DNA of 64,000 nt from positions 83,711,907-83,775,906 of the forward strand of contig NC_060249.1 in the NCBI RefSeq assembly GCF_921293095.1. Direction: 5' to 3'. The translations under genes and the position numbers were made by a program. This document shows, one piece after another, positions 1 through 64,000 of the stretch. The first letter of the stretch is position 1. The number at the start of each line of letters is the position of its first letter. The notes beneath the pieces were generated by a model. It worked only from the letters and a program-made list of their open reading frames with translations, made no database searches and was not told the origin of the DNA. Source of the stretch: Ischnura elegans (taxonomy: Eukaryota; Arthropoda; Insecta; Odonata; Coenagrionidae).

Positions 1-3000
1 CGAGTAGTGCGCTGCGTTTAACCAATCTTGGAATTAGTATATGTCGTAAAAATCCTTCACACTTTTCTACGTTAATATTTACTATAAAAGGAGTCAACAT
101 GTTGCACTGCAATGCAGCATCATCAAGTGCTGTTGCATCCTTTTCAAGAAACATGTTCACTCGTTTTTAACCCCTAGAGTATCCGATCTCTCGCGAAAAA
201 TGCCAGAAGCGCAATAACGCTGCTCCTGAAACTATTTTTTTATTATAATAATTAAGTCATACTACCAAAAATTCGTCAAATACTACATTAAAAAGGTGAA
301 ACCACATGTAATATGTATTTCCTAAAGTTTTTGAATACATACCTTCAGTTTTTTTTGAGACTTATTTTTTTCTTAATCTACTGCAAAATCAGCAAAAATG
401 CCTCGGCACTTTTAGCGTAGTACTTATAAAATAGGTTGGCACACCAAGGGTTGAATAAATGTTGATGATGAAAAGTACAAAGTATCTTTACTTCATATCC
501 TACAATGGATTTCCACTAAGTATCAGCCTCCACCATTCATTTCAATCTTGGAATTGCTGGCTGCTAATAACTTGGATTGTAATACTATGAATGAATGAAT
601 CTCGTAGCCACAGTGAAAAATTCACGCTGAAATTCCTGATGTAAAACAGCGCGCAGTATGTACGCACCCCAGTATTTTTCATCACCATGGGATGTTAGGT
701 TTGTTGACACCCTCCACCCCCTTACTTACTCAGTCGCTTGCAAATGTGCCGCTTCGGAATGAATACCAATGTGCGAGAGATTGTGCATGAGGAGAGGAAG
801 AGGAAGGAAATAAATACTTAGATCATCGACGACCTTGGCGCCGTGGAATGCCTGACTTTTTTTTGTTTTTCTGAGAGTCCGCTTTCTTTTCTTTTCATTT
901 TCTTTCCCTTCGCTCATAGTGCTGGCGGGGATCGGAGCGGGCAAGCGGCTGTTTTTTATTACCTTTGCAGTCAGGAGAGGAGTGTCTCAGGACTCGTGAA
1001 ACTCGGTTATCCTGATGAACGTATCGGTGGAGTGTTAAGCTGTGAATGTGGCTGCGAATACTCGTTTGACCATGAAAACCAGCTCGCGTGTGTGGGTTCA
1101 TGTGTTTACCCGTGGCAAAGTGAATGTTAGGTAGTGGACTGTCTGAACAAATTAGATGGAGGCCAGAGATGGGGAATATTAATGGGATATGAGGGCGTAA
1201 CGGAGAAATGATTGTGCCATAAATATTTTTGAATCTATTTTTAATGGAAAGAAGTGCTCTTGAATACCCATAACTCGATCGCGAATCACACCATCATTTT
1301 TTCACCCTCAAGTCCTGGGATCACCCTAGTTATACTTTTCAATGAATGTTACGGTAATTAGTTGCGGTTAATCTGTCATTTGATGTAACACTCGATTGTT
1401 GGCACGTGTCTGGTTCATTATTTTTAGACCTGCTATTAAAATGGTCTATTCTTGTTAACAGGGAGCAAATTCCATTAATATTTTCTGCTTTAATTAATTT
1501 TCTGCATTAATAGTTTCTGGTCCAGGCCGTTCAGGGTTGGAAGACGCGGTAGTCGCAATGCATAGGTAGGTGGAGGTCTAAGAGATAGTAATCATTGGCT
1601 CTTGATCACTTTTACGTAGGGCCTCATCGGAAGATCAATGAAAGAGACCAGCTCACTTCAATTCGTAAAAATGCTTACATTGTTCAGTCATTTTAATGCT
1701 TTGCTGTTAGCTTCGAATTTCCACTCTGGGCTTAATTATGTTGACTCTGAAGATAAATTAATGCAGCGAGTCACTCATTCATGCATGCATTAAACTTTAC
1801 TGTGGTCTAAAAACGCAAAAAAAACGTGGGAAAGAGAGAAATTGAATTTGACGGTTTTCGTAGAAATTTGAACTAGCTTTGATGTAGGACGTAGTGTTTA
1901 TCTCTGGAATTTTCCAGCATCTTATTCCAGTGTACAACTTTAAAAAATGCTATCAGTTCGAAAAGCCATTAGAAATTATCGGTTCCTAAAGTGTTTCGAT
2001 CTCTTTCTCCATTAGGATCACATCTAAAACTTTTTTCTTTAGAGTTTGACTTTTTTTGGGATGTAAGATAAGTGTCACACACCGTTGGAGACCTGAAAGT
2101 AATGGCAGTACCTCCAATCTCGTACTGTTTGGAGAAAATGAGACCCTAAAAAAAGCACTTGGTGCTCTATAATTACAGATGGTCGTTCGTCACACCAGGT
2201 GGAGGTCAAAAATTCATTTATAGAATATTCAATTGGCTTCGGTACGATTACATTTTCCAGGCTAAAGTGGTGGCGCAACTTTGGTTGAGAATTGCTGAAA
2301 TAATTACGGGTTGTTAATGAATAAAGAGCGAATTCCATTAGATACGTTTTACTTCCCTTTATTAATTACATTTGGCGTGAATTTATGGGAACCTTCCACG
2401 CCGTAATTTATATTTGCGTTTGGATGCCCACGAAGTCATACCATATTTCACGGCTGTAACTCAACAAAATGAAGAATGCACAGGTAATATACTTTTTCCT
2501 AATTAAGGTAAATTATTCTCATTTTCATCTCTAAAAACCTTGAAATGAGTATATATATTCAATGAAAGATTCTGTACACAATATAACCAGCTGATCACAT
2601 TTTTTACCTTCGTAACAGATTAATAGGACTGTCTTTAAGTTGAGCGTACGTTAATTCTCTGGGGTCTGCGATATTAAACATGTGCCCACCAGTTTTTATA
2701 GCTTACAGTCACACACTGCTTCATACTAATGTGTGCTTTCTAAATGTTGAAGGCTTTTATTTATCGATAGTAAGAAGTTATCTTACTCCGTCTCGGCGGA
2801 TTTGTCGAATTAGACTTAAATGTGTCGCCCAATGTTCTCATACTTGTGAAATTTAATGAGGCCTCTGTTTATCCCGCCTTTGCAACTAACCAGATGATTT
2901 TCTGGCCTTGGAAGCACTGGCGAAGTATCTGTAACATCGATTTATCTTATTGCCTCTTTGATATTCAAATTCAATCGCAGTGAAAATTTTGTTATCACTC

Positions 3001-3673
3001 ATCTCTGTGTTATCACTTTTCCAAGTTCATGCGCGTGTGTCTTTTGAAATGTTCGCAATATAATTGAAATGCATCCACTTCAAATTAAAATTGATCGGCA
3101 AGGTCATGATATTGGTGATATTATCAACCAAGGTACGAGAAAACTGTTTGCGGTCAATTGTATTCGAGAATATATCTTATCTTCAGGAAAGAATGAGCAT
3201 TTGGCCGTTCTGTTTTTGTTTTCGTTCATAATTTCACCGCTGAAGAAAGAAATCAATAACTCCATCACATCAAATTCACTAAAAAATTAAAGCAAATAAT
3301 TGTCTATGATATACACATCATTCGTCTTGGGGTACAAAGAACTTGAAGATAGAATTAGGAAGAAATTAAATTGAAAAATGTGAATACAAATAGTGGTATG
3401 CAGATCTCCAGTCTCTTATTGTATTGTGTTATAATTTTGTAGAAACGGCTGTATAAAGTTTATTGTACTTTCGTTTTACAATTACTTAAACACCCTTTGT
3501 TTGTGGACAATAATTAATGGCGGAAGCAGAAATAATAGAAAAAATTAGGTTATCAAAAAGGAATTTGAATAGTGAAGTAGTCCTTCGATAGTCAAATCTT
3601 ATCATGTTGACAGATGTAGAGTTAATTTGATACAAAATTTTTCTTTCATTTTTGTCCTATAAAATCTCACATA
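1..3673. other. AT-rich non-coding stretch, no gene recognised
   Basis: I see no conserved protein, tRNA, terminal repeats or target duplication here. The longest open frames are under 100 codons, overlap on both strands and have no recognisable motif. Base composition is AT-rich except for a modestly GC-richer patch around 860-1130. It is probably intergenic or intronic sequence with unrecognised old repeats. Confidence 0.5.
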
Positions 3674-4765
3674 TCTTATATATAAAAATGAATCGCAAAA
3701 TGTGTTGGTAAGCGCATAACTCAACAACGCCTGGACCAATTTGGCCAATTCTTTTTTTAAAATGTTCGTTGAAGTCCAAGGATGGTTCTTACGGCGAGAA
3801 AAAATCGAATAATTGCCGGGAAAACCCTAAAAACAGCCCTTTTCTTTTTCACATACAAACGTTTTCTAACTAAAACGTAGAATCAATTTGAGCTTTATTG
3901 CTATTATATAAAGTTCATATTAAATTACAAGCACTCACTGTTATCTAAGAAATGTAGGTGTGTTCCTAACGTCAAAAAGTAAATTTGCACTACAAGAACA
4001 AATTACAGGCGAATCGAGGATATATAAATCAGTTGATTCGGCAACTAACCAAGACGATGTAGTTAACTATCCACCGGAATTTTTAAACACGCTGGATTTG
4101 CCAGGATTGCCACCTCACAATCTTCAATTAAAGGTTGGATCGGTAATTATAATGTTGCGAAATATCAACCAACCGCGCCTTTGCAACGGCTTACGGTTAG
4201 CGATAAAAAAACTACTAAACAACGTGATAGAAGCAACTATATTGAAAGGAAAGTATAAAGGAGAAGATGTTCTCATACCGCGCATCCCAATGATTCCGAC
4301 TGATGTGCCATTTGAGTTTAAACGACTACAGTTTCCAGTGCGGCTTGCTTATGCTATGACCATAACAAGTCCCAGGGGCAATCATTAAGTGTTTGTGGTA
4401 TTAATTTGGAAAACCCATGTTTCTCACATGGTCAATTGTATGTTGCCTGTTCCCGTATTGGAAAACCATCAGATTTGTTTGTCTATGCGCCAGGTAATCA
4501 AACAAAAAACATCGTTTATCACAAAACACTACAATGAAAATAGAACTGATTTTTTTTGTTAATAATTATGATTTACATGATTAAAATTACTTACTTTTAA
4601 ATGCTTATAGTGTTTTATTTAATTATTTTTAATTCACACCGAATTATTACCAGGGTGACGGTTCTGTTCAGGATAATTTTTTGCAAAGAATATAAAAAAG
4701 GTGGGAACAAAACACTGCCACATTACAAATTTTTTTGACAGGACGAAGTCTGTCGGGTCAGCTAG
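3674..4765 (+). mobile_element. Internally deleted Helitron (rolling-circle transposon)
   Basis: The left end is TC followed by TTATATATAAAAATGAAT, preceded by a host A at 3673. The right end is CTAG at 4762-4765, followed by a host T at 4766. This matches the Helitron rule of 5'-TC...CTRR-3' inserted between A and T without target duplication. A short GACAG/CTGTC hairpin (4739-4755 region) lies about 10 bases before the CTAG, as expected for the Helitron 3' terminator. A full autonomous element is several kb; this one is 1092 bp and keeps only the 5' end, the last part of the helicase gene and the 3' end. It is therefore an internal-deletion derivative that could only have moved in trans. 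The ends are well supported; the A/T junction is direct evidence. Confidence 0.85.
3960..4537 (+). pseudogene. Helitron Rep/helicase, C-terminal fragment with a frameshift
   Basis: This is the end of the Pif1-like helicase domain of a Helitron RepHel protein, which would unwind DNA during rolling-circle transposition. The first frame (142 codons to 4388) contains the family's LDLPGLPPHNLQLK and PRLCNG-RL segments (in PRLCNGLRL the usual T/S is replaced). The frame breaks near 4361-4370, where one base is missing from an A run. Reading on in the other frame gives the SQGQS motif (helicase motif V) and GQLYVACSRI (motif VI), ending at TGA 4535-4537. Everything upstream, including the HUH Rep nuclease and helicase motifs I-IV, is absent. 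The copy is dead: one frameshift, and at most a tenth of the usual protein remains. The family assignment is confident because of the two C-terminal motifs and the Helitron ends around it. Confidence 0.85.
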
Positions 4766-4989
4766 TTAATGATAAACTTGGAATCCCTAGCAATTAGTAA
4801 ATAATAAATAAAAATCCAAGTAATAAAAATATATATCATATCTTCAATACCCATTTCGTATTGTGTAGATAATGGCTGAATTACTTATCTGGATTGATTC
4901 GTGTGAGGCCGCAATGGACTTATCCGTAAGTTTCCTCAGGAGTTTTTCCCCCTTGCTCGTCGAGGGAGCACGGACGGTCTGTTATGCGT

Positions 4990-5370
4990 GTGAGAGTGGA
5001 GGAGTGCGTGTGATAATAGTATCGGATTTCGCGTGACTCTCTTCCGCTTCTCCCTTTCGATATGCTTGTGCCCAGTGTATACGCGCCTGCCTCCTCACCA
5101 GCCACCTCGCTTCCTCTCTCGCCGCTGTTCCAACTTCTTCTCCCGCCTTTTTCCTTCGCCGTTTCACCTTTCTTTCAAGGTCGTGGGCGCGACACACCTC
5201 ACCAATTTACAAGGTCCCTCCACCTCCCCATCCTCTCAATCTCTCTCCCTTGCCAGCAGCTCAGACCTCCTCCCTCCCACGTTTAACTCTCCTCACTCGG
5301 GAGTCTTGAGTTTTCTTCTCGTTTTGATGATTCGGTTCTTCAGATCGTTCGCATGATCGAATGAAAGAAT
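4990..5370. other. Pyrimidine-rich (C/T) segment without a gene
   Basis: The plus strand is strongly C+T rich, so it gives several overlapping open frames of 60-107 codons rich in Ser, Pro and Leu on both strands. None has a recognisable motif and they exclude each other. Similar pyrimidine-rich stretches lie next to other R-family copies (around 48.9-49.3 kb), so it may be part of a larger repeat. Confidence 0.4.
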
Positions 5371-5378
5371 GGAATACG

Positions 5379-5826
5379 CAAGGGGACTGCATAAAGAAGG
5401 CCCATTTCCATCCCAAAGAAGGTTGATTTCCGTTTCCACTTCGGTCGCATTTTAATCGGTTTTCAAAAATGTCCACGGCGCGGTGATGCATTCAATACGA
5501 TCCACTATTTTCCAATATTTTGCCGTATAACTTTTGTAATTGCGGGGAATAGCGCTGAAAAGTTGTAAGTTTTATTGATCACAGCATCATGCACATAAAT
5601 TTCAAGGAATAGCAATAGCAAAGCAATAGCAAAGTTCTTGATCCTTGTATTCGTGCCACATAAATTTCGGCTAAATCCCCTAATTATGCCTAATTTCCCC
5701 GTTAAACTCCGGTCACGTTGCCCGTCAGCGACGCGAGTGGCGACTTTTATAAACACATTTAAATGCTCGGTTGGTAACAACACATTTTGAGGCCTACTTG
5801 AGGATCCTCCTTCGTAATATTCGTGG
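5379..5826 (+). repeat. Dispersed repeat family R, copy a
   Basis: This is one of five copies in the window of an unnamed repeat of about 400-450 bp. It runs from a CAAGGGGACTGCAT end, through a conserved GGTTTTCAAAAATGTCC block (5458-5474) and a CAGCGACGCGAGTGGCGA block (5728-5745), to GAGGATCC (about 5800). The other copies are at 49358-49683, 49849-50455, 50490-51240 and 57069-57466. No coding capacity or clear terminal repeats. Class unknown; a DNA element or a retroelement LTR or UTR is possible. Confidence 0.65.
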
Positions 5827-8800
5827 GAATACGTTTAGCAAATGAATCGCTAACTTCAAAAAGGCATCATGTCCAAGTTGAACGATTTTTCTTTTTCTTT
5901 CTTTCAGTTGTTGCAAGGTGCAAGAGTTATTAGTACGTACAAGTCCTAAATGCCCATTTAAATAAAACAAAAATATTTTTTTTAACTATATGTGTAGTGT
6001 ACAGGTATATGGGCTTTCTAAGTTTTTTTTCCTCTCCTGTAAAGTTAGCCGAAACTCGTTGCCAAACCAAAAAGTTGACTAACCTCGCTTCTCTGTTTCT
6101 CTCACTTTCGTTCGCTATCGCAGTCCACCTCAGCAGCAGGCGACATCCATTCTTTCCTCTTCTTGTAGGGTTCACTTCCAACGTGTCCAGCCTCGGCTTA
6201 GTGGCTTAAGCTCTTTTAGTCAAAACAATCCACGCAACTTGGATTTTATCGGTCTTTACGAGTATCGAATAAGATTTTCTTTATAATAAAAGATATATTA
6301 TTCTTCCTGGTGAACTAGGGAAAACCTAGAAACCTATGCCGGGAAATAACAAGATCATATTTTAGGAAAACTCTGTTATCAGTGCGTAAAACGGATATAA
6401 TTCGAGATTTATTTTAAATTCCCCTTGAAGCCCTCAAAATTTCACATCTGGGTATGGAGCATATCTGCATTATGGCTTCGAGAGAGAAAAAACACCTGCC
6501 TAGTTAGGTGAGAAGAATATCTACAAGTTAAAAAATGAAAACAAGATTTAATGAATGGTATTATCGAAACCGCCACTTTGATACTTTAATATGGTGTCCT
6601 CCCACCACGTACAATCTTCAAGTTTCGATTAAATGAAAGGTATGAAGCAAACATCAGAGATAATTATCAGCCTTTACCTGTTCCATGACAAAGTACGTTG
6701 CATGTTTGTATCAGTAAGATATAATCGATGCAGACTGCGACTTATCCAAAGATGTTTACGATCATTATTGATTAATCTAACTGAATTCAGCCTACTGCTG
6801 ACTATGAGACGGATTAAATGGATTAAGAATTCAAGGCTGTAAGGGGATAGGTCAGTGAAAAACATTCTCATTGAATTTGATGGAGGTCGCGATTGTCTTG
6901 ATCACTCTTGGATGTATGCTATGAATTAATACCACGCCTGGATTGATATTAGATGACAGATTTTAAGCGCTTCAAAATTTGGAGAGGTTTATCAGTCTTA
7001 AATGCATCTCCTCGATAACCACTGCATATAAAAAAGCCAAGATCCCGCTCAGTGTCCGCTTATGACAGGTTTCACTGTAGAAGTCTCTACGATTTTCTTT
7101 TAGTTATAACATAAACGAGTATTTAAAAAAGAAATGAAGAAATGAGTAGGCAATGAAGGAATGAGGAGTTTTAAAGGAATTAATAGGTAAAAATAAAATG
7201 GACAATAAATTAATTTTTACCTAAAACTAGAATTATCATTTGTCTAATGATTTAACATTTTAATTTAAGGCCTATATTCCTACCATCAAAATAATTTATT
7301 TATTTCAGAGATTTTGAAATTTTCATCGACGTTATAATCATAGTTGGCTTCTATTAAGGAAAAAAAACTAAAATTTCCAGTGGAAGAAAAAATTACGCAG
7401 TATTCATTATTGCGTGGAAATCTGTGTGTCGAGGGTATCTTATAAGGGGACGTAATGAAAATCAAAATGCAAGGAAAGTTATTGAGAAAGCTGACACTTC
7501 TGTGACCATGTGGGCGGCATCAAGAAATGAAAGATCTGCTTGCAGAGAAAACCGCTACAGTATTAAATATTTGCGCGTTTTTTTTTTCGTCGAAGGAGCT
7601 ATAAAATGAGGATGATTGCATTCAAGGACGACTTTCACTATTATAAAATTTGAGAAACGCCCTTGATATTTATAACTGTATCTGATTGACCTATCACCGC
7701 TGTAGCGATCGAAGATATTCATGACATTTTTGTATGATCTAAGGAAATCGAATACCCATTTTCCCCATGTTTGGCGACTGGCGAATTCAAAGTTGCTGTC
7801 GTGACTATGCCTACTAATGAGCCTCCGCGACTGCGTAATTCAAAGAAATGTTAATTGTACCTATTGTTGTGCCTCATTTTAAAATACACCCACATATAGA
7901 TGAAATATTCTTTTTCGTAGAAAATGGTGTGCGTGGCATGCAGTTCATTTCTTGAATGATTTTTGAGGGATAATTTAAGCGAAGAAAAAGGCTATGGCTG
8001 TACTTATTATTTACCTTATGGTACCTAATACTGCAGTGCACCCAATTTAAGGTCTTAAACAGCGTTTATTTTTTAATCGTAATGCACACTTCTTCTATTC
8101 ATTGAAAAAAATGATCCTTTTAAACCGGTGAATGCATTAAGTTTTCGGATGAAGAAAATATGGTGAGGCAGTAAACCAAAGGTTTGATTTAAGGGGGGCC
8201 TCCTGCGTTTCCCAGTAGGACCCCTGATCAGAGACCCTCCTTGGGCACACCCCAAAGGAATATGAAGTTCCTGCGTACGATCTCGTACCACCCCTCTGGA
8301 ATGAGCTCCATCAAATTTCTTTCAGCTAAATTTTAGAAGATATATGGAAAGTAGTTCGTCATAGGGTGCCGAAATTTTTCCAAAGTACCCATGGTAGGGT
8401 ACAGTAGGAAGGTAATACGTGTGAATTCTCAAGGAGATTAGAATTAGATACCTTTTTCCCCGCCTCCACTGAATATTACGGCTTCTTTAATTTCATTTTA
8501 GCCGATTTATCAAATGATCATCGTAAATATGTGACTTATAGAGCCTAACTTTTTTCAAACTACGCACGCACTGTAGGTAGGAAATATTCTGTAATCCTCA
8601 AGGGGGGTAGGAATTACATGTACCTGCTTTGTTATCTGGGTAACGTCCTAAGGCCAGACTTCCAATTTTAATTCACCATCTAAGGGAGAAATTTTGTGCG
8701 GTGTATACATATATTTTATCGCGCTTACGTGTTTGTAGTTTCTATGATTTCTCCGACGGTTGGAGAATGCTCGCGTTTTGACTTAATTTAGCTAACTTGG

Positions 8801-9479
8801 CAGGATCTAGTTGGTTTATCCGGATATTCATGCAGCAGGCTTTCTTCTTAAAATTTATTGAACTTATTCCGTGAAGTAGCCGGGGAAAATCTTAGAAATG
8901 ACAGATATATAGGTTGTCATAAAGGTAGACACCATGGAATAACGCTTTTCACATTTTTGCTCCATCAGAGACGGGACGCATCCAACAATGTGAAACAAAC
9001 GCCTTCGCGACACGCCCAACTGTTTTCTCCTCTTTCATTGCGTGCAAAAATAGAATGCGACTCTCGCGAACTGTCCCCGATTTTTCTGGTGAAAGCAAGA
9101 AAAAATATTTCAACCGGGGGATCGAACTCCTATCTTTTGGTCTGGAAAAAACAGGTTTATCTGAAGCACAGTTACTTACGCTTATCTTTTTTGAGGTATA
9201 GATCTCGTGTGTACACTGAGCTGTTAACAGTCGAATGGCGGAGGCGTAAAAATTGCGAATTCTGCCATGTTACCAACGACCTAAAAGCAAGCCTTTACAT
9301 TTCAATGCGTGGTGATATCATATAATATATTTATTTATTCTTCACATCACTTGTTTCAGATTGTATTGGAAATCACTGGGTACATTTACGACTGTTTCAC
9401 CATTTCAAAAATCAATTTGCTCACATTTGAATTACCATTTATTCACGTTCAAGAAATATTACATGTGGTCCTCCTGTGA
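5827..9479. other. Non-coding stretch, no gene recognised
   Basis: Only short, overlapping open frames are present. The longest (155 codons at 8858-9325) overlaps a probable tRNA-like repeat on the opposite strand and has no recognisable domain. I see no RNA gene or complete transposon here. Confidence 0.45.
9095..9180 (-). repeat. Possible tRNA-derived SINE fragment
   Basis: On the minus strand there is a Pol III B-box-like word (GAGTTCGATCCC, complement of 9118-9129), preceded by an anticodon-arm-like stretch and followed by a GGTTGAAAT tail. A convincing A box and target duplication are lacking, so this is only a tentative relic. Confidence 0.3.
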
Positions 9480-9646
9480 GTGAAGCTGTGATTGAGGGCT
9501 ATGTGATCACAGCCCTGAGGACGATGGCCGTGTCGGACATCGAAACGTCGGCAGTTATGCAGTGTCTGACCCGGTGGCGATCACGAGAACATTTAACGAA
9601 GGATACATTGCTTCACCTGATCCCATGCACATTAAATGCTATCAGC
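9480..9646 (+). repeat. Penelope-like element fragment with hammerhead-like core
   Basis: The segment contains CTGAGGA (9515-9521), an imperfect stem (GATG 9523-9526 with CATC 9538-9541), then GAAAC (9542-9546) and GTC (9547-9549). The bases flanking the two halves (GCC 9512-9514, GGC 9550-9552) can pair as helix I. Downstream, the words CCCGGTGG and CACGAGAACATTT recur in diverged form in the fragment at 53690-53830. Penelope-like retroelements are known to carry hammerhead ribozymes in their terminal repeats, which is why I favour this class. No protein part remains. Its right side is cut by the MITE insertion at 9647. Confidence 0.5.
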
Positions 9647-9999
9647 CAGTGGCGCCGACTCCATGGGGCCTGAGGGGGCCCAAGCCCCCTCAAAGATTCG
9701 TTTGGGGGGGCGGAGCCCCCTCAATATTTCAAGAAAATAATTAAGTTATACTATGCTTTGTGAAATCACAAAAATATATTGGTAATTTTTATTTCCCATG
9801 TTTGGCAATAGTTACCTTTTAAAATAAATTCAACAATGTGTTAAAACAAATTATTATAAGGTTAAGCAGGTTAACTAAATCAGGTGGTGTGAATCATGAT
9901 AGTGTTTCGGTGCTGCAACACACTTTGAATTTAACTTCTTCCCGGGGCAAGACCTTGGATATGAGCCCCCCCAATATTTTTTATAAGTCGGCGCCCCTG
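9647..9999. mobile_element. hAT-type MITE (CAGTGGCGCCGACT family), copy 1
   Basis: The terminal inverted repeat is CAGTGGCGCCGACT at the left and AAGTCGGCGCCCCTG at the right. A perfect 8-bp target duplication, CTATCAGC, lies at 9639-9646 and 10000-10007. An 8-bp duplication and CAGTG-type termini are hAT hallmarks. The interior is non-coding, with G-rich and C-rich blocks just inside the ends. Copy 2 of the same family is at 54668-54927. Confidence 0.9.
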
Positions 10000-10261
10000 C
10001 TATCAGCATTCCATAGATTGGATATTTTTTTAGAACATGGTCATGAGGCTGTTTAAACCATGGTTACTATCAGTATTTAAATAGTGATACTAGACCTCAA
10101 GTGATCTCAGAATTTTTCTTTTTTCCAAAAATGCCATTCTGTTTCATATCTTCCGTGTACTCACTAGCACTCTCAGGATAAGGTTCAACGACAGTGCAAG
10201 AGGGGATATGCTATGTGCCCCCTCGTATAGATGTGGCATTACTCTTCCCTTATCTTCAACG

Positions 10262-10337
10262 ACCTTGGTGGCGGCAGGGTAGTGTGTTTGCTTCTGAACC
10301 TGAGGTCGCGGATTTGAATTCAGCCTGAGTGAACCTG
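10262..10337 (+). repeat. tRNA-derived SINE head (relic)
   Basis: A cloverleaf-like order is visible: a TGGCGGCAGGGTAGTG A-box-like region, a GCTTCTGAACCTGAGGTCGC anticodon/variable region and a GATTTGAATTCA B-box-like region. The B box is degraded compared with GGTTCGAATCC. It resembles the SINE pieces at 37400-37530 and 57970-58085 in arrangement. No tail or target duplication found. Confidence 0.45.
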
Positions 10338-11689
10338 TCAGTGCTTGTATGCATGAGACTATAAAAGGTGAATTTAAGAATTTAATGCTATTTAGTCTAA
10401 ATCCCGCTCTAAATAAAGATGATATTATTATTATCATTTAGAATAATTAGTCTTCTGGAATGCACACTCGATTAAGAATTTTTTGTGCGTCGGATAGCAA
10501 TGTAGGTCATGAGCAGTTAAATCCACCCCTGTCTACCTCTCTTACCCTCGTATAGTATCACCGTAACAAAGTAAATTGTCGACATGTTTACCCGGTGGTC
10601 CTTTGGTGTAATCTAAAACAATATACCATTCGCTACATTCCAAATTTATTTGACTTATACAAACTTTTCCCGTCATTATCAAGATAATTGTGTTATTAAA
10701 ATTTCTAAAAAGTGCATTTTATAAAATTTTGTGATAGAGATATGTTGCTACACATGAAGAAAAAAAATGGGAGGACGAGTTAAAATAAAAGGTCTGGCTG
10801 GAAAGGAAGGAGGAGGGAGTTTTAGGTGAATGACATGGAATTGCAAACAAAAGCTGTGGATGTGGGATTCAATGCTATATATCAGGTGTGAAGAACGCAT
10901 CACTCCTGCTAGATCGGTCGTATTTTGCCTTGATTCCCTAACCTATTACTTGCCTGCGGAAAACTTGATCTATCACCTTGAAAAAGCCAGAGTGTATACT
11001 ATAAACTTTTATGCACGAATCTTCCGCAGCTAATGTGTGAAAATGAAAGGTACTATGTATGTGGAAGAATTTACATCCTTGAGTACAGATGATCATCATC
11101 AAAAAGGTCTTCTCTTTATACCCAGATAATTTCTACACGACTGCGCAATTTTGAACTAGAAATACCCCGGGAAATCGGGTTGAAATATAGCTGGTCGAAC
11201 GGAAGAGACGTATTCTTTTAACCTCATTGTAGGGAGTTCATGGAATGGGGTAAGAGGAATTCAAGGAATACATTTTCTGGTCCGACAGGACTGCGAAACG
11301 TTAAGGATGGGTTATATATAGGAATTCGTTTTTTCCCTCAAAGAAATACAGTACTTCAATAAATTCTAGCTCAAAATCAAGCAGCCGAATATTTCAATAC
11401 GAGTAGCCCCAAATTTTTAAGTATTCTTTTAAATTCTTATGGCCGGTGTCCTATCAACTTACGCCACACTCCTATCGGATCGGCTTGCAGTGTAGTGTGT
11501 TCTTGAAGATGAATAGGGGTAGAGATTAGGAGGAACTTAAACATATCAAAACCCTCAAAGTATCTATTGTTTTGGATTCATTTAATTTTGATTTTCAGTG
11601 TACCTTTTGGAAGCGACTTTTCCCTTTTCCTTCGAAGGCTTAGATGAGTAGATATGAGGTACAGGGAGGGATGATGGTGCTATGACCCG

Positions 11690-11960
11690 TATGGCACCAC
11701 CTCTACCGTCTCTCCTTTCCTTTCTCTCGGACCTTTTGGTCCCCTCCTCCCCCCGGGACGCCATCACTCCTCTGCCATCGCATTCTTGGTTCCGCGCCAA
11801 AATTCGCGCCAGCTTTCCTTTTACTTCCCGGATTCCAGGAAGAATCACTGGGAAATTTGTCGCCGTTGGTCCTTCAGCTTTTGTCAAGTTCGTTCGATTT
11901 CACCCAGTAGGAACGATTTGCGCTCCCCAGCCTCAGGCATGCGGGTCACTGCGCATACTT
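11690..11960. promoter_or_regulatory. CpG-rich patch with paired E2F-like sites
   Basis: This roughly 270-bp patch is much richer in C, G and CpG than its surroundings. At 11794-11801 it has GCGCCAAA (complement TTTGGCGC, an E2F/DP-type site), followed directly by ATTCGCGCC at 11802-11810, a second E2F-like word. Overlapping open frames of 101 and 111 codons exist on the two strands but show no motif. It could be a promoter or 5' exon; the coding exon at 13591 lies 1.7 kb downstream. No TATA box or initiator could be assigned. Inference only. Confidence 0.3.
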
Positions 11961-12134
11961 AGGCGCGAGTCTGGCCTAGGGGTTAGTCTGAACCAAATAT
12001 TTATATTTCATCGATGACTAAGTGTGCCAATCGATGAATAAGTGTGCTATTTTCGTTCCGAGTCAACTGTACCGTGATCTATTTCTTGAGTACCGCAAGG
12101 TTCAGTGCTAATTGCAATAACATGAGTACTCACT

Positions 12135-12466
12135 CATGGGCGTACCCGGAATCAAAACTATGGGGGGGGGGGGAGGGGGGGGCGGCAAAATAGCTGTGGT
12201 CGTTCAAGTTGAAACTTTTTCGCACAGAAAAGGTTTGTGAAACCAAAATTTTAAGGAAATTATGACAGCAATGTATTAGTTTTTTATGTAATTATTTGCT
12301 TGAAAAAATATTGATTTTTATTTTAGTCCCATGTCTTATACCTACTGATATCATTTTTCTTCAAACGGAAGATTTTTTCATCATTTTTTTAACTAAATTT
12401 ATTTTCTCTTCTAGGGGAGGGCAGTTTACTGCCCCCCTCCACTGCCTCCCTCTGGGTACGAACATG
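12135..12466. mobile_element. hAT-type MITE (CATGGGCGTACCC family), copy 1
   Basis: The left end reads CATGGGCGTACCC; the right end reads GGGTACGAACATG, its imperfect complement. A perfect 8-bp target duplication TACTCACT flanks it (12127-12134 and 12467-12474). The interior is AT-rich and non-coding with a G run near the left end and CTGCCCCCCTCC near the right. A related copy lies at 33453-33742. Confidence 0.9.
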
Positions 12467-13533
12467 TACTCACTGCATTTTCCCCATGTTTTCCTTGAAA
12501 TTCGACATTAAAGCTAATTTTTAGCTTTTTGGGTTTGAAAACCTTCTAGCCTTGGTTCACATATCGATGAAGAAATCCAAGAACAGCAGTTTTGAAGCGG
12601 TCATCTTTGTTTTTATGCAAGGTTTGATGTCCAGAGTCAGTTGTATTTTAGCATTTGGAAGTATAATAATACCAATAGAGTTCGTCAATGTTAAACTATA
12701 AGAGTTGAGTACCATTTGATTTATATTAGGGTTAACTCCTGAGGCTAAGTCTCTAGTTAAATATATCCATTTGTTCCGTGTGACTGGTGCGTAATTCGTT
12801 TAGCAATTATTTTTCCGGTATTGCGGTGTCACTTGGATCTGAATCTGGGCTCTCCGGACCGAAACCTGACGTGGTGCTCTTTAATTCCCATCATTTAAAC
12901 CTGAAAAAAATGGAAAGATGGTGTACTGCTATGATCTAGGTCGCATTCTGAAAATTTTCTTGAGGAGAGGGTTTTTTTTGTTATGTTACCTAAGACTGCA
13001 TGTATGTATATTGTTTGCCCCTCGTAGCGCTGTATAATTTTGGTGGATGAGTGTTTGAACCACTTGAACCTTCCCCCCAATGGCTTTGATTGCAGTGGGT
13101 GTTGACTTGAATCTCTGGCTCTGAAAATTTGCAAGAGTTATCTTTAATTGAGACTGAAATGTATTTAGTAGATACGAGCTTACTTATCAAGATTCGGAAA
13201 ACCTGGCAAAATAATAAGTTGTTTTGCATTTTTTATAGCTGTATCGTATGCTACTCACTCTGAAGATGGTGAATTGGAACCAGTATAGATTCCAAAATCT
13301 GTGCCTTTCATGATCAGGTATAAAATGTATCTCGGAAATACTATTTCAATTTGATTTTCGATCTTCATTATGATACTCTAATCGTAATTAACTTTATCAG
13401 ACGGGTGATACGAATGATTGATAAGTTTTTTTTTTGGCCATCACCGCATACCTTTGTTCGAATTACCGCGTGATCAGTCTCTTTCAAAATGGAGAGAAGT
13501 GCGGTTACTTCGTCCTTATTTCTCCTGCTGCAG
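12467..13533. other. Non-coding stretch, possibly intron upstream of the 13534 exon
   Basis: No motif-bearing frame, RNA gene or terminal repeats are visible. It ends in a pyrimidine tract and AG (13516-13533) that would make a good 3' splice site for the coding exon that follows, so part of it may be intron. Confidence 0.35.
13516..13533 (+). promoter_or_regulatory. Candidate 3' splice site before the proline-rich exon
   Basis: TTATTTCTCCTGCTGCAG is a pyrimidine tract ending in CAG with G as the next base. All reading-frame-compatible codons between it and the ATG at 13591 include stops (13537, 13546, 13564), so the new exon would begin with 5' UTR rather than coding sequence. Confidence 0.4.
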
Positions 13534-13590
13534 GAATAAAACTCTTGAAAAATCGTCTCCAAGTAGGAGTGTTCCTCGCTCCAAGTCTTC

Positions 13591-14550
13591 ATGTCTAAAT
13601 CGTTGGAAATGGAAACTCCTGGTGCTTCAGATCCAAGTACTGGAACAGGTGTGCAAAATACCAGCGGGGAAGCTAAGAGCAGACCTCACACTGCGTTTCC
13701 ATGGCCGTCCATAGACAGATTGCTGTCCAAAAAGCGGGAGGATGCTAGATTCTTCATGGATCCCGACAGCAAGAAGCTGTACTACGGCCTGCCACTTGTG
13801 GGACAGGCTCCTCCGAAGGGTGTGTCGCAGAAGTTGATGGCAGACAGTGCCCCCGAATCTTCGCTCTCGATTAACCCGCCCTCCCTAGTGAGGTCCCCTC
13901 CCCAGCCTCCATCGCGGGGGGCGTCGCAGAAGTTGATGGCAAACATGGCCCCCGACAGGGACCCATCATCTTCTTCGCTCCCGACTCACCCGGTCCCCGT
14001 GGTTGGGCCCCCACCCATGGCTTCGCAGAAGGGGCTGAATGTGGTGACGGGCAGGCCCCCAGGCTGGAGGCCTACTTCGCTCCCGGCGGAGCCATCCCCC
14101 TTGTTGGAGCAGTCGGAGCTTCGGTCCCCGCTGAGTCCCGCGTTGAAGACACCACCGCCTCCGCCTCCCAAGGTCGTCAGTGTTCAGTTGCGGGGGGGAG
14201 ACATGGCCCTCGACAGGGGCCCATCATCTTCTTCGCTCCCAACGCACCCGGTCCCCGAGGCTGGGCCCCCACCCAAGGATCCGCCGAAGGGGCTGAATGT
14301 GGTGAAGGGCAGGTCCCCCGGCTGGAGGCCAACTTCGCTCCCGACGGAGCCATCCCCCTTGTTGGAGCAGTCGGAACTTCAGTCCCCGCTGAGTCCCCCG
14401 CTGAAGACGCCACCGCCTCCGCCTCCCAAGTCCGTCAGTGTTCAGTTGTGGGCTCGAGCGAGGATAGCTCTGCTGCAAGAGAAGGTGGTCGTCACGGATG
14501 CCCAAGGAAACAAAGTCGTGATGGAAACGACTACGGAAAATGGTTCGTAG
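13591..14550 (+). CDS. Uncharacterised proline-rich protein with 86-residue tandem repeats
   Basis: This 319-codon frame is by far the longest in the window, lies in a GC-rich block within AT-rich DNA and uses G/C-ending codons. I recognise no family. Residues 1-70 form a non-repetitive head with an FPWPSIDRLL stretch (36-45) and FFMDPDSKKLYYG (54-66). GxSQKLMA occurs at 77-84 and again at 110-117. An 86-residue unit begins at 119 and repeats at 205; each copy has PSSSSLPTHPVP, GLNVV, GWRPTSLP, EPSPLLEQSEL and ends in TPPPPPPK (187-194, 273-280). Six-proline runs of this kind can bind SH3, EVH1 or profilin domains. The tail (287-319) is non-proline-rich. There is no signal peptide or membrane segment, and the protein is probably disordered. 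M1 has a weak start context; M7 (13609, G at -3 and G at +4) may be the real start. A candidate splice acceptor precedes it and AATAAA lies at 14964. It could be a terminal exon of a longer gene. Confidence 0.6.
   Translation: MSKSLEMETPGASDPSTGTGVQNTSGEAKSRPHTAFPWPSIDRLLSKKREDARFFMDPDSKKLYYGLPLVGQAPPKGVSQKLMADSAPESSLSINPPSLVRSPPQPPSRGASQKLMANMAPDRDPSSSSLPTHPVPVVGPPPMASQKGLNVVTGRPPGWRPTSLPAEPSPLLEQSELRSPLSPALKTPPPPPPKVVSVQLRGGDMALDRGPSSSSLPTHPVPEAGPPPKDPPKGLNVVKGRSPGWRPTSLPTEPSPLLEQSELQSPLSPPLKTPPPPPPKSVSVQLWARARIALLQEKVVVTDAQGNKVVMETTTENGS
13945..14448 (+). repeat. 258-bp tandem duplication inside the proline-rich ORF
   Basis: Unit 1 is 13945-14202 and unit 2 is 14203-14448; the start-to-start period is 258 bp, exactly 86 codons. 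Both begin ATGGCCC-CGACAGGG and end in the polyproline block followed by GTCAGTGTTCAGTTG. The reading frame is kept through both units despite many substitutions, which suggests selection on the protein. Confidence 0.85.
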
Positions 14551-14697
14551 ATGATATTTATTCATCTCCTTGTTCTTTACAAAGCGTGGGGAAAAATTGT
14601 GTCAAGAAATATATACCCTATGTTGCTGATGCCAGTAGGAACCAAAATTACCAGTGATATTCAGGTCGAAAAGCACCATTTTTAAACTACAGTAACT

Positions 14698-14843
14698 TAG
14701 AGCCAAGCACTGCGGTTGGCCGCGAGTTTGGCCTGCAGCCGGATGCTCTGGACAACTCATGGCTTCGAATGCTTTGTCTGCTGGAGATCGCGATGCATGC
14801 AAAACAGGGCTAACTCGCGGACAATGGGAGCGCTTGGCTCAAA
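14698..14843. repeat. Short inverted-repeat element (hairpin, about 145 bp)
   Basis: The left arm (GAGCCAAGC...CCGCGAGTT from 14700) and right arm (AACTCGCGG...GCTTGGCTC ending 14840) are imperfect complements over about 30 bases, matching at roughly 24 of 30 by eye. No coding content. It may be a very short MITE, and it sits in the probable 3' UTR of the preceding ORF. The target duplication is not clear. Confidence 0.5.
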
Positions 14844-14963
14844 GTTTCTGAAGATTAAAAATGGCTCTTTTTCGACATAAACATCATTCGTCGTGAATAA
14901 TTTTTCTCGACCCTGCATAACGACCTCCATGTGTTATTGACGTTTTCTCTATGGTATATCTAA

Positions 14964-14969
14964 AATAAA
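14964..14969 (+). promoter_or_regulatory. AATAAA, candidate poly(A) signal
   Basis: This is the first AATAAA downstream of the stop codon at 14548-14550, giving a possible 3' UTR of about 430 bases. In AT-rich DNA the hexamer is common, so support is weak. Confidence 0.25.
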
Positions 14970-17852
14970 AAACACAGATACCCTTTTCCAACGTTTCAGA
15001 ATGTTCTCTATCCCATAATCAGGATTTGGAGCATATTTATAACTTCACATTACGTAACAAATTCTTACGTATTATTATTGCTACTTAACCATGTACAATG
15101 AAGGATATCGGCTGTAACTGTGTGGAACTTCCCCTTTATGATGTAGCAAAGTGAAAAGTTGTGGAACAATTCGGATCCACAAAAAATGCATATTTTATCT
15201 TGGATAGACCCTGGATTCTACAAAAGTAAGCATTGGTTCCGCTAAACGCCGACATATATTCATCTAGTCGTTGGCGCATTAGGATATACTTAGCCATCTA
15301 AATAATTGAATTTCTTGCCGATGAAATATGAGATACTAGTTTATAGTTATAAAATCTCCGAGCATGAGTAAAATAGGCGACTTTATAGCACGAATTGAAT
15401 TACAGCTCTGTTTCCAATTCATTTTCATTGAGATATTAATTTGCCCCGCCTCGGAATCAATGGCTGTGTTTGAAGGCCGCTTGGACTTAAATCTAATCAA
15501 TCTCAGCTCATACGAAAATTGCCTTGATCGAGAGATGGATTTTCAAATCGTGATTTGATAATGAAATTCCTTATCTTCCTCGCAATTTTATCTTCCTCTT
15601 GTTTTCTCACTTGTAATTAATTAAATGTTGCATGTGAAAACAAAATCTAGCCAATAAAAAATTCGCTTGCCACCTCATGATCATTCAAAATTTATATGCC
15701 AAGTGTGCGTGCGTATCGTATCTTCTTACTCAGCAACTGTTGTCCTTCATTGTTATGTCTTCATTATTATACCTTGTGAACGTAGTTCTTGGACAAATTT
15801 ACTGCCGTTGGCAGTCCTTTATTGCATTGCAGTCATAAAGTCCACATTTCATCAGCATATTTGTTCAATAATTTATTATGCTTCAGATTGTCTATATTGT
15901 TCTCATTGTTTTTGTAAAGTTGTCTTTTTATGTAAATAGTTAATATATTCAACAGTGAAAAATAATTAATTTTTTTTCAGCGGTATTCAGTTATTTGTTG
16001 TTAAATCTGCTGGCCATTTACAGCTTTCTTTGTTTCATTAATTTTATTAGCTCCTTTTTCTAGTAAAAATTATTGTATAAATCATAAAGTAGAAGTATTG
16101 ACTTAATCTTTGGAAAACCCTAAGAAAATATGTCTACGAAAGGTTTGCTGTAATTTCAAATGATATGTGGTTGCTTTTGTGTTCTATTATCTACTGTATC
16201 CATTTTTCTATCTGCTAGTATGTTTTCAGTGATTTCAGCAGCTACATAAAATATTCCTCTCGTCATCACATCATCGAATTAGTTATTCTGCACTAAAAAT
16301 GCCTTTTCTGCCATAATTATAGATTAAAATTTTAGATAAAATATTTTTCTCTCATTTCATGGAAAATGAGTCAATAGTGATACGTAGCAGTGGCACAGCG
16401 AGGGGTTTTGGGGGATAAACACCCCCCCCCCAAAACTCGGAGACTTATTTATTGCTATTAAGTATGTTATATCTCACTTTCTCATTGAGCCTTTGGACCT
16501 GTTCAAAACAGTGTTTGAATTTAGAAATTAAGTTGAGGGTCCATAGACCGCGGTGCAATTTACCTGACAACGGTGGATGCCACTAAATAATTCAAGCTGA
16601 GAAAATGGAGATAACTTTTACCTTGTCGAGTTGGCGCTCGTTACATTCTGTCGACTTTTGCTATCTCTGGATACTTCTTCGATGTATGTGTTACTCCTGG
16701 AATTCTAGCCGGTGATGTCACTCAATCTTAGTCGCAACTCAAAGACTTTTCCAAAGCTTCACATCCTTATCCTCATACCGAGCATTCAGCGAATACTTCT
16801 CGGAAAATATCCTCGCAATGCTTCTAACATGCTGACGTTTAATTTGAGATCATGGCGTTTGCTCTATCACGCCGTAAATATGCCCCATGATGATGACGAA
16901 CTTCACGACTTCGAACTAAGTAAGGAAGTTGGAAATTCTATCTCCGGTGGTTTATTTTTATGGGTATTGCGTTAATGAGGCTGAAATGCCTTTTGTACAT
17001 TGTAGTACGCTCAAAATCTGTTGAAGGGACACAAGGAATTTAATTTTGCATTATTAGGAAAGTGATTTAAGCATTCAAAGCTATCCTTATTCGCTCGAAA
17101 TCTATTTTTAATCCTAATAGTTTTATTACTGAATCTTTCACAGAAAACATCACATACTTTGTGATACAGATCTCTTCTTTAGATCACATGAACAACAACT
17201 AAGACTCCCTCTCTTGGGAGGTTCATACATCAACAAAACAAAAGAACTATAATACAAAACAAGATAACACACTATACAACACTAATAGACGTGTAAAAGT
17301 GGCGGCTAAGTGTGATGTTCAAGTTTATGTTCGTCATCGAATGTTTCGCGGGTGGCGGATTTTCAGGGACCCTTTTTTCGTGAAATTTAACCTCCGTGGA
17401 TAAAACAGCTCTTAAAAATATATTATTGTAATCGGAATTATGTATTTTAAATTGGGTTCATTGGAAATGGAATTGATTTCGGGGAGGGTTCATTAAGAGG
17501 GGATATACTTATGACTTTACGTCCTCAATATTTAAGGGGTTTCATCCCATTGGAATCCTTCTTGGCTTTGGCCTTTAATATTTCGTAATCTGCTCTTAAG
17601 ACTGGTACTTACATGAGTTATATCGTCTTCGTGCTTTACTTTCGACTTCTTTAATCCATAGTTAAAAATTAATATTAATTTGATATTATTAATTAATATT
17701 TATATGCTACAATTATTTATATAATATCATTTAATAATGAAGAAGGCTTAACATTTTCCCTTGATCTATTGGCCGCGCCGTGTGTTTGAAGATCGGTAGG
17801 TAATAAAGGTAGCTAGCGTAATTTATTTACGATCAGTAATTATGTGAATATA
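14970..17852. other. AT-rich non-coding stretch
   Basis: Short frames only. One hAT-like terminus is visible: CAGTGGCACAGCGAGGGG at 16389 followed by a G run and a C run, in the style of the MITEs nearby. I could not find a matching right end or target duplication, so it is an incomplete copy at most. Confidence 0.4.
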
Positions 17853-18030
17853 ATGCGAAATAAATCACTTTTTAACGTTCCAAAAAACTTTTATTGTTCC
17901 AACCCTGGGTTTCAACTACTATATAATCATTACTAAGGTTGATATTGACTATAAAGTATTTGAAACCTAGGGTCGGAAAAATAAAATAAAAGTTTGTGTG
18001 GAACATTACTGTAAGTGTTTTATTTCGCAC
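17853..18030. repeat. Foldback (long-hairpin) element 1
   Basis: The two halves are imperfect complements: TGCGAAATAAA at 17854 pairs with TTTATTTCGCA ending 18029, and ACTTTTATT...GGGTTTCAA (17887-17914) pairs with TTTGAAACC...AAATAAAAG (17960-17992). Arms are roughly 75 bases around a short loop. The right arm contains TTGACTA (17945-17951), one T, AAA-GTA-TTT as a small stem-loop, then GAAAC and CTAGGGTC, the motif shared with the other three foldback elements. Confidence 0.65.
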
Positions 18031-18455
18031 TATGATACATGTATGTGGTCCCACCAAGTGAAGCCTGAACACTAGATGTACGAATCAATGTGAACGCATT
18101 TAAAGATAAAGTAACGAATGTATTAAACATTTAGCTACATTTTAGAATTGATATTTATTTTTTTAATAGTTCATCCCGTGCATGTAATTTTTAAAATCAT
18201 CACTAATTGCTCTCCCCTTCTCTAAAAAATTTTCCACAGTCTTGCTCCATGATTTTGAATATTAAGGTGTACATTTTCCGTGAAATTGTACCCGATTAAA
18301 AATATTATATTCCCGTCTTCACGCCCTCTTACTATCCCGTATAACTAAAAAAAGAATGTAAGATAGAGATACGCTTTCAACGCCGTTTTTAGATTTACGA
18401 ATCATTTTCTGTTGCTATAACATGCATGGAGAAAATGGCGTCTAATTCGTATGAC

Positions 18456-18723
18456 CAGTGGCGTAAGTAGGAATATGCTTTGAGGGGGGATGAGAAGACC
18501 TGGAGTAACTACAGGGGGGGTGGTTAACGGTCGACGGCAAATTTTTGAAAAATGGCATGCCTGGATATACATTTTACATCAATTTGGCATTAAAGATTTA
18601 ACTTTAAGCAGATGCAGTCATTACATGTCAAAACTGGACAATAGCTTTAAATAATTTTTTTTATTTCTCTGAGGCTTTGGGTGGGGGATCTATCCCATGA
18701 TCCCCCCAATAGTTACGCCACTG
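18456..18723 (+). mobile_element. hAT-type MITE (CAGTGGCGTAACTA family), copy 1
   Basis: Left end CAGTGGCGTAAGTAGG; right end TAGTTACGCCACTG. Flanking octamers CGTATGAC (18448-18455) and CGTACGGC (18724-18731) agree at 6 of 8, consistent with an aged 8-bp target duplication. The interior (ATGCCTGGATATACATTTTA, and TGCAGTCATTACATGTCAA) matches the copies at 37543-37846 (same orientation) and 50697-50966 (opposite). Confidence 0.85.
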
Positions 18724-19044
18724 CGTACGGCAGTGATATCACCGTTTAAAAAACTGAAAGGAGTGATATCTTCTTGCTATCGACTCCTATCTCATTCATG
18801 TAGGTCTTGCTTTGTTTACCTTCCCCCTTTCCTTCGCCATCACATCTCCTATAGGACTTGCGTGATCAGCTTTAATTAGACCAGCGTCTCGCTACGACGC
18901 AATTCATGGTGCCTACTGGGACGTGATGTTTATGTTTACCTACGGTAGCTTAGAGATAAGAGGGAAACGGGTGCAGCCGCTTATATTTCTTACCCATCCC
19001 CCATCTGCATGTGTTCGCTTATGCGATCGAAGCATTAGTGTAAC

Positions 19045-19159
19045 CGAGTGGCGTGATTATAGGGGGGAATGAGGGGATAGATCCCCCCCAAATTCTCAGA
19101 GAACTAAAACAATATATTTTAAACTATTTTCTTATTTTGTAACACGCTGTCAAGCTTAA
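19045..19159 (-). mobile_element. Truncated hAT-type MITE (CAGTGGCGTAACTA family), copy 2
   Basis: Starts GAGTGGCGTGATTATAGGGGGG and continues with TCTCAGAGAACTAAAACAA, matching the reverse complement of the 18456 copy. Similarity fades at about 19159, where a different inverted-repeat element begins at a TTAA. The rest of the copy is missing or too diverged to see. Confidence 0.6.
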
Positions 19160-19420
19160 CCTCCTCAGTCCCGGGACATATCTTCATATTTATGGTTACC
19201 TAAAGGCACTCTAAAATTCATATTTTCGCCGCTGGTGAATGCATGTAGATATTAACAAACACCATTAGCGGTTTATATGAATCATACCTCTCTATGATGC
19301 TGTCATATTTCACCGGGACGCACTGAACTAGTTGCAATAACGACATTTCACCTCGCCAAGCGGTGAAAAAATTCAATCGTTGATGTATTGGACACCTACA
19401 ATAAGCTAGGACCTAGGAGG
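19160..19420. mobile_element. Probable piggyBac-like MITE
   Basis: The left end is CCTCCTCAGTCCCGGG, preceded by TTAA (19156-19159). The right end is CTAGGACCTAGGAGG, followed by ATAA (19421-19424). The ends are inverted matches (CCTCCT...AGGAGG). A TTAA duplication with CC...GG termini is the piggyBac pattern, with one target copy mutated. The TTAA aligns with a TTAA inside the preceding hAT MITE, suggesting nesting. An internal word shared with 20163-20205 in inverted orientation shows the family is repeated. Confidence 0.45.
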
Positions 19421-20162
19421 ATAAGTGCGAATAAAAATTTTCTCACTTTACTTGAGGGTGACTCCGTAAAAGGTCACTGTTGTCTATTCCGTCGTTATTT
19501 CCTTGAATAACATGATTACGTGTTTGGAATTGTAAAATTGAATTGTACTATGGTGCTAAAAATATTTTCCATGTACATTTTGTGACATCAGAATCAGTTA
19601 GGAGAACCTGAAAGAATTTGATGGCTTCCCAAGATAGATCTTCTTTGATATATGTTGCGTAACACTAACGTACGAATGAGTTAAAATTTTTGTATGAAGG
19701 CCAGGAGCTGAGTAAGGTATTGAAATTGATTTATTGATCCATTGACTTTCTGGAACGCCTTGAAGTGTCACTGCTACTTTATCATTTCTTTGTTTAGTGT
19801 ACAGATAGCCTCATTTATGCTTGATCAAATCAACGAACATTGTTGAAGTGGTATGAAGTGGCGATCATGACAGTTAACAGTAGTCATATTTGCAGTTGCA
19901 CACCAATAGTGGCCTTGATCAAAAGGATGCGGTCCTGAGGGTTGGTTCTCTTTTCTCCTCGATCTTATGGAAGTTTCCAGACAGTCATAACATTGTCCAC
20001 TTTTTGTGTCCGTTTATCATCGTCTCAGCTCGCTGTAGCTCACTAAGTTAAGTGCTCGCAAAGTGTCACTGCGTGGGTTCGTTGGCTCCCACGCAACACC
20101 AAGGTTGCCCTGGTTCGCTTTTTTTGCAATAGCCATCCACATGTTTTTCCATGTGTGATGCA

Positions 20163-20205
20163 GTCAACAGCGGCGAAAATATGACTTTTAGAGTGCCTTA
20201 TTTCG
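20163..20205 (-). repeat. Inverted 40-bp copy of a piece of the 19160-19420 element
   Basis: The complement reads AAGGCACTCTAAAAGTCATA followed by TTTTCGCCGCTG, nearly identical to 19205-19236. It lies about 950 bp away in opposite orientation. Nothing else of the element is recognisable around it. Confidence 0.55.
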
Positions 20206-23200
20206 TGGTTCGAGTATCTCTTTATTGTGCCTACTGTCTGTAAAAAAAAGCAAGATACTCGAGTTTGAGGAGCTCTAGCGTCTAAATGAAGCAATCGATT
20301 TCAATGAAAAAAAAGCATACGAAAGAGAATTTAGTTCTACGTTATATCATGTACTTTAAAAATTCTTCGGCTCAATAGTATTTCCTGTACTTAATTTTTT
20401 CTCGAAAAAGTACCCGTTTTTTGCGCGTAAAATCAAGGTGCCCAACTTTGAGCGCTTGGCATTCCCGTAGTTTTTGTTCTTATAACTTGCAATTTTGATA
20501 TAAAGAAGCCACATCTATTACTAGCAGTTTGCCGAAAACAAATTGTTTATACTACAAAAATTAACGGAGTTGTTGTAAACAACGCAAACCTCTGCTAACT
20601 TCGAAACCAGTGAGTCAATTGAAAATTGATTGGTACTGTTGTCTTCCGTAGAATGTTAGTTATGCAAGCACATATGAAATGTATATTAAATATCAATAAT
20701 AACGTCAATATCACTTATTATTTATCTAGGCAGTAAGAGGGAGTGTGCGCAGACTGCACAGCTATGCCTTGTTGATCGAGGCCATTCATTTTTCAGAAGT
20801 CTTTCAGTTTAGTTCAGTACCTACGCAATGAAAATGTATCAAAGCGCTGTTTTTCTTTACCCTTTTGGAACTGAAGAATACTATAAATGATGCCTGTTTA
20901 TATTATATTTGGGAAGAAAAATGTAGCTACGATTGAAGCAAGTAACTAAAAGGACCGTCTTTACGTTTCTTACTTGTGTGTGTCTATGAGTTAATTAGTC
21001 AAACCGCGGAAGATAATCGTTTAAATCAGATGGAAGTAGAAACAAGGAAATGTAGCAATCAATTCCAATTTGTGTCAGTACCTCGTGCGGCAGTAGTAAA
21101 AGAATCAATGGTAGAAATGCATCCATAGGAACCAATACTTGTTGATAAGATTAACTATGAACTTAAAATGGGTACGAAGGAGACGAAAGGTATAGATGGA
21201 GGGAGTACTTAGCGGGCAGGGGGTGTTGAAAACAGTGTTAGAGGGTAGAATGTTGATAAACGAGGGAGAGAAAGGAAGATAATTGGAATTTGGGACATAT
21301 TGAACTTGTTAAATTGTAGGTCTTATTATGAATTGAAGAGGGAGGTCCATGAAGGGAGGGGAGATAGCCAGAAAACTTCTTAAATACTCCATGGAAATCT
21401 AACTAATTCGGCAGAATAATTAATAATAAACGTTATTATGCTTGATAGCCTCTGTAGCATCAGACAATTTTTCCTTCCAAATCCTTTTTATTTCTTTAAA
21501 AATACAATTTATTTCCTCGTCTCCTTCCTTCATGATCTTTTCTTCGTGGCTTTTCTTTCACAATCCCCCTCTCATCCCACAACAACCCCTTGGCAACCTT
21601 CCATCCCCCTTCATTACACATAAACATCAAATTCAACATAAAACTCAAATCGATAGCAGTATTATTTGAACATAAACATCAACCGTTACACCTCCCACAA
21701 CATGAGGTCCATTTAGGAACTTGGATCGTTCAACGTTTTCTCGTTATTTTTTTTTTCAGTGTAAGCGGATTGAATTGTGCACGGATTCTCAGCCATTTCA
21801 TATTTCTCAGCAGTAAGAGGGATCCCGCGCTTTCCTTTCTATTTTTTTATTCTCGCAATATTTTTTTTCTTCCTCCCAACTGTCCCCGTGATTTCTTCAG
21901 CTCCCCAAAGCCTACTTAGTTTTCTCGCACGTGCAACGCGGGGAATGAAATTCTTTTCGATGCAGCGTTCATCTTCACCCCTGCGCACGTAGGAATGCAA
22001 TTGTTCGATGGCTTCCGCATTGCTCCGCTCGAGGTTTCTCTGATGTTGTCTTCCGAACTGAAGGGGCAAAAGGAACTTTCCACCTTCACCCTTGTCTCTT
22101 GGCCTGTGCTACTTTTGTCGGTGCGAATTTTCGTTGCTGGGTATCTCTGTGTATATCACCTTTACCGATTGCGACTAGTTTTATCACCTATTTTGTACGA
22201 TATGTGGCAATATTTGGTGGAATTTATAAACACTAGTTAACTAAGACATTGCCAATTCAGTGGAAATATTGATGTGTCTTTTTTAACTAAAATTTATCTC
22301 TTATGTTTAGGAGCTTTCTGTGCGCGATTCGATTGTCATTATATGTCAGCAATGTGATGATTTTGCCGATTGAATTGTACCATCTTTTTCTAAGGTTATT
22401 TTTTAAGATGTCTTTTCATTTCTTCCCCTCTTCTTAGCACTTCCTAATTACTTACGATTCATACCTGAATAACATTCGTATGCTATGCTTTGTATACTTT
22501 AGCCATTCATTTCTCACTGTACTATCCATTTATTTTACTTTCCTATGAATTTTCTTTCACAAGTCCTTCTTTGCCTACTTCAAGTACGAATCTATTGGTT
22601 TTCCTTGCCAGGCTCTTCCTTTTATTTTTCCCTCCATTACGTTTCCTTCGTAATTTCATTAATTCAAGACATGGCCACTCCACGTCGCGCTTCTCAAAAG
22701 AATATTTTACCAGTGAAAATTGTACTTTCCTTTATTTTTTTAGTGTTAGGAAATACACTGAAATTTTGTCGTGAAGAAATATTGGCCTAATTATGTACAA
22801 TCATGCTTAGAAGGTACTTTTCTTGATTAATTATCTTGATTCTTGTTTTCTGTATATCCTTATATTTGATATTTCTTCATTTATCCGTAGTTGGGATTTT
22901 GTTTGGAATCATTTAATTGAAGCTACTATGTTGTTATCACTGGCAGAGTGTTCTGAGAATAGTTTATAAAAAACCTTATCAGTTAGAAAATGAGTAATCG
23001 AATCTATTTATTGAACAGAGATAACTCACTTCGAAATACTTTCCTGTTCGATATAATTTACTGTATTTACTGTTTTGGGTAAACATTCGCGTTATCTTCT
23101 TCGGAGTCCACCAAGGTACTTTCCTTCTGCTCTTGTTTGTACTTGATTAACCCAACATATCTGTGGGAGTGGCAACATATTTTACCAATGGATACAGTGT

Positions 23201-23426
23201 TAATTCTAATGTTTTAGACAAGCACAAGTTCGGTGTATTAATCAAATGCAGATAACACTATTCTAACAAGAGATTTTTATCTTGTTTTTCCCTATGACAG
23301 CTGTATCTTATGGAAAATGTCGCGGGTCTGGAAATAACTTTTCTCCGTGGGAAGAAATTACAAGGCTGCTCAACTAAGTGCGATCAGTTCGCAGTAATTT
23401 TGGAAAGCCCTTTGAATTATTTATTA
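20206..23426. other. Non-coding stretch, no gene recognised
   Basis: Pyrimidine-rich around 21440-22150, giving several overlapping open frames of 60-110 codons without motifs. No RNA gene or complete mobile element seen. Confidence 0.4.
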
Positions 23427-23798
23427 TTAATTAAGCGAGGTATTTTAAGCGATTTTTGTACCCTCCCTCCCCCTAAGTGAGATATCGTGAGACTTGTCTC
23501 GACCCCCTCCATCTTATATCACGTGAGATATTCAAAATGCGTATTTTCGGTGTATATACGTTAATCAATGCCTCATTTTGTCGGATTTATCAAGAAAAAA
23601 ACAATTTTTTTCATTGTTTTTTTTTACAAATAGTTAAGACTAGTATTTAAGATTCTTAAGATCGTAGTCTAGAACACATTTTAAACTGTTTCTTGTGGAG
23701 AAAAAATATGTGATACTTGCCTAGACCCCCCTTTCCTCAACGTGAGATAAGATGAGAATTGGCTTGACCCCCTCCCCCTAAACGCCTCACGTAATTAA
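23427..23798. mobile_element. Probable MITE with TTAATTA ends
   Basis: Left end TTAATTAAGCGAGGTATTTT; right end, read as complement, TTAATTACGTGAGGCGTTTA; about 15 of the first 19 bases match. Inside each end is a block with ACGTGAGAT/CCCCCTCC-type words (GTGAGATATCGTGAGACTTG at about 23478 and GTGAGATAAGATGAGAATTG at about 23742) that resemble each other. The exact target duplication (TA or TTAA) is ambiguous. Confidence 0.5.
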
Positions 23799-26700
23799 TG
23801 AATGCCCCCTTTCCTTGCATCATTATGTTCCGACGTCACGGAGGATGGAATTGAAAGGGCAAATTACTAGCTTCAGTGAGATTTATTTCGAGAAGATATT
23901 TTTTTTTTTTATGTCATACATAGACTTTGATCCGTATTTGTCTCTACATTCGTTATCTTTTGTGTATAATGAGGCTAACGACATCGCTAAGTATGTTTCT
24001 GACTTGTCATCTTGAATTTAATCTTGTCACGTTGAATTTGATCTCTCCTAAAATAAAAGCTGTCATTTTTGGAGTATGAGATCAATTTCTTTATACTTGA
24101 TGTGACAATTTTATACGGACACTACATCTACATTTTCATAATACCCTGCGAGCCACCTCTTAGGGTGTTTGGCTGGGGGTGATCAATCACCAGCATGCAG
24201 CATGCAATTGGATTCCCACATGCACACCGTACGGTCCAGAAAACTTTACGCATACTAACAAATAGTAAATAGTACTACCATATGCTGTTAGAAATAATAA
24301 TTTAAAAAATCACTAGTAGGCCACCCGGCGTTGCTCGGGAAAGATAGTACACAGAGGAGTGGGAAACTAGGAACTTGGAATTCATGGTCACATGGCAGGA
24401 CTTTCAGGTAAAGGATAAGATGATGGTATAAATATGCTACCGCAAACAATGGAAAAAACGATTTCCGTAAACCGTGCATGTAAATCAGCTTATACCTTCT
24501 CCACAATATTGACCCCTTGTGTGTCCTTACGATTTAAACCAAAATCGTCTTATGAAGTAACATCCCAGCAAAAAGGTTTACACCGAGGGGATTAATGGGT
24601 AAGTATAGTATTATTTGAGTTAGTATACATATTTTTCCTTTGCTCAAGTGAAGAGGTGTGCCTAGTAGGACTGCCTACCTGGCAGAATGTCCCGACAGAA
24701 TTTGTATAATGTGGCGTAGCAATTGTTAATGAGGAAACGACGAGAAGGAGGCAACCGAAAGTAGCACTTCGGGGTTCGGGAGCATGAGATGCACTTATCC
24801 ACTAACTTTGTTGGCAATCCCTGCAGCCGTATGGAATCGCATAGCGGAAAAACAAACGAACATCCTCTTTTATAGGTGGGGTTTAGTCTCATTAGAGATA
24901 TACCCTAATTTGTGAAGCTCGACCAGCTGCCGTGTGTGCAAGTACTGGGCGAGATTTCAAATCCCTCTTCATCATGATTGGCCATTCAGCCGTTAAGAGT
25001 TTACTAATATGCAGCCCACCGTGTATCCCTGATCTTTCTGCTTGCTAATTCCTTGATACTCTTGACATCTATTTGACGTATATCCCGTGTTATCTGTATA
25101 CTATATCCTTCTCAAAGGTGTGTTCGAACATTAGCATGTCTCAAGCCCTCTTCTGACCCAAATGCTTCTAAAAATATCATAGGTTTTGTCCATCTATCAT
25201 TGGTCCTTCAATTGGCCTACCTTTGTTCTTGTGTTAAAGTTCAGGCAAGGAAATCCTGTGCCTATCTGCGTCATTATTAGAATAAAACGCTTTGTTATTA
25301 ATACATTTTTATCATTTATGGTTTTATGTACCCGATACTCTTGCTGGTATACAGCTGTAGTACTTTCCATTGGGATGACGGAAAATTGCAACATTTCGGT
25401 TCCTTTGCTACGTTCTTAATATCATCTCCAGAAGGAACTGTATGAATGTTATCACAAGTCTTTCATTTTTCATAATTATCTGGGCGTCTTTGTGTGTATT
25501 TTTTCTTACATAATTTCATATAATGAGAAATACCTAATTAAAAATTGCTCCTTTTCAGAAGCGACAATCATTCTTGTTTTAAACGAGTGGCGTTATTAAT
25601 TACATGCACGAACGAAAGATGATAATTAGTAATTTAAAGAGCGTATTTTGGGAAAACGATCCCTGTGAATAGCAACTTTACTATAAATCGTTATTTTTGT
25701 TCATATATGGCTCCAGTAATGCTTGTAATTGTTTGACACATTCAATACCAAAATATTACGCTATAGTTTGTTTTCGGTTTCACTTGCGAAATTTACATTG
25801 TCCTAATATAAAAAAATTATAATATGTTAAATCATGTTCTTAGTATGGATTTATTATTATTATAAAGAGCATCAACCGTTCATTTGATAATGTCAAAAAT
25901 TTGAAGAATGAGAATGTATTACTCGGAAATATACTTGGTGTTGTTACTTGGAAAGTTCTGCGCTGAAAATCACTAGGTATGTCTATGCATCATGACACCT
26001 TTGTGTTCCTAGTACCTATCTGAATAGTATTATCTGAATTTTACATCCTAGAAATATATCTCAATTTTGAATTAACGATAATTAGTGTGAATATACTTTA
26101 TCATCAACCGGTTATGATCTTATTTTTCCTGTAAAAAACGGGAAAATACCTAAAATAAAAACGTTGGATTAAAAAAAACCGTTTATGGCACTTAATATCT
26201 TTTCCTTTTGGTGGCGGAAATAGATAACCGAAGCTGTTACTCAATCGCTGATTGGAATCTGATTTTAACCGTGATTTATTTTTCGAGAACTATTCAGGAT
26301 TGCAAAAAATATCTAGAGCATAGATACTGCTATCATATTTGTTTGCCTGCCGAATTTATTTATCTCTTCGTAGTTATGCCATTGTAGTTTTGTTATCTAT
26401 TAATGATTATGCTTAAATACTTTTTTTCGAGAAAACCGTGATAATAGATGATATATTAATGAATCAACATTGATCACAATCGCACTCTAGTCATTATTTG
26501 GGGGTCAAAAAAATTGAAGCTTGTATGCGCTCAGAATGTACTGAATTGAGCAATTTAACTATTTTGTCAACACTTTAAAGGGAAAGAAACAAAAGTCAAG
26601 TTTCGGGTAGAGAACTGCTCCACAAGATTCGATTATTGGTGGAATTTTATTTGACTATAGAGGCTGCCAATGAGCCTGATGTGGAGTGTGGCGTTTTAGC

Positions 26701-27702
26701 CTGTAAAAAAGTGGACCATGTGGAAGGAGAACCGAAGAGGCTTGAGAGAAACATCGGAGATATGGGTGTGGGGTAGGATGGGAAAGGTAAAGTGAATGTT
26801 GGTCATAACAATGGGAGGAGTGCTCAAGAAAATGGACGAGAAAGTAAAGCAATCAGATTGAATAAAGTACTTAGAAGGATTGGATGGAACGTAAACTTAT
26901 GGCTGGATGAATGCAGTAGACCCTTTTAGGGGAAGTTTTGTGAGTGAATCAGAAAATCGCGCTGGGGAAACAGGGTTCAAAGGGAAGTAGTTAGCCTATA
27001 TACTGAATGAAGGCAGTATTATTGGATGAGGAATGCTTTCATCTCACTGGTCCTCCTACTGGTTGGTCTTACGATTCCAAGCCAAATGCGAACATATATT
27101 TGAATCCTAATTATTAGTATTCGCAATGTATCTGGGCACGTTGAGAGAATGCTTAGGTATAGAAAGCAGAACTTGAAATACATTTTAAATTTGGTGAAAA
27201 GAATAGCTCGCGTGTCTCAATCCCTTTGGATTTTCCTTCGCGATTTCTTTTCATTATACGATTTGTATTTGAAGCTAACAACCGGCTTAAATGAGAATAT
27301 ATCATGAATTTGTGAAATACGGGAAAATGAGGTTAAAGATGCTTTAACTGATTTCCAGGAATTGGTTCGAGCGATATTGAGCAATCGATCGATTAATGCT
27401 ACGACCTAAATTAGTGGGAAAGTAAATGGGACAGCATCATTGACTTGAATATGCTCAATCAGTTGTCAATGGGCATTGCGTAACTATTTTCTTTAACAGT
27501 GTTCTCTGGAAATCGATGATTTACGTTGGAAATACAATGCTATTTAATGAAGTTAACCCGTGGATTTTTTATTCACACCACGAAAGGGATAGGCATTTTT
27601 TTTACTGAATTTTGCATGATAAAATAAGTTGTACTTCAATGATTTACATTTATACAAGCCTCAAGTCTGTTTCATTCTGCCTTATGTCATCCAATTATTA
27701 TT

Positions 27703-27739
27703 ATGCAAATATGCAAATATTATGCAAAGTGTTATGCAA
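27703..27739 (+). promoter_or_regulatory. Cluster of ATGCAAAT octamers (POU-type sites)
   Basis: ATGCAAAT occurs twice back to back (27703-27710, 27711-27718), followed by ATGCAAAG (27722) and ATGCAATT (27734). ATGCAAAT is the octamer bound by POU-domain factors. Two perfect plus two near-perfect copies in 37 bases is unlikely by chance even at this AT content, although simple slippage could also make it. Confidence 0.35.
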
Positions 27740-28843
27740 TTTTTTTTGTAGAAGTTTGTTTGAATGAAAATTTGCTGACTTACTTCGAGTTCATTTATTC
27801 ATACTGTAAAGGTATTCACTGCCTCTTGTGTCTATGAACTCAAGTCTCCCTTCCTTTGGCGTAACATACCCTGTTCACAAATTCCATTAGGTATCCCTAA
27901 GTTACGAGTAAGAATCAGTTCTTTGTCTCTCTTAGGATATAGCTTTAAATAGACAATTATATAAAGCATTTAATTAAAGGATTCTCATTAACGGATTAGC
28001 CATTGGTCTTCGGCTCAGGAAAGGTGAAGTTCTATGATTTGAGAAAGATGTCGTGCTTTCCCGCCGAATAGATTGAGTGAAGAGTTCTCGGGTGGCGATC
28101 CTTTAATTCGTTTGTATATGTATTTGCCAGAATCAGCGATCGCACTGAAAATCTACTCTAAAATCTAGAATATGCATATGTTGACAAATGTGCCATATCA
28201 ATTTCTCCTATCCACTGTATCCAACTTCACTGATAAAAATTTTAGCCGTGATGGTTTTTCCAGATATACCTGTACGTGATACTACGGGGATATTTTTTTT
28301 GCTCTGGTCATCTACCCTATGCTGTAGCAGCAAAATTCATTTGTCGGTATGTTGACAATGAAACCTATTGTAGCCTGAGCATATACCATTTGCTTCCTTG
28401 GCTCTGCTAAGCGAGCAAATGCCATTTGCTTGCAGCGAAACTATATTTTCTCCGGTTATAAATGCAATTTGCTCCCCTTAAGGTGCTTAGCTTGCTGAGG
28501 TAACTAAGTCTTGTTATTTTGGTAATAAGTGGCTGTTTGCTGTCCATTACTGGTTCACAACCAAAGCATAGGTAAATGCGGCTATTCTATTTCTTATTTT
28601 TGCAAATTATCAGTGCCGATGGAAAAATATCTTCCGGGGGAGTTATTTGATTTATACTATAAATTATATTGCCGTTTTGTCTGGGTATTTAGAATTAAAT
28701 AGTATCAGACAAAGAGCTAAGCATAAAAAATATAGAAAAAACTTCAAATCAATATAATTGACATATTAAACGTAACAGATAAATCAGATCGATTGTACGA
28801 ATAAAAGAATTCACTCAGAGGAAATTCTTCCATAGAAATTATA

Positions 28844-28931
28844 CTACAAACAGCTGTAGTAATTTTAGTTATGATACAAACTGCAGTGATTTTCCACATT
28901 ATTCGGGTGGAAACTTACTACAGCTGTTTGC
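28844..28931. repeat. Inverted repeat with 20-base arms
   Basis: ACAAACAGCTGTAGTAA (28846-28862) is complemented by TTACTACAGCTGTTTG (28916-28931) across a spacer of about 53 bases. Arms include the E-box-like CAGCTG. No coding or transposon context. Confidence 0.45.
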
Positions 28932-28999
28932 TAGTTACAGATAAAGCTTTGCAATGCAGAATGCACTCTATGGACACAAACATCTTTAAAATGTTCGAA

Positions 29000-29530
29000 A
29001 TCTTACCAATACTGGTACCTCAGCACTCGGCACGCAATTTAATCTTTTCTCGAAATCTGCGCGTGGAACGGCGAACGAGAAACATGAAATTCCGCTCGGC
29101 GAGGGAGATTTTGCATTCGCGATAGGGAAATTAATTACTGCGGAATCCAACGCATACGGAAGAGAGAGCCCACTTCACTGCCGACGTGTGAGTATCCTTC
29201 CTTCTCGTCTTCTGTGGGTCCTCCCACGAACACCCCTTAGCGGTTTGGCGGAGCCATTAACGGCCACTATCGCATCGTGAGGATCTCTCTCTGCTTCATT
29301 TGGACAGCATCGTCCACCCCATCGCCGCATGGTTGGTATTTTACTCGGGAAAGAGACGCCTGCCGGATCTCCACGACTCGCTGAGGCACTCTAATCGTCC
29401 TCTGACCCCATCCGCGAAGTCTCTCCCTGCTCTATTCTTCCTTGACAGCTTTGGTGGAGCTGCGCTATGCTCATTTGAGCCCCACCTATTTTCATCTACT
29501 ATTACCCCTCTCAGTATCTTGCCGAAGATT
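29000..29530. other. CpG-richer unique-looking segment
   Basis: This stretch has more CpG and a more even base composition than its neighbours and shows no match to other parts of the window. The open frames inside it (84-91 codons) have no motif. It could hold a promoter or a conserved non-coding element; I cannot say which. Confidence 0.25.
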
Positions 29531-30724
29531 GCCAGCTTCGCGGTATTTGTCTAACGTTTATATGGTGTTCAAAAATCTTTTAAAGGACTCATGTTCTAAG
29601 ATACTCCTTGCATTCGTTAATTGGAGTACGTACATGCATCAACCGACTTGTCTCTGTGAGACCGTAGCTTTACATTCAATGGAATATATTATGGATAGGT
29701 ATATATTATATATATGATATATATTCATTGAGTTATTGACATCACCGTTGTAGCAAATTCCATGATACAAAAGGAAGAACTTGAGTCAGTAAAAATTGCA
29801 ATCCATTGAAACGAAAAAAGAAAAAAGAAGGAAACTATATTGAAAATTGTCGCTATTTATAATTTCCAGTAAATATCGTTTAAGTACCGTAAATTAAATT
29901 TTTCTTAGCATTGAGTAATAATAAAAAAATTGTGCACTTTCGTTGCTTGAGATCTCTCATTTTCCTCAACTCTTTCTTTCCCAACGTCTTGTCTAAGTTA
30001 GCCAAGCCCACGGTATTAGTCGAAAGATTATCTGATATTTTAAAAATAGCTTTCAAAAGACTGTTGCGGCAGCAATTTTCGTCTATTCGTTTTTCGCATT
30101 CCTTCCAAAAAAATCACCCAACTGGTAGCTTTTGGCGTGTCCACCATATGCGTGCCTCGTTCGTCAACAATGCAACAATATGCATGAAATCACTTATGGT
30201 TTTGCGTGTAGTTTTGGTCTTTTTTCACCATATGCATTTTATCACATCAATTAAACTGTACGCAGTCAAATCATTGCTAATTTTTTTGTGTTCAAAAGTC
30301 GATGTTTCGATTTAGTTTTAGACCGTATTTTAAGCACCGCAGTTAAACGTTTCAGGAATTACATATTTGAAATTACGCGTAAAATTAAAAATATTATATT
30401 GATAAAACAAAAAATCGACGCCAATGACCGTAACGTAGGGATCATTAAAGTCGATTTTCTGTTTCACAATTGAGGCCGTAGAGCTCACCTTACCCGTTCA
30501 ATTATTTTGATAGGTGATTTCCCATATGGAAATTATGGTTTATTTATGTGGATATTATCGCAAGTAGGTAATTATCTGGAGTTGGAACAATTTATGAAGA
30601 ACCCCTTTGCAATAACCGGTTTGCAATTCCCCTATCATCTGGTCCATTACTGTCGCTGAAGGAAGTTTTTTTGCGGTTCTCGTTTGAAAAAATATGATAC
30701 GCGGCAAGGCATGATGTGTTGTAG

Positions 30725-30750
30725 CATAGAGTAAGTATACTTACTCTATG
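30725..30750. repeat. Perfect 26-bp palindrome
   Basis: The sequence reads identically on both strands over 26 bases, centred between 30737 and 30738 (left half CATAGAGTAAGTA). It is flanked by GTTGTAG on the left and TTTGTAG on the right, a possible short direct repeat of TGTAG. Confidence 0.9.
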
Positions 30751-32569
30751 TTTGTAGTATACAGCTTTGTCTATTCGGATATTTCAATAATATATCATAA
30801 GCCCAAATTGGTGTCAAAATTTCTTTCTTCTTTTAGTAATTTTTGACGAAATGTGTATCAGGAAAGAGCTTTCCGAAAAAAAATGGAGTTAGATGGCAAC
30901 CTTTAGGTTAGCAGGTAAGCTCCTTTCGAGTTTGTCCCGGTCAGCACCGTGCCCTCTATTTCTCATGTGAGAATGTTAATTGTCGGGAAACCTGCGTGGA
31001 ACCGTGGGAATTCGCCCAAATTGGACTCCGCTGGTTCATCTACATCCGGTCGCGAACGGTTCTTTTTTAGTAGGGCAACAAGTCGGTCTAATTCTTGCGA
31101 CGGCTGCGTCTCTCAAAAGCTTGTTTACATAGTTTTATTGGGAAAATATTTGGATTTTAGAGCGAGCAGGAATGCAGATGCCAATTATGTCATTTTTAGC
31201 TTTCTCTTCGTTCGTCTGCTAATAATTTTGTCATCTAAATCATTCCACGTATTCATTCATGGCTGCATTAGGCAATATTTTGAGTATAACATTGTCTCAT
31301 AGTCAAATTGGTGACACGGTCCTTTTATTTACCATTTTCTGGTATTTATTTATCCATTATTATTTATTAGTTTTAAATATTTAAATCCTACGTTTGGTAT
31401 TCCGTAGCCCTCAATTAATCCCTTTTACAAGCCAGTTCATTGGTTCTGAAGGCTCTTCTTCTTGGCTCCTTCTGGATCTACCCCAAGGATACCTGGCCTT
31501 CCTCGGTGGACTTTTCGGTAAATTTTCCCTCCATTATATTACTCACGTGATTACTGTGTCTTATAACGTAACATCTACACCAGTACCTTTTGCTTATGGT
31601 ACTATATAGTTCCCTTTCCTCTCCTATTTGTATTTTCCTTCTAAGCAAAGTGATCTTCATTGAACAAGTTGCACAAACGTTTCATAGCCATGTCAGTGTT
31701 ATAGAAACTAACCACGTGGAATAATACTAAGCGCTGAAGTTTATTTTCTGGATACCAGGGTTTAACATACTGTTCAATGCGGCTGGAGATTTTTCTTGGT
31801 AACTTGCCGATTTGCGCGAAATATCATATGGGTGTTTATTTTGTGATTTTACAAGATGAAAGCGAAAGCTAAATTACTTCAACGAGTGAGGTTTCTAGTT
31901 ATTCTATCCTGTTCTAACAGGCAGTCTAGTGAAGGATTATTTGAACTTCCCTTTAAAACAATTATCAACGTTCAAATCTTATTCGAAGAATATATGATAC
32001 GTGAAGTAAGGTTACAAAGGATTCAAGAAAAATCAAAGAATTTTATCAATTGAATGTATTGATAACAACTTGTTTTCGTCATTTTTGCTGCCGTCATTGG
32101 CTCGCAGTCAGTCAAATCATGTTTTCACGAAGACAAAGGCATAAGATAAAATCTCTCGTGGCTTCCTCTGCCTAGAGGTCAATGAGTCCCAAAATTTACA
32201 CACCTAACATTATTATGTAACATGGACATCTATGGACGTAGTTATTAATATGCACTCTTAAGGTCTTCTTAAATTTATCATTTACACACACGAGTTAATA
32301 ACTAAATGAATGAAGAGCAGAATGAAAGCGCAAATTCAACCTGTTCGGATTCATCACCATCATCATAGGTCAACTATCCTGAGATTGGTACGCAGATATA
32401 AATTGAGGGTTGAGAAGCCAAGTAATACAAATGATGTTTTTTCTAAACAAAGTTAGGTACAGAAATTAGGCAAATAAAACAAACGAGATGCTTAGTTGTG
32501 CATTTAATTTTCCACTCTATGTCAGCAGAGAACGAAGATTCACTCGTATATACTGGATGAAATAACACA
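30751..32569. other. Non-coding stretch, no gene recognised
   Basis: A 117-codon frame at 30949-31302 has no motif and an unremarkable start. Nothing else supported. Confidence 0.4.
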
Positions 32570-32735
32570 AATGGTAATTTTCACACTTTTAATTCAAAAC
32601 TCAACAACCGACCATGGTTTCAACACATTGTGTCTTTTTCAAGGTCAAAATCTTGTAAAGGTCATGAAAATGACAAAATGTGTTGAAATCATGGTCGGTT
32701 GTTGAGTTTTGAATTAAAAGTGCATAAATTACCAT
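32570..32735. repeat. Foldback (long-hairpin) element 2
   Basis: The left half from AATGGTAATTTT (32570) is complemented by the right half ending AAATTACCATT (32735). Arms are about 70 bases with few mismatches and include TTAATTCAAAACTCAACAAC and its complement. The complement of the left arm holds CTTGAAAA, one base, a GACAC/GTGTT stem, then GAAACCATGGTC; the right arm reads GAAATCATGGTC at the same place. It could fold into a long RNA hairpin. Confidence 0.8.
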
Positions 32736-33376
32736 TCGGTTTCTTTTATCGTGGATACATCGAGCTTCCACAAAATCAAGCCTTAAACGATTTTATAGAA
32801 TCACTCGTATTCCTTGGGCACCAAGTTTTTGTACATTTTTCCACTATCAATTTTTGTACCTAATCATCTGTTTGGAAAAAAAGATCATTAGTACCCCTTG
32901 CCTTCCCACCACCTCAATTTCGCTCTCCTATCTGCTAACCTTATCGTAGGGAGGTACTTCCTAACATCATTAATATCCTATGTAAGTCATTCGGGGCCGT
33001 CCCTTGCCCTTCTTCCTTTCCTCCTGTCCTTCGATCATGGCCTTCATCACCCCATCATGTCTCATGAAGTGGACGACTAATTTGTCCTGTCATCTCCTCA
33101 GGTTTTTGGAAAACTCGTACGAATTCATGAATAGAACATGGAATCTGTTCTAGTTTTGTTCATGCGTTCGTACACATTCCGTGTCGGTCTACCATAATGG
33201 TTCATTCATTCAAGCATTTACTCGATCGTGTAAATGTATCGTGTAGTCAGAAATTTATAGACCAGCAATTACCGCTTCGACCACCTTTGTAAATAAAGAA
33301 ATACAAGCCTTCCAGTAAACATTCTTTTCGGATAAAATTGACTTCTTCTGATCTAACTAGGTGGAAATGTTGGATA

Positions 33377-33827
33377 CAGGGTCGTAGCCAGACTTATTGG
33401 CGTGGGTGGGACAGGTAGGTTGTCAGGTCGGAGGATTACTGGGGGGGAGGTGCAAGGGCGTCCCCAGGTTTATAACTATGGCGTGGGGGAGAAAACCATG
33501 GTCGAGGGAGGGGGAGCAAACCAAGTTGTGTGTGACATTAGTTTATGAGATTATTTCCTTGAAAAAATAGTTTTAATTTAGTAACATATATTATACTAAT
33601 ACATATCATTTTTCGTGGGTTTAAGGAAAATTTGTTGAATGCTTTCGTTTCCATTAAGAACTGATTTTTCTGAAAGACTTGCAATTTTTGCTTCTAGGGG
33701 GGGCAGCTGCCCCCCTCCTGCCCCTCGCTGGGTACGCCCATGGGGAGGTATAATGAATACAATTATAAAATGCTTCCAGTTCAAGCTGTCCAGGTCGGGC
33801 CACCCGACCCCCATGGCTACGGGCATG
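33377..33827. mobile_element. hAT-type MITE (CAGGGTCGTAGCCAG family) split by another MITE
   Basis: Left end CAGGGTCGTAGCCAG; right end CATGGCTACGGGCATG (complement CATGCCCGTAGCCATG). The flanking octamers GTTGGATA (33369-33376) and ATTGGATA (33828-33835) match at 7 of 8. Removing the nested element at 33453-33742 and its duplicated octamer leaves a solo MITE of about 153 bp. Confidence 0.8.
33453..33742. mobile_element. hAT-type MITE (CATGGGCGTACCC family), copy 2, nested
   Basis: Left end CAAGGGCGTCCCCAGG; right end CTGGGTACGCCCATG. Target octamers GGGAGGTG (33445-33452) and GGGAGGTA (33743-33750) match at 7 of 8. The interior shares the GGGGGGGCAGCTGCCCCCCTCC-type block near the right end (GGGGAGGGCAG...CCCCCCTCC in the 12135 copy). 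It inserted into the older MITE at 33377-33827. Confidence 0.85.
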
Positions 33828-33979
33828 ATTGGATATTCGTGATTGAAAGATTAAAATTTGTGAGTTCCTCAGAATTTCTGTCAGACATTGAATAATTAGA
33901 CTTTGTAATTTCCACGGAAATTTTGTGGAAAATTTACAAAATTCAATTCTTCAATCACGAATTCTTTTCAGAGTTGGCA

Positions 33980-34445
33980 ACCGTACCCGAGACCTCAACA
34001 CCATTTTCCTTGCTCCATCCTCCTTTATCTATCAAACCTACTCCATCCCCCTCTCATAAGAAAAAGGGGGTGGCGGTATCTTCCTCCTTCCTGTATCCCA
34101 CCCCTCCCCTCCGCATTCCCACGCTGACACTTGAACCCTAGCGCCCTCACCCAACCGCCCTCTCACAGAAGGAAGCAAGCGGTTTATGTCCGAGAGAGAG
34201 AGAGGAAGGCGGTGGGGTAATGCTACGCCGTTTGCTTGCCTCTCGCGTGAGATGTGTTGCGGGTGGGAAGCGTGTATACATATGTGTGTGTGTGTGTATA
34301 TGGCCTGGGGGCCGTGGATGTTGGTGGGAGCGAGATGACGGCGAGAGCGGAGGAAAGAGTGCTCTTTCAGCGCAACCCTGCACCGCGATACTGACGCCCT
34401 CTTCTCTCACGCTCCTAGCGGACTGAAGACGACGCCCCCCTTATA
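33980..34445. other. GC-rich segment with a short (TG)n microsatellite
   Basis: Pyrimidine-rich and CpG-containing, with (TG) repeats at about 34283-34298 and a GAGAGAGAGAGAG tract at about 34193-34205. Overlapping open frames on the two strands (68-87 codons) reflect composition. Possibly regulatory, or an old repeat. Confidence 0.35.
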
Positions 34446-35231
34446 ATATCCTCACCCCCGCCTCAGAATGTAAGATTCCTTCTGCCATCCATGCCGAGGC
34501 TCGGAACTACAATTTGCACCTTATAGGGTGGAGCAGAGGGGGCACGTGCTCCGGGCGACAGATTTCATTTGAAAGTTAAAATATATATATTTAATATTTA
34601 TAATTCAATTATTTATCTATAGTTACTAATTTATAAGTTATTAAACAATATTATAAATAAAAATTATTAACCCTAGATAACAAAACCTTCGTAATTTTTA
34701 CGACGGGGCATATTAAAATTCAAAACTTTTGTTTAAGGTATTTTGTAATAAAAACAACGTGACTTATGGTTTTTAAAAATATTTTTGCCCAGCATCTTAC
34801 ACTGTAATTTTGTTATAAATCATATTGAAAGGAATTATAAAAAATATTTTTAATGAAAGATGCATGACTCAAACTTTAAAATATACATTAGCAATTATAA
34901 AACTTTAAGTTAATTTGTTTAAAATAAAAAATAACAACACTGAAGGGTTAAAAATAGCGTCGTAAAAATAACGAATGTTTAGTGACCACGTGGCTCTGAG
35001 CCAGGCTTAGTAATCTAGGGATAATAGTAAACATACGATGTGTAATTTCAACTACTGCATGTCAAAAAAATAGCTTACGGATGTAATATATATTAGAGGT
35101 GGGGGATGGGGAGGGAGGATTATGGGAGGAGATGGCAGACTTATCTTTGCCCCCACTGGCAAAACTCTTAGTCAAACCCTATCCAGACTTCACTCCCTTC
35201 AAGTAACCTAGATCCTGATTTAGGAATATAG

Positions 35232-35470
35232 CAGTCGCGTAGCCAAATTTGTACCAGATTTCGTTCGGGGGGGTCCAAAACAACGGGGGAAAATTTTTGA
35301 AAAACAGAGTACTAAGTACAGGGTTTTAAACTAATTTTAACACTTTTCATAATCGAAATTCATGATTTTTCAATATTTTGTTTTCTTTTATGAAGAAAAA
35401 TAATTGTGTTCTTATAATTCGGGGAGAATCCGGACCCCCCGGAAACCCCCCCCCCCTAGCTACGCCACTA
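35232..35470. mobile_element. hAT-type MITE (CAGTCGCGTAGCCA variant)
   Basis: Left end CAGTCGCGTAGCCA; right end TAGCTACGCCACTA. A perfect 8-bp target duplication GAATATAG lies at 35224-35231 and 35471-35478. Short G-rich and C-rich blocks lie inside the two ends and the middle is AT-rich, as in its relatives. Non-coding. Confidence 0.9.
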
Positions 35471-35595
35471 GAATATAGCACGAGCAACTGGCGAACTAAG
35501 TCTTGAGTACTATTCAGTACGAGGGACAGCAAATAGAAGGTGAAAGGAAAATAAAAGATACAGTGTCCGGCGTGATGCGGTGGAAATCTTTGATA

Positions 35596-35744
35596 TTCAG
35601 CTTATTAAAACAACTTGTCTGTTTCCACACTTTTATTTTCATCGACCATGGTTTCGGCAACTTGACAATGGCACAAGTTGCCGAAACCATGGTCGGTGAA
35701 AATAAAATAGTGTGGAAACAGACAAGTTGTTTTAATAAGCTGAA
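35596..35744. repeat. Foldback (long-hairpin) element 3, nearly perfect arms
   Basis: The left arm starting TTCAGCTTATTAAAACAACT is complemented by the right arm ending at 35744. Over about 70 bases there is one 2-base length difference and one substitution, with a loop of about nine bases. On the plus strand the loop side reads CTTGACAA (35661-35668), T, GGC-loop-GCC, then GAAACCATGGTC (35683-35694). The high arm identity means it is young or maintained by gene conversion. Confidence 0.9.
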
Positions 35745-36034
35745 AGGAAAACGTTTTTCGACTGTGGAAGAAGTGGAACAAAAATCGCTTGACGGCCTTA
35801 AGAAAATTGAAATGTGAGAATTTTAATTCTGTTTTGAAAACTGGAGGAAACGTTTAGATAAATTTATTACAGTCAATTGGGGATTGCTTTGAAGGTTATA
35901 AAAATTTGGGGTGAAAATATTGATTAATAAAAAAGTGTTTGCGAAATTCCCGTTATTTTTATATCCCCTCTCGTTGACCCTCGCTTTACAATATTGACCC
36001 GTTCTCGAGGATTGACTCCTCACGCTGAATGTGT

Positions 36035-36450
36035 GTTATTTGCCACACTCCTGTGGCTCAGTCTGCGTTGATCTCTACCCTCACCGATTCAAATTAAACC
36101 ACGAGTTGGCAGTGAATCACATCTTACGTTGAAATACGGACGAGGAATCAGTTTGAAGAGCATTAGCGCATGTGAATCTAGCTATGGTAACTGTTTCATC
36201 AATAAAAAAGTCGTAGAATTACATTGATGATCACATGTTGTGCGAGTGGGAAAAAAATCGGCAAAATTTTAAATCTAAAGAAACGACTCCACAAAAAAAA
36301 TCCTCGAAACGCAACATGGCCTGGGGAAAGGAACTGTCCCGCCCCCTATCCTGGACGTGTAGTATTCACCACACTCTTATAGCTAAGTCTGGGGTGAGTT
36401 CCCATTCATATTTAATCACGGCTTGAATCAGTGAGCGAGAAAATGTGTAC
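36035..36450 (+). repeat. Two diverged copies of an unnamed dispersed repeat
   Basis: 36035-36130 and 36325-36450 share words such as CACACTC-TGTGGCTCAGTCTG / CACACTCTTATAGCTAAGTCTG and TGAATCA. They also resemble 59235-59370 (ATGGCC...GGAACTG...CTTAGTCTGGGATGAGCTC). Degraded; class unknown. Confidence 0.4.
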
Positions 36451-37399
36451 CAAACCGTTTGAAGCTCTAAAATTCATCAACTTTATGCTACCTGAGATAA
36501 TTTTTGTTTTTTTTTTCTTTCTGCGACGGTTAATGGGACTAGATACCACGCCAGAAAATTCCTTTGCAGGACGATACGGTTAAGATCGCTAGGGGTCCAT
36601 TTTTGCATGTTATGGGGAACTGTTTCCACTAAAAAGCATGGCATATATATAGCCTTGGTTTGTATGTTTTTACAGTTACGCATGTCAAACCAGTTGGGAG
36701 GAAAAAAAATTGCTTACTTCCCTAAAATATAGTCTTTTTCTCGTGAGAACCACTCCGCTCCAAATATAGACACAGAACTGATCAAACATTTAAGTCAAAG
36801 CTGTTTCTTTAATACTTTCAAATATATGTACCTATAGTGCAGCGAGTGATGGCGTTTTAAAAATAACATTACGTTACCTTGGCGTAATGTACAAATTTTA
36901 CGTTCGTGACTACGTTACCTGTCTACAGTCCCCATTTCCGATCTGCATAAATGTCGCTCGTTATTCATCTCGTGGGCGTTGCTGAACATATGGTACTGAA
37001 TGGCTTGTCAAGCCATACATCGGACCATCTTAAGAAGGAACTCCGAGCAGAATACTTAGCGATAGCGATTTATTTGGAAACATCAGAAATGCGTTCATGT
37101 TTGCATGTTTTTGACTTGAATGGCTAGTTCCGATCCACCTTGTCGGTAGCAACATATCGCTATAGACTGCACTCTCATATAACCTTGGTTTACCCAGAAA
37201 TATTCGCTTCCTTTCACTCCCTTTATCGCTGAATTTCAGTAAAAATCTGCAACTAATTTGGACCCTGTAAATATTCTTTGCAGAGCGGGAAAGGAAAAAC
37301 ATGCATTCATTTGTAGTAGTAGTTGAATTTAGGGTGCGTCGACGGCTAGGTCATTTCGCACCATGCATTTATTCCTGACACAATTTTAATTTATATCGA

Positions 37400-37530
37400 G
37401 GTTTATCAAATTTACAGTTATATGTGCACGAACAACCATGCCCTGGATAGAGGAAACTTACCGTGGCGGGACTCTAGCCCGCGACCTCATGTTTGGCAGG
37501 CGAGGACTTTACCCCGCCGCCACAGTGTTA
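37400..37530 (-). repeat. tRNA-derived SINE (family B), copy 1
   Basis: On the minus strand: GTGGCGGCGGGGTAAAG (A-box region), CGCCTGCCAAACATGAGGTC (anticodon region), GCGGGCTAGAGTCCCGCCA (B box, normally GGTTCGAGTCC), then a non-tRNA tail with ATGGTTGTTCGTGCAC. A second copy with the same tail is at 57970-58085. It ends next to the MITE at 37543. Confidence 0.7.
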
Positions 37531-37542
37531 AATTATGCCTTG

Positions 37543-37846
37543 CAGTGGCATAACTAGGAATATGCTTTTGGGGTGTGAAGGGGCACGGGAGGGGGATCTC
37601 CCACCCAGCCAACGGAATTCTGGGAAAAAAAATGAATTTCCTGGAAATAAATTTTACATCATTTTTGCGCTAAAACTTGAACCTTTAGCAGAGGCAGTCA
37701 TTATGTGTCAAAAATAGACAATAGTCCTAAATATTATTTTATTTGTATGAGGTTTTGGGGGTCTATGACCAATGGGGCCCATAACATCTATGACCCAGGG
37801 GGCCCATGACATCTATCCCCTCATCCCCTCCATAGTTACGCCACTG
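37543..37846 (+). mobile_element. hAT-type MITE (CAGTGGCGTAACTA family), copy 3
   Basis: Left end CAGTGGCATAACTAGG; right end TAGTTACGCCACTG. Flanking octamers ATGCCTTG (37535-37542) and ATGTCTTG (37847-37854) match at 7 of 8. The interior matches the 18456 copy, with an extra duplicated GGGGCCCAT-ACATCTATGACC segment near the right end (about 37775-37815). Confidence 0.9.
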
Positions 37847-40800
37847 ATGTCTTGTATGAAATGTCTACACCTTGGCCATTGATGAAATTGTATGACATAA
37901 TTTTGAGTGTTCACGTTTATCGTATACCCCAACTCATCTTGATTGAAGCAGGCAGCCGCCCTTACCCGCCTTCCTTAAAGCCGGCCCTCCGACCTTATTC
38001 CTTCACGAATCGTGAGGTCGTCTCGGGTTAAGCCACAAAAAATCGGAACGTTCGGGTCCGGAACGAAAAGAAGAATCAAATTGATGCTCTCGGTCTGAAT
38101 GGAACCCCATTTACGGAATCAGGATAGCACGGAAATGTCAAGGCGGAACAGAGCGTAATCGAGCCGGAAAGTATCTGATCAATCGAAGGAAATTATTGGG
38201 CTTCTCTTATACTATACCTCTTGATTTGATCCTTGTGAATGAAAAGGGATGATGCTTATGTGAACCAACTCTAAATGGGGTTGTCTTGAAGGAGGTTGCG
38301 AGAGACGAAGTTTATATCTTTCACATGAAATTCTCAATAAGTAATCTTCTCATTCCTCTGCTTACCATCGACTGACGGCTAAATAAAATAGGCTGTCCGT
38401 CCTATAACTTTTAGAAATTGAAGTCGAAGATCCACATTTTTATAGAGGCTATTGTGGCAGCACTTCTCCAAGTATATGAAAAATTCTGATTATTGCTAGA
38501 TTATGTATGACATTTGGACAAAAATACTGAAATTATTTTTTTATACCGAGAATTAAAGGGTTAGCACGCCAGCTCATTACCACGTTTAAAGCTATCAGCA
38601 AATGACAGCAATAATTGGTGTCAAATCACGTTATACATATAGCCAACTTATATCATATGAAAATTCTGCTAGGTAATCATACAACGTATTATCTAAACGA
38701 CATAAAGATTGAATTTTCCATATTTTGTGTGCTCCAAGTTTGCTTTTTAGTTCCAATGTATGTCGTCTTCTATGGTAAATTAAAAAAAAATATTATTGGC
38801 CAAAAGTATTTTTTTGGATCGCGCATTCGTAAGCATGCACACATTACATTGAGTAACGTAATTTTTGCTTTCTTCCACGATATTGTTTGCTTGAAAATGA
38901 AAAATGATTGAAACTAAGTTGCTCGTATCGTGACTCTTACCTTTCTTTTATGATTTGGATTTTAAATTAGTTCTCACCGTCAGAATGCACCATAGATCGG
39001 CCGTGGATTTCTTCAAAGATCCTTTTGATTTTACGTTTCCGCATGCTTGCTATAAGGATATTTTTCCGCTACCACTGTACCCCAAGATTTTCCTCATTTA
39101 TTTCACGTTAACATTGATTTACGAGTGTTTGCTGCAAACGAAAGAGTCGGTTTGCTTTTCATTTAGCTGTTTACCTGTCAATTGCCGTCAATATTTTAAA
39201 TGCATATTGTAGGTTTAAATATAGCAAAGAATAGGAATGATACGTCAGTCTTATACCAACAAAGTCAAGCTTAATATGTTGGTAGGCATTAAGTGTAATC
39301 TTTTTCACAGTTTATTAAAATAATATCGTTATTTATTAACTCTGATATTTAATTGCATCATTGTTTAGTGGGAAGACAATCTGAGTGGTGGTTAGCAGAC
39401 GTGAGCTGTAACTCCTTTGATTCTTGTTGGTTTGATTTTTTTGTAGCAAATGAGTTAATTTTGTAATGATAAAATGAATTATGACCCAATTTTATCAATA
39501 ATTTTAAGGTGTCTAAAAATAGTAGAAACTCTTTAAGTTGTTTAAACCATTTTTTAAATTCCGCATTCTTGTTATCTTTTTAAACTTTCCCGAGTCCTCA
39601 TGGTATGGTTTTTCTATTGTTACGAGCTATTGCGTCTTATCCAATTAGTTTATCGATTGATTTTTATATCACGTTTGCCATCTAAAAGATACGTATGTTT
39701 AGCAACCCATTAGAGCTTTTCTTCTTGATACGCTCCCTCAATTACCTACTATAACCAAGCACCATGTTTTTTACGATTATTTCCTCCTCATCACGTCATA
39801 GATTATATTATTAAAAGTTATCTTCTGTGCTTAAGTACATGTGTCATTATTATCTCTCTCATTCTTCTGTACCATTTTTCCTGCATTCCATAGCTCAATC
39901 CTGGTAGTATCACATTATGACTGAATCCTCGTTATATTTCTTTATCAGCCTTCCTCTAAATTCTCCTTGTAGCATTCTTTTACCCAGTCGTGTAGAGTAC
40001 TTTTCCTTTCAAGTTACGTACATACTTATCGTATCGTAGGTTTTGGGATTGAATTACTTGTAGAAACTACGTTTATATTTTTTTCGTACATTTAATCACT
40101 TCGATGAATTTTCTCTTCCATTGAAGGAGATTCGCGGCGAATCGTTGTATAACGAATTCCACCATAAGAATTAAATTTGAGCTCGGATTCTAGAAGGTTC
40201 CCATGAATTGGTATAAAGCTTTTGTCTCTCTGCGTACTCCTCATCGATGAAGATGTTTGCTTTTTCCTTCAGGGGACGGCGACTCTAGATTTTGATGCTT
40301 CTCTCTGTAGTTATACGTTGATATTCACTAGTCCGTTCATGTCGGTCAACCTCAAGGTAAAATTTATTTGTCATTTAGCGTAATTTATTATTTTTTTAAT
40401 TATTTATTAACTTTGAACCCAGTGCGATGTGCAATGCTGCGATGAGTTAGTTTTTAGTTCTTACTCCTAATATTTATAACTTGATTACCTTCCAACTATT
40501 TCTAAAACTTGCTTCTATTTTACAATAATAAGTCACCAATCATGATCTTATTGCTACAGCATGATACGTTTGATGAAAAAGAGTGTTAAAATTTGTGTGT
40601 ATGTAAAATAGTTTATTCTCTAATGATGACGAAAATTCCTCGTCTGCTACCATGTAACCGTAGTGAATTGGCGTGGCTATTACGTTTTAGGTATTGGTAA
40701 AGATGTTATGAATGTTCAATGGAAGTGAATGCCAACTTTTCATCCCATTTTCATCGTATTTGTCCAGCCTATTTTCATGAAGTTCTTTTTATATTACCTT

Positions 40801-41040
40801 CGTCGCCAGGATAGAAGCTGCTTCCAATGCTGCAATGGTTACCTCTGCCTTCGTCATCAACCCTGAACGGCCTGATTAAGAGAGGTCTAAGTTCTAAACG
40901 CAGTGGTAGAAGTAGACTTTGAAATATTGGCGAATACTGCTATCCCTTACGGATCGGAAACATTTTCGAAAGGAGTGTTTTGTGGTCCTCATTCGTCGAG
41001 AAAGAACGATATCCTTCGACCCATGTCACATTTTATGGTG
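37847..41040. other. AT-rich non-coding stretch, no gene recognised
   Basis: Only short frames (up to 98 codons, no motif). No terminal repeats or RNA genes seen. Confidence 0.4.
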
Positions 41041-41442
41041 CGCTGTTTCATTCGCTAAAGAATGCTAAACATTTTCCCGTAGTGTCCTGATTATGTCCTC
41101 TTTACAGATTATCTAGACAACAGGATATGCAATATAACTTCTTCAAAAACCCTTCTTCCTAGTTGTTACCTCAGCTAACGACTGTTGGAGAGGTATGATT
41201 TTCTATTTCACCCATTTAAAAATGAACTTATATTTGGAGGTGATCCTTTCACAAGGACTGCTTTCTCTGGAGTTAACCAATTCCGTTACATTTAATATAT
41301 TATTTTACCATATTTCACAGTATTTGTGGAAATAATATTTTTGAAAACTATTTGGGATGATTAATTAGGTCTTAAACTCATATCTCTGTTATTCTTTGGA
41401 TGATCTCTGCACCCTAATATTTGTGGGTAATCCTTCCATAAT

Positions 41443-42004
41443 TTATTTATTTATTTAATGCAGTCCAAAAAGAGCGCGAAGCCAATTACAGAACTCACAA
41501 TAAAAAAGAAACAATTAAGAAATAGTAAACACAACGTAAATTACAATGAAATAAATAATATTCGACAGAATTATCAAATGATAAACAAAGAATGGTAGTA
41601 TCCATAGGGTGGTTCGAGGCGTAGAGGGATATTACGATGGAGATGCAACGAGATAGATGAGGGATGAAAAAAAGGATAAAAAAGTGGACCACATTTTGAG
41701 TAGTAGTTAATTGAAGAAGGAAGTCTGATTAGAAAACAACGATTTGAGACGGAAACACGGGGTGTGGAACAATGAAATAAGTCGCTCGACCTCGTCGTGC
41801 TCAAAGGAACATTGGGCGGGAAAAGACAAAGAAGGTCAGATGATCTGTATTTGCCATTAATAATATTTAAGAAAAGTCTCCGGTCATTGAGGACACGGCA
41901 ATCAGCTAGAGTTGCAATACCAATAGAGGATCTAATCATGTTGAGGGAAAAGTCAGGACTATTTTGTCTAGATTCTGCCAATGCCGCTACTATTAATCTA
42001 CTAT
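41443..42004 (-). mobile_element. 5'-truncated LINE retrotransposon, (TAAA)n tail
   Basis: On the minus strand a coding remnant (41981-41574) is followed by a short 3' UTR and ends in an (AAAT)n-type tail, seen on the plus strand as TTTATTTATTTATTTAAT at 41443. 5' truncation and a simple-repeat tail are typical of target-primed LINE insertion. The right (5') boundary is placed where sequence resembling the surrounding duplication resumes. Confidence 0.7.
41574..41981 (-). pseudogene. LINE ORF2 fragment, C-terminal tail after reverse transcriptase
   Basis: The 135-residue frame includes DCRVLNDRRLF, SSDLLCLFPPNVPLSTTRSSDLFHCSTPRVSVSNRC and FLIRLPSSIN. The pattern R-S-x-x-L-F-H followed by hydrophilic residues and R-L-P-x-x-x-N is the C-terminal signature of Jockey/CR1/I-type LINE polyproteins in arthropods, downstream of the polymerase domain. 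The endonuclease and catalytic RT motifs are missing, so it cannot act. Clade assignment is from pattern memory only; a LINE origin is likely, the clade less so. Confidence 0.6.
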
Positions 42005-42720
42005 TTTACTGAAATATGTGAGTATATTTAACCTTGTGGAAATACAATGTTTTGGAAAAATATTTGGAATGATTGATTAGGTTTTCAACACATATTTCTG
42101 GTTTTCTATGGGTGGTCGCTGCAATCTGCTGTCTGGCTTGGAGTGGTATTATAGGACCCTTGAAGGAGGGGTGGGGTCGAAGCTCGTGAGGCAATCGACA
42201 ATTTTATCTCGAGACGGCCGCTACGTGCCTCCCTAAGACATTGAAAATGTTTCGACGCGCTACGCCCATGGACTTGACCGTGAGACATCGGTAGGGAATG
42301 AGAAGAAAAAGCCCGGATCCGTCGAACGCGATCGATGGATTATTTTCTTGGGTTCCTATCCGAAACTTTCGCAGAGTCAATGATGCTCGAATGATTTCCC
42401 ATTCGCTGAAGATTGCCAAAAAATATCCATTAGTATCCTGATTATGGCCTCTCTACGGATTATGTACAGGTTATTCTATAAAACTTTTCCGAAGGGCCTC
42501 CTTCCTAGTTGTTATCTCCGTTAACGATCATTAGAGAGGGATGATTTTCCTTTTAACCAATTTATACACGAGCATATATTTCTGTGTCATCCTTCCGCAA
42601 GGACTGTGTATTCTGGAATCAGCCAAAGCAATTACTCAACTGTTTTACTACATTTTACTGAGTCTTTCCGGGAATGTAACGTTTTGGAAAACTGTTTAGG
42701 ATGGTTCATTAGGTAAAGGC

Positions 42721-44230
42721 ATTTGCGAAGAATAGCAACGAAAAATTATGGTTAATTTCGGTACATTAAATCATCTGGAATAAGTACATAAACATCGGTT
42801 AACAGCTCTAATTGTAGCTTAGTATGCTCAGCAATGAACTTTCAATATAACTTCTTTGCATTGTACGAAGAAGCCGGCTTCAGTGGCTCCTTGGTTTTAT
42901 GCGTTTCTTCCTTATTATGAATGCAGGTAATTGGGGGAATCTGTGAGTGCTAGAGAAATTATTATTATTTTGAAGTTGAAAACGTGCAGCTCCTCGTTAC
43001 GTGAGGTCAGCTGCCTCACTCTTGCCCTTGCTTATGCCTAGCTTCCTTAAAAATTCTGCAAAAGAGAATATAATTTATTTTCCCGTACCTTATGGTTCCC
43101 CAGAAAGGTAGGAAGTTTAAATAATTGAAATAATATCTGAAGGAGCCTCTTATAATTCGCTTTGGATACCCCAATGAATCAGCATTTTTAAACAGCTTCG
43201 TAGATTATGCTGGAATAGCGTTGCGAGTTTAGATCTTTTTAGGAAAGCTACCGTAGCTTTGTCTAACTGTAATTATTCTTCTTGGCTTGATACTGCAACA
43301 GCTGAATGCGCGATAGCGTGATATAACTCCGCCTACGTTTGACCACGTGACACATTCGTTCCCTGAAAGTAGTAGCGGGAATTCTGCAAACGATAATTCG
43401 AGTAAAATTAATAACAATTTTTGCTCGGAGAAAAAGGCTAATAGAGGGAGATAAATAATTAAAACGTGACGATAGAAAAAAATTTAGCTCAAGCACAGTT
43501 TACTATAGGCGCTTGTTTATTGTAGTTGTAAGAATCCATTGTTGCTACCAATTTTCATTTACGTTTTACCTATAATAACTCTATTCGTTTGAATACTTCC
43601 CATAGTTATGCGCATAGACAATTGGATTTTTTTCTTGCTTTAATCCAGTATAACTACCTATTTTCATTTACACTTTACCTATAATAACTCTATTATTTTG
43701 AATAACGCCCATAATTACGCGGATGGACGTTTGGAATGTTTTGGTTGAGTAAGAAGTGTTGGGAGAGCTAAGAAATACCTAATATCGTAATCTCATAGCT
43801 CTTTTCGATTTTCTCGTTTCTCCGCTCCCTGGATAATTGGATCACACTCAAGATGCATTGATTTATTCCGTTACCCGTTTTACCGTAATTCGTCCTTGGC
43901 TTCCTGACGTAATTTTTCACTTTCATTACGCTCCCCATTGAAGCCCTAAAAGGTAATTACGGATCCTTGGTCGATTATGGATACGAATTTGAAAGACTAC
44001 TACCAGCTCTACTACTTGATGCGAGTTACAGGATTTTAAAATCTTCCTATAACATAGTTTCTTGATCAAAAAGAAATTATTTTGTCTTCCTGCAGATCAG
44101 AAAGTCAGAAAACCATCAAGGCGACAGAGAGAATGCCATGCAAAGATGAAAATAATCCGTCTGATTTATCTGCAATTTATCACGAGTTAATAATAAACAA
44201 ATATAAGCTGTTTAAAGGATATAAAAAACT
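42721..44230. other. AT-rich non-coding stretch
   Basis: No gene seen. A local direct repeat is present: CATTTACGTTTTACCTATAA (43556-43575) recurs as CATTTACACTTTACCTATAA (43666-43685), each followed by TAACTCTATT and then TTTGAATA. Confidence 0.4.
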
Positions 44231-44233
44231 ATA

Positions 44234-44382
44234 TTATTTTTATTATGTATCTAACTTATGATTATTTTCATATTAATAACTTTTATATTGAAATGAAAAG
44301 TATATTTCGCACAGTAATTGCTTGCCTGTCAGAACTTTGTGCCCACTCCCCAGAAATAAATCGTGAATTACCCGTGATCGTA
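44234..44382 (+). repeat. Fragment of a repeat shared with 49684-49848
   Basis: CATATTAATAACTTTTATAT and the downstream words CAGTAATT-TTGC, CCTGTCAGA-CT and CCCCAGAAA-AAATC match the 49684-49848 fragment in the same order. That second copy ends in a hAT-like terminus (CTGGATCCGCCCCTG), so both are probably one hAT-type MITE family. Ends here are eroded. Confidence 0.5.
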
Positions 44383-44758
44383 CTACTTACGCCTATTATG
44401 TAAAAATTTAACTTATCGTTTTGAAAGTAAGGATTGATGTTTATCTATGTTGAGTAATGAAAGATAATTTTTGACGGGAAAATATTCTCCTCAGTGTTAG
44501 AAGAGTATTAAATGTTGCTCTTCAGATTTGTTTGATTCAAGGTTTGACTTTTAATTAGTGATGGGTCGGTTCGATTCCTCGATTCTTCGATTCCTCGATT
44601 CTCGGCCAAGAACCGGAATCGAAAACGAGTACTTGCCAAGGTGAAAAATCGATTCCGATTCCAGTAGTACTTCAAACTCAAAATATACGACCGCGTTCCC
44701 AAAAGTAATTTGAATTTTCGCGCCTCGTAATCGTGATAACAAAACACATATCCTCCTG

Positions 44759-44880
44759 GGATGTGCGAGTACTCGAAAATTCAAGTCGAGTCGAGTAGTT
44801 GGTACTCGACTCGAGCGTTTCGAGTAGCATTACGAATGTCGAGTCGAGTAGTTAAGGTTATAGAGCTTTCGAGTATAGTA
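44759..44880. repeat. ACTCGACTCGAG-rich end of a second hAT-like element
   Basis: GGGATGTGCGAGTACTCG is followed by several copies of GTCGAGTCGAGTAG. Such ends belong to another hAT-type group whose right end should read CGAGTACTCGCACATCCC. I find no such right end; a similar but same-orientation word (TTGCGAGTAATTTTCAACTC) occurs at 46644-46663. Probably a nested, rearranged insertion. Confidence 0.45.
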
Positions 44881-45059
44881 GGTCCAGCGATCTGCCGACA
44901 GGAAGCGCTATCATGAAACTCGTTTTATAATGCAGTTTTTAAAGCCGATAAGTCATCCTAATGCCTTGGCCTGGTAGTTTCAGCTTGCCGAATACACTAG
45001 GGTATAGTTGTCGACATGGGCGCCGAATACCTTTACGGCAGCCGCGGCGGCCGATCGTC

Positions 45060-45310
45060 TTCCTACCCGGCGCGCACTGGTCCGAAATCGGAAAAAGCTG
45101 GAATGAAGTCCAAAATGACCTTTTTGGGGATAGAGACTTGAAACTTAGTGTAAATACTCATAAATTATTACCAGATATAGATTACTATGCCTTTTTACAT
45201 AAATACGACCCTTTTGTGAGATACAGTGGCCCAAACATGACCAATTTTTCAATGCCACGCGAGATATCGTTTTTCCTCAAAAAATCTTTGAATTTATCCA
45301 GGTGGTTTTG
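45060..45310 (+). repeat. Dispersed repeat family R2, copy 1
   Basis: GGTCCGAAATCGGAAAAAGC (45079-45098), CTTAGTGTAAATACTCATAA (45146-45165) and ATGA-CAATTTTTC recur in the same order on the minus strand of 53425-53690. The 124-codon frame across it is not a recognisable protein. Class unknown. Confidence 0.6.
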
Positions 45311-46201
45311 CGTTGGTATGAGTTTAATGGAATAAAGAAACGCAATATTCCTTTGACCTGGTGCTTTCCCTATATTTTCAATGACTTTTGAAGATTTTGG
45401 CTCTCATCTGTCTGGTTTTACAACGCAAAATGGCCGACCCGTTTTTCACGTGAAATTTGACATAAAGTAGATATTATCTTTCGTTTACGAAAACTATAAC
45501 TCAGAAAATTTGAACCACAATATAAAGTAGAGATTTCTAAAGATTAATAAGTAGAAATCTTGGAAAGAAGTTTGCGACGAAGGAAATTATAGCGATTTTT
45601 TAATCGCGCGTCAAGGCTGACCTACACGCCGCGGACCTCTGAGGCTCGGTAACTGAGGCCGATTTTTCAAGTTTTTTAAAACATTAGTCTTGAAAATCGT
45701 CATATAAAGCATGGATAATCGTCTTAATTGACTGAAAACACTAAACTGAGGATGTTAAAAAGGATTATGTATAGATCGAATAGGCCATTTAGCGCATTAC
45801 TCGAAAGAAAATACGAAGGATTGGATATTTTTCGGAACCATCCCACGCATAAGAAATATGGCTCGGGTATTGAAGTAAAATGAAGAAATTAAGTCTGCAT
45901 GCTTAAGAGAGAGAAGAATGAACTGTTTCCACGAAAGGCAACAACTGATACCCTTTTTCCCTTTCCACCTTCGCCGAGGTGAGTTGCGCGGAAGGGGGAG
46001 TTTTCATATCACAAGGCATCTTTTAGCCTTTTTTATTACTGCATCCGTCCGATGTGATACTCATTTGTAGCGTTTAGTTTCTTTCTTGAACTTTAAAAAG
46101 CAAGAGACTTTAACCCTGATTAAATGACGTGCGAAGTATAGAATTTTTTTGGCTCTACAAAACTCAAGTTTAGTTCTATATAGTTCGTTCGCTTCATCCA
46201 T

Positions 46202-46396
46202 TTGAATTCCATGAAGATTCAAGGTCCAAATAAATCGTTGATATTATTTTTAATAAATTTCCAGAGTCTCCAAAATCTTGCAATTTTGGTAGGAAAGTAT
46301 CTTGCCCAGTCACACAAGTGTGTAGCAAAAGCCAATTTTCTGCAGGCAGTAATACTGTTACATGAAGATGTCAAAACCTGCTGGCTGAGCATGTAG
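46202..46396 (+). pseudogene. Possible hAT transposase internal remnant
   Basis: A 64-residue frame contains LVGKYLAQSHKCVAKANFLQ and ends in EDVKTCWLSM. hAT transposases have a stretch ending D-V-K-T-R-W-N-S-T in the insertion/catalytic region; here R to C and N to L changes are seen. Position between the ends of a hAT element supports the reading, but similarity is short. Confidence 0.4.
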
Positions 46397-46760
46397 AATA
46401 ATTGGATTTTCTGCTTGAGAATTTGAAAGGGCCAAATATTACATGATTCATATACTTAGTATGTAATCTTTATTATAACTGTGAAAATTACTATACTCAG
46501 GGCTCATTATAGGGCACGATCCTCATTACATTTTCCTTCTTACATTAGGCTAGACATTCATCATAGAAAATTGGAGTAGAATATATTGTAGTATGCATTG
46601 CTGTATTGCCTGGTTCAGAAATTATCATACTTGACTCCATACTTGCGAGTAATTTTCAACTCGACTCGAGATCAAAAAGTGCTACTTGGAAATCCCTTTT
46701 ATATTCCAAAGGAGCAAATGCAGACTAGGGAGCCTGTGACAGGTATATAGTCAAGATACA

Positions 46761-47025
46761 GTGATGCATTTGGAAAAGTACCCAAAGTCACCAAAGCAAA
46801 CACTGTTGAAGCTGAAGTGGAGCTTATTTATCATAGATGAATGCACCACCCAATTCCTTCCCTGGGAAATACTGAAGACATTTAGTTCTGCAGGAAAAAT
46901 ATGTGATGTAAAATGCAACAGGCTTTATCCTAGAATATCCTAGAAAGCAAAGCATCTTCACTCTGTCAGCTGACAGAGTGAAGATGCTTTTATATCTGAG
47001 CAAAAATTTAAAGTCTGTAAAAGGA
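46761..47025 (+). pseudogene. hAT transposase C-terminal dimerisation domain, broken
   Basis: The frame reads LPWEILKTFSSAGKICDVKCNRLYPRIS then stop. The family signature is S-E-R-x-F-S-x-A-G-x-I...R-x-x-L-S, and FSSAGKICDVK-NRL is a clear match. After an inverted 21-bp duplication (46949-46990) the original frame resumes as SADRVKMLLYLSKNLK, matching the end of the domain. The upstream WW and SxxSER parts are frameshifted. In life this C-terminal domain dimerises the transposase; this copy cannot. Confidence 0.65.
46949..46990. repeat. Perfect 42-bp palindrome inside transposase remnant
   Basis: All 21 base pairs either side of the centre (46969/46970, within CAGCTG) are complementary with no loop. 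The right half is original transposase coding sequence, and the left half is its inverted copy. Confidence 0.95.
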
Positions 47026-47610
47026 GACTAAATTTGTGAGACATTATTGATAATGATGAGATATTATCAATAAAAGATAGATATTAAAGGAGATACTTTT
47101 ATTTTAAATTTAAACATGAGTGTTAGTATTCTAAAGTAATACCTATCATGTAACATCACTTTTCAGGAATGTTCTGTTTTGAAATTTAGCTATTATATTT
47201 TAATTACATAGTGATGATATGAAAGATGCTTTTGTTTGACTGACTCTTTCACAGAGTAATATTTTTTAAAGTGGTTTTCTTGTTGCCTGGAATTAAGTGA
47301 TATTTTTCTTGGAGCCTATGGCATCAGAATCGATGGAATCGGTATCGGTAGAATCGGAATCGAAATATCAGAATCGGAATCGGGATCGGAATCGATAAAA
47401 TTTTGGAATCGACCCATCACTACTTTTAATATAAGGATCACTGAGTTCGCACAGCCAATGGAGGAGAGCGTTTTGGATGAAAGTATGGAATTATTAAGTG
47501 GAGATAAGGTGTCTTAGTTTTTTTAGCTGATTTAAGATTTAAGGTTTTAGAAGTCGCAGTTTCCGAAGAGACGTTTGTAATAATTAATTTGCCATCATTT
47601 TCTGGTAGAA

Positions 47611-47640
47611 CTTGACGATGAGAGAATCGAAACGTAATCG
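47611..47640 (+). repeat. Hammerhead-like core word
   Basis: CTTGACGA (47611-47618), T, a short GA...TC stem and GAAACG (47629-47634), followed by a second TCGAAACGTT (47639-47648). It matches the layout of the motifs in the foldback elements and Penelope-like fragments, but the expected GTC is GTA. Surrounding element not identified. Confidence 0.35.
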
Positions 47641-48148
47641 AAACGTTGTACCCATCAGCGTCAGCCGCTTGGAAAACGTGAATACGTTACCATCTGTTTT
47701 TTGGGAAAATGTATGATATTACGATTGAGATAATTTTTGTTTTGCAATCAGAACAACGTATTTATTGAAAATTTTCAAATTCCTTAGTGCTGCAACTGGT
47801 AGAGCTGCAACTCTCCTGACTCAGAGAGGCAAGAAAAGGGGGCGGAGCCAGCAGAGCAAACAATAGTATTCGTTTATTCATTTATGAGATAGTAACATAC
47901 TTCGGATAACCCTGCTTATTTTTGCGTCGTAAATTTCAAGTTACAACTATGGTATTCAGCGGGGATGAAATATACCACCCAATAATCATTAATTTGTGTT
48001 CTTTGTGCAACGGCGTCGACAGCTTTCACAACTGTATGTATTAGTTTTGGCTAGCATTCACCATCATCATCTTTTACGTATTCTGTGAAGGCCGTTGTGA
48101 ATGGAGGGACGAGGTCAGGTGGTTTAAGCTCCCCCCCCCCCCCCAATC
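47641..48148. other. Non-coding stretch
   Basis: No gene, tRNA or terminal repeats recognised; a C-homopolymer run lies at about 48131-48144. Confidence 0.4.
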
Positions 48149-48405
48149 CAGTAACGGATGCAGAAAGAACTGAATTGGGGGGGGGGGCGCAAAAGATATT
48201 CTGAGCTACCTATATTTTTGTCATAATGAAAAATGATCATGTTACATGCAAAATTTAAGAGAGTATTATTTAAACTGATTATACGCATGTACAAGACAAT
48301 GCTATCTTATGATATAAAAAGTTACAATTGTGGTCCTGCAATGTTCGGCAATGCGGGCTGCCCCGCAAGAGGGGTACGCGCGCCCCCCATATGTATCCGC
48401 CACTG
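48149..48405. mobile_element. hAT-type MITE (CAGTGGCGGATACAT family)
   Basis: Right end ATGTATCCGCCACTG; left end CAGTAACGGATGCAG, its diverged complement. Flanking octamers CCCCAATC (48141-48148) and CCCTAATC (48406-48413) match at 7 of 8. A G run lies inside the left end and a GCGGGCTGCCCCGCAAGAGG hairpin-like block inside the right. Non-coding. Confidence 0.8.
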
Positions 48406-48899
48406 CCCTAATCTCCAATATGTTTAGGGAATACGGTCGTATCTTAGTGAGTCCCTTCTACTAATAAAACCCCAGAAACTACAGACATGCCAAACCTTTT
48501 TCCGTGTCGACAATTTATGTGTTACATTTAACCCTTTCTAACCCCGAGCTGCTTATTGGAGAAATTAAATTTCAAAACTTCTCATTAAAAAAATTAAAAT
48601 TTTTACTCATTCATGATTATTGTGGCAGCTACATATTTCACCATTTAACTTTGCAGCACAAAACACTTAGTTTAGTATTTCCCGAATGAAGCTGAAAATG
48701 TATACATTTTTGATGTTACATAAGAAGCAATTTGGGTTATAATGGGTCTAACCAAATAACGTCACTGACTATGGGAAAATGATCTAACCCGCATCGAATT
48801 CTGATGTTAGTTGTTTTCATTCGTAGGAAAATTTTTCGAATTATTACGTATGTGAACCTATTTTTCTACAGCTGAAAATGTAGAGAAATGTAGATGGTG

Positions 48900-49357
48900 G
48901 AACATTATATGGAACCATGTGTTCCCTTTATATGGATTGCTCAGTTTCTTTCCCTCCAAAAGTAATCCCCATCCTCCGTCCATTCCACACATGCGCCCTC
49001 TCCCCCGTCATCTCTTTGAGCATTCTTGCTTTCCCTTTCGCGCACTGTTTACCGAGGCTTGTCCTTGGCTTCGCATTCGAAATACAGCCTCAATTCATGA
49101 CTGCCTTCGCAGAACCGTTAAAATGCCACGGATTTGAGTGTGAGGCGAATATCTCACGATCCGTAAGTCGTGCCTCCTTGAGCCAACCTCCTTATTGTTC
49201 GCTGCATTCCATTTACGATGCTCTCTTGTCTTTTGCCCTCGCGCTCTCCTTTTTACGCCCACTCCTGTCTCTACGTATATTTTCCCAAACCGTTTTCACT
49301 TTCCTTCGCGCCCGTCTGGTTTTTCTGCTTCGGCAACAGCTGGTTGCGCGTTGCAAG
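48900..49357. other. Pyrimidine-rich segment without a gene
   Basis: A 160-codon open frame (48917-49399) and overlapping frames exist because stops are rare in C/T-rich DNA. The frame runs into family R at 49358, has no motif and is rich in Ser, Leu, Phe and Pro, so I do not call a gene. Confidence 0.45.
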
Positions 49358-49683
49358 GATTTAGGCACGTATATTTTTTCCACAAAAGAGGATCCTTAAG
49401 TCTGCCTCTAAATGTGTTGTCAACCACCGCGCATTTAAGTGAGTTTACAGAAGTCGCCACTCGTGTCGCTGACGGAAAAATTGATCCGATTTCCATGGGG
49501 AAATAAGGTATGATCAGCGGTTTTAACCAAAATTTATGTACACAGTGATATGAACTATCAAATTCAGAACTTTTTAAGGCTATTACTCGTAACTACAAAC
49601 ATTACACTTCAAAATATTGGATAAAATTGGATCGCATTGCACTCATCACCGCGCTGTGGACATTTTTGAAAACAGATTGAAGT
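49358..49683 (-). repeat. Dispersed repeat family R, copy b (truncated)
   Basis: GAGGATCCTTAAG, GTCGCCACTCGTGTCGCTGAC, GGGGAAATAAGGTAT and CATTTTTGAAAAC follow in the same order as the complement of copy a. It stops at about 49683, before the CAAGGGGACTGCAT end, where another repeat begins. Confidence 0.7.
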
Positions 49684-49848
49684 CTCAATCATTTCATTTT
49701 ATATTAATAACTTTCATATCAAAACAAAGAGAATATTTTCTTCAGTAATTTTTGCATTTTGTTTTTAATCTCAAATATGAGATGACCTGTCAGACCCTCG
49801 TGCCTTCCCCCCCCCCCCCCCCCAGAAAAAAATCCTGGATCCGCCCCT
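49684..49848 (+). mobile_element. hAT-type MITE fragment ending CTGGATCCGCCCCTG
   Basis: The right end (complement CAGGGGCGGATCCAG) is preceded by a C run and AGAAAAAAATC, typical of these MITEs, and followed by family-R sequence at GGTATAAT. The left end is missing: instead the end of R copy b is joined directly. The interior matches 44234-44382. Confidence 0.55.
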
Positions 49849-50455
49849 GGGTATAATTAGGGGTGCCAACCGAAATTTACGTTCATGATGATGTTATTTA
49901 TCAAATTCATAATTCAATGCTATTCCTCGCAATTTCAAGTATTATACTTCAAAATTTAATGCTTGGAAGGAAATTTCTTAGCTTTTCTACAAAAACACAC
50001 ACTTTATTGCCGACTAGTTTCGGTTACACTGTACCATTTTCAAGACTATTGATACACATCAGAATTTGCCGGTATTAAGTGGCGGGAATGGTACTTACCT
50101 CTCCCCTTCCCTCCAATCACCCGACCACAGAGTATATATACCGGCAAATTCTGATGTGTATCACTAGTCTTGAAAATGGTACAGTGTAACCGAAACTAGT
50201 CGGCAATAAAGTGTGTGTTTTTGTAGAAAAGCTAAGAAATTTCCTTCCAAACATTAAATATGGAATTCTATAAAGTAAAGGCCTCAACAATTCAGTGCAT
50301 ACTTCAAAATATTGGAAAAATGTGGATCACATTGCACTCGTCACCGCTCGGCGGGCATTTTCGAGAGCCGATTAAAATGCGACCGAAGTGGCAACTGTAA
50401 TCAGCCTTCAATGGGATGGAATTGGATCTACTCTATGCAGTCCCCTTGGCTTTAG
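49849..50455 (-). repeat. Dispersed repeat family R, copy c, split by a foldback element
   Basis: R sequence (GGTATAATTAGGGGTGCCAA...) runs to about 49955, is interrupted by the foldback element 49956-50257, and resumes to the CTATGCAGTCCCCTTGG end. It lacks its first quarter. It lies head to head with copy d. Confidence 0.7.
49956..50257. repeat. Foldback (long-hairpin) element 4, TTAA-flanked
   Basis: The arms are about 119 bases each (49956-50074 and 50139-50257), almost perfectly complementary, with a loop of about 64 bases. Each arm ends in TTAA (49956-49959, 50254-50257), so a piggyBac-type TTAA target is possible. The right arm carries CTTGAAAA (50169-50176), T, a GGT/ACC stem, then GAAACTAGTC (50192-50201). 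It inserted into R copy c. Confidence 0.85.
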
Positions 50456-50489
50456 GATCAAATCCGTGCATGTAGGACCTTTCCAAGGG

Positions 50490-51240
50490 GACTATTAAAC
50501 GAGGAGGCCCATTTCCATCCCATTGAAGACTGATTTCTGTGCTTGTGCCGCATTTTAATCGGTTTTCAAAAATGTCCGTGGAGCGGTGGTGAGTGCAGTG
50601 CTATCCACTTTTTTCAAATATTTTGAAGTATAATACTTGAAATTGCGAGGAATAGCATTGAAAAGTAATGAATTTGATAGATCACATCATCATGTACACT
50701 GGCGTAACTATGGGGGGGGGGGGGAATGAGGGGATAGACCCCCCCCCCCCCCCCAGAAGCATCAAAGAAATAAAAAGTTTTTTAAAATATTGCCTAATTT
50801 TGAAATATAATAACTGAATCTGCTAAAACTTAAAATTTTAGTGCCAAAATGATGTAAAATGTGTATTCAGGCATGTCATTTTTCAAAAATTTTCCCGCCA
50901 CAGGTCATCCCATCCCGCCCCCAGGCCTTGTCATCCCCTCAAAGCATATTCCTAGTTACAGTACTGATCATGTATATTAATTTCGGTAAACACCCCTAAT
51001 TATACCTTACTCCCCCGTGATAGTCGGATCAATTTGTCCCTCAGCGACGCGTGTGGCGAGCATTGAAAACCCATTTTAAATCGCGGTGGGTCAAAACGCA
51101 TTCAGAGGCCGACTTGAGGATCCTGTTTTGTAATATTCGTGCTCTAAGTATGTATATTTTCCCAAATCGTTTCCCTCTCCGTCGCGCCCGTCTGCCAACA
51201 GCCGGTGAGTCGTTGCAAGGATTTAATCCGTATGTGTAGG
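50490..51240 (+). repeat. Dispersed repeat family R, copy d, split by a MITE
   Basis: CGAGGAGGCCCATTTCCATC begins the recognisable core; GGTTTTCAAAAATGTCC and the CAGCGACGCGTGTGGCGAG block follow. The copy continues past GAGGATCC into TGTAATATTCGTGCTCTAAG and TTGCAAGGATTTAATCCG. It is interrupted by the MITE at 50697-50966. Confidence 0.7.
50697..50966 (-). mobile_element. hAT-type MITE (CAGTGGCGTAACTA family), copy 4, nested in R
   Basis: Left end CACTGGCGTAACTATGG; right end TAGTTACAGTACTG. A perfect 8-bp target duplication ATCATGTA lies at 50689-50696 and 50967-50974; the same ATCATG-A word occurs uninterrupted in R copy a (CATCATGCACATAAATTTC at 5584), which proves the insertion. The interior matches the complement of the 18456 and 37543 copies. 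Confidence 0.95.
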
Positions 51241-52310
51241 ACCTTTCCTTGGAATTCAGATTACGAATCCCAAGTGAAATCGAATCGAGTCCAAGGCATT
51301 CTTTCTTGTGCAAACTCCTCCTCCGTCACGCCTGGGTGGATCTGATCGTAAACATAAGGTTTTAATGACTGAGGGAAAGGTTTAAAATGTTCCCATGGAA
51401 TAATTGTGGCTGTCATCAAGATTGCTTCGGTGATTTGTTTGGTATTTCGAGTTTCTATTCAAAAAGCTGACTCTTATGTACGATTCTAAATTGTAGTATT
51501 TCCTTTTTTTAACTTTGAAATAACTCACTCACTCATGAATACATACGACTCGAAGGGTCATTTGAATAGCTGACGATAGAGTAAATATCAATGAAAAAAG
51601 CCAACAGCGTAGAGTGTGGATTAATGGTTGAGCTTATATTGAAGAGCACCTCAGGCCCTCAGCCATATTAGCATGCAGCTGTTCTTGTTAGCCCTAACGA
51701 TAAAAGCTCACTACTCTCAAACCCTGGCGATTGTCCCACGCTTAGCAGATTATGGTTTTAAGCTTTTAAAAGCGCCCACGCATATTTCGAATTCACTTTC
51801 ATTGCCACCCAGAATTCGTCTTTGGAATGGAATGAAACTTATGGCGATGTCCTTCAAACCTTAAAACAGTCGGTTCTGTCTCTCGTCTCGAATGTTTCCC
51901 TGCCGAATCCTTTCATGGAATCCTCCCGTTGAGAGTTGGCAGTGTGCATATGAATGAATCTCCTTGCGGATTTTGATGGCGCTATAATTGGCACCGCTTG
52001 TTATCCCAGCGGGATGAGTGAATTGGTTGGCGTTCGCGAAGAGATTCGACTCAAGTGTTCACGTCTGGCTCGGAGACGCGGGCGATTAATTTCTCGTGCC
52101 ATAGGTGTCTGGCGGACGAGAGGGCGGGTTGCCATGGGTGATGTGTTTATCGGGGGTGGAAGGGTGAAGGTTACAAGTGGCGAGAAATACCGAAGGGGTG
52201 AGGGAAAATGGCAGACTGAGTAAGAGACATCCAATGGTGTGGTTGGGAGGTAAGAGTCGTTGCTTGCTGAAGGGATGGATTTGGTAAGAGATGATTCTGT
52301 CGCATATGTG
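51241..52310. other. Non-coding stretch
   Basis: A GC-richer piece at 51950-52220 gives an 89-codon frame rich in Arg and Gly with no motif and competing minus-strand frames. Nothing supported. Confidence 0.35.
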
Positions 52311-53215
52311 GTGCGACAGGTCCGAACGATTACTTGGAAGAATGTAGAAGTGATTATATATACCCAAGGCTGAGAAAAATACAGGTCGAGGAGAATTTGA
52401 ATTAAAAAATACGGCTACAAATTTATTTGAAATGCTAAATACAAAATACCTTTGACTTGGGCGTTTGAAAACCTAACTACAAAATAGTATTTTAGGTACC
52501 TTTTTAAATACAAAATACATTTTTATGGAAAGTGTGAGATCTTAAAAAAATATAGGCTGCCTTGACACGATATGGATTGTTGCGAACGAAGAAAACGATT
52601 CTAACGAAAACGAAGTCATCTCTGAAGCATAATGTTAGGGAAGGGTTATCCGAGGTACTTCTAAAGTATTTCACAAATGTATTTTTTATTTTAGAATTGA
52701 AAAATACCAAAAATCTGTATTTGAAATACAAAATACAAGATAAATTCAGGTCGTGTATTTGAAATACCAAGTACTAATTTCAATTGCGTATTTGAAATGT
52801 TGCCCATTCCTTTATACAGCCTAGTAGATAAGTAATGGGAATATAGTGAAATGGAGGATATTTTTAAAATGTTATTATCTACCAAGGATTTAATAATATT
52901 TGCATGATAGAGAAGATAAAATTTTCAACCGTATCATGTTCAATCTTTTTTGTATTTATAAGGAAAGAAACGAGTAAAATTTCTTTGTGTAGGTTGTGCG
53001 ACAGGTCCGCGCAACTACTTGGAAGAATGTAGAAGTGTTTATATACTCCTGCGTAGATAACTAATTGGCTAAGTGAGATAAGGGAAATTAAAAATGCCTT
53101 ATCCCTTAAGGGTTTAATTATTATTGTTGAACTAGGAGAAGAAAAATGTCCACTGTAGCATGCTTTATCATTGTATCAAGGAAAGAAACAAGTGAAATAT
53201 CTTTAGTGCCCAACA
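52311..53215 (+). repeat. Tandem duplication of a roughly 220-bp unit, one copy split
   Basis: GTGCGACAGGTCCG...ACTTGGAAGAATGTAGAAGTG occurs at 52311 and 52996, and GTAGATAA...AAGGAAAGAAAC-AGT-AAAT occurs at both 52825-52985 and 53045-53200. The first unit is interrupted by an AT-rich block at 52366-52815. Confidence 0.55.
52366..52815. mobile_element. Probable hAT-type element rich in TATTTGAAATAC words
   Basis: Subterminal copies of AAATACAAAATAC on the left and GTATTTGAAATAC on the right, with CCCATTCCTT at the right and AAGGCTGAGAAAAATAC at the left as weak inverted ends. Such elements commonly begin AAGG-TGGGCAAAATAC. It splits the first unit of a tandem duplication, which is good evidence for insertion; the target duplication is too degraded to define. 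Confidence 0.5.
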
Positions 53216-53246
53216 AAGCGAAATCATGACTGAGATTTTTCAGTGG

Positions 53247-53413
53247 TCCCATCCGACGGGCGGAGTGCAGCACCTGAAGTGCCCTCCGCAAGGCACTCAA
53301 GCAAGGATCGGGCAGCCTCTGAAAATCGAGCACTCATTCCAATAGGAGGTTAAGCCGTGGTCCCCTTGGCGCCTTTCGTTAGTAGGCTAATGTCGACGCC
53401 TGGTTTCTCTCCT
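53247..53413. repeat. SINE (family A) relic with an internal inversion
   Basis: 53247-53331 matches the minus strand of the middle of the full SINE at 60737 (TCCCATCCGACGG-CGGAGTG; ATCGGGCAG-CTCTGAAAAT). 53347-53413 matches the plus strand of the part that should follow (GTTAAGCCGTGGTCCCCTTG, GCGCCTTTCGTT). So one internal segment has been flipped relative to the rest. Confidence 0.75.
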
Positions 53414-53424
53414 GTTGAGCGACT

Positions 53425-53690
53425 ATGGGCGCACATATTGAAACACCGATTTGACCGATTTTCGAGGAATAACGAGATCGCGCGCGTTTCTGAAAAATTG
53501 ATCATTTTTGAGCTACTTTATCTCAGCAAAGGATAAAATTTATCTGAAATGGCATATAAATCCATAATCGGCTATCATTTATGAGTATTTACACTAAGTT
53601 TTTAGTATCTATCTCAATAAAAGCCATTTCGAACTTTTATCCGGCTTTTTCCGATTTCGGACCACTTGCACTGTGCGACGTTTCGAATAA
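53425..53690 (-). repeat. Dispersed repeat family R2, copy 2
   Basis: The complement contains GGTCCGAAATCGGAAAAAGC (53650s) and CTTAGTGTAAATACTCATAA (around 53580-53600), as in the copy at 45060-45310. It abuts the Penelope-like fragment. Confidence 0.65.
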
Positions 53691-53830
53691 CGACTTGCTC
53701 TTCATCCTCGGGGGATCTTCCGAATAACTTATGAATCTCGAGAGCAAGTCGTTCATCGAAACGTCGTGAGACATGCAACCATTTACCCGGTGAAAAGCCC
53801 GAGAATCTTTTCTGCACTTGTTACGCCGGG
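53669..53830. repeat. Penelope-like fragment with inverted GACGTTTCGA/TCGAAACGTC hairpin
   Basis: GCGACGTTTCGAATAACGAC (53686-53705) is complemented by AGAGCAAGTCGTT and CATCGAAACGTCG (about 53741-53765). On the minus strand CCGAGGA (53721-53715), a TGAA...TTC stem and GAAACGTC (53694-53687) give a hammerhead-like layout with one core change (U4 to C). Downstream words ACCCGGTG and CCCGAGAATCTTTT resemble those after the 9515 motif. Confidence 0.5.
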
Positions 53831-54667
53831 AAAATCTAAGAACTTAGCATAAGTAATTCTCTTTTCAATTAAACAATGTTCAAAACCGCACCATTCTTTT
53901 ATTAAAGCCCTGTATTGTGGTGAATTCAATTGGGGGCATTTTTTGTCGCTATTTAATTTTCTTCCTCACCCTTCCACTCGCGTCAGCAGTCGCGACTTGG
54001 TGCCATGAACCCGGCCGGCCTTCCCTCTATCTGTCCTCTCGCCATATAGTTCTCGCATCGCCCACGCGGCGCTTGCGTCATCGGACGTAAAAAAAAGAAT
54101 TCTTTCCCTCTCCGTCGCGTGCTCACACGTCTCCCTCCCTCCTCCATCCACCCTTCGCTCCATGTCGCATTTTTTCTTCTCCGCCCACGAGTCCATGCAA
54201 ACCGTGAAACAGGCCACTTTTTTTTAATCCTCCTATAATTTCTTCAGAGCCGCGGATCTTATTCCTTTCACGCACTGAAAGAAAGCAGTTTGGCCTCCCG
54301 CGACGACAGCCCATTCCTTGACCAAAACGAAAAAGGAGATTACTGATAGGCTTGATGAGAGAAATGTGATACCACTGGCCACTCCAGAGAGTTCTCAGTT
54401 TTAAGATTTTGACCAATCATCACACTTTAATTCGTCCAATGTTTTCGGTAAACTTGCTGCATGAAACGCGGTGAAAGTTAACGGCCTTGCTCAGCAGACT
54501 GTCCTGTAATAGTCGTTTATTTTTTGAACTGGTTGGCGCAAGTGGATGGGTAGTACCAGCGGTGTAATTTTTCACAAATTCGTCTTCTGTTATGAAATTT
54601 TTCATAAGCCTAATAAAAATTTGAATGCTCCCACTATCCGCCGCTGTGGGTGATGGAGGCACAGTGT
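53831..54667. other. Non-coding stretch, pyrimidine-rich part at 53950-54210
   Basis: Overlapping minus-strand frames (83-97 codons) are compositional. No gene or complete element recognised. Confidence 0.4.
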
Positions 54668-54927
54668 CATAGGCGCCGACTCCATGGGGCTTGAGGGGGC
54701 CCGAGGCCCCTCAAAAATCCGATATGGGTGTGAGGAAAAGATGTGCCAGGCTTGTCAATTTTCCCCGGATAGTCCAGATATCGAGATTCGAGTTATAAGG
54801 GTTCTAATGTTGATCATATGACTCTTCTAAAATGCTTAAAAAACTTAAAACTCACTGCTTAGAAAACTTCCCGGGGCAATTCCCCGGTTTGAGCCCCCCC
54901 AATATTTTTTGCAAGTCGGCGTCCCTG
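54668..54927. mobile_element. hAT-type MITE (CAGTGGCGCCGACT family), copy 2
   Basis: Left end CATAGGCGCCGACTCCATGG; right end CAAGTCGGCGTCCCTG. A perfect 8-bp target duplication CACAGTGT lies at 54660-54667 and 54928-54935. It shares GGGGCTTGAGGGGGCCC and GAGCCCCCCCAATATTTTTT with copy 1 at 9647-9999 but is about 90 bp shorter in the middle. Confidence 0.9.
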
Positions 54928-54935
54928 CACAGTGT

Positions 54936-55888
54936 AAGGACCTAAGTATGTTCTCTCTTCCCAGCGGCGAATTAAAGTTTCCATGGCTACTAAGGATTCC
55001 ATTTATTAAGTTGGCATTTCTTCTTTCCATACACTCGCTTTCCCCTCCGTCCCTTTCTCGTACTTCTTCCTTTCATTTTACCTCCCCTTTTCTGCGCATT
55101 TAAATGACGTAAGACTTCACAAGGAATGTGCAATCTTTTTCTGACATCTTGCCTGCGGGCTGGAAGGCCTAAGTATTTTCGTGGTGACGGAGGAGCATCG
55201 GTATTCTGTTCCACACAGAAGTCTTCGGGATTATATCATTGTTGATACCGGAAGTAAAATTCATACCATCTTCCACGATCGTAACTGCCGTAATGATATG
55301 AATCATCATCGATGTGTTTTAATTTTTACCACCTTTCATCTTTATCTTCACGCTATTTTCAGGATAATGAGGATTTAATATTGAGAATTACTTACGCTCA
55401 ATATATTTTGCATGGGATTTCATGAAATTTCTCATTGTTTGCATCTCCTCGTTTGGGATAGGTTATATCAGATTTGTAGGATAGCGTATATCAGGTTTGT
55501 AGAGAAAGGGAAGCATATCGGAATTCTTCAGAGAAGAAACCATTTGTTTCAAGCTGGACTCAAACAAGATTCCCCCGTATTCTCGTCCTGTGATTCAACG
55601 AGTTGTATGTACCACGCGGTTGTTTAGGCTATGGAAAACTTGGCGCAACAGATATGGGTCACCTGATTTCTTAATCGGTCAAGGCAAATGATATTCCATT
55701 TATGTCATTTGTATACTCAATTTACACTAGCGGGTCACATGAGAAATTTACTGCTCATCTTTTCTTGACCTTTACCGTCCCATATCTGGAGTCTATATAC
55801 TCTAAAACCAACTGCCGACCATTGACTGACTGATTTATACATAAGTTTGTGGTGAACGAAAAGAGATTCGACAAAAAGTCATAGAATT
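54936..55888. other. Non-coding stretch
   Basis: No gene recognised. A small direct repeat TATATCAG-TTTGTAG occurs at 55466 and 55488. Confidence 0.4.
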
Positions 55889-55913
55889 TGAGTTCAAGTC
55901 CCTGTTCAGGCGA
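55889..55913 (+). repeat. tRNA-Lys 3'-half relic
   Basis: GAGTTCAAGTCCCTGTTCAGGCG matches the T-arm and acceptor 3' strand of the tRNA-Lys genes at 56211 and 61257 with two changes in 23 bases, and is followed by AATTTTT like their terminators. The 5' two-thirds of the tRNA is absent. Confidence 0.75.
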
Positions 55914-56201
55914 ATTTTTCGAACTGTCATTTTTCGAATCTAGACTAAATGATGCGTCGAGAAACTAATTTCCAGACCGAGCGGTTTACTTTTTATTTTG
56001 GCCAAATCGAGAATTTCCAGCATTACTTAAATTACTATCCCAACAACGGATGGTGTTGCGTCATAGTTTTCAAGAACTCTTAGGAAGAACTGGCTGTGAC
56101 CAGAGAAGTACTCAGGTTTTTTTTCCGGAGGGGTCCGCAGGGGACAAGGCATTCGAAAGAGAAAGCGAATAATGAGAATAGTGGGCGTTGCTGAGACCCA
56201 C

Positions 56202-56208
56202 AAAAAAA
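56202..56208 (-). terminator. Pol III T-run terminator of tRNA-Lys
   Basis: Seven A residues on the plus strand, so seven T on the transcribed minus strand, begin three bases after the tRNA 3' end at 56211. Confidence 0.9.
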
Positions 56209-56210
56209 TT

Positions 56211-56283
56211 CGCCCGAACAGGGACTTGAACCCTGGACCCTCAGATTAAAAGTCTGATGCTCTACCGACTGAGCTATCCGGGC
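56211..56283 (-). tRNA. tRNA-Lys (anticodon UUU)
   Basis: This 73-base gene has a 7-bp acceptor stem (one G-U pair), GATAGCTCAGTCGGTAGAGC D arm with A box, anticodon loop CTTTTAA with TTT at 56250-56248, and GGTTCAAGTCC B box, with discriminator G. It reads AAA and AAG codons during translation. No intron and no encoded CCA, as usual in eukaryotes. A run of seven T (minus strand, 56208-56202) just after it is a Pol III terminator. It is identical in sequence to the copy at 61257-61329. Confidence 0.97.
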
Positions 56284-56777
56284 TCTGGAGGGAGTGCAGT
56301 TCCCAATGTTTAATACGTTAATCTGGGATGCCGGAAATTAGTCATGTTTTTGCCTGCTTGGGTTGAGGGAAATCCCCGGATGTCTGCATCGCATCGAATA
56401 GCATTAGAAAGGGTAGAGTCCCCCAGCGAGCGAAAGCGATTATATTTGGAATATTTAGGATGAAGTTTATAAAATTTTAGAGAAAAGTAAGCACTTTGGA
56501 ATTCTCCTGGGAAGAAATAATTTTCCTCAAGCGAGACAAATAAGGTTGCCCCATGGAGGCTTCCGCGGAGTGGTGCGGTAAGAGCAGCTTGGCTTCCGGG
56601 TGGTACTCCGCGTCGGCTCATCTGCGTACGACAATTTCGCCGGCGTTCACTTCGAACTTGAAGACGCCTGCTGTAGCCCCGGCGAAAATGTCAAACGCAG
56701 ATGAATTGATGCGGAGGACAACCCTGAAGCAAAGCTGCGACTAAGATTCCCCCGTAATAACGTGCCCCTTATGAGTC

Positions 56778-56996
56778 TCAAGGCCGTTTTACACGGCGCA
56801 CGTACTTGTACAATCTGACGTGTATACGAAGGCGCAGTCAAAATTGCGTCGTGTAAAGCGGAGAATTGCTAAAACACATGCGAGAATGCGTGGGGACGTG
56901 AGATGGCAAAATAGCCCGTTCTAATTTCGTTCATGCATTCGCGTAATTTCACGCCATTTTGGAGAGTAATGCAGTTCTGACCTGCGAAATTCCGAA
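56778..56996 (+). mobile_element. MITE with GGCCGTTTTACACGG end, copy 1 (right end lost)
   Basis: Starts AAGGCCGTTTTACACGGCGC; CAATCTGACGTGT-TACGAAGG, GTCGTGTAAAGCG and TTCGTTCATGCATTCGCG match copy 2 in the same order. The expected right end CCGTGTAAAACGGCC is missing here. Confidence 0.65.
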
Positions 56997-57068
56997 ATCT
57001 CCTCTTCTTCGCGTTATCATTATTCCTTTTAGGAAACCAAATGTTGTTCATAAAGTAACCATTTAGTC

Positions 57069-57466
57069 ACGAATATTACATAAGAGGATCCTCAGGTTGG
57101 TCTCTAAATGTGTTCTCACCCACCGTGCATTTAAATGAGTTTACAAAAGTCGTCCCTCGCGTCGCTGATGGACATATTGATCCGAGTTTCACGGGGAAAT
57201 AAGGTATAATTTGGGGTATCAGCCGAAATTTACAGTAATGATAATGTGATTTTATCAAATTCACTACTTTTCAATGCTATTCCTCGCAATTCTACATGCA
57301 TTTTACCGCAAAGTATTGGGAAAAAGTGGATCACATTTCCATACCCATCACCGTGGATATTTTTGAAAACCGATCAAAATGCGACCGAAGTGGCAACAGA
57401 AATCAACCTTCAAGGGGATGGAATTGGGCCTCCTCTATGCAGTCCCCTTGCGTATAGTCTTCGCTG
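57069..57466 (-). repeat. Dispersed repeat family R, copy e
   Basis: From CACGAATATTACATAAGAGG through GTCGCTGATGG, GGGGAAATAAGGTATAAT and TTTTTGAAAACCGATCAAAA to CTATGCAGTCCCCTTGCG. It is the most complete uninterrupted copy besides copy a. Confidence 0.7.
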
Positions 57467-57969
57467 GATCTAGCACGCCGCTTATTGCATCGATACATTT
57501 TACGTCGATAATTACTCTTCGATGACATTTTTTTGACATGGGACCGTAGATAACGTTTTGAGTGCCACGTCTTTCATGCTCTCATGGTAGGCTTGTCAGC
57601 TTCGGAAAGCGTCCTGTAGGAATGAGATACCGGATTAGGTCAACAGCGTGGAGCACTTTGAGTGTCCGTTCCAGGAATGCATTTATCTCGAAAGGGAAAT
57701 AAATTGCTCCTGCTGGTAGGCCTCACGTTGGGTGTGCGATAAAATAGCAGTTCCTGAAGATGGCAAAAAAAAATTGAGATGAAAGGTACCCCGTTTTGTT
57801 CCTCATATGGTTATGCTAGGCGATTATTCTTCAAATAAAATATTTTATGTTAACGATTTTCTTGTTCATACTTTGTTTTCATTTCTGACGAAATTTTATT
57901 CACTTTTTTTATTTATTCCCATCAAACCGAATACAGCCACGCAGCACGTATTGGCAATTTTGCATTGGG
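57467..57969. other. Non-coding stretch
   Basis: No open frame with a motif and no repeats recognised. Confidence 0.4.
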
Positions 57970-58085
57970 GTGTTCAACAAATTTAACTAGCACACGTGCA
58001 CGAACAACCATACTCAGGATAGGGACAACCTAGCCAGGCTGGATCCGAACCCGCGACCCCTTGTTTTGCAAACGAGAGCTTTAAT
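57970..58085 (-). repeat. tRNA-derived SINE (family B), copy 2
   Basis: The complement has AAAGCTCTCGTTTGCAAAAC, GGGGTCGCGGGTTCGGATCC (B-box region) and the tail words TATGGTTGTTCGTGCAC and GTTAAATTTGTTGAACA, matching copy 1 at 37400-37530. The A-box end is eroded. Confidence 0.65.
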
Positions 58086-58231
58086 TTTTTACTGAAGATT
58101 TACGCAGCTTCTTTTTTTCTATCTGGTGAGTTCCTTTCGGGAAATGCTGCGCTGGTAACATTTTCTGCTCGACGTTTCACTTCTCTTACCGGGAGCGTTT
58201 TCACGAGAGAGAGAATTTTTCCCTAAACGCG

Positions 58232-58456
58232 AAGCCGTACGTACGTGCACAATCTGACGTGTGTACGAAGGCGCAGTCTAATTGTGTCGTGTAAAGCGTT
58301 GAATTGCTATAACGCATGCGAGAATGCGTGGACGTGAGATGGAAAAATAGCCCTTGCTCTAATTTCGTTCATGCATTCGCGCAATTCCACGCCATTTTAG
58401 AAATTATTGCATCTCTAACCTGCGCAATTCCGTGCCCCGTGTAAAACGGCCATTAG
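58232..58456 (+). mobile_element. MITE with GGCCGTTTTACACGG end, copy 2 (left end reduced)
   Basis: CAATCTGACGTGTGTACGAAGG onward matches copy 1; it ends in CCGTGTAAAACGGCCATT, the complement of the left end of copy 1. At its left only GCCGT remains before ACGTACGTGCAC, so about a dozen bases of the terminal repeat were deleted. Confidence 0.65.
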
Positions 58457-59234
58457 AGAATTGTTGACTTTTAGCGGCTCAGAGATTTCTGACTATCATT
58501 GGCTGGTCCTACGATTTAGCTAAAGCATTTTAACCGGAGAAATATCTATTTCGGTATATTGACATGTTTTTTGGCTAATTCCCCAGTATTTATTCCTCTT
58601 TCATCAAGTGATAGCACACGGGAGAAGAGGCGTGATTTATGGCGGGCAATTAATGATTCTTATGTCTGCTGCTGCCCGAGTTTGATCCAGCTACTTGCTT
58701 TAGATTTTTTATTATTCCCTATGTTGATCTGAGGCCTTTATCTTTTATTTTTTAACCAAGCGCACTAGGAATTGACGGCTTGAGATTACTTCCACGGCGC
58801 CACTTAGTTAATCGATAAGATTTACGGTATGGCAATATATTTCATCCTTGTCGATTGATCTTCACTGCTTGGCGTTTTTCCGGAGACTCGTGTCGATAGT
58901 AGTTATAATCCTTCTTAACTCCCATAAAAGTTTTCGATGTGTCGTTTTTTATGGCTCAGTTATCGTATGCGCCTAGAAGGAACCTGATTGGTCTACTGCA
59001 GATACTCCCCGATCATTTTAAGAGATCTTGAAAATTCGCCATGTGCCCTGATTTAATTGTTTCATAGGAACTTATTTCATTATTTTGTCTCCGCAAGAGC
59101 AGTGAATAATTTACATTTTAGTTAAATCCATGGATAGTGGTTGCCAACCAGATAAATCCTTGGGCCACGGACCGGTAAACTCTCTGGTACTCAAGCCGAC
59201 ACCGCCGTATAAAGCCTCTAATTGTAAGTGGGAG
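58457..59234. other. Non-coding stretch
   Basis: Nothing recognised. Confidence 0.4.
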
Positions 59235-59370
59235 ATGGCCCAGAAAAAGGAACTGGCCGCCTTACCCTGATTGTGAGAGCTTCACATGACTGAGGCTTAG
59301 TCTGGGATGAGCTCTACCCTCACTTCTCATGACCAATCTTAGGATTGAATCACAGAGTGAGTGAAAGTGA
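59235..59370 (+). repeat. Copy of the dispersed repeat seen at 36035-36450
   Basis: ATGGCCCAGAAAAAGGAACTG, GGCTTAGTCTGGGATGAGCTC and GGATTGAATCA-AGAGTGAG follow the order of the copies at 36035-36450. Class unknown. Confidence 0.4.
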
Positions 59371-59570
59371 AATCCAGTGAAGAAGAAACAAAATAAAATA
59401 AGCTCTTATAAAAAAATGTTTTTTAAAAACCAGCCTTTATATTTAGATTACAGGGGATGAGCAACGTTTATATATGACACAAAGCAAAAAAACTCAGTGA
59501 CCCCGAAAAACCAAAAGTGACGTATTAAAAAAGTCACTATATTTATTACTACGAATCTGCAGGCGCTCGA

Positions 59571-60060
59571 AGGGAAGAAAATTTTTTTGACGATTTTCGA
59601 AAAAAATCTAAGTGCCGAAAAATTTCAGTCCAGAGTCCGGACCTGGGACGACGGAATTCGGACGAAATTTTTCCAAGTCCGAAGCCGGACCCGAGACGAC
59701 GGAGGGACTTTGAAAAATTTTCGAAAGCGGGGGTCTCGCCGAGTAAAGCAAGACGAATCCCCCAAGCTAGGGCTGAGTCGATGGGAAATTTTATGGTGGA
59801 TAACTTTTACTGTGGTCGCAAAACACGAAAATCGACCATTTGGAACTTCTTTGATCAAAAACATGTTTTGGGGGGCTATAGGTTGACTGGGGGGTGGTTA
59901 AAGGGGGGTTGGAGAGAAAAAGTTATATTTTCATGTATTGTCATCGGAAATGAAGAAGTGTGCAAAATTTCAGCGTTTTTGCTTCACAGGAAGTGAGTCA
60001 AATTTCAGTTACAAGATTTGTACCAGACAAACAGACAGGTTGGTGAGTTGATATAAAGAC
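59571..60060 (+). repeat. Probable retroelement tail or satellite-like repeat remnant
   Basis: Contains short internal near-repeats (GTCCGGACCTGGGACGACGG and GCCGGACCCGAGACGACGG, about 59635 and 59683). It ends in TGCAAAATTTCAG...CAAACAGACAGG...GTTGATATAAA, a style seen at the 3' ends of insect retroelements. No protein motif. Low certainty. Confidence 0.3.
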
Positions 60061-60736
60061 TGTAACAATTAATTTTCTTACTGCTTGCTTAATCGATTTT
60101 GGAATAGTGTTGTTATTTATTTATTTTTTATCCAATTTTTAGTGTATATTAGGTATATAATTTAGCTTCGCGGCGGAAATGGAAATTCAATGATTGGCGC
60201 AGTAGATCGTGGGAAAAAAGAATGTTTGAACTTGGCTATTATTGCGCATATAATTGACAGGAAAATCGATTTGCAATAATGCCGCGCGAATAATAAGGGA
60301 AAAGAAAAACGGAACGGAGGCTCTTTGGAAAAGAAGAGTGTAAGGCATTCGGGATATTCTCAGGCATCAAAGTCTCCTGTAAGCCATTATAGCTGGTGCT
60401 CTTGAAACATTGAGATGAAAATGGTGACGGTTTTGCACGCAGCAGTTACTTATGTCGTTAGATATGGATTCGTGCTTAAGGTTATTTTTAGACTTTTGCG
60501 ATTTTCCTACTGCAGTTTAAATGGATCGTCCGAGTATGCATTGAGTACGTGCTAAGAAGAGTGGGAGAAAAGAGGAGTCTTATAAACACCCTAAGTAAAA
60601 TGTTACAACATGTTTGCTCTCTACCGTCCCCCGCGCCTATCAGATTTAGGTTTCATTTCCTATCCATCTGCTAGTGACATCGCAGTTCCTCAGTTTTTTT
60701 TCTTTTCTATTTACTTTAAGCGCGATTAACTTATTT

Positions 60737-61040
60737 GGGGGATCGGGTTGGTGTGGTGGCTAGAGTGTTGGCCTCCCACCCGGTGGGCTCCGGTTCAAAT
60801 CCCGGCGGAGGCAGAGAATTTTCAGAGACTGCCCGATTCCTACTTGAATGTTGTGTGGAGAACATTTCAAGCGCAACACTCCGTCCGTCGGATGGGACGT
60901 TAAGCCGTGGTCCCCTTGGCGCCTTTCGTTAAAAGCAGGCTAATGCAGACACCGGGTTTCCCTCGACCCTTCCTTACCTACCCTATCCCTCATGGCGCAA
61001 ATGACCTCAGCTGTCGATCGCCTCCTCCAAATACCATACC
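60737..61040 (+). mobile_element. Full-length tRNA-derived SINE (family A) with perfect 12-bp TSD
   Basis: The target duplication ATTAACTTATTT is at 60725-60736 and 61041-61052. The head has a Pol III A box (TGGCTAGAGTG, 60757-60767) and B box (GGTTCAAATCC, 60792-60802) spaced as in a tRNA, with a possible CCC anticodon (Gly-like). The 230-bp body ends in CAAATACCATACC. It needs LINE proteins in trans to move. A perfect duplication implies a recent insertion. An open frame of 65 codons across it is not a gene. Confidence 0.9.
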
Positions 61041-61256
61041 ATTAACTTATTTAACTACATCATGTGAAATGATGGCCTGATGACAATCGTCGAAGTGGAC
61101 AATAAGGAAGGAATGGCATATTCCAAAATGAGTTTCAAAGGGCAAGTTTCTTAGCATGTAAAAGAGAAAAAACACTTATTTAATATTCAAAACAAGACTA
61201 ATTTCCGGCATCCAGGATTAGATAAATCAGCCCTTGGGAATAGCGGTTGCTCCAGA

Positions 61257-61329
61257 GCCCGGATAGCTCAGTCGGTAGAGCATCAGACTTTTAATCTGAG
61301 GGTCCAGGGTTCAAGTCCCTGTTCGGGCG
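61257..61329 (+). tRNA. tRNA-Lys (anticodon UUU)
   Basis: A 73-base cloverleaf with A box (TAGCTCAGTCGG), anticodon TTT at 61290-61292 in loop CTTTTAA, B box GGTTCAAGTCC and discriminator G; no intron, no CCA. Eight T residues at 61331-61338 form the Pol III terminator. Decodes lysine AAA/AAG. Identical in sequence to the minus-strand gene at 56211-56283, while the flanks differ, as expected if both genes are under selection or gene conversion. Confidence 0.97.
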
Positions 61330-61330
61330 A

Positions 61331-61338
61331 TTTTTTTT
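61331..61338 (+). terminator. Pol III T-run terminator of tRNA-Lys
   Basis: Eight T residues begin two bases after the tRNA 3' end. Confidence 0.9.
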
Positions 61339-61432
61339 GTGGGTCGCAGTCATTGAGTTGGCATCCCAGTACTCGCTTTCGTTTGGGGGGTCTCTTTGCC
61401 CCCCCAGACCCTTTGGGAAAAAAGGTCTTTGG

Positions 61433-64000
61433 CATGTTATGGTCACTCTGCCTGTTCTGACAGTTATTTTTTAACCCTAAGACGCATAATCGTATCTCCC
61501 TACGTTGTTGAGATAATAACTCACGAAATAGTGATGTTACACGATTTGGCCAAAATTAAAAGTGCTCCAATCGGTCTGAAAATTGGTTCCTTGACTTTTC
61601 ACGAGATATAAATTCGAAAAAGGGCATTCTTAAAAGATATTTTTAAACCCCTTAATGCCACAGAAAGTAGAGGCAGTTGGCAACACTTTAATTGATAGAA
61701 AATGTGTATTTCCCCAATTTTTCCTGGGGTTTCTATACGATTTTTAGAGGGGATTGATTCTATGAATTTTAGACTTAGCTCATCTCGTTCACCATGAAGA
61801 TTTCTATGAATCTGTCGGTTAGTGGTCGGAAGTTGGTTTCATAGCAAGTAGACTCCAGAATTCTTGGGGGAAAGTTTTTTTAGCATGTAGAAGAGATAAA
61901 AATATGTAAATAAGAAATGATTGGCTGAAATGAAATCAGAGTGCAGAGCTGCATTTAGCCAATCTTCCGATTTTTAACTTATGATTATTTATTGAGGGGA
62001 ATTCGTGATTACTTGCAAAAATTAATTTATCATCCTAAGAACGCCACTTGAACTCACTATCATTCAATAGTAAATTCTTTATCATAAGTTAGTTTAAAAT
62101 TAAAATTACTTAGTATTTTGGTAAAGAATTCATTATATCAAGGGCAATAATCGCTAGTTATGTCGCTCAAAGGTGAATATTCCGACAATCGCGGCCAAAA
62201 TCGCAAAAGTGAAATTTTTTTCAAGGTTTTAATAGGGGGAAGCCCTCAGCTAGGTGACCTGGTCCGATGATTCTACGGTCCCAAATTCCGTTATGGTTTC
62301 ATTTCTTGTAGACAACAGTCTCTTTCGGAGAATTTTGACGGTAAAACAAGTTCACGGAATATAGAACGAAAAGTTCTAGTGCTTCGTTCAAATGGAAACC
62401 GCGCGCCCAAGGGAAACAATCACTACGGTTTCAATACCTGCAGGTTAGCAGATTAATGTATTTTTGCTAAAGTCTATATTAAAAGGTAAATAATTTTGTT
62501 ATAAATATCCATGTGTAAATGAATGCTTAAAAACTATTTTTCAAAATGTGTGTAGGCATAAAATTATGAACTGAGTCGCATTAAGCGGGCAGATCGGCAT
62601 CATACTGTTGTTGCATTAACATTTTTACGCTATATGATATAGCTTTGGGGCCGAAGTGGTCCCGTGGTTGACTAAATCAGTTCAATACTAATGCAAATAT
62701 TTTCACTGTGCACAGTCTGGCGTACAGCTTCGTATTTTTAAAAACTAAATGAAAGCGATTATACGACTCGGAACTCGAGAACTTGATCGTTGTTTGAGGC
62801 TCAAGCCTTGTTTTCTCGTAGATGCGCCTTTAGACCGTCCTTTTGAGCTTTCCGCTCTTTCAAGACCTCGTTTCTTTCTTGGCATTGGTTGTCACTCCCA
62901 TATCCATCCCATTATTTCAAAGAGGCCGCGTAATGTACCGCTCTAGTCCAAGCGAGCCTTATCTTCGAGTGCATGACATGCCAAGGGATCCTCGACCTTA
63001 AAATGGACACTAATACTGGCGCTCTTGGAGGGACGTCTTTTTACTTGCGCAGCAACACCGTAAGAGACCCAATTGCCGTTGAACTAGGATCTGTTCTATG
63101 GCCCCATCGTGTCGTAATTTCTATATGGGTGAATTTTTCTCTGATCACCAAATATTCTATAAATTAACGATAAAGACACATGAATGGAAGAAAGGAGAAT
63201 ATGCTGACAATATTAATTATAAAATTCTTGTTAAAATCAAGTATTGAACGAGATCTCAATTGCAAACGATGGAACAAGGGAATTAGAAGGAAAGTTGATA
63301 ATTATCGTAGGCCTACTTGATATTGATCTTCTTAATGCTCTAATTCCGTGTCCATGTAATGGCTGGCTAAAGAAGTCAGCTTACTGCAAACATATCAGTA
63401 AAATAAAACCACAAAGCTGTAAATATGACTTAGATTGATGGGCAGGAGAATTGATCCATGATAACGATCTTATAGGAGAATTGATATTTCTTAAAAATTT
63501 TAGTTATTATATTATTAGTTATTTTGTAAAAATTATTATTATTATAACTAATAAGCCAAAAAATATTATTTTAATCATTTTTATGGCATTAATGACTGTG
63601 CAACAAAGTTATGATTTAATTAATAGCATCCATGGTCTTCGAATGTTGATATTGTCTCCCTTAAGGGTTCAGCAATTGAGGAAAGGAAAAGCAAGGCATA
63701 ATAATGACTTATAAAACGCTAGCTTATTTTAAAATCAAGTGTATAGCAAGGACTTTATCACATACAGTAAAACAAGGAACGAAGACGGAAAATTGACAGT
63801 TGCCGTGGGCTTGACCAGATAATGTGAGGAGTAAATTGGTTAATTCGTATCCATTAAATTATCTATTCAATTTCGACGTACTCGTTCATCACAGAAAAGT
63901 TTATCTGACGGAACGACATAATTGCGAATTTGAATTTGCGCAAGTACAGAAACTTCTTTGTGATTAGCTTCGATGTTCATGATCGGGAAAGTATAATGAT
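61433..64000. other. AT-rich non-coding stretch to the window end
   Basis: Short frames only. Near the end, GGAAAGTTGATAATTATCGT (about 63288) and GGAAAATTGACAGTTGCCGT (about 63788) are similar and could be a small duplication, perhaps of coding origin (GKL...VGL), but too short to call. Confidence 0.4.

Follow-up and report, generated by a model that had tools for sequence, protein, structure and literature searches.

The foldback elements of the window (the whole 64-kb stretch of DNA analysed here) are best explained as short retroposons derived from Penelope-like elements (PLEs) and carrying minimal, probably dimeric type I hammerheads, a reading to which we give a probability of about 0.85. 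A recurrent hammerhead-like motif had been described in four elements in an earlier note. It is intact in those at 32570, 35596 and 49956 but decayed in that at 17853, intact meaning no mismatch from U3 to C17 to YUGANRA..GAAAC..GUH and three or four of the first four stem II pairs formed. The elements and their motifs are the following.

17853..18029, strand not assigned: element A (17853), a foldback like the others but decayed; inverted repeat 75%, relative L144
17939..17974, plus strand: decayed motif of element A, UUGAUAU..GAAAC CUAGG GUC
32550..32800, strand not assigned: element B (32570), putative foldback retroposon; arms 85% complementary
32610..32642, minus strand: intact motif of element B, GACC/UUGAAAA A GACAC.AAU.GUGUU GAAAC CAUG GUC/GGUU
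32664..32696, plus strand: second motif copy, in the other arm of element B, with two mismatches (A at position 3; GAAAU)
35552..35744, minus strand: element C (35596), putative foldback retroposon; 3' end common to relatives
35662..35694, plus strand: intact motif of element C, UUGACAA U GGCA..UGCC GAAAC CAUG GUC
49956..50298, plus strand: element D (49956), putative foldback retroposon; arms 95% complementary
50170..50201, plus strand: intact motif of element D, GUC/UUGAAAA U GGU..ACC GAAAC UA GUC/GGC
50012..50043, minus strand: intact motif in the inverted arm of element D, same as 50170..50201

In the motif of element A, A9 is altered and the first helix I pair is missing, and this motif is not among the window-scan matches scoring at least 13. 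Element B lies between copies of TCACTCGTAT (32540-32549 and 32801-32810), with CTTCCACAAAATCAAGCC within its right end. Element C consists of a minus-strand unit with an AC-rich 3' end (35552-35594) and, ahead of it, an inverted unit; AGGAAAA flanks the element at 35545-35551 and 35745-35751, a 7-mer whose length is also expected by chance. It has at least 80 genome matches, on both strands, with 40 of 973 candidates scored. A cDNA snap-back origin of its foldback, considered by eye, is doubtful: the apex is the opposite way round, and apices vary among copies. Element D is flanked by ATACTTCAAAAT at 49944-49955 and 50299-50310, and its 3' end resembles those of other D-family copies (MEFYKVKASTIQC). 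The core pair is U3-A8 in the motifs at 32610..32642, 35662..35694 and 50170..50201, with 3/3, 2/3 and 3/3 of the first helix I pairs formed, respectively. Scanning the window is noisy (22 matches scoring at least 13 on both strands, versus 7 in the reversed and 8 in the complemented window); the four intact motifs score 18-19 and the best controls 15 (reversed) and 14 (complemented). Because they are too short for a reverse transcriptase and GIY-YIG frame, the window elements are non-autonomous.

The stem pairs GGC/GCC, GGT/ACC and GACAC/GTGTT given in the earlier note do form, but AAA/TTT at 17944-17974 is weak. The core had been placed one base out of register, with an extra U, an uncompensated change of G8 to A, and no helix I. 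Read in register, the supposed extra U is C3 replaced by U, and A8 pairs with it, the C3-G8 pair being exchanged for U3-A8. The true additional base is one nucleotide following A9, found in 11/11 gene-linked families. Helix I becomes visible because the core is read in this corrected register, and the three helices follow the type I order in the 11 gene-linked families, where helices I and II covary and helix III is palindromic. Window copies, which have U3, A8 and the nucleotide after A9, do not match the strict core CUGANGA..GAAA..UH without insertion. A nucleotide inserted into the hammerhead core is expected to reduce activity. In a foldback RNA the two arms would pair together, a point against our reading. 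The Rfam hammerhead scan that had been suggested retrieved none: the 20 window matches at E up to 5 include no hammerhead, nor do the 14 obtained from 12 motif loci with E up to 10, and of the 73 genome candidates that were scored, 0 exceeded the RF00163 cut-off. We rejected the arms' matches to microRNA-like Rfam families, all of which fall below their cut-offs and are expected of long hairpins.

Support for the fold comes from 11 gene-linked families, ten found by protein and one (D) by motif. Of the first three pairs of helix I, 32/33 are formed (shuffled mean 20.0), and helix II is likewise paired at 32/33 (shuffled mean 21.3); none of 20,000 shuffles reached either value. Without the motif-found family D both helices are paired at 29/30, and again 0/20,000 shuffles reached either. 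The covariation score was 0.845, against 0.298 when shuffled (0/500 reached it) and at most 0.200 when slid. Helix III is palindromic in 11/11 families, a trivial result for the loop-less PLE2. Eight families have C-G at 3-8 and three have U-A; no family has a mixed pair. Among 100 motif-selected units the signal was weak at helix I 2.3-1.3 (60 paired versus 52.0, matched by 100/5,000 shuffles), support was absent at 2.4-1.4, and 10.1-11.1 gave none beyond composition; the 3-8 count in these units is biased, 20 C-G and 20 U.G places having been deliberately picked. Conservation of the core is not independent evidence, because the core formed part of the search pattern. The hammerhead-related RNA fold, the compensatory change in stem II, the palindromic helix III and the foldback carriers all persisted as many more copies were added; the earlier note had named loss of the pairing in advance as fatal to its proposal, and the pairing was not lost. 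A look-alike is not supported, and decay, also suggested there, describes single copies such as that at 17853 but not the class as a whole.

The same motif is found beside PLE genes. In L151, L152 and L153 a single PLE frame contains RVT_1 (reverse transcriptase) and GIY-YIG. Of 28 sampled PLE regions, 23 have the motif downstream of GIY-YIG and two have it decayed; it was not found downstream of GIY-YIG in the remaining three. U3-A8 occurs in five of the 23 motif-bearing regions and also in L037, and 23/23 gene-linked copies, read with position 8 unconstrained, have a Watson-Crick 3-8 pair. The link is looser for the D family, with PLE remains about 1.2 kb upstream. In the loci inspected, units stand singly or head-to-head. 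Element ends are established for one family, the C family has a conserved 3' end on one side only, and flanking repeats of 9-13 nt, variable in length, were present in 6/8 parsed loci. The connection with Penelope-like elements was absent from the earlier interpretation.

Genome-wide, where every count is of copies and not of independent events, a pattern requiring C2.1 and GUC/GG gave 6,661 matches versus 47 for the reversed control, confirming that the motif exceeds chance. U3-A8 accounts for 5,984 of these 6,661, under a requirement that drops most C3-G8 families, whose helix I letters differ. Once helix I is unconstrained, C3-G8 outnumbers U3-A8: C3-G8, U3-A8 and C3.A8, the combinations covered, gave 19,364, 13,174 and 1,145 matches (controls 167, 766 and 278), some places being counted twice where two ends fit. 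Among the first 100 matches, helix III is self-complementary in 60, and three rows have C3-G8; two of these (L024 and L033), with one stem II pair only, are probably chance matches.

We propose that the elements would be short non-autonomous retroposons from the 3' end of PLEs. A unit would begin where the minimal type I hammerhead has its 5' edge, include AATAAA and end in an AC-rich segment, the putative counterpart of the opening codons of the PLE frame. Many copies have another unit head-to-head in front of the first, and the foldback shape follows from this arrangement. The motif would be a hammerhead with U3-A8 for C3-G8 and one nucleotide added after A9, with a helix I of about three pairs and a helix II of three to five. 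Once transcribed, it should act as a dimer because helix III is so short and palindromic (ACCAUGGU, ACUAGU): two motifs are predicted to join via helix III and then to be cut after GUC. The PLE protein would presumably mobilise the elements in trans.

A foldback or MITE-like DNA transposon, with palindromes that only resemble a hammerhead, would fit the inverted arms of all four window elements and of 14/30 motif loci (L009-L038, L034 and L035 being one locus). However, the other 16 loci have no inverted partner inside the 1.5 kb examined, and in the C family the conserved end is confined to one side, instead of an inverted repeat at both termini. This one-sided 3' end, together with the variable length of the flanking repeats and the position of the motif after PLE genes, led us to reject the transposon as extremely improbable. 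It is also very unlikely that the region is conserved as protein, encoding the PLE frame's N-terminus (GAAACCATGGTCGG, read as ETMVG) with RNA pairing as a by-product. In L154 (PLE3) and L005 (C family) the A9-U-G10.1 AUG does lead, over some 40 open codons, into the PLE frame at its DFHxxTP start, but the frame is open for at least 30 codons in only 26 of the 129 copies having this AUG, and coding leaves the compensatory changes in both helix I and helix II unexplained.

A possible, if rather doubtful, alternative is that the hammerhead is real and homologous and that cleavage was lost in U3-A8 lineages, the fold surviving in PLE RNA as a structure for protein binding or for templating. The nucleotide after A9 in every family is consistent with such a loss, as is the alteration of U4 in PLE5 (7/7 copies) and PLE8 (1 copy). 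In PAc, a PLE of Anolis, ribozyme mutants nonetheless inserted in vitro, and RNA termini were not found at the site of cleavage (PMC11167929). Against this loss, the 3-8 pair stays Watson-Crick in all gene-linked copies with position 8 free, C3.A8 is rare beside C3-G8 and U3-A8, and the helix III palindrome is retained though its letters vary.

For the hammerhead-bearing PLE derivatives that we favour, U3.G8 families are possible intermediates between C3-G8 and U3-A8. In the GIY-YIG tree of 18 rows the best tree needs at least two changes for U3-A8; a single U3-A8 clade is not rejected (p-AU 0.199 with D, 0.151 without D). We tentatively suggest, as a scenario with the odds against it, that C3-G8 passed through U3.G8 to U3-A8 more than once, that U3-A8 spread to about 12,000 copies, and that the extra nucleotide was retained because A9-U-G10.1 is or was the PLE start codon. 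If so, the cut after GUC would remove the start codon, and an RNA would be either messenger or processed template. Canonical, wobble and exchanged core pairs stand in one genome, in related gene-linked families and in tens of thousands of copies. Such natural variants show what a classic ribozyme core tolerates, for comparison with bench mutants. Matched pairs found in nature, for example PLE3 (U3-A8) and its sister PLE4 (C3-G8), make the role of the ribozyme in Penelope elements testable.

Small PLE-associated hammerheads cleaving as dimers were reportedly described by Luense, Weinberg and Breaker in 2017 and by Cervera and de la Pena in 2014. Either work may already list U3-A8 and the inserted nucleotide. 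A review describes such hammerheads as minimal type I motifs whose helix III is diminished, occurring both within PLEs and as dispersed copies (PMC7761336). The motifs reported here share the diminished, self-complementary helix III (11/11 families) and the PLE gene link; by that description, they differ in the large share of U3-A8 and in the nucleotide that follows A9 throughout the gene-linked families. For several hammerheads Perreault et al. 2011 report this compensated exchange of C3-G8 for U3-A8, which had already proved active in vitro (PMC3088659). In contrast to the "several" cases of that account, U3-A8 here has 13,174 pattern matches (control 766) in one genome and three gene-linked PLE families, and occurs alongside U3.G8 families. 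PAc likewise has a hammerhead at the frame start, but with C3 and G8, unlike the window motifs; from the distances in the paper, its AUG would be A9-U-G10.1. As described there, reverse transcription of PAc begins at an AC-rich stem-loop near the frame start, and its ribozyme cut solely when PLE protein was added (PMC11167929). Metazoan non-LTR retrozymes are also short, non-autonomous carriers of type I hammerheads, but are described as tandem repeats of 150-450 bp (PMC7229834), whereas the units here are single or head-to-head and have PLE-type 3' ends. Dimeric hammerheads of small size in Penelope elements had already been published, as had single cases of U3-A8; notable here are the scale and the U3.G8 families as possible intermediates.

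The window was scanned with a hammerhead-type pattern: YUGANRA and a single further nucleotide, then a stem followed by GAAAC, and last a short loop before GUH. Matches in three foldback elements, B (at 32570), C (35596) and D (49956), are as follows.

Motif copies from the pattern scan, and inverted repeats around element D
32610-32642, minus strand: intact motif, element B
32664-32696, plus strand: motif copy with two mismatches, element B
35662-35694, plus strand: intact motif, element C
50012-50043, minus strand: intact motif, element D
50170-50201, plus strand: intact motif, element D
49537-49681 with 50554-50698: outer inverted repeat
49850-49889 with 50967-51006: outer inverted repeat

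Inverted-repeat searches recovered the foldbacks claimed in the earlier note, including one at 17853, an element absent from the scan list. Element B is bounded by identical 10-mers and element D by identical 12-mers; among 3,000 random 25-mer pairs drawn 270 nt apart within the window, at least 10 nucleotides were shared in 5 and at least 12 in 2. The 7-mer adjoining element C is within chance (at least 7 in 104 of the 3,000 draws). Element D is nested within larger inverted repeats (49537-51006). A C3-G8 hammerhead-like motif, CUGAGGA C GAUGG..ACAUC GAAAC GUC, occurs at 9515-9549 (+, score 19) with its helix III loop missing, and a decayed one at 53677-53711 (-) overlaps an inverted repeat at 53676-53766. 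Two tRNA genes of equal score lie on opposite strands at 56211-56283 (-) and 61257-61329 (+).

The earlier note had counted an extra U and the change of G8 to A as two core defects. Alignment of CUUGANAA with CCUGANGA gives the assignments C2.1, U3 and A8. Because C3 and G8 form a pair in the hammerhead (PMC3088659), the two defects are one compensated exchange, to U3-A8. Helix I, whose pairing had been missed, forms its first three pairs in elements B (minus strand) and D (3/3 each) and two of three in C.

The motif is linked to genes of Penelope-like elements (PLEs). A genome search for GIY-YIG (PF01541) gave 149 matches among the 150 scored of 2,199 candidates, and frames carrying RVT_1 and GIY-YIG span 778, 832 and 816 codons at genomic loci L151, L152 and L153. 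The U3-A8 motifs in L037, L021 and L027 have PLE remains upstream; in L016/L017 such remains precede a D-family motif by about 1.2 kb. A fragment of L037, used as query, returned 150 matches falling in bands of identity. In 28 regions 3' of these matches (samples of 20 and 8), the motif was intact or near-intact in 23, decayed in two (L157, L158) and not found in three (L156, L163, L172). Core pairs in the 23 were C3-G8 (18) and U3-A8 (5); the reading was keyed on GAAAC and a preceding core-like stretch, without constraining position 8, helix I or helix II, so core conservation is not independent. Two trees place PLE3 beside PLE4, with moderate support (88/87 in one, 81/90 in the other).

Motifs and helix I sequences of gene-linked families
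PLE3 (U3-A8): CACC UUGAUAA U GUUAC.UCU.GUAAC GAAAC CAUG GUC GGUG
PLE4 (C3-G8; sister of PLE3): CAC CUGAUGA U GUAGC.AUC.GCUAC GAAAC CAUG GUC GUAU
PLE2 (L152 minus strand, after the frame; no helix III loop): CCUGAGGA A GGAG..CUCC GAAAC GUU GGC
PLE1, helix I: AGCGC/GCGCU
PLE5, helix I: UUGC/GCAA
PLE7, helix I: UUCAC/GUGAA
PLE10, helix I: UAU/AUA (site GUA, U3-A8)

U4 is replaced by A in all seven PLE5 copies read (L166-L171, L181) and by C in the single PLE8 copy (L178), the remaining core being kept. The L177 motif, behind a PLE gene (U3-A8, site GUA), resembles that of L108 (U3.G8); the two may mark a second wobble path.

For covariation, eleven families (ten picked by protein, D by motif) were laid out manually, one row each, with one linker base and loops cut out. 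The first three pairs were formed in 32/33 cases in helix I (shuffled mean 20.0, maximum 30) and in 32/33 in helix II (mean 21.3, maximum 30), a count reached by 0/20,000 shuffles in either helix; the co-varying stem described earlier holds across gene-linked families. With D left out, each helix kept 29/30 (0/20,000). Helix III is palindromic in 11/11 families, trivially in PLE2, and the linker after A9 is U in ten and A in one. Overall, 86.4% of pairs were formed vs 59.6% after shuffling, and both sides had changed in 9/10 pairs vs 6.8 (13/500 as high). Further pair types were not in excess (20 vs 18.5; 167/500). The covariation score was 0.845 vs 0.298 (0/500), and slid alignments gave at most 0.200.

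Among the first 100 genome hits by position (94 U3-A8, 3 C3-G8, 2 C3.A8, 1 U3.G8), U followed A9 in 94. The first three stem II pairs were formed in 61% of 66 distinct stem-loops with one base skipped and in none with zero or two; re-dealing the 3' triplets gave 31.5% (maximum of 2,000: 45%), shuffling within loops 7.6%. In 100 distinct units, pairing exceeded shuffles at 10.2-11.2 (85 vs 55), 10.3-11.3 (84 vs 66) and 10.4-11.4 (80 vs 58), each unreached in 5,000; 10.1-11.1 was paired in 87 vs 84.8 (633/5,000). In helix I, 2.3-1.3 was paired in 60 vs 52.0 (100/5,000), and 2.4-1.4 gave no signal against shuffles in these units.

Matches in the 1.72 Gb genome (control in brackets): C2.1 and GUC-GG fixed; then helix I free, G at 10.1
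C3-G8: 261 (6); 19,364 (167)
U3-A8: 5,984, by subtraction (20); 13,174 (766)
C3.A8: 92 (9); 1,145 (278)
U3.G8: 324 (12), first count
Pattern as a whole: 6,661 (47, reversed pattern), first count
All 16 combinations at 3-8: 7,598 (239), first count

Net of controls in the first count, C3-G8 stood at 255 vs 29 predicted under independence and C3.A8 at 83 vs 309; as copies are related, genome counts are descriptions, not tests. The counts with helix I free show both matched forms, C3-G8 and U3-A8, to be abundant and the C3.A8 mismatch scarce. Judged by eye, point mutants of U3-A8 families, or chance, account for many of the 92 C3.A8 rows, while U3.G8 has families of its own (e.g. GAUGU.AGUA.ACAUC). 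The helix I-free lists of C3-G8 and U3-A8 hold many more families of both kinds, with other stems and further helix III palindromes (ACAUGU, ACGCGU).

In single units of the element C family, homology starts 0-4 nt before CUUGA, mostly 3-4. At the 3' end, 10/15 loci read ...TTTCCACCGCATCACGCCGGACACTGTATCTTTT or close, then unrelated sequence. Words common to both flanks measured 7-13 nt in the 8 loci parsed of 10 (7 nt in L001 and L150, 9-13 nt in the other six; controls averaged 4.4 nt with a maximum of 9, and 8.7% reached at least 7). Some PLE3, PLE5, PLE7, PLE9 and D copies finish with a sequence resembling ATGGATTTCCACCAAGTTACGCC (MDFHQVTP), and others stop short of it; the L153 frame begins MEYH. 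In the Anolis PLE (PAc), reverse transcription initiates within an AC-rich stem-loop, and a template must include the frame's first 172 nt (PMC11167929). An inverted partner was present in 14/30 loci (L009-L038), and head-to-head pairs also occur among GIY-YIG matches, e.g. C4:34021236 (-) with C4:34025150 (+).

A monomer would form a helix III of at most two or three pairs, which the palindrome would extend to 6-8 in a dimer. PLE hammerheads reportedly work as dimers, by the title of Luense 2017. The extra nucleotide of a weakened viroid hammerhead is said to sit after A9. Newt-type hammerheads perform better as dimers, as PLE ones are said to (PMC7229834, PMC7761336), and a viroid hammerhead is weaker when its core gains a nucleotide (PMC11014351). 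Cleavage is expected to be weak, dimer-dependent or protein-assisted.

A9-U-G10.1 spells AUG in 10/11 families. The frame from this AUG reaches the DFHxxTP start in L154 and L005, and stays open for at least 30 codons in only 26/129 copies with that AUG, some by chance. A start codon is suggested for two lineages, not as a rule. In PAc, the frame starts at stem II, with C3 and G8 preceding the start codon and the cut 26 bp past it (PMC11167929); by inference, this geometry is the same as that of A9-U-G10.1 here. Since no U3-A8 PLE lineage appeared in the titles and abstracts searched, a scope outside which the two main PLE-hammerhead papers fall, we judge this lineage, on sequence, to be a probable new variant of PLE hammerheads, which as such are already known.
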